64,000 bases of DNA from Tachypleus tridentatus (taxonomy: Eukaryota > Arthropoda > Merostomata > Xiphosura > Limulidae). Below the pieces are notes generated by a model that was not told the DNA's origin, searched no databases, and was given only the letters and a program-made list of their open reading frames with translations. Where the stretch lies: positions 38,677,771 to 38,741,770 of the forward strand of contig NW_027467782.1 in the NCBI RefSeq assembly GCF_004210375.1. Direction: 5' to 3'. Positions 1-64,000 of this stretch are shown here, piece by piece (position 1 is the stretch's first letter; every line of letters starts with the position of its first letter). The translations under genes and the position numbers were made by a program.

Positions 1-720
1 GTAGTCAACTGGTATACAAGTACTTGATTGGCACATTTTTGAAAACTCAAAATATAATGAGGATGACTACTATTTACACTAATAGAGAAATCCCAAAAGA
101 GCTCGCTAATGAGCATCTGGAGAGTCATGACACAGCTTTTGTTCGTAATGACAACGCTCTGATAGTAAAATGGGAAGACAGAAGAGCAGTATATGTGATA
201 ACCACAAAATATTCAGCTAATTTTGTTGAAAAGGATAAAACTTACTTTGGGGAACCAGACAATTTTACAAAAAAACTATGCTATATAGAAAAGTTTAATG
301 AAAACATGGGAGCAGTTGATAAAGCAGAACAGTTGCTGAAGCTTTATGAGCCAAGTCATAAACCCCACGCATGGTTTAAGAAGCTAGACCTACACTTGCT
401 GACATGTATGCTGCTAAATAGTTTTCATGTTTACAAAAATACTGCAAAAAAATATTTACTTTCAAGAGGTATGTCGTAATGGTCACACAGCAACTGGTGG
501 AAATGCATAATTCAGATGGAATTGCCACTAAAAAGAAATTTGTTGCTAGCAATCCTCATGCAGGTTGCAAGCAATAGCCTGGAAAAAAACTGTCCATGCT
601 TTAGTTTCTATTCCACCCTTGCCTGGTGGTTGAAATATGCATCCAAAAAAGTGATGCAGAGTGTGATATCCAAAATGGAAGGAAACAAGAAAGTGTTGTA
701 ATGAATGCTCTGAAAAACCA
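1..720 (+). mobile_element. piggyBac-family transposase 3' part, left copy (pseudogene)
   Basis: A 151-codon open frame at 24-479 encodes the C-terminal half of a piggyBac (DDE_Tnp_1_7) transposase: RNDNALIVKWEDRRAVYVIT, then YIEKFNENMGAVDKAEQL and the hydrophobic HLLTCMLLNSFHVYKN. In the insect piggyBac protein the corresponding GGVDTLDQ carries the last two catalytic aspartates; here the first is kept (AVD) and the second is Glu. A degraded Cys-containing tail follows to about 700. A one-base difference in a T run near position 40 puts the upstream sequence out of frame compared with the right copy. The element is cut by the window start. Confidence 0.85.
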
Positions 721-1113
721 GGTCAATGCAGTACAGACACTTTGAAATATGGCATAATAAATAGGATTCTTCCATTTACGTAAGTATTACAATTCAATAA
801 AGTTATATACTAATATACTCGCATATTTTTCAAGAACATATTATATAAGTAATACACTCATAAAAACAAAGTGTATAAAATTAATTATTTTATTGGTAGG
901 TGGGTAAAAATCATTTTACGCTACATGTGGCAATTTTCACAATTTGTACAGAAAGGGTTATTAACAAATTGTTAGAGTACAACAAGGACCCAAATTATGA
1001 ATATATTTTCTATAGCATATTCAATAAATGCAAAGAGTTAGATTGCAATATGAATTTCAAATTTAATTTCTTGTATCTCATGTCCATTTCACTGCTGGCA
1101 CAAAGATTTAAGG

Positions 1114-1237
1114 TTGTTGTTTTGAATTAAGCACAAAGCTACTCAATGAGCTATCTGTGCTCTGCCCACCACGGGTATCGAAACATGGTTTTTTAGCGTT
1201 GTAAGTCCACAGACATACCGCTGAGCCACTGGGGGGC
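1114..1237 (+). repeat. SINE family A insertion (tRNA-like), left copy
   Basis: A 124-bp unit starts ttgttgttttgaattaagca and carries a box-B-like ggtatcgaaac. It is flanked by a perfect 11-bp target-site duplication aagatttaagg (1103-1113 and 1238-1248), which proves a retroposed insertion. Similar units occur at 13274-13404 and, inverted, at about 15795-15912. Confidence 0.88.
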
Positions 1238-1248
1238 AAGATTTAAGG

Positions 1249-4200
1249 GAAGGTGGAACATCAGCATGATGGCTGATTATTGCTGAAAATTGAAATAAAA
1301 TAGCCAGAAGCAACATATAAAAGACCACATCCCATAGTTTTGAGACTAAAAGATGTACACTTCACTAAAAAAATCAGGAAGAATGAGAATGCATATTCAT
1401 TGTAAATAATATTCATTTTTTTCTGTCAAATAAGTTTTACAAATCAGGAAGAAGAAAAAACCCTTACTTAGATCAAATTATTATTTTGTTTATGATAATG
1501 GATAAAAATACAAACAAACTAAAAAAATAATATTATTTTTAAAACCAGTGGAGCTGAATTATGGGAAATTGAATATTAAATCCAAAACAACTTTAATTAT
1601 TACCATTTTTTTATAATATCAAACATCCAACTGAGAAAACTAATGTTATATTTGTTTGTTTACTGCTAAGTACAAATCTGCAGGACAAACTATTTGTAAT
1701 ATGGGTAGTTACTGCTTCATAAGTTGTTGTCTTTTTTATTTTACTTCAAGCTTGTTCAGTTTTCACATTTCAAACATCTGGAGTTTGATTCATACTTCCA
1801 CCAAACTTGTTGGCCCTGTCTCTGTTATGGCAATTTCTCAGTGCTACTGTTTTTGAACTGCTGATCAGAGAGAAGGCAACTGTTTGTTAGCACCCACCAC
1901 CATTTGATTTTATTTCTAGAACAACGTACTAATTAATTAATTGATTAAAATACCACTAACTGCTCAGCTATAGTGGTCAGTTTGAATATATTAGTTTACT
2001 TAGAAAGGTTGGCAGTGATTTCTTTTGCTAATTATATTTATATTCACTAACTTAATACATACGTCAGCAGCAGAAAGTATACAAGACTTTACAAATCTAC
2101 CTATTAGAAATTTTATCATTTTATCTGCCAAAAACCAGACATAGGCCTGTCGATTGATACAAAACTAGAAGTGGTTACAGAACAGTTGGAAATGACTTAC
2201 AGAATTACCTTTTAGCCAGAATTATGAGTTAACAAACAACTTTTTGAACCATTTACATTTGGACTCAGTCAGTTTTTTGTTTTAACACCTAAATATTATA
2301 CAAAAGTCTTTTATTCCAAATTTGTATGGTTTTTTTAAGACAGGATTATTATTAAGACTTCTATGTACCACAAACTTTAATAAAAAAAGTAAAACCATCC
2401 TCTCTCTTATAGCTGGGCTATTTATTAATGAGTTAGTACTAGCATGACAAAGCTATAGTTCTATTCAGTTATCTCATATTTTGTAAACATTCTGGACTAT
2501 ATTAAGTCCATAAGAACCAATATTCAAAAGCCTTGTACTTTTCTGAATTTGATAAAGAAAAAAATCCCACTTTACATTTGGGTCACACCTCTTGATTTAT
2601 ATCATTTTGGTGATACTGTGCCTCACTGACTATACTATAACTGAAATGATGTTTATTTATACAATGGCTGATTAACATAGAAATATCCTCTGAATTTGTA
2701 AACACATTAGTAAGATTAGATACCAATAAACACAGAATGGAAGTAGCTAGATACTACATATCTATTATTTTTTTTGATAACACAGGTGGAAGGGGGGGAG
2801 GGTTAAGATGAGGATCATACCACTGGTAAGTGAACTACCAACCACAACCTAGTCTCTTGAGAATAATATTAAAAAAATCATAAAATTGGACAAATTTAAA
2901 AGCATGACAAAATACACCTTGACATGAGTACTGTCAAATGAGAAGTGATAATTTGGCAAAATTCAATAGGAGTGTCACATGTGTCTAGAGTGTGTGTCAC
3001 ACTACTTTTTGTTTGCTAGAGGGATGTTGCATGATGATTTACAGGGGAGATGCATTTGAATCAGTTGATTATAAGGTATGTAAATGCTCAAGACGTGTTG
3101 CATATGAAAAAAACATTTCTGTATGGGGAGCAACATTTGAGAGGGTATAATGTACCATACTGGAAGGCAATTTTTTTTCCCTTACTTTTTAAGAACTTTT
3201 CAGAATAAGGGCTTCTGGCTTGAAATTTATTAACTTTCTAAACTTTTATGAACTCTTTATACATATGTGATCAGGTGGAATTAGTGTGACTCGAGTTTAT
3301 TTACCCATTTTTTTCAAAAAAATTATATGATTCTGAAATTTAGTTGGTAATTTGCAAACTTTTGGCTAATGAGATTTGTTCAACCTCAAACTTTCTTTAT
3401 TATCTAGCTAGTGGTACAATAAAATTTGTTTCAGTGATCATCTGGGTTAGGGGTTCTTTTGATAATCAAAATCCCTGTTCTGCAGATGATAGCATTGTTC
3501 CAATTGGTTTAGGGTGTAGTTTCTGAGTCTGTTGTTGTCCTAATTGTTTAGTCACAAAATTTCTATACTTCACTGATGAAAAGTGAAAACTGCCTTCCTT
3601 ATGTTAATGTTGTTTTTGGCACTATATCATTTAATAATTTCATTACATGAAATGAAAGGCCTATGATATGTTCCTCCACCTACAAGTCTTATAATATGAC
3701 AGCACTGTATTATTAAATAGTGTGGAACTGTGAACTTCAATATATAAATCTGTTAAACATATCACTAACACTTATATCTGTAGCAGATGACCAAACAACA
3801 TGCTTTCCAGGGAACCAGCAGAAAACAATGAAATGAAAGAATGGAACATATCTTAGTTACCAGAACAGTGAAGAAAACAGTTTATAAGTACATCAATATG
3901 TAACAGTATAACTATAACTATATAAGTATATCACTATGTAACAGTATAACTATAACTGTATAATAGTATCACTATGTAACAGTATAACTGTAACTACACA
4001 AGTGTATTTATGTCTACACAAGACATTCACTGGACCTCTGCAAACCAGTCATTACTTTTACTGCAGCTTGGATATATTTTTTCCTCATGCTCCCTCCACC
4101 ACATACTGCAACAGAGACAAATGTTTCCCACTCTCATTCAAAATTGCCATGCATGATGTATAGTAACATTAGACATATTCAGCTAAGTTTATTCACCACT

Positions 4201-6111
4201 CACACACTTGACATAGTTTATATAAACTTGTCACTGGTGTAATTTTTCTCGACATTAATCCCTTATTTTCCTTGTCTTTTACTTATATATATAAAACCCT
4301 GTATTGCTTAATTACATATCACAGCCAAAGAAAACAGTCAAAACATGTACATGATTATAAACCTGCGCAGTGACTTTCCGAACACCCTGTACTTAAAATA
4401 AACATTTGAAGTTTCCTATTAACATATTACAGTAATTTTAGAATGAACAAAGCATAATTTAAATTTAACATTATTCATCTATTTACATTTATTATCTTTT
4501 ATTGAGCTTTCAGCTGTGTCTGAATAACAGTAATGCCACAAAAGTTGCAATCACGTGACACATGAGCAGCTCATGTTATCATATCCAACAGTGATCTTTA
4601 AAAAGTACAACTGTTTTAGTTTTTACAAATAGTGCACCTAGTGTTTTGTAAAATATAATCACATTTCAGTTACATTATGTATGTATGTATATTATTACTA
4701 TTTTCAAATTAATTTTTAAATTTCAGTCATTATTCATAAAACAGAAAACTATGTGAACAAATATAGAAAATAATTATCTTTGCTACCTACAAATGTTAAG
4801 GTTTATACTTGCTTGGCATAAACTGTAAACATTGTTAAATTTGGCACGAGAAAAATATAAAACAAAATAATCTTTTTAAATTTTATATATGCATTTTGAA
4901 ATGACAAAAAATATATAAATTATTATGTAAATGCCATAGAATTTCACTGCAATGTATCAAGGCTACCAACTAAGCAGCATTTGGGTCTAAAAAATACATC
5001 CAATCTCCATTTTGTCTATATTTAAAAAAGGTGGTTCTTTAGTACTTAAGCCTTGCAAAGGCTGAGAAAAGAATGTGAAGGAGAAGTCTGAGCTTTTGAT
5101 TTGCTATGTATACCTCATGAAGTGCAGTGGGTTATGTGTAAAAATATGGTTTCAAAAATGGAAAAGGAGACAGAGCAATTATGGTGGATTCATTGAACAG
5201 AATGATATCTCAGGACACAGAAAATATAAGAGGTTCTTATTTTATATTCCAGCTTGCAATATTAATAATTTGAGTTTGTAACTCATAAGAAACTAGAGAT
5301 GTTGTATTGTGAGCTTTATAAAATGTAATATGACCAAACACATCACATGACAAAAAAAACTGATATTTAGCAATCTTATTTTGATATTTATTTTCAAATT
5401 AAGAAATTAAATAATGTATAGTTTTATGCCAAATTTACTGACATGAATTTATAAAATAGTAGTTCAATAATATTTTGAATATAACTCTACAAACATGATA
5501 ACATGCCCTCTGCCTCCAATCCATAGGAAAATTTGCCTCCATGGGGTTAATCACTACAAAAATTATGCTTTGCCTGAGTAGTAACAATATTATAATAAGT
5601 AATTTACATCAGTTCCATATTCCTTGAAGGGATAGTAAATTAATTAGAGAGGAGACTTAGGGAGTAGACATCACAATTTTCATACTGTATAAAATTAAGA
5701 ACTCAAACTGACATAATATTACATGTTTTAACATTTGATTTATTAACTTTATTTGTGACCATCTTTATTTGAAGATGTTGATACTACTATCATGATATTC
5801 TGTAAAAGGGTTGCAAAGTGCAGAAAAGGGTGCTTGTATAGAAAATGTTAAACATAAAAAATATAAAGACAAATTAGATTTAAAGGAAAAAATAGTAAAA
5901 TTTATCAGAAGATGTTAATTCAACAGTGTTTGTAAAATGCAACATAACCCTGAAATTGTCAAGCAAAGTCATTCAGCATAGATGTATATGATATAATGAT
6001 GAATTTGTTCGATGAAGAAAAAATTCTGAGTGTGAAAAAACATATACTTATACTGTGTAAGAAATTTAGCAATAAAATATTTTGTGAAATAAACAACCTA
6101 GGCACACACAC
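1249..6111. other. AT-rich intronic sequence, no gene seen (left copy)
   Basis: AT-rich non-coding sequence, presumably ATR intron downstream of exon 7. I see a short minisatellite at 3890-3995, a tatg microsatellite near 4678-4690, and no frame with convincing protein similarity. The equivalent in the right copy is 24685-29540. Confidence 0.6.
3888..3998. repeat. Minisatellite, about 3 x 38 bp (left copy)
   Basis: Three imperfect units share the core atgtaacagtataacta followed by taactatataagtatatcac or a close variant. The counterpart in the right duplication copy is at about 27318-27430. Confidence 0.75.
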
Positions 6112-6287
6112 CTTTTCTTTTCTGATTTCTCTAATGTAGTCATAACTCGGTCATAATACTTGGCTAAATGGAAGTGACCTTCTTCCCATTCAGGCTGAAT
6201 GGCAACCACATCTCGGTACATTAGAATAAGGGCATTACTCTCCAAGACAGCCGATTCTTCACTATATTTGGCAAGCATTAATGTTGC
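6112..6287 (-). CDS. ATR: ATR exon 7, left duplicate (176 nt, intact)
   Basis: By eye this is identical to 29541-29716, including the acceptor ttattag, the donor gtgtgt and the PEWEEGHFHLAKYYDR core. The frame is open and phases are 0 in, 2 out. Because it is equivalent to the right copy it could substitute for it in a transcript, but it cannot be added after it without breaking the frame. Confidence 0.9.
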
Positions 6288-7141
6288 CTAATAAAGATAA
6301 CAGAAAGTGGTATTACAATAAATGAACTTAGTTATCTTAAATTATTTCATATGCTCTATATTATTCATGTGGTCCTAAGCAAAATTTATACAGAGATGGA
6401 ACTACCACAATATTCAGATTTGAATTTAGTCAAAACACCCAATCTACATTATGATTTTATATCTACACACTAATAACCCAAATGGAAGGAGAAGATACCA
6501 ATAGTTTAGGGTGATGGAATAATATTTTACATTATTTGATCAGACTGAAGCTTCAAATTTTACAGTTGAATAAACTATTAAAACTCTGGAGGATTTAACA
6601 GTGTAACAAAGGCAGTATATATTTCACAAAAATATTAGATATTTTGAAATGAGAATGGAAAACTTCAGCTTTCTTAAATCATAACTTACCATTAGAAAAG
6701 TTAAAAATGAAGCACTTATTATGTATTTTTGCTTTTGTTAAAATACCCAAAAAAGAAATACCATTGTTAACTCTCTCAACATGGGCTTGGTTGACTTGAC
6801 TGACCACAAGACCTCTTTGCACTCATTTCTACTCTTTTTATATTTAATACTTCTAACTTTCAATACAGTGTATCTGTCCTCACAAAATTTGGCATACTTT
6901 CAGTTAACATTCCAAGTCATTCACATACAAAATCATATCTTTAGTGAAGAATTAAAAAAAAATACAATGGAGATTTTTTCACGAATTTATTGAGCATTTA
7001 CTTTGAATAGTCCACAGGCAAAGTAATTTTCATATTAAAATAAAAAAAATACTTTTTGTCACCTCAAGAATCTCAAATTTCCTTTGTGTAGTCCCTATAA
7101 TCTCCTAAGTAATACATTTCAAACAATTTTTGTTCCAGTAA

Positions 7142-7591
7142 AAGTTTATAGTTCATGTTATTTTCTTTACCCTATCTCAAAATAAAATCAGTCAATTTTA
7201 GATACCTTGTAAGCACCAGAAAAAAACAACCAAAAAAAGTACCCATCTTTTCTTTCTAGAATGACTTAAATTGTAACATAAACCTACATTCTTTTATCCC
7301 AAGTAGTTTTAAGCTCATAGCAGAATAAACCTACTTATAACTAAACCACTAACCCACCATTATGAGATGTTAATCACCTGGGAAACATGCAGTTCACATT
7401 ACATTAATGAATTACATTACTTGTGAGTTGCTTGCTCATAAAAAAAATATTACTTAATTTGTCTGAACTAAACTACACTAAAAGGATACTTATTTTTACA
7501 CTTTAGTTACTTTTATAAATAAACATAAAAATAAACATGAAAAATAAAATGCTTAATCATTTTCATTTTTTCTTGCTATTGACTATTAAAG
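7142..7591 (+). repeat. Dispersed repeat R1, about 450 bp, left copy
   Basis: This segment matches 30572-31022 directly (as part of the large duplication) and 35684-36119 in inverted orientation with more divergence, roughly 90 percent by eye. The third, unlinked copy shows it is a repeat in its own right. No open frame or terminal repeats were recognised. Confidence 0.75.
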
Positions 7592-8307
7592 AGACTTCAT
7601 CCTAATTATGCTAGACTCCTAATAGTAATGCATTTAATAATTTGTATTTAATTAAATAATGCACCAAACAATATAGATTTCTCAAAATTTTCCCTGGCTT
7701 TCCGGCTATGTGACAAAAGTCGTTACAAATTCATTCAACGTAGTTGTTAACTTTCTTGTAAGAATGACGTTTGTACTCGAAAGTGACATCAACATTTCAG
7801 AACATTGTACAATATGCCATTTGATACATAAAACCTTGACTTTCTATTGATCATAGGTAACATATCATTAAATATAGAGAACAACTGATGAATTATGAAA
7901 GGCATGATGTGACAGGAAGGGTCTGATTTTCTCTTTGATAGCTCTGTAACCAAACAGAATTGAAGGCTATAAAAAATCTGGTTTGTCTGAGTCATGATGA
8001 GTTTATAGAGAGAAATTTACTTTGAATTTTTTACTTTTCTGAATAGTGGTTGATAAAATATGAAAGATGACATGCTAGAAGAAAAGGTGTCAGAACAGAA
8101 GAAATACATGATTTTAAATATTGTAGAATTTAAAACTTATACACTATTAAAATATGGATTATTAGCTATGCTATTGTAATTAGTATAACACAAACACGAA
8201 GTAGTTTAATAAACTTCTGAATGTAAGACACTTAAACTTTGTATCTTATACATTAAAGAATAACACACAATATTAAAATAGATAAACAATCAATCACATT
8301 TTAAATT

Positions 8308-8626
8308 CAGGCCAACCTACAGCCTATAAAATGTTGACTCTATTTGGTTGGGGCCAATTGAAAGTGTGAGAGTTGGCAGGCCATAACATTTCTTTCTATA
8401 AAATAAGCAAAAAAGAGTCCTTTATATTTTCTACCAACTATAAAACTAATCAAATTTCTATTAAATTGTGATATAGAAACTCTTAAATTTAATAACAGAT
8501 GAAAAATAATTCATCAGATAAAAAACAAAAACTATCAAATTTAAGCACTATAATTTCATGTCATGAGCTGTATAGTGAGTTGGTGAACCAAATCTGACCT
8601 GCAGGCCACATGTTGTATACCTCTGT
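8308..8626. mobile_element. Possible hAT-like non-autonomous element (left copy)
   Basis: The right end reads ggccacatgttgtatacctc, and the left end reads cag then gccaacctacagcc. Reversed, the right end is close to the CAGNGGTNNNCAAC...GGCC ends seen in many hAT MITEs. The interior is non-coding and AT-rich. The target-site duplication was not resolved. Counterpart at 31742-32059. Confidence 0.4.
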
Positions 8627-8725
8627 TCTACATGTTTAATATTTTCTACATTATCATCAGCAAAAAGTATCTAAGTAATGTAACATAAGTGTTAAAACTT
8701 CTGTATAAGTAGCATCCATTATTAC

Positions 8726-8846
8726 CTTGGCACAAGCAGCAGCCTCTTTCTGTTTTTTGAGATGGGTTATTCTTGAACTGAGAAACATCTGGAAAATGTT
8801 CCTGAATTCCTTTCTGAAGAATATTGATAGCTTGTTCCTGTTCATT
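8726..8846 (-). pseudogene. ATR: ATR exon 6, left duplicate (121 nt, frameshifted)
   Basis: This is the same exon as 32160-32279, with identical splice sites, but a run of five A (coding strand) has become six, so the length is 121 nt and the last third reads out of frame after residue NPSQK. The change sits in a homopolymer, the commonest long-read consensus error, so real inactivation and sequencing error cannot be told apart here. It lies in the left copy of the duplication, downstream of the right copy in gene order. Confidence 0.85.
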
Positions 8847-10014
8847 CTGTATAACAAGTCACAAAATAAGCATACAGGTACCAGAGTACTAGCTGGCTAT
8901 TAAAATTTTAGAAACATGACAAGTTTGCATATCATATAACTGATATCAATATCTACTGAAAACTTAAAAACATTTAAAACCTCAATTTTTATATACATAT
9001 CAATTTTGACATAATTTTAAAATAATATTGATTTACTACTGATTCACATGTATGTTTCTACAAATATCTTGTACAACATCCATTTTGAAGATTCTTTACT
9101 TGATAACACTGTGTTATCAACCCTTCTGTTTCATTAAATTTTAATATCACCAGAGGAAGAGTGTTCAGGCTATTTATCATTTTTTGTGGTATAAATTTTT
9201 ATTCTCCATTTTTCTTTAATACTAGACCACAGTAAGATGTAACAGGGTCATTCAGTACAGTGGTTACAAATCTACATTATCACGAATAAAATACAGTATT
9301 AGGCCTAGATGAGTAATAACAAAATATTATACAGATAGATCAAAGACTAGATTATCCCAAGTACAGTTCAAGAAAAGAACTAGTTGAATAACAGGATTAT
9401 TCTATACAGAGATCTTAGTTTACACTATCACAAGTACAGTTCAACATTAGGCACAGTTGAATGGAAACAGGATCGTTTAATACAGTGATCTAAGACTATA
9501 TTATCACAAGTACAATTTAATATTAGGTTAAGAAAAGTGACACATGATCATTCAATTTGAGGTGTTATAGTTTAAAAGTCAGATATAACTTTTCAATCAG
9601 TAGGGGAAAAAATATATAGAAAGCTAGTACATCAGAAATATATGATAATATTTTAAAATGTAAGATTTTTCACAGAAAACTTACTGTTCATTATTTTAAC
9701 CCAAACCACATAACATTAAATACTCAAAACAAATCAAACTCACTTTAAACTATAAATCTTACAATTCAAGAGAGCAACACTCATTTGGAAATTGTTAACT
9801 TTCATGTAATCTAAAACCTACAGTGTTGAATTTGTTCACAAGTAAAAGTAAGTTGAAGTTAATACCTACATCAATGTGCCCTCTATCTTATATTGATAGT
9901 GTTCATAAACACCTCCGCACAATACTGACATTTTTCGAGATAGACCAATCCACAGTCCCTCCCTCAGACATGAATGTCTGCATAGACTGTGGACATACTA
10001 AAAGAAATATATAA
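8847..10014. other. ATR intron with a degenerate ~80-bp tandem repeat (left copy)
   Basis: Non-coding. From about 9240 to 9560 there are roughly four diverged units of about 80 bp sharing acaggatcatt, tacagtgatctaagac and attatcacaagtacagttca. The right copy carries the same at about 32680-32995. Nothing else was recognised. Confidence 0.6.
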
Positions 10015-11581
10015 TACTAACAACATAGTGAGGAACTGCACCACAGCCACAACAGGCATGTTACACACTCAGAAACTAAACTGTGCAGTGGATGTGGAAC
10101 TTGAAATGATATGTTATAATCACTGGCCAAGCCCCAACCACATATCCAAGGTATCACTGTTCAGGGTTGGAATCACAGGATCATGGTTCCTAAATCCCAT
10201 GTTGGTGGATAAGGCATTTGGATCATAATATATATATGTGTGTGTGAGACAGGATGGATCCAAACCCATAGCTACAGAGTGATGCATCTGGAATCATAAG
10301 AAGTAAATAAATAACACCAATGTGGACAAGCCCTTTCCTCAAACTGAAGAAGTCCAAAAGCAAAACCACAGATTTGGAATAACATGACACTGCATGCAAT
10401 ATTTAACCTGAGGAAACAGAACTTATCCAACCTGAAATTACAGACACTCATCCTCTCTCCCTAGCCAAGTGGGCAGCATAAATTCCATTTGTCCCTGGAA
10501 TTACTGGAAAGATATGGAACAAACTGTGATGAACCAAAAACACAGAATGGGACTACACTGCATCCACAATTATGAAGTGACAATGAACAATGTACTGAAC
10601 CAACATTAATCAAGAAGAAAGACCACACCAAACCCAACTGGATAGCTGAGTGTCGAAACTGAACTACTCTTACGAGTAAGCTCCTGTTTAAGCTGGTGCT
10701 GCTCCTACCAAAATCTGGAAAAAAACAACACTCAAAATCCTGAGTAGAAAGGTTTCTAACTGGGGGCAGGGGTAGTGCACATTAGAGAAGTCCTAAAAAA
10801 CAATGCTCTAGAATCAGCAAAGTAAGTGAACCAAATTTCCTAAATTTCTAAAAGCACACTGACCCTGATTTATTCAATCCACTGATGCAGAGATGGGGAA
10901 GAACCCCTTATGCTTTATTCATTATATTTTCTGAGTGGTAATCCAGCATAGTAGAGTAATACCACTCAGTCTGTCTCTGTGTGGTTGTATGTGACACCAC
11001 ATTTCCACAGAACCTGTAACAACCTAGATAAAGTATACTGTGTCAGTAGTTGCTAGAGTGAATTTGGTTTGATAAAAGCACACTTGATTGGGCAACACTC
11101 ACCAAAAAGTAGAATTTTGAAATTAAAAAAAAAAGAGAGAAGATTAGTGATGAAAATACTCACCTTTCAGTATAACCTAGCAGATGAGGTTAACATAGAT
11201 GTAGGGTAGTAAAAAAACCCTCAAAGAAAGATAATGCCAGATTATGTAAATAATGTGAGATAAAAGTATTGGGGAAGGTTCACACACAAGCTCAGAATGT
11301 CCTCCAGTGAGCAATTCAACTGGGCCACGATGAACATAGAAATGTGATGAATCTGATAAGTTGAGACTTGTAGAATTTTCCTTGCCTTCAGAGAGAGCCC
11401 ATAAAAATCAATATGGATCAATTCTACCCCTCATCCCATTGAGGTAACCAGAGGTAAGCCCTGGGAAACTAAAGAGACACAATAAATAAAAAGCCATTGT
11501 CCAGCACCACTAAAACCTTTAGTTTAGGCAACCTAACACCTCAAGGCCTTCATTAGACATAAGAAACAATGGGGACCCATC
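10015..11581. repeat. Unidentified less AT-rich block, left copy
   Basis: From about 10.0 kb the base composition becomes visibly less AT-rich and poly-A/T tracts thin out up to the end of the duplication. The right copy starts at about 33450 and the same texture continues past the duplication end to about 37.65 kb. Both strands have only short open frames without recognisable domains. It looks like a long dispersed element or its remains, but I cannot name a family. Confidence 0.35.
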
Positions 11582-13273
11582 GTGGAATAGATGAATCAGT
11601 CCTTCATTTTCTCTTTCTTCATACTTTTAATTTACCTTGCAGTTCTTTCACACCTGTTTTTTATGCAATTTTGACCTCTAAGTCTGAACCATTACATCTA
11701 CACTGTCACTTTCTTCTTTTCCTGTATCAATGTTACTTTATCAATACAGGATCAGCACACTTAATCACTGAATGTTGTAGCATGTTGACATCTGTTTTGT
11801 GGCCAGCTGTAGATCAAATTTTCACAAAAGTGTGCAACAGTTATCTGTATTTTTTGGCCAATCAGGTTTTGGTAAAGGTATCAACCAATTAACTAAAGAT
11901 CCAAAGTGACTGCAAAGTGCAATTATCTACCCATGCTGTTTTTGGTCTTGTATCTGAATTTGTTTAATAATGAAAAACTATTTAATATTATAAAACTAGT
12001 TTTCATAGTTTAAAACTTGCACATAAAGAGTCATTAATACAATTAAGTTATAAAGAGAAGTACTTGCCCTGTTAAGTGCTCTTGAAGCTTTACTAGTTGC
12101 TTCACGTACAAGTGACAGTAAGAATAAAACCATAATAACCTGTAGGACTCACTCAACCACTAGAAATACCTTTTTTCTTATTACAATACAGCCACAATTC
12201 AAAGCACGTTTTCACCATTGCCCTTAAAGTCTAAAATTGTAAATTTACAATTTATGTAGTCCCTACTTATAAGTTATATACTAATAATTTCATTTTAAAA
12301 TGTTGTCCAAATCTACTTACATAATTCGGCAGACACTACTTGTAATGAGAATGAACAATTATTAATTATGTGGTTAACTAACTCGTTTTCGTATTAACCC
12401 TCACAGACTAGCATTAGGCTTAGCAGCTACAGTAAATTCAAGTTACAGTACATTTTACAAGTACAAATATTGCACTGGTTAATATTTACAATGTCCTTGT
12501 ACACGACAATAAAATTTAAATATGTTTCACTTTGATAATTTTTCTTCTTGTAAATTTTCTTTCCTGATTCGTTTGGTTTTTCCTTGGGGCATCACTTCAC
12601 ATAAATAAATCTATAAACATTTTACTGCATCATATCTTTTAACCCCAACGTATTGAATGCAATATTTTGCTTGCAAATTGTCAGTGACCTGCGTAGTAAG
12701 CTACATGTGTTATCGAGCGACTTCAACAATTCCAAAAAAGTGCCAAGCGAATCTGCAAAAAATTCTCGTCATATTAAGAATATTAAAAGCGTACATGTAT
12801 GCTTATATTCTTGTCATTGTTAGCAGAATGGAATATTTTGTAATTCTAACAGTATTATGAGGTTAAAGGTGACAAATAGGACTTGGATGATATCACAATA
12901 GTTGTCTCCAGATCCTAAGGTAAGTAATTAATGTGATTTTAATCTGTAATGTTTAATATTGCATTAGTACTAAAACTGGTACTCATGCCCACGAAATGTG
13001 TAAAACTAAAATTCTACGTCGGATGTTGATCAAAGCTGGTAGTAGCGGTAGTTGTGAGTTTATTATTGCAATTACAAACTATTAATTAAAGTACTTCAAA
13101 GTGTATATGAGATTGGGATAAATGGCTCATTTATTATTTGAGTTCATAATGTTTTGTGATACAATAACTTGTAAGTTACTCAAAATTTCGAATAGAAAGA
13201 CTTACATTTTCAAAGCAGTATAGTTTTGTAATAAACTTTTCAAATTCCGAGTGAAAATTCGTTGGACATCAGT
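11582..13273. other. Unique sequence after the duplication end
   Basis: No homology to the right copy begins here. An open frame of 107 codons at 11569-11892 shows no recognisable domain. From about 12640 to 13080 the sequence has more CpG than its surroundings and contains a donor-like aaggtaagt at 12918; this could be the edge of a regulatory or first-exon region but nothing proves it. Confidence 0.4.
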
Positions 13274-13404
13274 TTGTTTGTTTGTTTGTTCAGAATTAAG
13301 CACAAAGCTGCACAATGGGCTATCTGTGCTCTGCCTACCATGGGCTTCGAAACCCGGGTTTTAGTGGTGTGAGCCTGCAAACAAACCGCTGTACCATTTG
13401 AGGC
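13274..13404 (+). repeat. SINE family A insertion with perfect target duplication
   Basis: The unit begins with a tttg repeat, then cagaattaagcacaaagctg, and carries gcttcgaaacccgg, a box-B-like sequence. It is flanked by a perfect 12-bp direct repeat ttggacatcagt (13262-13273 and 13405-13416), so it is a recent insertion. Confidence 0.88.
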
Positions 13405-13938
13405 TTGGACATCAGTATGAGCACCTTTCTAAAATCTAAATTGTATTTCATTAGGTGTCAATTAAGTCCTAAAACGTAACCTTAAGAATATTAGCAATAG
13501 AAATAATACATTTAGCAGATTAAGAATAAAATATTAGTTCTTAAAGCTATAGTCTTTGATTGACAATGTAGTACCAAAGAAACTGCTGTTGTGGCATATA
13601 ACACAACTCATTAAGGATGTTCATTCGAAGCATTCAATTTCACACACACACACACACATATATACATACATTGTTTTGGGATCACTGGCCATTAATAGAA
13701 AGCCAAAGGGTCTGATATTAATGAAGATGAAAAAAGTTCTTAAACTGTTCAGTTACTTATTTTGCTTATGCTTGTGACGTTTTTGGATAAAATACATATA
13801 ATTTCCACAATAAAAGATTATTACTTAAATCTCAAATATTTGCGTATTTTATACAAATTTAATATAAAAACATTTTCACCATTTCAGTGTTGATTTGATA
13901 AAAATACACATGTACTGATTATACTTTATATATGTATA

Positions 13939-14168
13939 TATTTGTTTGTTTGTTTTGAATTTCGTGCAAAACTGCTCGAGGGCTATCTGCGCTAGACATT
14001 CCTAATTTAGCAGTTTAAGACTAGAGGGAAGGCAGCTAGTCATCACCACCCAGCGCCAACTTTTGGGCTAATATTTTACCAACGAATTATGGGATTGATC
14101 GTCACATTATAACCTTCCCACGGTTAAAAGGGCGAGCATGTTTAATGTGACGGGACTCTCAAAGTAAT
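13939..14168 (-). repeat. SINE family B copy, tRNA head missing
   Basis: It shares ggctatctgcgctag, gactagagggaaggcagcta, agtcatcaccaccca and gtgacgggact with the other family B units. In this family the tRNA-like head lies at the right end on the minus strand; here that end is lost after gacgggactctc. Confidence 0.8.
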
Positions 14169-14483
14169 TACAGGTATTAGAAAATATTTCTTCTGTCTGG
14201 TGATAAGGTGGAGTGAGAAACTTCAAATTCAGAAATAATCCACGAAGTACAAATGACTCAATAAAGGAAACTGAATACTGAATACTACATGTTGTCTTCG
14301 TTTCTTTGTATCAGAAACATTACGCGAAAAGTAACACAACAAAATATGTTTTGTTAGGTGGATAGACTTAAAAGTACATTATTTTGTTATTTTGCTTCTC
14401 TTGTACTCCTGGAAGGTTCTACATTTATGTTATTTCCTCTGAGACCTGAATATCCACCTCGGTGTTTGCCTTATATGGAGACT

Positions 14484-14636
14484 GCTACTCCTTTACCAAC
14501 GAATAGTGTGATTGACTGTAACATTATAAAGCCCCCATGGCTTGGTGGGCGAGCGTGTTTGGTGTGACCGGGATTCGAACCCGTGACCCTCGGATTACGA
14601 GTCGAACACTTTAACACGCTTGGCCATGTCGGGCCA
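14484..14636 (-). repeat. SINE family B fragment with tRNA-like head
   Basis: On the minus strand the unit starts with a tRNA-like head: box A-like tggccaagcgtgttaa and box B gggttcgaatccc (plus-strand 14570-14582). The folded tRNA part most resembles a threonine tRNA with a CGT anticodon loop. The tail half of the SINE is missing at the left side. Confidence 0.82.
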
Positions 14637-14816
14637 TATATATATATATACAGTCATAAACTTTCGCAGTTTGTAAAACAATTTTAAAAATATTTTTAGC
14701 ATAATATTTTAACAATTGAGTTATCTATAATTATATAAGATAACGTGTACACTCTTGCATAATTTTAAAAGGTAATTGTTTTTATACATTTAATTATTTT
14801 CCTACTGTAAATTGTT

Positions 14817-15113
14817 GTTTTGTTTTTGAATTTGCGCAAAGCTACTCGAGGGCTACCTGCGCTAGTTGTCCCTAATTTAAGACTAGAGGGAAGGTTGCTA
14901 GTCATCACCACCCAATGCCAACTCTTGAGCTACTCTTTTACCAACGTACAGTTGGATAGACCATCACATTATAACGCCTCCACGGCTGAAAGGTCAAGCA
15001 TGTTTGGTAAAAGACTAACCTAGGGTTGGCAATAGGTAGTGTTAAGTCGTTGCTCTTCCGAGACCCTCAGATAACAAGTCGCATGCTTTAACCCACCTGG
15101 CCATCCCGGGCCA
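14817..15113 (-). repeat. SINE family B, near full length (about 297 bp)
   Basis: This is the most complete family B copy: tail end at the left (tttttgaatttgcgcaaagc), central gactagagggaaggttgcta and agtcatcaccaccca, and the tRNA-like head at the right ending ggccatcccgggcc. The box B region is diverged, suggesting an older copy. Confidence 0.85.
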
Positions 15114-15794
15114 CCAACTGTAAATAATATGATATGATGGTGGATTTGTTAATGTATCTTTGTATGTATTGGAGCCTTCTTAACCATGAAATATTGTTTT
15201 ACTGCAAAAATACAGGTAAATATCAGCCATTCTCTTTGAAATTAAACATCTGTTTTCAATTTTCTAACTTTGAACTTCATACAACTTTTGAACCACTTAC
15301 TTAATCAAATGAGATTCTGGTTCTTATTCCATAGTATCAACTATTATTTGTATCTTGATAAAATTATTGCAAATTTTAACAACAAAGACACCATGTATAA
15401 ATATGTTTGGAATCCCATTGGAAAATAATAGTGGTGTAAAGGTTTAAAATTATTTAAGTATGAATATTTACACACATTGAAAAACCTTCAGTAGTCTAAT
15501 GTATTTGACTGTGGTGAAACAAGCTAAAAGAATTAGGAATCTTTTTTTTTAGAGAAGTTTATAATTTGTAAATAAGAAGGCTATTTTAACCTTGATATAA
15601 GATCTTGATGTGGGCTACCATTGCATTTAACAGCTTATAAGGCTCACTGGCATACAACAACTACAGTAGTGGTTGGAATACAATTGATGTAAGTAGTTTG
15701 TTATAACAACAGTTTTATAATATGAAGTTTGTGAATGTTAACTTAGAAAAGGTATTCACTCCATAACAACTGTTATACAAGTGTTCATTGTCTG

Positions 15795-15912
15795 TTCCCT
15801 AGTAGGACAGAGGTAAGTCTTTGAATTTACATTGCTAAAATCAGGGCTTTGATTCCCTTTGGTGGACACAGCAGATAGCCTGATGTTGCTTTGCTATAAC
15901 AAAACAAACGCA
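15795..15912 (-). repeat. SINE family A-related copy, inverted
   Basis: The reverse complement reads gtttgttttgttatagcaaa, then ggctatctgctgtgtccacc, with gggaatcaaagccctga as a diverged box B, resembling family A units. Confidence 0.7.
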
Positions 15913-18052
15913 TTCTGTCTGATATGTCTAGAATATTATCTACCATCCACTCACCATATTGTCTGACTGAAATTATTTATGAATGAAATCATTAGATCAT
16001 TAATGCATATAATAAACCTTTGAAGTCCAAAGTACATGTAGTTTTATATTAATTAATGCATTCAGAGGGATTTTATGTTTCTAGCTTGTTACGTTACATT
16101 CTCAAAGTATATTTGCAATTTTTCTTCATTTTGTTTCACACAACTATTTAAAAGTTATTATATTTTATCAGAATATGTCACTTTTATGACTGAACCTTTT
16201 TATATTTATTATTCAGGTAAAATAATAACATTTGGTCAATCTACAATCTCTTAAAGGTGAAAAAAAATTATATCTGAGGTAGCTCATATCCTTATGTTTT
16301 CATTATCAGCTTTGAGGGTTATTTTTAGGAGTCACAAGACAATGGAAAAATTCCATACATATAAAAAAATTTGCTAATGTGTTCATGTGCTATGTAGCAG
16401 CAGTAGTGGATTTATCAAGTGGAAGCTGACATATGCTCTCCACAGAGAGCCATTGTATGGGTTTTCTCTGCACAAAACCACAGCTGGCCACTGTACAATG
16501 TTTTATCTGATTAGACAGGACTTAGTGTACAAACAGTGCTGGTATGTATTTTTTTTTCTGGTTATAATCAGTTATGTTTTTTGAGTAGTTTTGATACATG
16601 CTTTATTACATAGTGGGGTTTAACTACATTGATTTGGTGATTATGTTGTGAATTTCATTTCTGAAGAAAGGTAATTATAGCCTTTAGATGTTGATGATCT
16701 TCCTTATCTGGTAAAACATAACTGGAGTAATCATGTTGTATATTTTGTTATTCAGTGAGGTATGAGTTTAGTGCATCATGTAGTCATAGAATTTGATTTT
16801 GGACCTTTTGAGATGTAAATGCAGTGTTTTGTTATCATGAAAATTGTAGTCAAAAATAGTAATATCAAGACGTTTTCAAACATTTGTTAACTTTTCATAA
16901 GTCTATACAATCACTGTCTTCAGAAATTTTTACTCATAAAAAAATCTAAAGGAACTCAACACTGACAGTTTTTATGCCCCTGTAAAAGTGTTTTATGTGC
17001 ATAACATCAAGGTCATAAAAGCAAGAATTTGTTTATCCTTTTTAATACTACTAAAATACTAGGGTATAAACATTTGATAATTTTTAGATTTTATAATGTC
17101 ATTAAAACTTTTAATTACTTTTCCATTATCTACAATTTTTACCCTCTTGTAAGTTACAAAAAAACAATGTGCTCATTACCTTTGAAGGATTTTCAAAATG
17201 ACAGGGTTTATAATTTTGTTGTTTTCTGACAATAATTATATTTGCTCAGGCTGCAAGCTAAGAAGTGATGTACTAAATTAATTTTAGTTCTCCTATATTG
17301 GGTTTATGAAGAACACTTGATTATGAGTTCTAATAAAAATTGCTAGGTTTATCAGCAGCTTTATTTAAAACCTCCAGATACCTACCTTGTAGCTTAATAA
17401 TGGAAAATGTCACTACCACAGCAGCTTCTTGGATATAAAATATGGCAATTGTCAGTCAGGTCTTCAAAGAAATCTATGCAGTCTTGATAACATTCTGTAA
17501 GCCCTGACATAATGTGATTGGGATTAACTTGTTGCCACTTGCTGGTAATATCAGCAGCAGGTTACCAAAGAGATGTATTGTTCTTAGTATACATATACAG
17601 TAAATGCCATTGAAATAATGGACTTTGTGTAATTTCAGATTACTGTACCTATTTGAGCAGCTGTTTTATGTGGGACGAAATTCTCCTGCAGGGTTAAGAA
17701 GCTAAAAGAACAAACCAACATTTACTATTATGGTGTATATATAGCTGCAAATCTACAATATGACTTAAATGAGTCTTACATATTATAAATGATCGAATCT
17801 GATTGTAAGCACTTGCCTGTAATGGCAAATTCATTGCTTCTGACTTTAACCCTCTGTTTTTAGAAATATTTCTTGAGATGTCTCTGAACCAAATAGTTTA
17901 GAAATAGAAGATATTTTATTTTTACCTAAAAACATTGGATGAATTTTTATTTCTTAAAAAAGTTATAGAAGTTGCTGTTTAAGAGATGTTTTCTTGTAGG
18001 AAAGACAAATAGAAAGTTCACTAACATAAGTTTCAGTACTAAATGATGAAGA
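15913..18052. other. AT-rich non-coding stretch, nothing recognised
   Basis: No repeat family, RNA gene or coding similarity was recognised on either strand; only short open frames occur. Confidence 0.5.
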
Positions 18053-18210
18053 GAAAAAAACAAACAAACATGCAAATCAGTAACATATTGTAATGATGCT
18101 AGGAAAACACTAGGTAAAAAAATTAATTAAAGAAAAACAAACAAACATGCAAATCAGGTACATATTGTAATGATGCTAGGAAAACACTAGGAAAAAAATC
18201 AATTAAAACA
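18053..18210. repeat. Tandem duplication, 2 x about 78 bp
   Basis: Two adjacent units share aacaaacaaacatgcaaatc and attgtaatgatgctaggaaa followed by acactagg and an A-rich tail. Confidence 0.85.
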
Positions 18211-18959
18211 AACAAAATATAGGAGTTTAAGAGTGTTTACAAGAGAATAACTTATTGTTTAATTTTAAAAGTATAATAAAGAGAACAGACTACTAAAATT
18301 CATTATTGTACTGATAAATTGGAATAGCTGATGCAGCTCACTTACCATTTCAAACAATACAATGTTCCTCTTCTACAAGATGGTTGGTGTTTAACCTTCC
18401 AGTCCTCTTTACTTCAAGATTGATATCTGTAATGCTAAATATTTAGCTCTTCAAAGTAGTGCATCTTTCTTTTTGATCATTTAGTAAAAGTGTGAACAAA
18501 GAAAGTAGGCTCATATCAAGAATTTCAACTTACATTCTTTGTCCAGTGAATAAGGTCACCTCATTACCTTTGTTCACTGACAGCAATGGTCATCAGACAT
18601 TTTCAGTCATTATCATACTTGGTCAACCAGGAATATTTTAGTTGTTACCCAGTTAACCTGGATTCTATATACAATACTAAAACATACCTAGGAGTGTAAG
18701 AGAACAGAGGATAAAAGAACTAAAATAAGGTGAAGTTAATAAATTTCTGGACCTCATATTGCATTTAAGACATTGTAAAAATCAAGTAAGTAAGATTGAG
18801 GCATAATTGTTAGTGTTCCTAAGGTCTTCTAGACAATATATGTTAGTTAATCATAAGGAAAACAAGATTTTAGGTTGCATGCAGGGAAATGCTGAGTAAA
18901 GAAGAGTAAGAAGTGATCTTATGAAAGGTTATAAGATTATTGGAAGGGGAGTCACCTTC

Positions 18960-20703
18960 CATAAAAACGTCAGGTGACTTTCCTTCTGGGTTTTTTCTCT
19001 TTTTTCTCTCTCCTTGCACCACTACAACACGATTGAGACTCACTGGACCTATTTCTCACTAAAAACTTGTCTAATAAGATTTGTTTCTGCCTGCATTTTA
19101 AAATGTTTCAGAAGTAAGACATGGCATTGTCATTGAAAAGGTTTATGCTGCAGTTTGCTACCGCTTTGTCAGGGTGAAATTTTTCCACAAAACTTTGCAA
19201 CTCTCCCTATTTTCCACACTTTCCTTGATTAATGAACTAGGAACACCCTCCCTTCCCTCCTCCTCATCTGAAGACACTTCCTCAGTGTTGCCTTCTGTTG
19301 CTGCTCCTTCTGAAGGTCTTGAGTTCTTCCATGGTGAGCTCAGTGTTGTGGTCTTCCACCAACTCCTACACATCATCACCACTCACATTCAAGCCCATAC
19401 ACTTGCCTAGTGAGACAATATCCTCGACAATAGGCTCAGACTCAAAGTCTTCAAAATCTCTATCTGCTACTGAATCTGGTTGCAATTTCTTCCAGGTTGC
19501 GTTCATGGTCCTCAAAGACACTTCCTTCCAGGCTTTGTCTATGATCCTCAAGCAATGGAGATTATTAAAGTGATTTTTCCAGAACTCTCTGAGGGTTAAC
19601 TCTGTGTCATACTTTACTATTAGCCCTCCACATGACATTTAATTTTCTTTTCAGAAAATTATTTTTTAAAAAAACAACTGGGTTCTCAGAATGGTAAACA
19701 AGCAAAGGCTTAAGTTTTAAGACCCCACTTGCATTATTACATGACAATAGAGTTAGCCTGTCCTTCATTGGCTTGTGCCCTAGCAGTGACTTCTCCTCCT
19801 TGGTGACGTAGGTTGTCTTTGGCATTTTCTTACAAAAAAGGCCTGTCTCATCACAGTTGAACACTTGTTCGGGAATAAAACCCTCAGCTTCTACATAGTC
19901 CTTAAATTCCCTGACAAATTTATCAGCAGCATCTTTGTTAGAATGAGCACCCTCCCCATGTCTCACGAAGCTATGTATGTCACTTCTCTTCCAATATTTT
20001 TCAAAACACTCCTACTAGCCTTAAAGACATCACTTGGATCAGCACTCGTTCCAGAAGTATTTTTCAGGAGGTCAGCATAAAACTGCTTTGCTTTCTCACA
20101 AATGATGGTCTCAAAAATGCTATCACCAGTTAACTGTTTTTTGTTTGCCCAAATCAACAACACTTTTTACACCTCTTCCATTGTTTGTGATCTTTGTTTC
20201 GTAAGCACTGTCACTCCTTTTGCAACATCACCTCCTTTATTTTTCAGCATGGTGCAGACCACAGACTTTGCCATTCCAAACTGTGCAGCAAGGTCAGACA
20301 AGCGAACACCAATATCGTACTTCGTTACAAGATCTTTTTTCTCCTTTATTGTGGCTCTTACAACGTTTCTTTTTGGTTTGCCGCTTTCATTATCCTTCTT
20401 TGACTTCATGATGACTTATTTAATCAGAATATTTAGAAAAAAAAACGAAAACGTTCACAACAGATTTTAGTGGGGGTGTGGACTGAGCGACATGTGTGAG
20501 CAAAATGTTTTGGGCAAACTTGGCATGGGCCGAAAATGGTCGAACGGTCGTTCAGCTCATCAGTCGGGCTATTTCAGGGGTTCAGGCTAAACAACTTTGT
20601 TCGGGAACCGAGTTTATGTTCGACAACCAAGACATTTTTTCTCAAACAATATGTTTGAAAACCAAATAGTTCAGGAATGGAGTCATTCAAGAAGATACCA
20701 CTG
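18960..20703 (-). mobile_element. Tigger/pogo DNA transposon, broken transposase
   Basis: The minus strand encodes a Tigger1-like transposase starting at about 20409. The first piece (20409-20170) begins MKSKKDNESGKPKRNVVRAT and carries the pipsqueak-type helix-turn-helix (VRLSDLAAQFGMAKSVV); an in-frame TAA follows at about 20167. The CENP-B-like DNA-binding part follows (20163-19963). After a frameshift comes the DDE start, VFNCDETGLFCKKMPKTTY, with GHKPMKDRLTLLSCN. About 130 residues of the catalytic core between RANSKV and TELTLREFWKNHF are missing, including the later acidic residues. Two more frameshifts lead to an acidic tail (SSDEEEGREGVPSSLIKE). The right end agataccactg followed by TA at 20703 is a typical pogo/Tigger terminus (CAGTGGTA reversed). 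The left terminus was not found. Plain dead DNA transposon. Confidence 0.88.
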
Positions 20704-21814
20704 TATTTGACTTCATTTTATATGCCATTATTCCATATTTTAAGTAAGTTATGGATTCCACGTGAACAAAATTCCTTGAATTTGGATTCAAAAAACAATC
20801 TTAAGTCAGTTTTGAGTTCCTCGTTTTTACAAACCTTTCTTCATCTTAGTAATGCTGTGAGGATCTTAAAACATGATAATCAGATGGAGCAGTATCTAGT
20901 GAATAGGATCGATGAGGCACAACTTCCCATTTTAAGGCCTGAAGTTTTTCTAGGGTCATTTATGAAGTGTGTAGGATTCAAAACACAATCTTAAGTCGTG
21001 AAAAAACATTAGTCTTCTATATTGATTAATGCAGTTCTTTTCCTTACCAGTGCTTGGTGTTATCACTCCAACTGATGACAATATCTTTCAGCTGTGATTT
21101 GGATCAAAAAGTTTGTGATAAACTGCACTTCCCAGATCTCACCAAACACAAGGCAAAACTTTTTTTTTTGGATATCAGCCATTCTTCGGTGTTGGTACAG
21201 GTGTGTAACAGAGATTCAACAATTGTCTCTTACGTTGAGTATGCTCATAACAAAAAAAACAAAAAAAAACACTCTCGTTGCCACTAACAATTCTTTCCAG
21301 AATTGGTTCATGAGCATTTCTTGTTGTCAAAGATTAACAAATAGTGACTCTCTCAACATGTTAATTATCCGAAACCTAGTGTCCAAGTTTTGAAACTTTT
21401 CCAATTTCGTAGATGTAGGTAATGATTGTTACATGGAGCTGTTGAGCCATTTCTCACATAGTCAACTTTGGATTGCTTCAAATATTAAAATATTGACATT
21501 GGGAAAAAGCATAAATTTGCAAGTTCTTTTCCTCAAACCGAATGACAACTTTTTGCAAAAAACGTTATTTACTTTCCTACCTAATATTCCCTGTGATAAT
21601 TCTCAGTATCATTAAAGTTTTGTACTCTGGTAGTCATCACTATGGTCACAATTTTCGTGTTTGCAGCATCCCTAATGTGTTTCTTTAAATATTTGTTATA
21701 CACGCACACTCGTATATAATTGATTTGAAAAATTGATATTTCACATTCTGTATTTTATTCCATACAACAACTTTATTTCTTTATTTTAATTTTTACTGCA
21801 CTTCTTATTCTCAC
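20704..21814. other. Unassigned stretch between two transposon remnants
   Basis: Several moderate open frames exist on the plus strand (20677-20994, 21054-21287, 21094-21393), but none shows a domain I recognise, and they overlap in different frames. I read this as non-coding or as a highly decayed element. Confidence 0.4.
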
Positions 21815-22870
21815 CCCTCAGTGTGGACTCCTGTACGTGGTGAAGGGAACTCCCAGGGAAGGTTCTGTTCTTTCAGATTACCTCTTCTGGGATCTAAACA
21901 TCCACCCACGTGTTTACCGTGTGTGGTGAACCGTGAAGGGGAGGAGAGGATCCTGTTGGTTGGGGGTCCAACCATAACACACCATTTTGACCTTGAATTC
22001 CTATAGACAGGCAGCCTTGGGGTGGCCCCCCTTGGATCAATCAGCTGGTCCACTTGGGCTATGGTCAACCAGGTACCAGTGTTGAAAGTTCTTAACAGGT
22101 GTTGTGGACTTTGTGTCTGATGCAGGTGTTTGGGTGTAGTGCTCACAAAACCCTGTCGTTGCTGCAGTGTCTTTGCTTGACATTGTAGTGCGTCTCCTTA
22201 TAGGGCTCTATGGTGGGTGGGATCAGAGGGCACCAAATGTTTCTTTTCTCTTATGGATCCTCCAAACAAACATTTAAATAAAATAGTGAAAAAACAGTCA
22301 ATAGGAAAACAATCACGTCTTGAAGATTCTGATCAGCAATGTTCAACATCTGTACCACCAGTTGTACCTCATTTTATTATCCTACATTCTCTTTCAGAGA
22401 AACCTTGAGGGCAAATGTCCTCCTTTTTTTATTCAGAAGGGACTGTAGGGACTTGCTAGCTCTCCAAAGTCAGAAAAGAAGCTTTGATCTGGAGACATAT
22501 CAGTGGAAACATCCAACAGTTATTGTTGAGAGGGATTTGAAGAACATCCCCGAGTCAGAGATTTAAGCTGGGTTCTCTACTCGAGTTTCTGCAGTGAGGC
22601 GTATCTCCACTCACAAAGATGGAGTTACAATACCGAACAATATCCTCATTCTGACATTTACATAACCACCTGCACCTGTCACCATCAAGGCAGGTTATCT
22701 AAATTGCAGGGAATGGCCGTACATTCCAAACCCTCTCCGATGTTTCCAGTGTCAGAGGTTCAGTCACTTAAAGACGTCACATCATAGTTGCCTGACATAT
22801 GCTACTCTACACACCCTTCAAGGGCGTTGCCATCCGTGTTTCCTTGGGTCGTACTATCACTGTTTGTAAA
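21815..22870 (+). mobile_element. Jockey-like LINE, 5' end fragment
   Basis: The fragment is collinear with the 5' part of the minus-strand LINE at 43230-48858. It contains the 5' leader beginning near cagtgtggactcctg, and an ORF1-like stretch with a zinc-knuckle-like RCFQCQRFSHLKTSHH (plus-strand about 22736-22790). It has in-frame stops, for example after IPESEI at 22564. It stops at about 22870, before any endonuclease or reverse transcriptase. Retaining only the 5' end is unusual for LINEs, which are normally 5'-truncated, so the rest was probably deleted or displaced by the adjacent piggyBac insertion. Confidence 0.8.
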
Positions 22871-22929
22871 TGGCATCCAGTGTAAAGATGTCGTTTAAAT
22901 TGATATATTTACATTTTTTACTCTTCATT

Positions 22930-24145
22930 TTTAAACTAGAATATGTAAATATAACAATATGAACCAGTATTGGGCAAGAATGCCCTATGAAACAGGTATT
23001 CATTTTTTTCTGGGCTGCCATAACAAGTAGAGACGTGCATGTCATTTGTAAAATTTTATGCTTTACTAAAATAAATGATGTCAAAAAATGTAACTTATAC
23101 AAGCTTGGATGCTATTGGTGAGCTTTTCAGAAAATTTTGATGAAAAATGTGGATGTAGGAGAACATATTTTAATTGATGAAGCATTAGTTCTATGGAAAG
23201 GATGACTAGGCTTTTGCCAATTCATAAAAACTAAATGTACAAGGCATCAAATTATTTGTCATGTGCAACAGTGAAAACAATTGGTGTGAATACAGCTTAA
23301 GGGCGTACTACAGAGAATACCCAACAATCAATATTCTTTACTTGATGTTGAAGGAGTAAATAAGCTTACATCTAGTGAAAAATAAATAACTGTCCATTTA
23401 TTAGAATCTGTTCTTGAACAAGGGTGTCATGTAACTGTAGTCAACTGGTATACAAGTACTTGATTGGCACATTTTTTGAAAACTCAAAATATAATGAGGA
23501 TGACTACTATTTACACTAATAGAGAAATCCCAAAAGAGCTCGCTAATGAGCATCTGGAGAGTCATGACACAGCTTTTGTTCGTAATGACAACGCTCTGAT
23601 AGTAAAATGGGAAGACAGAAGAGCAGTATATGTGATAACCACAAAATATTCAGCTAATTTTGTTGAAAAGGATAAAACTTACTTTGGGGAACCAGACAAT
23701 TTTACAAAAAAACTATGCTATATAGAAAAGTTTAATGAAAACATGGGAGCAGTTGATAAAGCAGAACAGTTGCTGAAGCTTTATGAGCCAAGTCATAAAC
23801 CCCACGCATGGTTTAAGAAGCTAGACCTACACTTGCTGACATGTATGCTGCTAAATAGTTTTCATGTTTACAAAAATACTGCAAAAAAATATTTACTTTC
23901 AAGAGGTATGTCGTAATGGTCACACAGCAACTGGTGGAAATGCATAATTCAGATGGAATTGCCACTAAAAAGAAATTTGTTGCTAGCAATCCTCATGCAG
24001 GTTGCAAGCAATAGCCTGGAAAAAAACTGTCCATGCTTTAGTTTCTATTCCACCCTTGCCTGGTGGTTGAAATATGCATCCAAAAAAGTGATGCAGAGTG
24101 TGATATCCAAAATGGAAGGAAACAAGAAAGTGTTGTAATGAATGC
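22930..24145 (+). mobile_element. piggyBac-family transposase remnant, right copy (pseudogene)
   Basis: This copy shows more of the element. A piece reading LIDEALVLWKG near 23180-23210 matches the SIDE(S/A)LV core of piggyBac transposases; VVNWYTS near 23440 matches the CDNWFTS motif, with the catalytic Asp replaced by Val; the open C-terminal frame at 23464-23916 follows. Several in-frame stops lie between 23210 and 23465 (for example after HVQQ, and TGA directly after VVNWYTST), so this is a dead copy. I could not find terminal inverted repeats or TTAA target duplications with confidence. The duplication carried the same insertion, so it predates the duplication event. Confidence 0.85.
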
Positions 24146-24550
24146 TCTGAAAAACCAGGTCAATGCAGTACAGACACTTTGAAATATGGCATAATAAATA
24201 GGATTCTTCCATTTACGTAAGTATTACAATTCAATAAAGTTATATACTAATATACTCGCATATTTTTCAAGAACATATTATATAAGTAATACACTCATAA
24301 AAACAAAGTGTATAAAAATTAATTATTTTATTGGTAGGTGGGTAAAATCATTTTACGCTACATGTGGCAATTTTCACAATTTGTACAGAAAGGGTTATTA
24401 ACAAATTGTTAGAGTACAACAAGGACCCAAATTATGAATATATTTTCTATAGCATATTCAATAAATGCAAAGAGTTAGATTGCAATATGAATTTCAAATT
24501 TAATTTCTTGTATCTCATGTCCATTTCACTGCTGGCACAAAGATTTAAGG

Positions 24551-24673
24551 TTGTTGTTTTGAATTAAGCACAAAGCTACTCAATGAGCTATCTGTGCTCT
24601 GCCCACCACGGGTATCGAAACATGGTTTTTAGCGTTGTAAGTCCACAGACATACCGCTGAGCCACTGGGGGGC
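24551..24673 (+). repeat. SINE family A insertion (tRNA-like), right copy
   Basis: This is the duplicated counterpart of the SINE at 1114-1237 with the same 11-bp target-site duplication (24540-24550 and 24674-24684). It is one base shorter in a T run. It shows that the SINE was present before the large duplication. Confidence 0.88.
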
Positions 24674-24684
24674 AAGATTTAAGG

Positions 24685-27600
24685 GAAGGTGGAACATCAG
24701 CATGATGGCTGATTATTGCTGAAAATTGAAATAAAATAGCCAGAAGCAACATATAAAAGACCACATCCCATAGTTTTGAGACTAAAAGATGTACACTTCA
24801 CTAAAAAAATCAGGAAGAATGAGAATGCATATTCATTGTAAATAATATTCATTTTTTTCTGTCAAATAAGTTTTACAAATCAGGAAGAAGAAAAACCCTT
24901 ACTTAGATCAAATTATTATTTTGTTTATGATAATGGATAAAAATACAAACAAACTAAAAAAAAATAATATTATTTTAAAACCAGTGGAGCTGAATTATGG
25001 GAAATTGAATATTAAATCCAAAACAACTTTAATTATTACCATTTTTTATAATATCAAACATCCAACTGAGAAAACTAATGTTATATTTGTTTGTTTACTG
25101 CTAAGTACAAATCTGCAGGACAAACTATTTGTAATATGGGTAGTTACTGCTTCATAAGTCGTTGTCTTTTTTATTTTACTTCAAGCTTGTTCAGTTTTCA
25201 CATTTCAAACATCTGGAGTTTGATTCATACTTCCACCAAACTTGTTGGCCCTGTCTCTGTTATGGCAATTTCTCAGTGCTACTGTTTTTGAACTGCTGAT
25301 CAGAGAGAAGGCAACTGTTTGTTAGCACCCACCACCATTTGATTTTATTTCTAGAACAATGTACTAATTAATTAATTGATTAAAATACCACTAACTGCTC
25401 AGCTATAGTGGTCAGTTTGAATATATTAGTTTACTTAGAAAGGTTGGCAGTGATTTCTTTTGCTAATTATATTTATATTCACTAACTTAATACATACGTC
25501 AGCAGCAGAAAGTATACAAGACTTTACAAATCTACCTATTAGAAATTTTATCATTTTATCTGCCAAAAACCAGACATAGGCCTGTCGATTGATACAAAAC
25601 TAGAAGTGGTTACAGAACAGTTGGAAATGACTTACAGAATTACCTTTAGCCAGAATTATGAGTTAACAAACAACTTTTGAACCATTTACATTTGGACTCA
25701 GTCAGTTTTTGTTTTAACACCTAAATATTATACAAAAGTCTTTTATTCCAAATTTGTATGGTTTTTTTAAGACAGGATTATTATTAAGACTTCTATGTAC
25801 CACAAACTTTAATAAAAAAAAGTAAAACCATCCTCTCTCTTATAGCTGGGCTATTTATTAATGAGTTAGTACTAGCATGACAAAGCTATAGTTCTATTCA
25901 GTTATCTCATATTTTGTAAACATTCTGGACTATATTAAGTCCATAAGAACCAATATTCAAAAGCCTTGTACTTTTCTGAATTTGATAAAGAAAAAATCCC
26001 ACTTTACATTTGGGACACACCTCTTGATTTATATCATTTTGGTGATACTGTGCCTCACTGACTATACTATAACTGAAATGATGTTTATTTATACAATGGC
26101 TGATTAACATAGAAATATCCTCTGAATTTGTAAACACATTAGTAAGATTAAATACCAATAAACACAGAATGGAAGTAGCTAGATACTACATATCTATTAT
26201 TTTTTTTGATAACACAGGTGGAAGGGGGGAGGGATAAGATGAGGATCATACCACTGGTAAGTGAACTACCAACCACAACCTAGTCTCTTGAGAATAATAT
26301 TAAAAAAAATCATAAAATTGGACAAATTTAAAAAGCATGACAAAATACACCTTGACATGAGTACTGTCAAATGAGAAGTGATAATTTGGCAAAATTCAAT
26401 AGGAGTGTCACATGTGTCTAGAGTGTGTGTCACACTACTTTTTGTTTGCTAGAGGGATGTTGCATGATGATTTACAGGGGAGATGCATTTGAATCAGTTG
26501 ATTATAAGGTATGTAAATGCTCAAGACGTGTTGCATATGAAAAAAACATTTCTGTATGGGGAGCAACATTTGAGAGGGTATAATGTACCATACTGGAAGG
26601 CAATTTTTTTTCCCTTACTTTTTAAGAACTTTTCAGAATAAGGGCTTCTGGCTTGAAATTTATTAACTTTCTAAACTTTTATGAACTCTTTATACATATG
26701 TGATCAGGTGGAATTAGTGTGACTCGAGTTTATTTACCCATTTTTTTCAAAAAAATTATATGATTCTGAAATTTAGTTGGTAATTTGCAAACTTTTGGCT
26801 AATGAGATTTGTTCAACCTCAAACTTTCTTTATTATCTAGCTAGTGGTACAATAAAATTTGTTTCAGTGATCATCTGGGTTAGGGTTCTTTTGATAATCA
26901 AAATCCCTGTTCTGCAGATGATAGCATTGTTCCAATTGGTTTAGGGTGTAGTTTCTGAGTCTGTTGTTGTCCTAATTGTTTAGTCACAAAAATTTCTATA
27001 CTTCACTGATGAAAAGTGAAAACTGCCTTCCTTATGTTAATGTTGTTTTGGCACTATATCATTTAATAATTTCATTACATGAAATGAAAGGCCTATGATA
27101 TGTTCCTCCACCTACAAGTCTTATAATATGACAGCACTGTATTATTAAATAGTGTGGAACTGTGAACTTCAATATATAAATCTGTTAAACATATCACTAA
27201 CACTTATATCTGTAGCAGATGACCAAACAACATGCTTTCCAGGGAACCAGCAGAAAACAATGAAATGAAAGAATGGAACATATCTTAGTTACCAGAACAG
27301 TGAAGAAAACAGTTTATAAGTACATCAATATGTAACAGTATAACTATAACTATATAAGTATATCACTATGTAACAGTATAACTATAACTGTATAATAGTA
27401 TCACTATGTAACAGTATAACTGTAACTACACAAGTGTATTTATGTCTACACAAGACATTCACTGGACCTCTGCAAACCAGTCATTACTTTTACTGCAGCT
27501 TGGATATATTTTTTCCTCATGCTCCCTCCACCACATACTGCAACAGAGACAAATGTTTCCCACTCTCATTCAAAATTGCCATGCATGATGTATAGTAACA

Positions 27601-29540
27601 TTAGACATATTCAGCTAAGTTTATTCACCACTCACACACTTGACATAGTTTATATAAACTTGTCACTGGTGTAATTTTTCTCGACATTAATCCCTTATTT
27701 TCCTTGTCTTTTACTTATATATATAAAACCCTGTATTGCTTAATTACATATCACAGCCAAAGAAAACAGTCAAAACATGTACATGATTATAAACCTGCGC
27801 AGTGACTTTCCGAACACCCTGTACTTAAAATAAACATTTGAAGTTTCCTATTAACATATTACAGTAATTTTAGAATGAACAAAGCATAATTTAAATTTAA
27901 CATTATTCATCTATTTACATTTATTATCTTTTATTGAGCTTTCAGCTGTGTCTGAATAACAGTAATGCCACAAAAGTTGCAATCACGTGACACATGAGCA
28001 GCTCATGTTATCATATCCAACAGTGATCTTAAAAAGTACAACTGTTTTAGTTTTTTACAAATAGTGCACCTAGTGTTTTGTAAAATATAATCACATTTCA
28101 GTTACATTATGTATGTATGTATATTATTACTATTTTCAAATTAATTTTAAATTTCAGTCATTATTCATAAAACAGAAAACTATGTGAACAAATATAGAAA
28201 ATAATTATCTTTGCTACCTACAAATGTTAAGGTTTATACTTGCTTGGCATAAACTGTAAACATTGTTAAATTTGGCACGAGAAAAATATAAAACAAAATA
28301 ATCTTTTAAATTTTATATATGCATTTTGAAATGACAAAAAATATATAAATTATTATGTAAATGCCATAGAATTTCACTGCAATGTATCAAGGCTACCAAC
28401 TAAGCAGCATTTGGGTCTAAAAAATACATCCAATCTCCATTTTGTCTATATTTAAAAAAGGTGGTTCTTTAGTACTTAAGCCTTGCAAAGGCTGAGAAAA
28501 GAATGTGAAGGAGAAGTCTGAGCTTTTGATTTGCTATGTATACCTCATGAAGTGCAGTGGGTTATGTGTAAAAATATGGTTTCAAAAATGGAAAAGGAGA
28601 CAGAGCAATTATGGTGGATTCATTGAACAGAATGATATCTCAGGACACAGAAAATATAAGAGGTTCTTATTTTATATTCCAGCTTGCAATATTAATAATT
28701 TGAGTTTGTAACTCATAAGAAACTAGAGATGTTGTATTGTGAGCTTTATAAAATGTAATATGACCAAACACATCACATGACAAAAAAAACTGATATTTAG
28801 CAATCTTATTTTGATATTTATTTTCAAATTAAGAAATTAAATAATGTATAGTTTTATGCCAAATTTACTGACATGAATTTATAAAATAGTAGTTCAATAA
28901 TATTTTGAATATAACTCTACAAACATGATAACATGCCCTCTGCCTCCAATCCATAGGAAAATTTGCCTCCATGGGGTTAATCACTACAAAAATTATGCTT
29001 TGCCTGAGTAGTAACAATATTATAATAAGTAATTTACATCAGTTCCATATTCCTTGAAGGGATAGTAAATTAATTAGAGAGGAGACTTAGGGAGTAGACA
29101 TCACAATTTTCATACTGTATAAAATTAAGAACTCAAACTGACATAATATTACATGTTTTAACATTTGATTTATTAACTTTATTTGTGACCATCTTTATTT
29201 GAAGATGTTGATACTACTATCATGATATTCTGTAAAAGGGTTGCAAAGTGCAGAAAAGGGTGCTTGTATAGAAAATGTTAAACATAAAAAAATATAAAGA
29301 CAAATTAGATTTAAAGGAAAAAATAGTAAAATTTATCAGAAGATGTTAATTCAACAGTGTTTGTAAAATGCAACATAACCCTGAAATTGTCAAGCAAAGT
29401 CATTCAGCATAGATGTATATGATATAATGATGAATTTGTTCGATGAAGAAAAATTCTGAGTGTGAAAAACATATACTTATACTGTGTAAGAAATTTAGCA
29501 ATAAAATATTTTGTGAAATAAACAACCTAGGCACACACAC
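24685..29540. other. AT-rich intronic sequence, no gene seen (right copy)
   Basis: Duplicate of 1249-6111 with the same contents; presumed ATR intron downstream of exon 7. No coding similarity was found and the next ATR exon is absent here. Confidence 0.6.
27318..27430. repeat. Minisatellite, about 3 x 38 bp (right copy)
   Basis: Duplicate of the minisatellite at 3888-3998, with the same three units and the atgtaacagtataacta core. Confidence 0.75.
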
Positions 29541-29716
29541 CTTTTCTTTTCTGATTTCTCTAATGTAGTCATAACTCGGTCATAATACTTGGCTAAATGG
29601 AAGTGACCTTCTTCCCATTCAGGCTGAATGGCAACCACATCTCGGTACATTAGAATAAGGGCATTACTCTCCAAGACAGCCGATTCTTCACTATATTTGG
29701 CAAGCATTAATGTTGC
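29541..29716 (-). CDS. ATR: ATR exon 7, right copy (176 nt, intact)
   Basis: This exon encodes 58 residues plus two bases: ATLMLAKYSEESAVLESNAL, then YRDVVAIQPEWEEGHFHLAK and YYDRVM. Human ATR has EETANFESNAIMKKYKDV then LPEWEDGHFYLAKYYDKLM; the Pro-Glu-Trp-Glu and HFxLAKYYD core is a hallmark of ATR orthologues. Acceptor is ttattag, donor gtgtgt, phase 0 in and phase 2 out. The next expected exon (human GDLIRYIVLHFGRS) was not found between here and position 1. Confidence 0.96.
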
Positions 29717-32700
29717 CTAATAAAGATAACAGAAAGTGGTATTACAATAAATGAACTTAGTTATCTTAAATTATTTCATATGCTCTATATTATTCATGTG
29801 GTCCTAAGCAAAATTTATACAGAGATGGAACTACCACAATATTCAGATTTGAATTTAGTCAAAACACCCAATCTACATTATGATTTTATATCTACACACT
29901 AATAACCCAAATGGAAGGAGAAGATACCAATAGTTTAGGGTGATGGAATAATATTTTACATTATTTGATCAGACTGAAGCTTCAAATTTTACAGTTGAAT
30001 AAACTATTAAAACTCTGGAGGATTTAACAGTGTAACAAAGGCAGTATATATTTCACAAAAATATTAGATATTTTGAAATGAGAATGGAAAACTTCAGCTT
30101 TCTTAAATCATAACTTACCATTAGAAAAGTTAAAAATGAAGCACTTATTATGTATTTTTGCTTTTGTTAAAATACCCAAAAAAGAAATACCATTGTTAAC
30201 TCTCTCAACATGGGCTTGGTTGACTTGACTGACCACAAGACCTCTTTGCACTCATTTCTACTCTTTTTATATTTAATACTTCTAACTTTCAATACAGTGT
30301 ATCTGTCCTCACAAAATTTGGCATACTTTCAGTTAACATTCCAAGTCATTCACATACAAAAATCATATCTTTAGTGAAGAATTAAAAAAAAATACAATGG
30401 AGATTTTTTCACGAATTTATTGAGCATTTACTTTGAATAGTCCACAGGCAAAGTAATTTTCATATTAAAATAAAAAAAATACTTTTTGTCACCTCAAGAA
30501 TCTCAAATTTCCTTTGTGTAGTCCCTATAATCTCCTAAGTAATACATTTCAAACAATTTTTGTTCCAGTAAAAGTTTATAGTTCATGTTATTTTCTTTAC
30601 CCTATCTCAAAAATAAAATCAGTCAATTTTAGATACCTTGTAAGCACCAGAAAAAAAACAACCAAAAAAGTACCCATCTTTTCTTTCTAGAATGACTTAA
30701 ATTGTAACATAAACCTACATTCTTTTATCCCAAGTAGTTTTAAGCTCATAGCAGAATAAACCTACTTATAACTAAACCACTAACCCACCATTATGAGATG
30801 TTAATCACCTGGGAAACATGCAGTTCACATTACATTAATGAATTACATTACTTGTGAGTTGCTTGCTCATAAAAAAAATATTACTTAATTTGTCTGAACT
30901 AAACTACACTAAAAGGATACTTATTTTTACACTTTAGTTACTTTTATAAATAAACATAAAAATAAACATGAAAAATAAAATGCTTAATCATTTTCATTTT
31001 TTCTTGCTATTGACTATTAAAGAGACTTCATCCTAATTATGCTAGACTCCTAATAGTAATGCATTTAATAATTTGTATTTAATTAAATAATGCACCAAAC
31101 AATATAGATTTCTCAAAATTTTCCCTGGCTTTCCGGCTATGTGACAAAAGTCGTTACAAATTCATTCAACGTAGTTGTTAACTTTCTTGTAAGAACGACG
31201 TTTGTACTCGAAATGACATCAACATTTCAGAACATTGTACAATATGCCATTTGATACATAAAAACCTTGACTTTCTATTGATCATAGGTAACATATCATT
31301 AAATATAGAGAGAACAACTGATGAATTATGAAAGGCATGATGTGACAGGAAGGGTCTGATTTTCTCTTTGATAGCTCTGTAACCAAACAGAATTGAAGGC
31401 TATAAAAAAATCTGGTTTGTCTGAGTCATGATGAGTTTATAGAGAGAAATTTACTTTGAATTTTTTACTTTTCTGAATAGTGGTTGATAAAATATGAAAG
31501 ATGACATGCTAGAAGAAAAGGTGTCAGAACAGAAGAAATACATGATTTTAAATATTGTAGAATTTAAAACTTATACACTATTAAAATATGGATTATTAGC
31601 TATGCTATTGTAATTAGTATAACACAAACACGAAGTAGTTTAATAAACTTCTGAATGTAAGACACTTAAACTTTGTATCTTATACATTAAAGAATAACAC
31701 ACAATATTAAAATAGATAAACAATCAATCACATTTTAAATTCAGGCCAACCTACAGCCTATAAAATGTTGACTCTATTTGGTTGGGGCCAATTGAAAGTG
31801 TGAGAGTTGGCAGGCCATAACATTTCTTTCTATAAAATAAGCAAAAAAGAGTCCTTTATATTTTCTACCAACTATAAAACTAATCAAATTTCTATTAAAT
31901 TGTGATATAGAAACTCTTAAATTTAATAACAGATGAAAAATAATTCATCAGATAAAAAACAAAAACTATCAAATTTAAGCACTATAATTTCATGTCATGA
32001 GCTGTATAGTGAGTTGGTGAACCAAATCTGACCTGCAGGCCACATGTTGTATACCTCTGTTCTACATGTTTAATATTTTCTACATTATCATCAGCAAAAA
32101 GTATCTAAGTAATGTAACATAAGTGTTAAAACTTCTGTATAAGTAGCATCCATTATTACCTTGGCACAAGCAGCAGCCTCTTTCTGTTTTTGAGATGGGT
32201 TATTCTTGAACTGAGAAACATCTGGAAAATGTTCCTGAATTCCTTTCTGAAGAATATTGATAGCTTGTTCCTGTTCATTCTGTATAACAAGTCACAAAAT
32301 AAGCATACAGGTACCAGAGTACTAGCTGGCTATTAAAATTTTAGAAACATGACAAGTTTGCATATCATATAACTGATATCAATATCTACTGAAAACTTAA
32401 AAACATTTAAAACCTCAATTTTTATATACATATCAATTTTGACATAATTTTAAAATAATATTGATTTACTACTGATTCACATGTATGTTTCTACAAATAT
32501 CTTGTACAACATCCATTTTGAAGATTCTTTACTTGATAACACTGTGTTATCAACCCTTCTGTTTCATTAAATTTTAATATCACCAGAGGAAGAGTGTTCA
32601 GGCTATTTATCATTTTTTGTGGTATAAATTTTTATTCTCCATTTTTCTTTAATACTAGACCACAGTAAGATGTAACAGGGTCATTCAGTACAGTGGTTAC

Positions 32701-35700
32701 AAATCTACATTATCACGAATAAAATACAGTATTAGGCCTAGATGAGTAATAACAAAATATTATACAGATAGATCAAAGACTAGATTATCCCAAGTACAGT
32801 TCAAGAAAAGAACTAGTTGAATAACAGGATTATTCTATACAGAGATCTTAGTTTACACTATCACAAGTACAGTTCAACATTAGGCACAGTTGAATGGAAA
32901 CAGGATCATTTAATACAGTGATCTAAGACTATATTATCACAAGTACAATTTAATATTAGGTTAAGAAAAGTGACACATGATCATTCAATTTGAGGTGTTA
33001 TAGTTTAAAAGTCAGATATAACTTTTCAATCAGTAGGGGAAAAAATATATAGAAAGCTAGTACATCAGAAATATATGATAATATTTTAAAATGTAAGATT
33101 TTTCACAGAAAACTTACTGTTCATTATTTTAACCCAAACCACATAACATTAAATACTCAAAACAAATCAAACTCACTTTAAACTATAAATCTTACAATTC
33201 AAGAGAGCAACACTCATTTGGAAATTGTTAACTTTCATGTAATCTAAAACCTACAGTGTTGAATTTGTTCACAAGTAAAAGTAAGTTGAAGTTAATACCT
33301 ACATCAATGTGCCCTCTATCTTATATTGATAGTGTTCATAAACACCTCCGCACAATACTGACATTTTTCGAGATAGACCCAATCCACAGTCCCTCCCTCA
33401 GACATGAATGTCTGCATAGACTGTGGACATACTAAAAGAAATATATAATACTAACAACATAGTGAGGAACTGCACCACAGCCACAACAGGCATGTTACAC
33501 ACTCAGAAACTAAACTGTGCAGTGGATGTGGAACTTGAAATGATATGTTATAATCACTGGCCAAGCCCCAACCACATATCCAAGGTATCACTGTTCAGGG
33601 TTGGAATCACAGGATCATGGTTCCTAAATCCCATGTTGGTGGATAAGGCATTTGGATCATAATATATATATGTGTGTGTGAGACAGGATGGATCCAAACC
33701 CATAGCTACAGAGTGATGCATCTGGAATCATAAGAAGTAAATAAATAACACCAATGTGGACAAGCCCTTTCCTCAAACTGAAGAAGTCCAAAAGCAAAAC
33801 CACAGATTTGGAATAACATGACACTGCATGCAATATTTAACCTGAGGAAACAGAACTTATCCAACCTGAAATTACAGACACTCATCCTCTCTCCCTAGCC
33901 AAGTGGGCAGCATAAATTCCATTTGTCCCTGGAATTACTGGAAAGATATGGAACAAACTGTGATGAACCAAAAACACAGAATGGGACTACACTGCATCCA
34001 CAATTATGAAGTGACAATGAACAATGTACTGAACCAACATTAATCAAGAAGAAAGACCACACCAAACCCAACTGGATAGCTGAGCGTCGAAACTGAACTA
34101 CTCTTACGAGTAAGCTCCTGTTTAAGCTGGTGCTGCTCCTACCAAAATCTGGAAAAAAAAACAACACTCAAAATCCTGAGTAGAAAGGTTTCTAACTGGG
34201 GGCAGGGGTAGTGCACATTAGAGAAGTCCTAAAAAACAATGCTCTAGAATCAGCAAAGTAAGTGAACCAAATTTCCTAAATTTCTAAAAGCACACTGACC
34301 CTGATTTATTCAATCCACTGATGCAGAGATGGGGAAGAACCCCTTATGCTTTATTCATTATATTTTCTGAGTGGTAATCCAGCATAGTAGAGTAATACCA
34401 CTCAGTCTGTCTCTGTGTGGTTGTATGTGACACCACATTTCCACAGAACCTGTAACAACCTAGATAAAGTATACTGTGTCAGTAGTTGCTAGAGTGAATT
34501 TGGTTTGATAAAAGCACACTTGATTGGGCAACACTCACCAAAAAGTAGAATTTTGAAATTAAAAAAAAAGAGAGAAGATTAGTGATGAAAATACTCACCT
34601 TTCAGTATAACCTAGCAGATGAGGTTAACATAGATGTAGGGGTAGTAAAAAACCCTCAAAGAAAGATAATGCCAGATTATGTAAATAATGTGAGATAAAA
34701 GTATTGGGGAAGGTTCACACACAAGCTCAGAATGTCCTCCAGTGAGCAATTCAACTGGGCCACGATGAACATAGAAATGTGATGAATCTGATAAGTTGAG
34801 ACTTGTAGAATTTTCCTTGCCTTCAGAGAGAGCCCATATGGAAAATCAATATGGATCAATTCTACACAATAAATAAAAAGCCTCATCCCATTGAGGTAAC
34901 CAGAGGTAAGCCCTGGGAAACTCAGAGAGAAGATGGATCACTACCCCTCATCCCATTGAGGTAAATAAGCCCTGGGAAACTAAAGAGACACAATAAATAA
35001 AAAAGCCATTGTCCAGCACCACTAAAACCTTTAGTTTAGGCAACCTAACACCTCAAGGCCTTCATTAGACATAAGAAACAATGGGGACCCATCATTTATA
35101 TGTGTGAAAATAAAGAGGTCAGATGAATCAGTGAAAAGTATTTATCCCTTTCCCTGGCTGCCAGTGGTAAGGTAAGGAGGACCTATCTGGGTACAGAAAA
35201 CATGGGTAGAATGAAAAGTGTCCTCTGTAAGTGTAATGCAAATAACTCTGACTGGTGATGTCCACAGGCCAGAAGCAACATAAAATAAACCCTAAGGGAA
35301 AAGTGGTACATGGTATATGAGATAAGGGTTGATTAGGCCAATCTCGTGCAATCAACAGAATACGACAAGAGATTGAAGAAATCATTGCTAGGAAGCTGGG
35401 TAACAGATCAATCAGTGGGTAGGTGTATAAGCACAATCCAGTCCAGTTATGACTGAATAGAACTATTGTCAATGCCTAAGGGTGGGTTACTAGAGACCAA
35501 AAGGCTGGTAGTTGAGTGTTCCAAAGAAAATGAGAAGTTTTAGCTCTGATAATAAATTCTATCTTTTTTGCTTTAGAGAAATAGTATCTGACTGTGCTGT
35601 GATGCTGCTACTAGTAGCAAGATGTCCATGTAATGGTGTGTGCACAGGCCCAGGGTATGGGGTTAATTAAAAAGATTTGTAAACTTTAATAGTCAATAGC

Positions 35701-38700
35701 AAGAAAAAATGAAAATTGTTAATCATTTTATTTTTATGTATATTTATAAAAGTAACTAAAGTGTAAAAATAAGTATCCTTTAGTTTAGTTTAGGCAAAAT
35801 AAGTAATAATAATATTTTTTCATGAGCAAGCAACTCACGAGTAAATTTAATTTATTAATGTAACGTGAGCTGCATGTTTCCCAGGTGATTAACATCTTAT
35901 AATGGTGGGATAATGGTTTAGTTATAAGTATATTTATTCTGCTATGAGCTTAAAACTTCTTGGGATTAAAGAATGTAGGTTTATGTTACAATTTGAAGTC
36001 ATTCTGGAAAGAAAAGATGGGTGCTTTTTTGGTTGTTTTTTTCTGGTGCTTACGAGATAGCTAATATTGACTGATTCCATTTTGAGATAGGATAAAGAAA
36101 ATAACATGAACTATAAACTGTAAACATATGGAACCAGTGTGAGTTTAAAGGGCAGAGAGATGACCTGCAGCACCAAACCCTTGTGCACAAAACATAGATA
36201 GTAGCAGGATGACTTCACCATGGAAATGTGTAGATAGGCATTAGCAACATTAAACATGGTCAACAACATTCCCAACAAAAAAACACCAATATAGAATGAG
36301 GAATGACTCCACCGTGAACTGTGGAAGATTTAGGAATTGATTTAAATGAAAAGACTGATGACAATATGGGCACAACAAATATACAGAAATAAACCTTAGT
36401 AAGAACTGAAACAACTCTCTCAATCACTCCAATGACCAACACATCTCTGATAACCATGGATGGAATGAAGTTAAAACATTTGAGGACTTGCAGGAAGTGA
36501 AATACTATAAGATGATGAAAAAATGGTAGTGGATATGAGAAATGAATGATCAATTCTGATGCAAGGGCCTGTAGTACCCATGGATCTGTGGTAAAGGTTT
36601 TCTACATGTACAAAAATTAATGTAGATGAGTCCCCACAGGACACAAAGGAATACAGTAGTCATTTACACTGCTGGCAATACTCCAATCAATTGAACATGG
36701 AACCCTGTAGATAAGGGCATAAAATATTGTAAGTAATGATGAAACAAGGGGTTGTTGTTAGGGTCAGGACAACATTGGAACTAGACCTCCTGTAAGAGCT
36801 GAGGAAAGTCAAGCAACCAACAACTAAGACGAATGCAGATGGGTGACATAAGCCCTTGAATATGAAGGGTCTGGAATGCCTGCAAAAATCAAGAGTTTGA
36901 GAAAAAGGACTCATATAACACATGGAGGTTGTCAGTAAGTAGACAAATGCCCTCTAATATGTTTCAATGAAATACCAGCCAAGAAATTCAGGAAAGTGTT
37001 GAAGTCGACAACTGAAATGAGGAGAAAAAAAAGTGTCCATACAGTAAATATTACAGTGTTAGTTAAGGTCAAACAAATCCTACAAAACTGTGATATATTC
37101 AGATTAAGCATAAACTTCTTTATGGAACTTCACATTTTCAGGAGCTGATCTATTCTCTGAGAGTCTAAACGTGTATCTACCTCATGATAATGAGTTAAAC
37201 ATGCTGTTCTGACAAACATGGCAGACAAGACATAGCTGTCCCTTTACAAAACTGAGCAATAAACATCTCTTATATGAGCCTCAGTATCAGGGAATGGAGG
37301 GAGGACTAAGTACTCACCAAACTGAGCAGTAAACATCTCTATATGAGCCTCAGTATTAGGGAATGGAGGGAGGACTAAGTACTCACCTTCAGACCTTTCC
37401 ACCCCCAAGGAAAACCCACCAAGTAATGACAAAAAACATGACACACTGAATGAACTAAGTAAAGAAAAGAAGTTGGTAAAAGGTGATCAAAATTAGCCTC
37501 ATTAGAAGCAAACAGATGAAAGGAAGGCACAAGAAAAAGCAAATCTAAATTCTCTCCAGAATGTCCAGGATCACCTAAAAGTTCAGCATCACAGTCCCCT
37601 GGAGACCACCACATCAAACCTATGTTTCCACCTTACTACAGATAAGGTCATGGACAGCCTCAACTAAGAGCGACTCCTTTCCCAATTTGGGAGCAATGTT
37701 ATATATCAGAGGTGAGATAGGAGAGGCCTAATTTGTTTCCATGCTGGATACATTAATTCATGAATTCAAGCTGTAAACGTACATACCAAACAATTTTTTT
37801 TTTTACTTCACGAAAGTCAAATATATAACCTGAAAAAATGCATAAAATATCTTCAACAACTGTACTACATGCACCTGTTACAAAATGCTTATATACAGTT
37901 TTAAAACAGAGATCACATTGATGTAGGTGAAAAGTGTGATGAGACAGATTTAAAGGTGAAATAAAACACTGGAGCAAGGGAGAAAAAAATCAGACCTATA
38001 CTTAGATGGACAAAGGAAAAGAAACCATAGCAGCTGAATAATAACTGTAAGGTAAGAAGATATAAATATATTTTGGAAATTTTATTTTTGATGTAATGCA
38101 ACTCACATTTGAACTAATTGTTTCTTTTTTAAGAGGTATAAGATACTAATACTGCACTGATGTGGTTCTAATTTGAGATAACAATCATATGCATAAATAA
38201 AATTTATTTATTTACTATTAGTTCAAAAAATGCAAGTTGACAGAAAACTGTTATAACTAAACACTAAAATTTGCCAGTAAAGTGCCAAAATAAATAGACT
38301 GCTGTAACATTTTTGTTAATTACAAATTCATCATTATAATCTTCACAAAAACTCAGATTCAAAGTAAATATTACAGTTTAGAAATACCAAATGTTATGGT
38401 GTTTGATGAGAAAACATTTTTTACTGCCTCAAATATAAAAATTTTTCACTTCCAAGGTTAAATTCTTAATGCTTTTAAGTTCCAGAATCTTGTACTTCCA
38501 AATGTATACATTTAGAACATACAATGTTCATAATTTAACAGTTTCAAAGTTTAAAAAAAGTGACATTTATAAATTAATAATTTTCAAATTTACTACATTA
38601 TAACATAATAGTTCAAAAATTTTAAATCACAGCAAAATCCTGGAGCTTCCAATTTCACAATTTTGGCATTTCAAAAATATTAAAAAGAGGTACTTTAAAT

Positions 38701-41700
38701 AATTTCATCAAAAGTTTTACAAACTAAGAACAGTATCTGCTTTAATAATTACAAAAAATATTACCACTGAGATTTATATTTACTTTATTCCAGTTGCACT
38801 TAGACTTTTCCACAAATGTCTCAGGTATGTTTAATACTGAAGCTTCTAGCAGACAACTATAAGCCCTCTGTTGATGACCACTTCTAAAAAACACAGGTTG
38901 AAAATACTATTCTGAAAATTAATGGACATGATTCATTGTACAGTTAATGGGTTCTAATCATAATGTATGCAATATAATAGTGCAATTAATTATTACATAA
39001 TTAATATAATTATGCAATTAATTATTACACAGATACTTCTTAGTTTTTAATAACAGTTAAATCTAATGATATAATTTAATTACAACTCATTCTTAAATAA
39101 ATTCTTCACTTAGTGTATGGTACTAATTCTACAGTTATCAGATGAATTACTATCAAATATAATATTTATGCTAATGATTCAAATCTAGTACCAGTTCTGG
39201 ACTTTAGCAGTGAACTTGAATACAAGCTATTAATATGCACAAGATTAGTTGATGAACACATGAAAGCTTCAAGCATGTCAAGAACTTGAAGTGGCTATAA
39301 AAATACACGAGTTAAAACAAAGAGCATTTATTATCATAAAAAAAACAAACCTAGATACAGCACTTACAGATTCCTGTGCTAACAAACTTCCAAAACAAGC
39401 ACTGAGAAACTAATGTCCCCATAAATTAAATCAATTATAGAAAGCATGGTGTCCTGAGACTCGTTGTTGAATGTTTATGCAAAGCTACACAAGAGCCATC
39501 TGCACTAGCCTTCTCTAATTTTGAGTGATGAATTATATAGAAAGCAATTAGTCAATACCATCCACCACTAACCTTTGTCAGACTGAATAGTGGGACAGAC
39601 TGTCACAATATATAATGTTCCCACAGCTGAGAGGGCAAACATGTTCAGTAATGAGGTTCAATCCTGTAATCTGTAGATTACGAGCTGAAAAGCCTAATTA
39701 TCAAGTTTCAGATGTAATTTCTACATGACAGTTGCATGAAAGAGCCTTCTGTAATGGAGACTGTGCTGTCAGAATATTGTCAAGATGTACAATCGTAAGA
39801 CAGAACACAACTATGTGGCAACATGAGCTGCAGCACTCCAACAAAATCATTGACTCATTCTCTGTGTTTGAATATTTTTAATAGGGGTATACAAGTTTAG
39901 ATTGATTGATATCCTAGGTAGATTATGTATGATATCAGTAGTAACCAGATGTATACATTTATTTGTATTACCTTTTGTTATATGGGGTTCAAGTCCTATT
40001 ATTTTAGCATTACTCTAAGAAGAAAACTATATGTCAGAGATTTCTCTAAAAACACATATACAGGATATGTACACAATATTAAGTCAGAAAAGCATTTAGA
40101 AGCCAAAAACAACTGTAATTAATTTGCATCAAATCACCTAACAGAGAGAGATCATATACAGCATCTTCTGTGGATTCCAATATGCTGTAGAAACATCAAG
40201 ACTAAAAAACACTAGAATTCAGAAATATAAGAGATACACAGTAACTGGTAAAAGTAATCTATTATAAAAGCCCACCATGCCACAGAATAATTCCACCTTA
40301 AAGTTCAGAAAACTGCTAGTGGGGTAATTGTCAAATTATCAATACAATATCATTTTCATATTCAAACCCAGTTCTGCACAAGAACCATATCAATCCACAC
40401 ACACAAAATGTTATCCTCATCACCTCTTATGCCAGACTTACAGTCCCCTGAAACATGTATGTTGTATTTATTCACTTATGTACAGAAAATGTGAGATAGA
40501 AGAACATAATCAAATATCTATCAGATCAACTGAAACAAGCTTTAGTTTCATTACATCCATCAGTAGGCCTCCATATTTCTGTAAAGTTTGAGGTCTGTAC
40601 CCTCACGATTTTGGACATTTTGCTACTCTGGTATCAAGCTAATCCCTAAAAATTAAGCTACTTCATAAATAATCTATTCTAGACAAAGTTCAATGGTTCT
40701 TACAATATTCTGAGTAATGGCACACATTTAAATCTCCATTATCATACTGTTGACAAAAAGAGAAATAAAAGCAATGCCAGATGGTAAACAAAATTATTTT
40801 TGAAACAGTATGATTTGGTTTGTAATGTCCTCTTTTGTTTGATCATTCCTGTATAAAACTTATGGACCTTATCTATGAAGATAGAATCATTTTAAATATG
40901 AAGTTTTCTTTCAAACTTATAACTGGGTTACAAATAATACATGTCTTTTAACTTGACATAATTTTAGGCTAAAGTGACAATGCATAATTAAAATATATAT
41001 GTAAAAACGGCTGGTATGGGCAGAGAAAAACTCTATGTAGCAGGTTTTTCTCACCATCATGGATCATAAATTATTTCTTTAACATTTTACTATGTGACAC
41101 TAACAACAGAATCAAAAAGTCAGATTTTGATGAGAAATACTCCCCCAACTTAACTCAGTAAACTGGATTACGAATTTGTTTTTTCAAAACTGCATTTAGT
41201 TTAAATTTTCATCAGAAGCTTACAACCAAGGTGTGCTACTTGTATAAATTGTGAGACTAATATATAACTTTACTGTGATTATAAATTAAAATATTTTAAT
41301 AAACATTAATGATTCTGTTAATGTGAACAAAGTGTTAAAAGAAAATGATACCCCATAAACACATTATATAATATTCTCTCTGTGAGAATGTACATAAAAG
41401 CTCAATAATGTCTTACAAAGAATTAGAAATGAGTAATAACTTCTACATGCATGCACTGACAGGTTTAGGAACTTATCAATGTGATATCTTCAGTATTAGT
41501 GGCGCAGGAAGGAGAGAAATAGGTGGAGTGCTTGACTAGACACGCAAAATGTACAATGAGGAATTTAAAGTATAAGAAGCTGCTAAAAGTGTTTCCCCCC
41601 TGCTGTCAAAGTCAGCTAAGTCTGTAAAGATTTAGGGCATGTCCTCACCAGAAAATTGATATAATAATTTACAGTTGCTATGCATGTAAAATATGTAAAA

Positions 41701-44700
41701 GTGGGGATGTTACAACACCTCCAGGTCTGATGCCTCTGAAATACTCCATACACATTTCAGAGAAATGTATGTTACTATATGATATTAATGAAAGAATAGA
41801 TCAGATTAATAATTGACTGAAAAGTTAAAGGAACAGTACAGATGAGGTGATTACAAGAATTTATTTGCAGTGTAATAAAACCTACTTTCTGGCAAGTTTT
41901 GCACTTTGTAACCAGCAAGTTACGATTTCGTAATCAATCTTTTTGGTCTGCTCAGGAATGTGGTTCTTGGCTATTGTAAGGAGAACCCGGTACAGATTAA
42001 GAAGAGGTTCCTGATAATGAAGTGAGAAGTGTAAAACAAAGAAGTAAAAAAAAAAAACACTCATGAATACAAAATATTATTTCTAATTCAAGATCTCCTC
42101 TACTAGGTACTGTTTAAAGGGAAGTTAACTACAATTAACAAACATTTATAATCATAAAATATAATTCATCTAAATTTTAGCCTTTAAAATAAAGAATTAA
42201 GTAAAAATAGACAAATATTATATGAAAACCAATGAAACAGTTGTTATAATTAAAATGGTATATCTTTAAGTTTGGGTCATGGTATTTCAGTAAATTTCAT
42301 TTCTATATTACTTTTAATTATTTCTAGAGAGACAAACAGAACTATAAGTGCCTGTTCAAGGTTAGATTAATAAAATTTTAATCTTTGTTTTAATGTAGAC
42401 TTTGATTATTAGTATACTAATTATTTTAAAACGTTTGTGTATATGATCATTAAATGATTCTTTATTATTTATATTGTATAATCTGCTTTAAACAATTTAT
42501 GTTTTTAAACTCAGAAATGTGTTCTCGTACCTAAAAAATGTACAATATCAAAGATATAAATGTTGAAGTTCTTATCATTAGAGTAGTTGCTCCCGATATA
42601 TAATGAGACACTTTTTTTTAAAAACAAGAATGATAAGTGCTTTCTATTTTTCTCTTCACATCTCATTTGGTATCTTTAAAGCTTTAAAGAAATAATCAGT
42701 AATGTATACAAACTATAAGTTAAATTATCAATATCATTAGATAAAAAAATCATTCCTAGCTTTTGAGACTGCAGTTTTATATATTCTATTTGCAATAAAA
42801 GTAAAACCTGAAACACATACTTGAACCAATTTTCTTCTTCCTCTCCACTCTTCTAAGAGTGGAGTTCAATCTACTGACTGAGGAGTAGCTTCCTTGAAAT
42901 GAAGGGCAGAGACCTGTAAAAACTTAGACTGCTTTCTCCATATCTGTCAACATGTGTAGTCTGGAAGAAAAACAAACACATACTCCCTAAAATCTTAACA
43001 AACTACATTTCAGTGTCTGACGAATACAGAAAAACTAGTATATATATATATAAAAAAAGTAAACAAAAGAAAAACACAACTGAGATAGAGAATCATGTTA
43101 AATATCTTTCTAAACCATTTAAACATTTTTTAGCATGAAAAGAAAACACAGCTGAAAGCAGCATAATAAAAAAACATACTTCTAATTCACTGTTACTAAG
43201 ATAAAAGAATAATATCTGATGATATGATGATACCCCCAAATATAATGTAACATTTCCATGCAACTAGACATGGAAACAATTACATGGATGGCTGGTTGAT
43301 TTGGTGTTCTAGCAACCAGGCTATGTGCACCAAACATCTGGTTAAAAGTTAAAAGTAAAGTAAAATTATTAAAATTCATTAAAGGAAATTAAAATAAAAC
43401 AAAACAAAGTTACATTTTGAATTAAAAACACAAATAGCATTAAATCCAACTTTTACATCTAGTCTACAGCAGTAAGAAAAAAAACTACAGTAATACAAGT
43501 TGTGAAGGACTTTTACAGCATAATTATAATTATCATAACTTGCCAGAATGACCAACAGGTAGTTAAAAAGTAGCATCAGTCACCTGAAGTTGGTCTTTCC
43601 ATTCCTGGTTTCAAGTTATTGGATGTTATGGCCATTTTCTAATTTTAGATCGAACTAGATGTACTTTGATTCTTAAAAGTGAATCACATCAAAAAATGTC
43701 AAATATATAAAGTAAAAAAAAAAAACAAACTTAAATAGCATTAAAAGATTAATAGACTTTAAACAACTAAAAACATTTCAAAGGTGGACAATGTCACCAT
43801 TGCCAATAACAATGTCTAACAAATAAACCTTGGGACAAAACATGTTTAAAATGGTGCCATAATTAAGTCGTAATGACACCGAAACAGTAAAATGTGGCTT
43901 AATGTAACAGACAATACATTGGTTCATCAGTCCCAGATAAAAGAAAACGATGAATTAAAAAACTGTGACCAATGTGTAGTCTAGTTAGGACATTTTCCTC
44001 TTTCCATTTTTGGTCCTTAAGAAAGCAAGATAGCCAAAGTCCAATAGCACGTTTTATTTAGAAAAGCTTGTTTTCACGTTGCTCACCCAAGTCGACTGCT
44101 AACTGGCATGAAGCTGAGCCTTGAATACAGGACCATAGTCCACGTATGGAACAGAAACAGCAGTGATAGAGCCAGAGCAGACAGATTTATCTGCAGTGTC
44201 ACCAAGCTCGTTCCTGCAAATACCAATGTGGCCCAGTATCTAGAAACACTGGACAGAAGTAGATGTTAAAGAGAAATGGGCCAGTCGATTTTGAATATCA
44301 GTAAGAACTAAGATGAAACAATTCAAGGACCAGTAGAGAACTAAGCGAGTCAGTATAAATAGTACAATTTGAGTACTGCTTAGCTTCTGTGTGATACAGG
44401 ACAAGAGAAATGACATACAGTTCAGCAGTGAACACAGAAACTGTAGAGAGGATTCTGTGCACAACCACCAAACCATGGCTGAGCCCACAGAGTCACCTGA
44501 TTTTGAACCATCTGGAATGGAAGGGTGGTTTGAAAGATGTTCTGCAAATAACATACAGTATTTCCAATCAGGAGTGTCTGCTTTTCTCAGATGACTTAAA
44601 GAAAGGTTACATCTTGGGACTGTAATAAGCCATGGTAGGATGAGCTGACCAGTGGATACAGCAAATGTTATCCAAGGATAGACCCAATTCATCCAACTGT

Positions 44701-47700
44701 ACTTGGATACAAAGGCCAAAAGGAGCAATGGCTGACTGTCTGTTTTACAAAAGCATGGCCCACTGAGGAAGGAAAACATAATCCCAGGTGGAATGTTATG
44801 GTAAGGACTGAAGTTTTGAAGAATACAGTAAAGACAGTTGCAAACGGCAGAGGTGCAAAGAAGGTTCATGAGATTCTACGTATAAGCTATGAACAGGGGA
44901 AGTGCTGAAAGCCCTGGTGCAGAGCTGAAGTCCCTGATGATGATCTTGAAGGCCAAGGTGCTGGCAGAGCCATAGACCAGTGATCCATACTCCAGTTTTG
45001 AACAAGTAATAGCCTGATATATCTTTAGCAAAGAACATTGATCCACTTCCCAAGATGTGAAAGAGTGGACATGGAGGATGTTCAGTGCTCTTGTACATTT
45101 GACCTGTAGCTGTTTGATGTGTGGTATGAAGCTTAGCTTACAGTCAAAGATAAGCCCAAAGAACTTTGTTTCAGGGACCACAGTAAGCACAACTTCACCA
45201 ATATTGAGTTCAGGATCAGGGTGAATACCCCATTGGTGGCAAAAGTGCATACAAACAGTTTTAGAGAGAGAGAATTAAAACTGTTTGCAGTGATTCACTT
45301 CAGAAAACAATTGAGGGCAGTTTGTAGCTGTCGCTCAATATACTGCATGTTTGATGATTGACATGAAATGTGAAAGTCATTGACAAAGAGACCGTATGCA
45401 ACAGTAAGAGGGAGTAGTTCAGTGATGGCATTAATCTTTATACTGAAAAATGTGTCACTCAAAACACAGCCCTGAAGAACTCCAAGTTCCTGTAGATAAA
45501 AACTGGAATGTGTTGAACCCACATGAACTTGGAATCACCTGTCCATTAAAAATTTTTTAATAAACATGGGTAAATGGCTAAGTAACCCATATATATGGAG
45601 GTCTAGCGAAATGCCATACCTCCATGTTGTGTCACAAGCCTTCTCAATATCAAAGAATATTGATACAAGATTTTGTCATTTGAGAAAAGCTTCTCTGATT
45701 AATGTTTCAGGTCGAATCAAGTGGTCCATGGTGGAGCACTGTCGTTAGAACACACACTGGGTGGGCGAAAGGAGGTTATTGTCTTCAAGGAACCAAACAA
45801 GACGAGCTTTAACTATCCTCTCTAAGGTGTTACAGAGACATTTCATCAAAGCAATTGGATGGTAGTTTGAAGGAATCTTCGGATCCTTCCCAGGCTTAGA
45901 GAAAGATAGGAATATAGCTCAGTGCCAGGCATCAGGAAAACATTCTCCTGCCACATCTGGTTGAAAACAATCAGAAAAACAGCAAGAGAAGCAGGAGAGA
46001 GATAGCACAGCATTTCATAGAGCACATCATCAGGTCCAACCGAATGTACTGACAGACTGATGAAGAGCCAGTGTAAGGGGACGATTATAGTCACAGAGAC
46101 AATCAGCTCAAAGGAAAGAAGTAATCACTCTGCCCAACTGGTGATATGTTGATTGTGAACTTAATCCAAGAGTCCTTCTGGCTTTGACATATTACCCACC
46201 AAGCATGTGCATGGCCCTGTTGGAAAGCGATGCGATTCGAGAATGTGGGATACCTATGAAAAGTATCCCACGTCCATTTTTGAGTCTTCTGTGCCATGTG
46301 GCAGGCAAGATTCCACCACAGATGATGATATTGTGGAAAACATGTCAAGGCTTTAGGAATACTTTGAGCAGCTTTCTGTACAATACAGTCAGTTATTGCT
46401 GTCACACAGTCGTCTATTGATGGCATACAGATGATGGCAGGATCAAGTTCTGTAAGAACAGTGAAAGAGAGCAAGTTTGCTTGATCCTTTTTCCATTGGT
46501 GCACATGGGTTGGGTGGCATTGACCACAGCCAGTCTCTCTCAAAATTGTAGAAAAATTATCACTGCTGCATGGGTTATTGTCAACCCTCCACGAAAAGTG
46601 GGAGAATAGTGAAGGGGAGTAAATGGAGAGATCAAAAGCAGTAAAGAACTGACTAGATGCATGAAAATAAGTATAAGAACCACTATTGAAGAGAGAAAAG
46701 TTGTGATCTGAGAGCATACACTCTATGGAGTGACCCTCCCATCAATATCAGCACTTCCTCAGAGGGGACGATTTCCATTAAAGCCCCCAGCATTAAAAAA
46801 TGGAGATGGCAACTGTTTAATGAGAGCATCAAGGTCTGATTGATCATAGGTCTCTCTAGTCAACAGGTAGAGAGAACAAACAGTGATGGTACGACACAAA
46901 GAAACACAAATGGCTACAGCCTCCAAGGGTGTGTTGAGTAACAAAGACAGGGTAAGCACATGCTGATCAACCAACAGTGCTACCCCTCCATGCACTTGTC
47001 CATCACACAGCCTGTCATTTCTGTACAAAGAAAACTGCTGAAAGGTGATTGTATCAGCAAGTTTCAGAAAGATTTCCTGTAAGGAAAGACATACAGGATG
47101 GTAGAAAGAAATAAGTGTTTTGATGTCACCCAGATTAGAATGTAAACTTCAACAGTTCCATTGTATCAAGGTGGCTACTTTTATTTACGTGTAGGCAAAT
47201 TGGGTGCAGACCATGTTTTATTTCTTTATTGTCTTTATTCGAGGGAGGTTTACCAACCTCAATGGATCCTACCCTGGGTTGATTGGGCAAGTCTTTGTTG
47301 TTAGAAGAGGATTCCAGTGACTTAGGGTGCAAACAAATGATCATTTTGCACCTTGGGAAAGGAGAAGAAAGTGTAACCAAAACCAAAGGAAGCAGATATT
47401 GGGGTTTGCTGAAATTAATGTTAGAGACAAAGATGGGTGTTGACATTGATTCATTAACTTTTTTAACCATGGATGTCAGAAGACTTTCTGTTTGTTTTGA
47501 GAATGATTCTTTTGGAGGTACAGAGAGATCTGTCTGTACTCCCACTGTAGTAGTGGAATGAAGTGCATCAGCATAAGTCCAACATAAAGTGGTAGATAGC
47601 AATTTTCAAGCCTCAGGGCAAGTAATATTTTGAATCGTCTTTAAACACTGTACCTTTTATTCCTTCCAACCATTTAGGCAAGAATAAAAGTAAGATGGGT

Positions 47701-50700
47701 GAGAGCCATTGCAAGTGATGCAACAAGGGTCTGTTTCATACTCATAGACACCATAATCCTTGCCACTGCAACGAGCACATGTAAAGGAACCAAGACATGA
47801 TGTCTCCGAGTGATCAAATGGCTGACACTGGAACTATCCGAGAGGGTTTGGAATGTATGGCCGTACCTTGCAGTTAAAATAACCTGCCTTGTTGGTAGCA
47901 GGTGGATGCTGTGATGTAAATGTTAAAATGAGGACATTGATCGGCATCATAATTCCATCTTTGGGAGTGGAGATACACCTTACTGAAGAAACTCCTTGTG
48001 GTGGGAGAAACCAGTGGGAATCTCTGACTCAGGATGTTCTTCAACTCCTTTTATCAACAAAAACTTCTTGTTACGAATTCAAAGTTGAATGAGGCATAAC
48101 CTCAATAGGTATATTGCCTTGGAATGTAAAAGGAATTCACTGTGCTCGAGATGTGGATATTTCTACCAATATGTCACAAGAGCGAATCCTTCTGACCAAC
48201 TTTGGAGAGCCAGTGAGACCTTCTGGTCCCTTCTGAATGAAAAAGGGAGACATTTGCCCTAAAGGTTTGTCTGAAAGAAAATGTAGTATAATAAAAGAAG
48301 GTACAGAAGTTACAAATGTTAAAGATTGCTGCTCAGAATCTTCAAAATGTGATTGTTTACTCATAAACTGTTTTTCACTATTTTGGTTAACTTTTTATTT
48401 GGATGGTCCATAATAAAAAAGAATTTTTCGGTGTCCACTGTCCCCACCCACCATAAAGCCCTATGAGTGGATGCATTACAATGCCAAACAAGAACACTGC
48501 AGCAACACCAGGGTTTCATGAGCACTATACCCAAACACCAGCATCAGGTACAATGTCCACAACACCTGCTGAGAACATCCAACACTGGTACTTGGTTAAC
48601 CCTAGGCCAAGTAAACCAGCCAACTGACCCAAGGGGAGCAACCCAGGGATTGCCCATCTACAGAAATTCAAGGCCACAGTGGTATGTTAAGGTTGGACCC
48701 CTCAACCATCAGGATCTTCTCCTCCTCTTCATGGGTCACCATGCACAACACACATGTTGGTGGATCTTTAGATCCCAAAAGAGGTAAACTAAAAGAACAG
48801 AACCTCCCCTGGGAGGTCCCCTCACAAATCACAGGAATCCAGAATGAGGGGAACAACTACCTGAAGAAATCCACAATGGTAAATATTATTCATCATGTAA
48901 CTACACATGAAAACAATTACTTCAAGATATCCACAATGATATGTGCCTTTCTCCTTGTAATTAGACATTAAAACAATTACTTCAAAGATATCCACAATGA
49001 TGTGCCTTTCTCCTTGTAATTAGACATTAAAACAATTACTTCAAAGATATCCACAATGATATGTACCATTCTCCATGCAATCAAACACTAAAACAATAAC
49101 TTGAAAGATATCCACAATGATATGTGCCTTTCTCCTTGTAATTAGACATTAAAACAATTACTTCAAAGATATCCACAATGATATGTACCATTCTCCATGT
49201 AATTAGACATTAAAACAATTACTTCAAAGATATCCACAATGATATGTACCATTCTCCATGTAATTAGACATTAAAACAATTACTTCAAAGATATCCACAA
49301 TGATATGTACCATTCTCCATGTAATTAGACATTAAAACAATTACTTCAAAGATATCCACAATGATATGTACCATTCTCCATGTAATTAGACATTAAAACA
49401 ATTACTTCAAGATATCCACAATATGTACCATTCTCCATGTAATTAGACATTAAAACAATTACTTCAAAAATATCCAGTGATATCTTCCATTCTCCATGTA
49501 ATTATACATTAAAACAATTACTTCAAAGATGTAATTATATATGGTGAACCTGATGATGACCGAAAGAAGGTCGAAACGTTGTTTCTTCCATGTAAAATAT
49601 TTTTCAACCCAAAGGAGACGTTTTTTTTGCATAAAAATTACTTAAAGATATCCACAATGATATGTACCATTCTCTATGTAATTAGACACTAAAACAATTA
49701 CTTCAAAGATATCCACAATGATATGTACCATTCTCCATGTAATTAGACATTAAAACAATTACTTCAAAATATCCACAATAATATGTACCATTATCCATGT
49801 AATTAGACATTAAAACAATTACTTCAAAGATATCCACAATGATATGTACCATTCTCCATGTAATTAGACATTAAAACAATTACTTCAAAGATATCCACAA
49901 TGATATACCATTCTCCATGTAATTAGACATTAAAACAATTACTTCAAAGATATCCACAATGATATGTACCATTCTCCATGTAATTAGACATTAAAACAAT
50001 TACTTCAAAGATATCCACAATGATATGTACCATTATCCATGTAATTAGACATTAAAACAATTACTTCAAAGATATCCACAATGATATGTACCATTCTCCA
50101 TGTAATTAGACATTAAAACAATTACTTCAAAGATATCCACAATGATATGTACCATTCTCCATGTAATTAGACATTAAAACAATTACTTCAAAGATATCCA
50201 CAATGATATGTACCATTCTCCATGTAATTAGACATTAAAACAATTACTTCAAAGATATCCACAATGATATAAAACAATTACCATTCTCCATGTAATTATA
50301 CATTAAAACAATAACTTCAAAGATATGTACCATTCTCCATGTAATTAGACATTAAAACAATTACTTCAAAGATATCCACAATATGTACCATTCTCCATGT
50401 AATTAGACATTAAAACAATTACTTCAAAGATATCCACAATGATATGTACCATTCTCCATGTAATTAGACATTAAAACAATTACTTCAAAGATATCCAAAA
50501 TGATATACCATTCTCCATGTAATTAGACATTAAAACAATTACTTCAAAGATATCCACAATGATATGTACCATTATCCATGTAATTAGACATTAAAACAAT
50601 TACTTCAAAGATATCCACAATGATATGTGCCATTCTCCATGTAATTAGACATTAAAACAAATACTTCAAAGATATCCACAATGATATGTACCATTCTCCA

Positions 50701-53700
50701 TGTAATTAGACATTAAAACAATTACTTCAAAGATATCCACAATGATATGTACCATTATCCATGTAATTAGACATTAAAACAATTACTTCAAAGATATCCA
50801 CAATGATATGTACCATTCTCCATGTAATTAGACATTAAAACAATTACTTCAAAGATATCCACAATGATATGTACCATTATCCATGTAATTAGACATTAAA
50901 ACAATTACTTCAAAGATATCCACAATGATATGTACCATTCTCCATGTAATTAGACATTAAAACAATTACTTCAAAGATATCCACAATGATATGTACCATT
51001 CTCCATGTAATTAGACATTAAAACAATTACTTCAAAGATATCCACAATGATATGTACCATTCTCCATGTAATTAGACATTAAAACAATTACTTCAAAGAT
51101 ATCCACAATGATATGTACCATTATCCATGTAATTAGACATTAAAACAATTACTTCAAAGATATCCACAATGATATGTACCATTCTCCATGTAATTAGACA
51201 TTAAAACAATTACTTCAAAGATATCCACAATGATATGTACCATTCTCCATGTAATTAGACATTAAAACAATTACTTCAAAGATATCCACAATGATATGTA
51301 CCATTCTCCATGTAATTAGACATTAAAACAATTACTTCAAAGATATCCACAATGATATGTACCATTCTCCATGTAATTAGACATTAAAACAATTACTTCA
51401 AAGATATCCACAATGATATGTACCATTCTCCATGTAATTAGACATTAAAACAATTACTTCAAAGATATCCACAATGATATGTACCATTCTCCATGTAATT
51501 AGACATTAAAACAATTACTTCAAAGATATCCACAATGATATGTACCATTCTCCATGTAATTAGACATTAAAACAATTACTTCAAAGATATCCACAATGAT
51601 ATGTACCATTCTCCATGTAATTAGACATTAAAACAATTACTTCAAAGATATCCACAATGATATGTACCATTCTCCATGTAATTAGACATTAAAACAATTA
51701 CTTCAAAGATATCCACAATGATATGTACCATTCTCCATGTAATTAGACATTAAAACAATTACTTCAAAGATATCCACAATGATATGTACCATTCTCCATG
51801 TAATTAGACATTAAAACAATTACTTCAAAGATATCCACAATGATATGTACCATTCTCCATGTAATTAGACATTAAAACAATTACTTCAAAGATATCCACA
51901 ATGATATGTACCATTCTCCATGTAATTAGACATTAAAACAATTACTTCAAAGATATCCACAATGATATGTACCATTCTCCATGTAATTAGACATTAAAAC
52001 AATTACTTCAAAGATATCCACAATGATATGTACCATTCTCCATGTAATTAGACATTAAAACAATTACTTCAAAGATATCCACAATGATATGTACCATTCT
52101 CCATGTAATTAGACATTAAAACAATTACTTCAAAGATATCCACAATGATATGTACCATTCTCCATGTAATTAGACATTAAAACAATTACTTCAAAGATAT
52201 CCACAATGATATGTACCATTCTCCATGTAATTAGACATTAAAACAATTACTTCAAAGATATCCACAATGATATGTACCATTCTCCATGTAATTAGACATT
52301 AAAACAATTACTTCAAAGATATCCACAATGATATGTACCATTCTCCATGTAATTAGACATTAAAACAATTACTTCAAAGATATCCACAATGATATGTACC
52401 ATTCTCCATGTAATTAGACATTAAAACAATTACTTCAAAGATATCCACAATGATATGTACCATTCTCCATGTAATTAGACATTAAAACAATTACTTCAAA
52501 GATATCCACAATGATATGTACCATTCTCCATGTAATTAGACATTAAAACAATTACTTCAAAGATATCCACAATGATATGTACCATTCTCCATGTAATTAG
52601 ACATTAAAACAATTACTTCAAAGATATCCACAATGATATGTACCATTCTCCATGTAATTAGACATTAAAACAATTACTTCAAAGATATCCACAATGATAT
52701 GTACCATTCTCCATGTAATTAGACATTAAAACAATTACTTCAAAGATATCCACAATGATATGTACCATTCTCCATGTAATTAGACATTAAAACAATTACT
52801 TCAAAGATATCCACAATGATATGTACCATTCTCCATGTAATTAGACATTAAAACAATTACTTCAAAGATATCCACAATGATATGTACCATTCTCCATGTA
52901 ATTAGACATTAAAACAATTACTTCAAAGATATCCACAATGATATGTACCATTCTCCATGTAATTAGACATTAAAACAATTACTTCAAAGATATCCACAAT
53001 GATATGTACCATTCTCCATGTAATTAGACATTAAAACAATTACTTCAAAGATATCCACAATGATATGTACCATTCTCCATGTAATTAGACATTAAAACAA
53101 TTACTTCAAAGATATCCACAATGATATGTACCATTCTCCATGTAATTAGACATTAAAACAATTACTTCAAAGATATCCACAATGATATGTACCATTCTCC
53201 ATGTAATTAGACATTAAAACAATTACTTCAAAGATATCCACAATGATATGTACCATTCTCCATGTAATTAGACATTAAAACAATTACTTCAAAGATATCC
53301 ACAATGATATGTACCATTCTCCATGTAATTAGACATTAAAACAATTACTTCAAAGATATCCACAATGATATGTACCATTCTCCATGTAATTAGACATTAA
53401 AACAATTACTTCAAAGATATCCACAATGATATGTACCATTCTCCATGTAATTAGACATTAAAACAATTACTTCAAAGATATCCACAATGATATGTACCAT
53501 TCTCCATGTAATTAGACATTAAAACAATTACTTCAAAGATATCCACAATGATATGTACCATTCTCCATGTAATTAGACATTAAAACAATTACTTCAAAGA
53601 TATCCACAATGATATGTACCATTCTCCATGTAATTAGACATTAAAACAATTACTTCAAAGATATCCACAATGATATGTACCATTCTCCATGTAATTAGAC

Positions 53701-56700
53701 ATTAAAACAATTACTTCAAAGATATCCACAATGATATGTACCATTCTCCATGTAATTAGACATTAAAACAATTACTTCAAAGATATCCACAATGATATGT
53801 ACCATTCTCCATGTAATTAGACATTAAAACAATTACTTCAAGATATCCACAATGATATGTACCATTCTCCATGTAATTAGACATTAAAACAATTACTTCA
53901 AAGATATCCACAATGATATGTACCATTCTCCATGTAATTAGACATTAAAACAATTACTTCAAAGATATCCACAATGATATGTACCATTCTCCATGTAATT
54001 AGACATTAAAACAATTACTTCAAAGATATCCACAATGATATGTACCATTCTCCATGTAATTAGACATTAAAACAATTACTTCAAAGATATCCACAATGAT
54101 ATGTACCATTCTCCATGTAATTAGACATTAAAACAATTACTTCAAAGATATCCACAATGATATGTACCATTCTCCATGTAATTAGACATTAAAACAATTA
54201 CTTCAAAGATATCCACAATGATATGTACCATTCTCCATGTAATTAGACATTAAAACAATTACTTCAAAGATATCCACAATGATATGTACCATTCTCCATG
54301 TAATTAGACATTAAAACAATTACTTCAAAGATATCCACAAATGTACATTCTCCATCCATGTAATTAGACATTAAAACAATTACTTCAAAGATATCCACAA
54401 TGATATGTACCATTCTCCATGTAATTAGACATTAAAACAATTACTTCAAAATGATATGTACCATTCTCCATGTAATTAGACATTAAAACAATTACTTCAA
54501 AGATATCCACAATGATATGTACCATTCTCCATGTAATTAGACATTAAAACAATTACTTCAAAGATATCCACAATGATATGTACCATTCTCCATGTAATTA
54601 GACATTAAAACAATTACTTCAAAGATATCCACAATGATATGTACCATTCTCCATGTAATTAGACATTAAAACAATTACTTCAAAGATATCCACAATATAT
54701 GTACCATTCTCCATGTAATTAGACATTACTTCAAGATATCCACAATGATATGTACCATTTGTAATTAGACATTAAAACAATTACTTCAAAGATATCCACA
54801 TATGTACCATTCTCCATGTAATTAGACATTAAAACAATTACTTCAAAGATATCCACAATGATATGTACCATTCTCCATGTAATTAGACATTAAAACAATT
54901 ACTTCAAAGATATCCACAATGATATGTACCATTCTCCATGTAATTAGACATTAAAACAATTACTTCAAAGATATCCACAATGATATGTACCATTCTCCAT
55001 GTAATTAGACATTAAAACAATTACTTCAAAGATATCCACAATGATATGTACCATTCTCCATGTAATTAGACATTAAAACAATTACTTCAAAGATATCACA
55101 ATGATATACCATTCTCCATGTAATTAGACATTAAAACAATTACTTCAAAGATATCCACAATGATATGTACCATTCTCCATGTAATTAGACATTAAAACAA
55201 TTACTTCAAAGATATCCACAATGATATGTACCATTCTCCATGTAATTAGACATTAAAACAATTACTTCAAAGATATCCACAATGATATGTACCATTCTCC
55301 ATGTAATTAGACATTAAAACAATTACTTCAAAGATATCCACAATGATATGTACCATTCTCCATGTAATTAGACATTAAAACAATTACTTCAAAGATATCC
55401 ACAATGATATGTACCATTCTCCATGTAATTAGACATTAAAACAATTACTTCAAAGATATCCACAATGATATGTACCATTCTCCATGTAACCTCAGAACTT
55501 TTATATTTTTGCTTCTTCAGTTTATTTTGTCCCCATTACTTTAAGACTTTTGTCAATATGATTATTAATCCTTTGTTAGTTACTTTCATTTAAACTCTTA
55601 TTTCTTAATTCTGTAAGCATGAAATGCATCACTTTTCTTATAATTTGATAAAACAGTTACGTGAGAACATTATATCTACCCTGGTACACACAATTTATCT
55701 TGTAAATAGAAATAAAATTAATTGCAATCACTTGAAACCATGGTGGAATCCACACTGGTATTAACTATTCCCTTGTAAGTAGATATAAAAAATTACTGAA
55801 GAACATGATAACATGTATGGTGATTTATACTTTTATATAAATGGAGATTTAATATAATTACCTGAGAACGTGACTGCATCCACGCTGGTATGCACCATTT
55901 TCCATGGAGGCTGCTGATAAAGGTCCCATCTGCTGAGTTCTTACAATTTTCAGGTGTTCCAATATTTTCTCATTTTCCTATGTGAGATAGTCAATGGTGG
56001 AACAAAATTTACCACATCAATCCAAAAAGCATTTTGAATATTTCCTAGAGACATGAATAATCTTTAAGTGACATGCCTCTTCACTTCTTCCAAATACATT
56101 TACATTACTAACATATAAAAAAATATGTATTGCACTTGAATGTTGGAAATACATCTTTGCTAATTAAAGCATTTATTTTCTTATGGAGATACAAAAGTTT
56201 ATTTATACCATGATTATACTTTAAAACTCAGGAAAGAAACTAAGTTTTTCTCAAGAACTTTGCTATAATGTTGTGTATGATTATAACCAATGGCAAAAAT
56301 CAAAATTAATTGAAAATTTATGTTACAAGATCTTCTACATAACATCACATTCATGGTATGAACTTATTTTCATATGCTCTCAATGAACAGGTAGATTTAA
56401 ACAGTTTGAATACATCTTTGGTGTTAAATTCACTTATTTTTTGTGGAGATGGTTTACCACAGGTTTGTTACGTAGCTGTGCATGTATCATATTTTGATTA
56501 AATTGTTGTGAATTGGCACTTGTTGTATATTGCTGAATCATGTCAGTAGAACCTTCCAAGATTTTCACACTATCACAAATTATTGCATCATAATATCCCA
56601 TGAAAACCATTGTGTAAAGCAACTGAGGCCTCTTTCAGACAACAAATATGCATCCAAAATGCACTTTGAGTTGGTCACTTAGATATATCTAGACAGTCTG

Positions 56701-59700
56701 AGTGGGAGTTTAGCCATAAAGAGTGTATTCTGGCTATTTCTGAAGTGAAATTATCACAGACTGTATTGTAACAACAAAGTAAAAATTATATAATATGAAC
56801 AAGATTGTGCGAGCTTTAAGAAAAGGAGACAACAATTTAAAGATTTGGATACAACTGTAATAGCCAACAGTGTAATGAACATTTGAATATGTTTGACTTG
56901 TTTTAATTTACTATTATTTAAAAAAAGTGAACTCTATGCTGTTTCTTCACTGTTGAAATGCCAACAAGTCAGACACTTACTGTAAAGCATAGGCCTATAA
57001 ATTCACAGCTGAAGCAATAGAATAAATATTGTAGAGGCCACATATACACCATTTTAACTGGCTTTGATAAGTGGATGGTGAAGGGCAAATAACTTAGCCT
57101 TAAAGATGGTGATATATGAGAGTTTGTTACACAACAACAAGACATAAAGAGAGAAACAAACAACAAAAAAGAGAAGAAAAAGAAAGGCTGAAAAAAGAAA
57201 TGAAAAACTGGAAACTGAGAGAGAGGAGAGACTAAAAAACAAAGAGAATATAACAGTACAACTTGAAGTCACTAAGTTTAACAAGCAAATTGAAGGATCA
57301 TTAACAATGGGCTGACAAAACTTGATGAATAGAAAGACAACATGAATGATCTAATGAGAAGTGAAAGATTCACCCCTCAAGGTCAAAACTGGGACAATCC
57401 TTTTCACAGTAAAAGGACTACAAGTGTGTGTAGGTGTAATATCAGAAGATGCCATGGACTAGAATATGTTAAAAATTGCCTTGCTGAAATGCAATGAAAT
57501 TACATAGGATGGTTTTTGTTAGAATTTAGAAAAGGCAAAGTTGACACTAGAGAAACTATATTTCAGTTTGTGGCATGTCTACAGCAATATTTCACAAGGT
57601 GAATTTACATGGCCAAGTGTGAAGATAGTTTTGAAGGACTGGTAATCCTACTAACAGATGAATAATTCATTATCATGTACTCCACTTACATGTCATTTTT
57701 TGTACCAGAAAGAGCACCAAATGACATGATAAAGATGATCAAGCTGGCAAAATAGAATGTGGAAGCCCATGGGGAGAACATAACAGGCAAATCCAATCAT
57801 AACCATTCAAAGCCAAGAAGAGGGATTGCAAGCAGGATGCCACCACAGGTGACAAGAAGTCGTCAGACAAATGGGAGATACTACACTTGTTAGAAAATGA
57901 GACATATTGTGATATGATTGCAAGTTTGCAACCAACAAGAATCTCAAATCAAGCAGTTAGAGTTACCTACAAAGATGGTGCTAGTAAGATACTAGAGAAG
58001 AATGATTGTCACTGTTGCCAGAAATCACATAAAATAATTCATGATTAAACAGTACTTGAATGACAGTCAGTTCAAATTAACAAACGGATCAATCACAACT
58101 TATCAGTAGGTGAACACTATGTTTGGCAACAAGAACATGACAGTGAAATGAAACACTGGGAGCAGTAATGAGAATTACTCTAGTATCAAATGACCAGATA
58201 ATGGCAAAAGTACATATATGTGTGCTGACTGATGGGGCAGTGAGAAAGTTTCCTATAGTAACAATAAAGGGGAAACTCCATACTATGTGGGAGACCTTGA
58301 GACAACACATAAGAAAGCACCCATCTATGACATGGTAATCAGCAATATACCTGACAACAGAAATTTGAAAGAACTAGACAGAAAGGAGACTGATGAAGTA
58401 TCTGCAGTCACCACAAGAATTCAAAAAATAAAAGCAAAACATCAACCCTCTGAAAATCTCAAAAAGTGACATTGTGTATGTATGTCTATGGGAATTGAAG
58501 AAAGCACAGAAGAAAGACCCTTCAATGATGAAACTTTGAAACAATGTCTAAGAGACAATTGAGCACAAAACTGAGGAAAAAAAGGATATACAGAACAGAG
58601 AATCAGAAGAAAGTGCTGTATCAGATCTATCAAAGCACTTCTACCAGAAGTTAAACAGATCATTGTACCAACAAAGCACTAGACTCAAGTAATGGCCAAC
58701 AAGTAACTTGTGAAATGACACCAAGGAATAAAGAAGATGGCATACAAAATAAAGGGACTCTACCTAGAATGAATGTAGCCATAGAGCCATGAGATGAAAT
58801 GTCTCTTATGGGAGTGCTATCCAACACAGTTGCCATGGACTTGATTGGACAACTTACACCTGACATGAGCAATATGTATGTGATGATAGTAGCTATGTAA
58901 CACATTACCCAGAAGCCATAGCACTACCAAAGACAGAGAAACTCGCAGAAACCTTCCTTATAAGTGTTCTGCAGAGAAGGGTTTTAAAAAGAAGTCTCAA
59001 GTGACAGAGGGACCTAGTTTACCTCAAAATTGATTCAAGAGGTGTGCAGACTCATCAGCACTAAGCAGTTCTTTGCAAGACAGTTGATGACGTCCTAAAG
59101 AGCATGATGAAAATGTTCGAGAAAAGACCACGTGACCAGGACAAGTACCTCAAGGCAGTAGTATTTGCTTATTAATAATTCTCGTACGTAAATATAAGAC
59201 TTTCAGTATTCATGTTACTGCATGGAAGAGCAGTATGAGGTCCAATGCAGATACTGTGAAAACTGTTCACAGAAGAAGAAGAGTCAGAAGTGATGCACAT
59301 ATACCAATATGTGTTCGACCTAAGAAACCAACTGTAGACGACTTGTCAACTCACTCAAACAAGTTTGTATGCAGCCGATGTCAGACAGAAATGCTTCTAT
59401 GATAAGAAGTCCAAGGATTAACATTTCAGAAAGAAGGTTTCTGTTCCTTAAAGACACAACAAACTCATCTGAAGGTTAGTAATTTTCACACACAAAAAAA
59501 ATGAAAATCTGAGACCACTGGGTGTAGATGACATGTACAAAAGTGTCAACATCAATGAAGAAATTAATGACAAATTGAAGAAAGAAGTAGCAGTGTGCAT
59601 CTGTCTCCACAGACAGATAAAGCCAGACAGACTGTGACCATGACCAAGAACTCAGTCAAAGTGAAGCCCTACCAAATGTTCTACATAATAAAAGCCTGAT

Positions 59701-62700
59701 TAAGCTAGAAGTTAAAGTAATGTTAGAAGCTGGAATAACTGGGCCTTTAAATTAAGTTTACTATTCACTGGTGGTAATCATGAAGACCATGAATGTCTCA
59801 CAACCATCTGTACAGATTTCCAGAAAATAAACTTTATGACAGAATTTGGCTCCAAACCTATGGGCAACCCAGATGCTATTGCAGTGAAAATAAATGGGCC
59901 CAAGTTCTTCACTAAGGTCAGTCTCAGAAAAGTGTATTGGCAAAGTTTAAAGAGAAGACAGCCTCTTTGACACCTGATGAATGGCACCAATTCAAGAAAG
60001 ATGCCATCTGGATTAATCAATTCAGCAGCAGCATTCAACTTCTTGATGAGAAAAATGTTGCAAAAAAAAACACCAACATCGTGTATGATGTAACCATCTG
60101 AAGAAACTCAAGGATCTGTTCAGAAAGACACTGAGCAGTGAGATCTGTGACTCAAGAAGTGTTTGGCCACCATACTGACATTTGGAACTTCTTGAACAGT
60201 CTGTATGGAAGGAGTTCATCACCCAAATGAATCATCAACCACTTGCAAAGATCCAGAAGTATAAAACTGACTGTGCAATAATCATGAGTTAGGTATTGTA
60301 CCCCAAGAACTTCTGGTCCCACATTGAATCCAACAAGAGGACTGCAAATGTTGGTGCAAGACTGTATGAGTAGACCTTTTTGGATGAACTGGAAACAGTC
60401 TTTGTATATAGTACAAAAAATAATTGTAAATACGTTTCTTAAAGAGAAGCTTATTGTTATATCCACACAAGTGTTTAAGTTTAATGTAAGTGTTATTACT
60501 TAAGTAGTATAAGAGAGAGTGTTCAATTTAGTTATTTTTAGTAGCAGTAGTTTATAATTACTTTTCTGTGTATGAATCACAGACTGTGATTTATACTTGC
60601 TGTACTATTGCATTATTTTGCTTGAAACTTCAAAATTTTTCTCATTGTTTTGATTGAATATTATTTTATCACAATAACTCATAATGTGAAGAATGTTTAA
60701 GACCTCTGTGAGGTTATAAATGTGTGTCAAAAATGTAGTTTGGGTTAGTTTGATTGAACAGATAGATCTAGCCTGTGTGATTGTGAGTTTAGCCATAAAA
60801 AGCATATATTGGTGATTTCTAACTTGAAATTATCACAAACTATATTGTAACAACATAGAAGACAAGAATTAATTTGTTTTGTGAATTGGATTCTAAAGTA
60901 ACTGGACCAGGCTATGTGGATTTTGATGAAAAGAAGATAAGTATTTAATGCTCTAGATACAACTGTGCTAGCAAATAATGAAAAAAACATTTGTTTATAC
61001 ATTTTAATTGTTTTAATACATTATTACCTGAAACAAGAGAACTGTATGCTGTTTGTTTGTTATTGAAATTTGTTGCCAAGTCCCAGACACCAACTACAAA
61101 GAATCCAGCCCATATATACATATATATATTTATACATATATATATTTATATATACATATATATATTTATATATACAATAAACTAAAACACCCTGACAACA
61201 AACAAGGTAAACAGATGCAAATCTCTATGTCACCTGTTCCAAATAAATAGCTAGATTTAAAATAAAAGCCATAACTAGGATAAACAAATGCACATACTTA
61301 TTTTAATCTGTTTCAAATAAATAGCTAAATTTAAACTAAGAACTATTACTATGATACAGATACACATACTTATTTTCATCCCTTTCAAATAAATGACTAG
61401 ATTTCAACTATATACAACAACTACAATAAGTAGATGTACATTTCTTTAAGGGGAACCATTTTCTTTTCCCATGATGTAGATTTAGCTTGAATATTCATAC
61501 AGTGTAGATAATATATATACATACATACAATAACAATTACAAAATATGATACTTTTGTTGATATTATATTTTCTTGACTAATAAGTAATAGCAAAAAAAA
61601 AGACGATTTGTTTTTAAAATTACAAAATAGTTTTCCACTACAGTTTATGGAATCAATGAAATGGACAATCTTAGCTCAACTTTTACTATGTAAGAGAACT
61701 CATAATTTTTCAAACTGTGTGACTTAAAAAGGACATGAACTCAAGTGTTCTTGTTTTAATATATATTATTTATTATTTGAATGTTTACTCACACAATAAT
61801 ATTCCAAACATAACTCATAAACAACTTGATATATCTTATATATGAGTTCTGATCAAAAAGATTTCTTCTGTTACAGGTGCCAGTACAGAGGCAGTAAGCT
61901 TTACTGAGGTGTGTACAAAGTACAAATAGTGATCTACCTCACGGATAAACCACTTATCCAGACCTTATACCCGTGTTCAAAGACAGAAGCATCTCTTGCT
62001 TCTGTTGAAATATAAATGGACAGAAAATAAAAGCAACATGTTTGCATCAAATTTTGCATCATGAAATTGCTGACAAACTGAACATTTCCTCTGCATTATG
62101 TCATGTGATTTTAACTGAAAAACTCTGCATGTGTCAAGTGTCTGCAAAATTTTTTCCAAGGCTGTTGATGGTTGACCAAAAGTTTCACCATCAACAAGTG
62201 TGTGAGGATCTGAAAAGAAGGCCAGAAATTGATCCAAATTTCATCAACATCATTATCACTGGTTATTGAGTCATGGGTACACAGTTATGACCCTGAAACG
62301 GAATTTCAGTCACCCCAGTGGAAATCTCCATCATCACCACTTCCAAAAAAACATGACAGTCTTGATCAAATGTAAAGACAATGTTGATCGTGTTTTTTGA
62401 TGTTCAAGGTATTGTTCATCATGAATGCCTGCCTAATGGCCAGACAGTTAACCAAGCATTTTATAAAAAGGTCCTAATTTGCTTGAAGGAAGAAATTAGA
62501 AGAAACTGCTGCGAGCTGTGGAAAATGATTATTGGTTTCTCTGTCACGACAATGCACCTTCACATAGTGCTGTATCTGTTCAAGAACGTTTGGCAGAAAG
62601 AAACATTCCTGTGATACCACACCCCTGTAATCTCCCAATCTTGCCACATGTGATTTTGTTCTGTTCCCAAAATCAAAATTAAGTTGAAAGGAAGGTGATT

Positions 62701-63707
62701 TGATGACATTCCAACCATCCACAATTATGTGAAAGCAGAACTTAGTCACACAAAAGTTGAAGGCTTTCGAAAATGGCAGGAACATCAGGACAAGTGTGTA
62801 TTAGCTGGAGGGATTACTTTGAACGGGATATAATATAATACTGATGTATGTACATTGTTCTGTGCAATAAAAGTGAAGTCTTAGAACTTTTTGACCATAC
62901 ATCATATATTGCAAATAGTGGTCTCTGTTCAATCATTTGCCTGTCTCCAGTTTGAAAAGTTGCACAAAGAAACAAAACTCAACATTTACTTTTGAAATTA
63001 CAGAAGAACAGACATGGATAATGTTGATGCCAAATTTTATTTCACAAACAGGATATTCTACATTAAATGTTAGAAAGTAATCATACTGTCATTCAAATTT
63101 CAAAATGTAACATAACTTAAAGAATAAAAATGTACATTTACCATATGTTATTGCTGAGCACCACTTAGGATGACTAAAATGCTCAACAATTACTTTTGCA
63201 GTGTGTGGTACAAATATGTTAGAGGCTTGACACTGAGTGAAACCAAGAGTGCAACACAATAAACATTTTCTTAAAGTCTACAATATAATTTAAATTGAAA
63301 GATCCAATGGGTCATTTAGGTTGGGGCTAGAAGAGGCTCAGCCCTAGGGCTTATGGTCTTAATGTAGGCCCATTGTAGGACCCTCAAAGATTATTAGCCA
63401 CTATGCACATACAACCTTTAATCCATCACTGGAAAGATCAACATAAACGTTCTTATTATGTGAGATAAGTATGTTTGTTTGTTGTAAATAAGCTAACTTT
63501 AAAATTTACTTTCTTAATTAGTAATTTTTACAACTACTAATTAAGAAACAAGGGCACTTGGCAAAAAAGTGTCATCCATAAGTTACTACATATTAAACTT
63601 GTTATATAAATGACTATATATTAGTTATTAAAAGTTTCTCATACCTTTTCTTTAACAGAAAGAAGAATTTTTCCAACTGCAACTCCCCAGTTATCAGAAG
63701 AAATCTG
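29541..63707 (-). CDS. ATR: ATR checkpoint kinase, partial gene (7 exons of the FAT/TPR region)
   Basis: Seven exons on the minus strand encode a continuous piece of a protein that matches, in order, the FAT-domain helical repeats of ATR, the PI3K-like kinase that senses RPA-coated single-stranded DNA with its partner ATRIP and activates the replication-stress checkpoint in the nucleus. Exons (high to low coordinate): 63645-63707, 55862-55977, 42821-42960, 41886-42010, 38784-38883, 32160-32279, 29541-29716, about 840 nt in total. Recognisable stretches, compared with my memory of vertebrate ATR, are DNWGVAVGKILLSVKEK, MGPLSAASMENGAYQRG, CWLQSAKLARK followed by SGHQQRAYSCLLEA, and PEWEEGHFHLAKYYDR. 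All introns have GT/AG ends, and phases agree except for one apparent disruption in the third exon. The upstream HEAT-repeat exons and the downstream kinase exons are not in the window. Horseshoe crabs have had whole-genome duplications, so this could be one of several ATR copies. Family identity is very secure; whether the locus is functional is open. Confidence 0.92.
30572..31022 (+). repeat. Dispersed repeat R1, right duplication copy
   Basis: Counterpart of 7142-7591 within the right duplication copy. It faces the inverted copy at 35684-36119 at a distance of about 4.7 kb, so the two could form a large inverted-repeat pair. Confidence 0.75.
31742..32059. mobile_element. Possible hAT-like non-autonomous element (right copy)
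   Basis: Duplicate of 8308-8626 with the same end motifs, lying directly downstream, in gene sense, of ATR exon 6. Confidence 0.4.
32160..32279 (-). CDS. ATR: ATR exon 6, right copy (120 nt, intact)
   Basis: This exon encodes 40 residues beginning NEQEQAINILQKGIQEHFPD and ending KQKEAAACAK, matching HQALIVLQKGVELCFPE of human ATR, a TPR-like helix pair. Acceptor is cag, donor gtaata, phase 0 at both ends. It lies within the right copy of the large duplication; its partner at 8726-8846 is one base longer. Confidence 0.93.
32280..33449. other. ATR intron upstream of exon 6 (right copy)
   Basis: Duplicate of 8847-10014, including the degenerate ~80-bp tandem repeat at about 32680-32995. No coding signal was seen. 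Confidence 0.6.
35684..36119 (-). repeat. Dispersed repeat R1, inverted third copy
   Basis: The reverse complement matches 7142-7591 and 30572-31022: shared blocks include gttcatgttattttcttta, aagcaccagaaaaa and gtgattaacatc (plus-strand sense differs). Both ends of the match stop abruptly inside the less AT-rich block of 33.5-37.7 kb, as expected for an insertion into that block. Confidence 0.75.
37245..37386. repeat. Tandem duplication, 2 x about 71 bp
   Basis: Two adjacent units share actgagca, taaacatctct, atatgagcctcagtat and gggaatggagggaggactaa followed by gtactcacc. Confidence 0.9.
37651..38783. other. ATR intron, nothing recognised
   Basis: AT-rich sequence directly downstream, in gene sense, of ATR exon 5. 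No repeat or coding feature was recognised. Confidence 0.5.
38784..38883 (-). CDS. ATR: ATR exon 5 of window (100 nt)
   Basis: One base completes the Lys codon, then 33 residues follow: SGHQQRAYSCLLEASVLNIP through FVEKSKCNWNK. This matches AGHHQTAYNALLNAGESRLAELYVERAKWLWSKG in human ATR, including the Gly-His, Ala-Tyr, Leu-Leu and the Trp near the end. Acceptor is ttttttag, donor gtaaat, phase 2 in and phase 0 out. The exon is open and single-copy in the window. Confidence 0.93.
38884..41885. other. ATR intron between exons 4 and 5
   Basis: About 3.0 kb intron. It holds a degraded SINE B copy at 39463-39712 and a small AT-rich direct repeat (gcaattaattattaca twice) at about 38980-39030. Other short open frames show no recognisable similarity. 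Confidence 0.6.
39463..39712 (-). repeat. Degraded SINE family B copy
   Basis: It keeps the layout of family B: gcaaagctac, then agccatctgcactagcc, agtcaataccatccacca, agtgggacagactgtcac and gattacgagct near the tRNA-like head. It is clearly more diverged than the copies at 14-15 kb. Confidence 0.75.
41886..42010 (-). CDS. ATR: ATR exon 4 of window (125 nt)
   Basis: This exon encodes 41 residues plus two bases: EPLLNLYRVLLTIAK at the start and CWLQSAKLAR at the end, matching EPILALRRALLSLNK and CWLQSARVARK of human ATR. Acceptor is tcag, donor gtaggt, phase 0 in and phase 2 out. The last Lys codon is split AA|A and completed in the next exon. The frame is fully open. Confidence 0.95.
42011..42820. 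other. ATR intron between exons 3 and 4
   Basis: Short AT-rich intron of about 0.8 kb with nothing else recognised. Confidence 0.75.
42821..42960 (-). CDS. ATR: ATR exon 3 of window, apparently disrupted (140 nt)
   Basis: The exon has a good acceptor (ttccag) and donor (gtatgt). Its first part reads LHMLTDMEKAV, matching LHMLCELEHSI of human ATR, and its last part reads TPLLEEWRGRRKLVQ, which leads in frame into the next exon (EPLLNLYRVLL). These two parts are in different frames. The length is 140 nt where a multiple of three plus one is needed, an in-frame TAA follows the first part, and a TGA precedes the last part in its own frame. Either this copy is decaying or the consensus here has at least one base error plus a substitution. 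The exon is single-copy in the window, outside the large duplication. Confidence 0.7.
43230..48858 (-). mobile_element. Jockey-like non-LTR retrotransposon, near full length, dead
   Basis: The minus strand reads, 5' to 3': a leader from about 48858; an ORF1 region (about 48364-47140) with zinc knuckles near 47700-47880 and the end TMELLKFTF; an APE-type endonuclease (GGVALLVDQ, PLEAVAICVSLCRTITVCSL, near 46760-47030); a reverse transcriptase (PDDVLYEMLCYLSPASLAVF near 46030; LGVLQGCVLS and LFVNDFHISCQ near 45295-45500; FFGLIFDCKLSFIPHIKQL near 45180); an RNase H-like part (PDGSKSGDSVGSAMV near 44500); and an AT-rich 3' UTR to about 43230. The family's FVDD box reads FVND, losing a catalytic Asp, and the RNase H TDGS reads PDGS. 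Frame changes separate the open pieces at about 46100, 45850, 45250 and 44870, so it cannot be active. It lies in the ATR intron between exons 2 and 3, in the same orientation as the gene. The 3' end position is approximate. Confidence 0.88.
48870..55488. repeat. 61-bp satellite array, about 106 monomers
   Basis: The monomer, read from tccacaatgatatgtaccat then tctccatgtaattagacatt and aaaacaattacttcaaagat plus one a, is repeated head to tail with a 61-bp period (successive 60-base rows shift by one base). Monomers at both edges (48870-49510, 54330-54790) are diverged or shortened, while about 51130-53838 is essentially invariant by eye. A variant with ttatcc for ttctcc recurs between 49790 and 51125. 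A non-satellite insertion of about 110 bp sits at 49530-49645. The array ends at ccatgtaac before 55489. It lies in the ATR intron between exons 2 and 3; 61 is not a multiple of 3 and all frames contain stops. Confidence 0.98.
49543..49592 (+). ncRNA. Hammerhead-ribozyme-like motif inside the satellite
   Basis: Within the non-satellite insertion the sequence ctgatga (49550-49556) is followed by a 4-bp hairpin gacc/ggtc with loop gaaagaa and then gaaac (49573-49577), the order of the conserved CUGAUGA - stem II - GAAA core of hammerhead ribozymes. Minimal hammerheads of this kind are known from Penelope-like retroelements. Against it: one extra unpaired T lies between ctgatga and stem II, stem III would be very short (AC/GT), and I cannot draw a convincing stem I. 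It is a single occurrence in the array. Probably a remnant or look-alike, not proven active. Confidence 0.35.
55489..55861. other. ATR intron flank between satellite and exon 2
   Basis: About 370 bp of AT-rich sequence separates the array from the donor of ATR exon 2. Some phrases (aattacctgagaacgtga, atccacgctggtatg) faintly recall the satellite monomer (aattacttc, atccacaatgatatg), hinting that the array may have grown from neighbouring sequence. Confidence 0.45.
55862..55977 (-). CDS. ATR: ATR exon 2 of window (116 nt)
   Basis: This exon encodes 38 residues plus two bases, starting ENEKILEHLKIVRTQQ and continuing through GPLSAASMENGAYQRG. Human ATR has SLKLVRAEQIVPLSAASFERGSYQRG at this place. 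Acceptor is tag, donor is gtaatt, phase 0 in and phase 2 out; the split AG|A codon (Arg) is completed by the first base of the next exon, giving R-L-H-M-L across the junction as in vertebrate ATR. The intron that follows is about 12.9 kb and contains the satellite array and the LINE. Confidence 0.92.
55978..56689. other. ATR intron upstream of exon 2, nothing recognised
   Basis: AT-rich non-coding DNA between ATR exon 2 and the LTR-element fossil. Confidence 0.55.
56690..61105 (+). mobile_element. Old LTR retrotransposon fossil, Ty3/Gypsy-like
   Basis: Two related non-coding segments, about 56690-57000 and 60470-61105, share blocks such as gagtttagccataaa and gaaattatcacaaac/gact and bracket the element; they look like a truncated left and a fuller right LTR and differ at roughly a quarter of positions, so the insertion is old. 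Between them are weak matches to a capsid-type gag region (about 57.3-57.8 kb), an integrase-like region (about 58.7-59.4 kb) and a reverse-transcriptase-like region (about 59.65-60.1 kb). The element is heavily broken, with well over ten disruptions, and is inert. Family assignment rests on residual similarity recognised by eye. Confidence 0.7.
61110..61178. repeat. AT microsatellite
   Basis: Repeats of tatatatatttatacata type next to the right end of the LTR-element fossil. Confidence 0.9.
61841..62907 (+). mobile_element. mariner-family DNA transposon, broken
   Basis: The element is about 1.07 kb, with imperfect terminal inverted repeats (left tatgagttctgatcaaaaag at 61841-61860; right, reversed, tatgatgtatggtcaaaaag at 62888-62907). 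The plus strand shows mariner transposase pieces: HHEIADKLNIS (helix-turn-helix region), FFDVQGIVHHECLPNGQTVN with the first catalytic Asp, and, in another frame, CHDNAPSHSAVSVQERLAER with the second catalytic Asp, then VEGFRKWQEHQDKCVLAGG near the C-terminus. A stop after IIITGY (62268), a frameshift between the two catalytic segments and a further frame change near 62690 make it inactive. It lies in the ATR intron between exons 1 and 2. Confidence 0.87.
62908..63644. other. ATR intron downstream of exon 1, with a perfect hairpin
   Basis: Non-coding. It contains a perfect inverted repeat with 14-bp arms (tttcttaattagta at 63510-63523 and its complement at 63535-63548) separated by 11 bases. 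A slightly less AT-rich patch at 63300-63430 may be an old repeat fragment that I cannot classify. Confidence 0.6.
63645..63707 (-). CDS. ATR: ATR exon 1 of window (63 nt)
   Basis: This exon encodes 21 residues, QISSDNWGVAVGKILLSVKEK, matching the ATR segment that reads TTWSVRLGQLLLSAKK in human. It runs from an acceptor ending in tag to a donor gtatga, phase 0 at both ends. The acceptor is a NAGNAG (tagcag), so the first codon (CAG, Gln) may be included or skipped without changing frame. The next exon at 55862-55977 follows in frame after a 7.7-kb intron filled by a mariner and an LTR-element fossil. Confidence 0.85.
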
Positions 63708-64000
63708 CTAAAAATTTGATAAATAAAAAACGGAGTTACAAAACTGTACTAAGGTACAGGTAACATGGAACAATTAGCAGGCAAAAATATACACATTCTT
63801 AGAATGAACTTCATTTATTACCTTTTAACTGAAACTATATTGACTATTAAAATACACATAGCTGCACCAATTATTAATCTTTTGTATTTTCTCCCTTGTT
63901 TATAATGCCTTAAAGTGTTCTGCAGAATCAAGCAATTTTCACTTTTCAAAGTTAAATGTAAAATAATAAAAAATAAACTTTTCTAGAAAGTTCATCATTG
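63708..64000. other. ATR intron upstream of exon 1, nothing recognised
   Basis: AT-rich sequence to the window edge. The preceding ATR exon is not visible here. Confidence 0.6.

Follow-up and report, generated by a model that had tools for sequence, protein, structure and literature searches.

A segment of the gene for ATR, a kinase that protects DNA replication, stands twice in the window (the whole 64,000-base stretch of DNA analysed here), and the sequence suggests an assembly mistake rather more than a real extra copy. We consider it probable that the segment is a false duplication arising from alleles or from a contig overlap, because the differences between the copies are dominated by homopolymer length and because the exon pair that the segment carries, 296 bp long, falls out of frame if included twice. 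The segment would then be present once per haploid genome, and its double entry would be the work of the assembler: two consensus stretches built from long reads of one locus, either two alleles or overlapping contig ends, would have been placed head to tail unmerged, and the junction at 11581/11582 would have been produced by a gapless join or by gap filling. The sequence-only reading had offered two interpretations, a real duplication and an assembly error or unmerged haplotypes; on the two grounds just given we lean to the second, while the first keeps a lesser share of probability on the grounds of contiguous sequence and a balanced error load. The probabilities that we attach to the several readings are judgements and were not computed.

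A megablast comparison of the window with itself revealed a direct duplication, both copies having the same orientation, in which positions 1-11477 match 23437-34930 at 99.39% identity with 9 mismatches, 44 gap openings and 61 gapped bases; in a global alignment the homology reaches 11581 and 35093 and then ends. These results bear out the claim of the sequence-only reading that 1-11581 and 23437-35093 are collinear and almost identical. Apart from a satellite array, this is the sole long direct duplication of the window in the self-comparison. The parts of the window that concern it are as follows.

1-11581, no strand: copy a of the duplicated segment (megablast and global alignment), with its left end beyond the window.
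11403-11454, no strand: the longest inter-copy difference, where copy b (about 34839-34965) is longer by 3, 14 and 59 bp.
11581-11582, no strand: the junction, at which copy a ceases to match copy b; the partner point is 35093/35094.
11582-23436, no strand: the inter-copy stretch, in which one tblastn search of limited sensitivity recognised no ATR exon.
About 19610-20415: a decayed transposon of DDE_1/CENP-B-N type, which we take to be Tigger-like (PF03184, E = 4.9e-07; PF04218, E = 0.0079, below cut-off).
23437-35093, no strand: copy b of the duplicated segment (megablast and global alignment).

Only the right boundary of the duplication is visible, base 1 of the window pairing with base 23437. 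A perfect tandem unit of 23.4 kb is thus an extrapolation, because the homology is truncated on the left by the start of the window. We regard it as improbable that the duplication has another shape, with the homology ending within 11.86 kb left of the window and the doubled sequence being either a segment inserted as a copy or an overlap of limited extent; a left boundary outside the view leaves room for such a shape, but nothing in the window demands it, and a plain head-to-tail copy is simpler.

Four ATR exons, two of them occurring once and two occurring in both copies, were recognised on the minus strand.

41886-42010, minus strand: ATR exon n-2, 125 bp, single occurrence (tblastn E = 0.16, splicing and protein match).
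38784-38883, minus strand: ATR exon n-1, 100 bp, single occurrence (tblastn E = 3e-04, splicing and protein match).
32160-32279, minus strand: ATR exon n of copy b, 120 bp, with intact frame (splicing and protein match).
29541-29716, minus strand: ATR exon n+1 of copy b, 176 bp, FAT region (PF02259, splicing and protein match).
8726-8846, minus strand: ATR exon n of copy a, 121 bp, in which one extra T at 8753-8758 shifts the frame.
6112-6287, minus strand: ATR exon n+1 of copy a, 176 bp, identical to that of copy b.

The coordinates of the four duplicated exons had been given correctly by the sequence-only reading, and each has an AG acceptor and a GT donor. Exons n-2, n-1, n and n+1 (copy b) have AG/GT borders and a consistent phase, and the 173-residue protein spliced from n-2, n-1 and the copy-b pair matches ATR among PDB chains with E = 1.2e-34 and yeast MEC1 with E = 8e-05. 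From this protein match with consecutive exons in phase, the gene is identified as the ATR kinase gene. Exon order, phase and protein agree with the FAT region of ATR, a member of the PIKK family, as it is represented in the PDB chains, whereas in this assembly two exons are doubled and one is frameshifted. The FAT domain PF02259 matches exon n+1 with E = 1.8e-04 and 21.3 bits, which does not reach the curated Pfam cut-off of 24.2, and in an alignment of 60 columns the exon shares 51.7% identity with human ATR. The tblastn probe was the C-terminal part of human ATR, which over its first 369 residues showed no mismatch to an ATR chain of the PDB, and the exon search took in n-2 and everything downstream. 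With this probe the well conserved human ATR stretch that follows exon n+1 was not found in the window, so the next ATR exon should lie left of it; the best match left of 6112 was on the plus strand with E = 0.79. In the inter-copy stretch the best match was likewise on the plus strand (E = 4.0). Poorly conserved exons could escape this search, in which exon n itself gave E = 3.0 and exon n-2 the value listed above; we counted this weakness against a false duplication.

Exons n and n+1 of copy b together measure 120 + 176 = 296 bp, and a second such pair shifts the frame. A transcript in which the copy-b pair is repeated contains 5 stops, and the copy-a pair by itself also ruins the frame (5 stops), its exon n having a run of six T at 8753-8758 where copy b has five, a frameshift that the sequence-only reading did not mention. 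ATR is essential in animals. A fixed copy would require constant skipping, because the second 296-bp pair breaks the frame of an essential gene. These observations weigh on the main alternative, which we hold to be unlikely though by no means negligible: a genuine and very recent tandem duplication within ATR, about 23.5 kb long, comprising two FAT-region exons with flanking intron and either fixed or confined to one haplotype. Skipping of one exon pair would then preserve function, or the allele would be a recessive null; both the repeated pair and the frameshift in copy a speak against it.

As written, the assembly nevertheless encodes an open frame in one arrangement. A transcript carrying the copy-b pair and then the copy-a pair, with 297 bp added, is open over 272 codons, of which 99 are extra, about 31 of them out of the normal frame and the following 68 repeating native sequence; the base that makes this possible lies in an error-prone T run. 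Length-specific discordance rates predict 0.51 homopolymer changes in 297 exonic bases, and we infer a chance of roughly one in five that a change would occur in the frame-restoring direction. We therefore rejected frame rescue as a sign of selection and took the open frame as chance, since discordance affects 8 of 25 six-base runs in any case. That the sequence is correct as written, a young tandem duplication of ATR in which a single base inserted into the second exon n restores translation, strikes us as very improbable indeed; if it were so, the FAT solenoid of ATR would be enlarged by 99 residues, or exon skipping would yield the enlarged form alongside the normal one.

The nature of the differences between the copies is the other ground for favouring a false duplication. 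Within bases 1-11395 of copy a we counted 38 pure homopolymer-length changes and 8 substitutions (a substitution level of 0.07%), besides one AG dinucleotide and one single-base gap outside a run. Nine mismatch columns (7227, 7228, 7230, 7232 and 11207-11211) were omitted as alignment shifts between two homopolymer changes, and three of 41 homopolymer entries (1724, 2720 and 2803) as side effects of substitutions. Discordance rises steeply with run length in copy a: runs of 1, 2 and 3 bases differ in 0/5780, 1/1378 and 2/492 cases (3/7650 in total), and runs of 4, 5, 6 and 7 bases in 8/204, 8/45, 8/25 and 10/19 cases (4%, 18%, 32% and 53%), with 1/7 discordant among runs of 8 or more (0/5, 0/1 and 1/1). 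Mutation would not be expected to change 18% of 5-base runs while substituting 0.07% of bases. The steep dependence up to 7 bases looks, on this analysis, like long-read consensus error, and it resembles the nanopore read and consensus errors described in the parts of PMC6591954 and PMC8486125 drawn on here. Such dominance of sequencing-type error (38 against 8) is a supporting mark of false duplication, not a definition of it, and it is found here.

The direction of the homopolymer differences is close to even, 23 of the 41 entries being longer in copy a and 18 in copy b, or 21 and 17 once the substitution side effects are removed and 38 entries are left. Because of this even split, both copies seem to be multi-read consensus rather than the product of a few bad reads. 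The similar load counts against a false duplication and in favour of a real one. Residual errors would persist in a true duplication too, since short reads used for polishing would have no unique placement, and a true young duplication would look much alike in sequence. Against a real duplication stands the general expectation that noisy reads must exceed the unit length to resolve copies so similar.

Five of the 8 substitutions fall at CpG (CpG against TpG or CpA), although CpGs cover about 0.75% of positions. The probability of this result is 1e-09 with no hypermutation at CpG, 8e-05 with tenfold, 0.0075 with 30-fold and 0.07 with 60-fold hypermutation. The bias fits modified-base miscalls or allelic deamination; such miscalls have been demonstrated, in the part of PMC6591954 drawn on here, at Dcm sites and not at CpG. 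Over the whole window CpG is strongly depleted (observed/expected = 0.19), which suggests heavy germline CpG methylation.

The longest difference is of another kind. Three words of 16, 19 and 16 bp are each present twice at the end of copy b, and no repeated word of 12 or more was found at the end of copy a. A block of 3, 14 and 59 bp is hard for base-calling to make, so the reads probably came from two DNA templates, which may be alleles or paralogues. The block is a point in favour of a real tandem duplication.

There is no N among the 64,000 bases of the window and hence no gap between the copies. A gap between copies is a listed mark of false duplication (PMC9516828), and its absence counts against that reading and for a contiguous, real tandem duplication. 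Rightward of the junction points, stretches of 619 bp and 607 bp show no significant similarity to each other. Breakpoint recombination between long repeats was accordingly rejected as a candidate, there being no sign of it on this side, while the left flank of the unit lies beyond the window; its absence from view is a point against a real duplication. Just past both junction points lies an identical 12-base word (11589-11600 and 35121-35132), equalled by 2 of 5000 random pairs of 50-base stretches in a post hoc comparison; it is a weak hint of breakpoint repair and so favours a real duplication. Two further matches of 12-13 bp occur within the 2.4 by 2.9 kb adjoining the junctions.

Near-identical copies, with 0.07% substitutions, are usually collapsed by assemblers and not duplicated, a consideration that counts against a false duplication. 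So does the association, in the portion of PMC9516828 drawn on here, of false gains with regions more divergent than these copies; the same source reports an allele-specific true tandem duplication, in line with a real event. In favour of a false duplication, such errors accounted in that source for 3.7 to 15.9% of the sequence in three older drafts, 7 to 24% of the cases lay on a single scaffold, and some genes had exons doubled or displaced in error; unmerged alleles, under-collapsed overlaps and incorrect gap filling are described as causes. The present case is like these heterotype and homotype duplications in that its copies are direct, nearly identical and neighbours on a single scaffold, and involve exons of one gene. 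It differs in that the published class was defined by read depth and k-mers, whereas this case is known from assembled sequence and lacks an N gap. True intragenic multi-exon duplications, as reported for CDKL5 (PMC11544015) and dmrt1 (PMC7605655), share with it the copying of exons inside one gene, and the authors of the CDKL5 report assume a frame shift in their case; unlike them, the ATR duplication is only putative and its copies differ mainly in homopolymer length. A literature search on ATR exon duplication found no paper, and a looser search gave none on a duplication within ATR by title among the matches listed.

If the doubling is an artefact, as we favour, ATR gene models derived from this assembly will be split or frameshifted or will contain spurious paralogues, and a warning should be attached to the locus ahead of evolutionary use. 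If it is real, an essential checkpoint kinase would have been caught with a fresh intragenic duplication, and RNA would reveal directly how splicing handles it.

Several other elements lie in the window, in which no RNA family or tRNA was matched; the general character of its mobile elements may point to an arthropod. A 44-base part of the satellite unit described below found no match among viral contigs. A transposase remnant (PF13843, DDE_Tnp_1_7), presumably of piggyBac type, stands at the left end of both copies (3-476 and 23464-23913), and a dispersed repeat of about 450 bp occurs in both (7143-7591 and 30573-31022), with an inverted relative of about 88.6% just right of copy b at 35684-36119. 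Minus-strand open segments at 44243-47605 give the impression of a decayed non-LTR retrotransposon; one has a weak Exo_endo_phos match at 46762-47148 (E = 0.0035, below cut-off), and two others scanned against Pfam have none. A transposase fragment (PF01359, Transposase_1) at 62366-62611 is one that we take to be of mariner type. To the right of the ATR exons found, and hence upstream of them, a satellite array at 48864-55489 holds about 110 copies of a 61-bp unit with 94% matches, and the self-comparison suggests that near-identical units form a long block in its interior.
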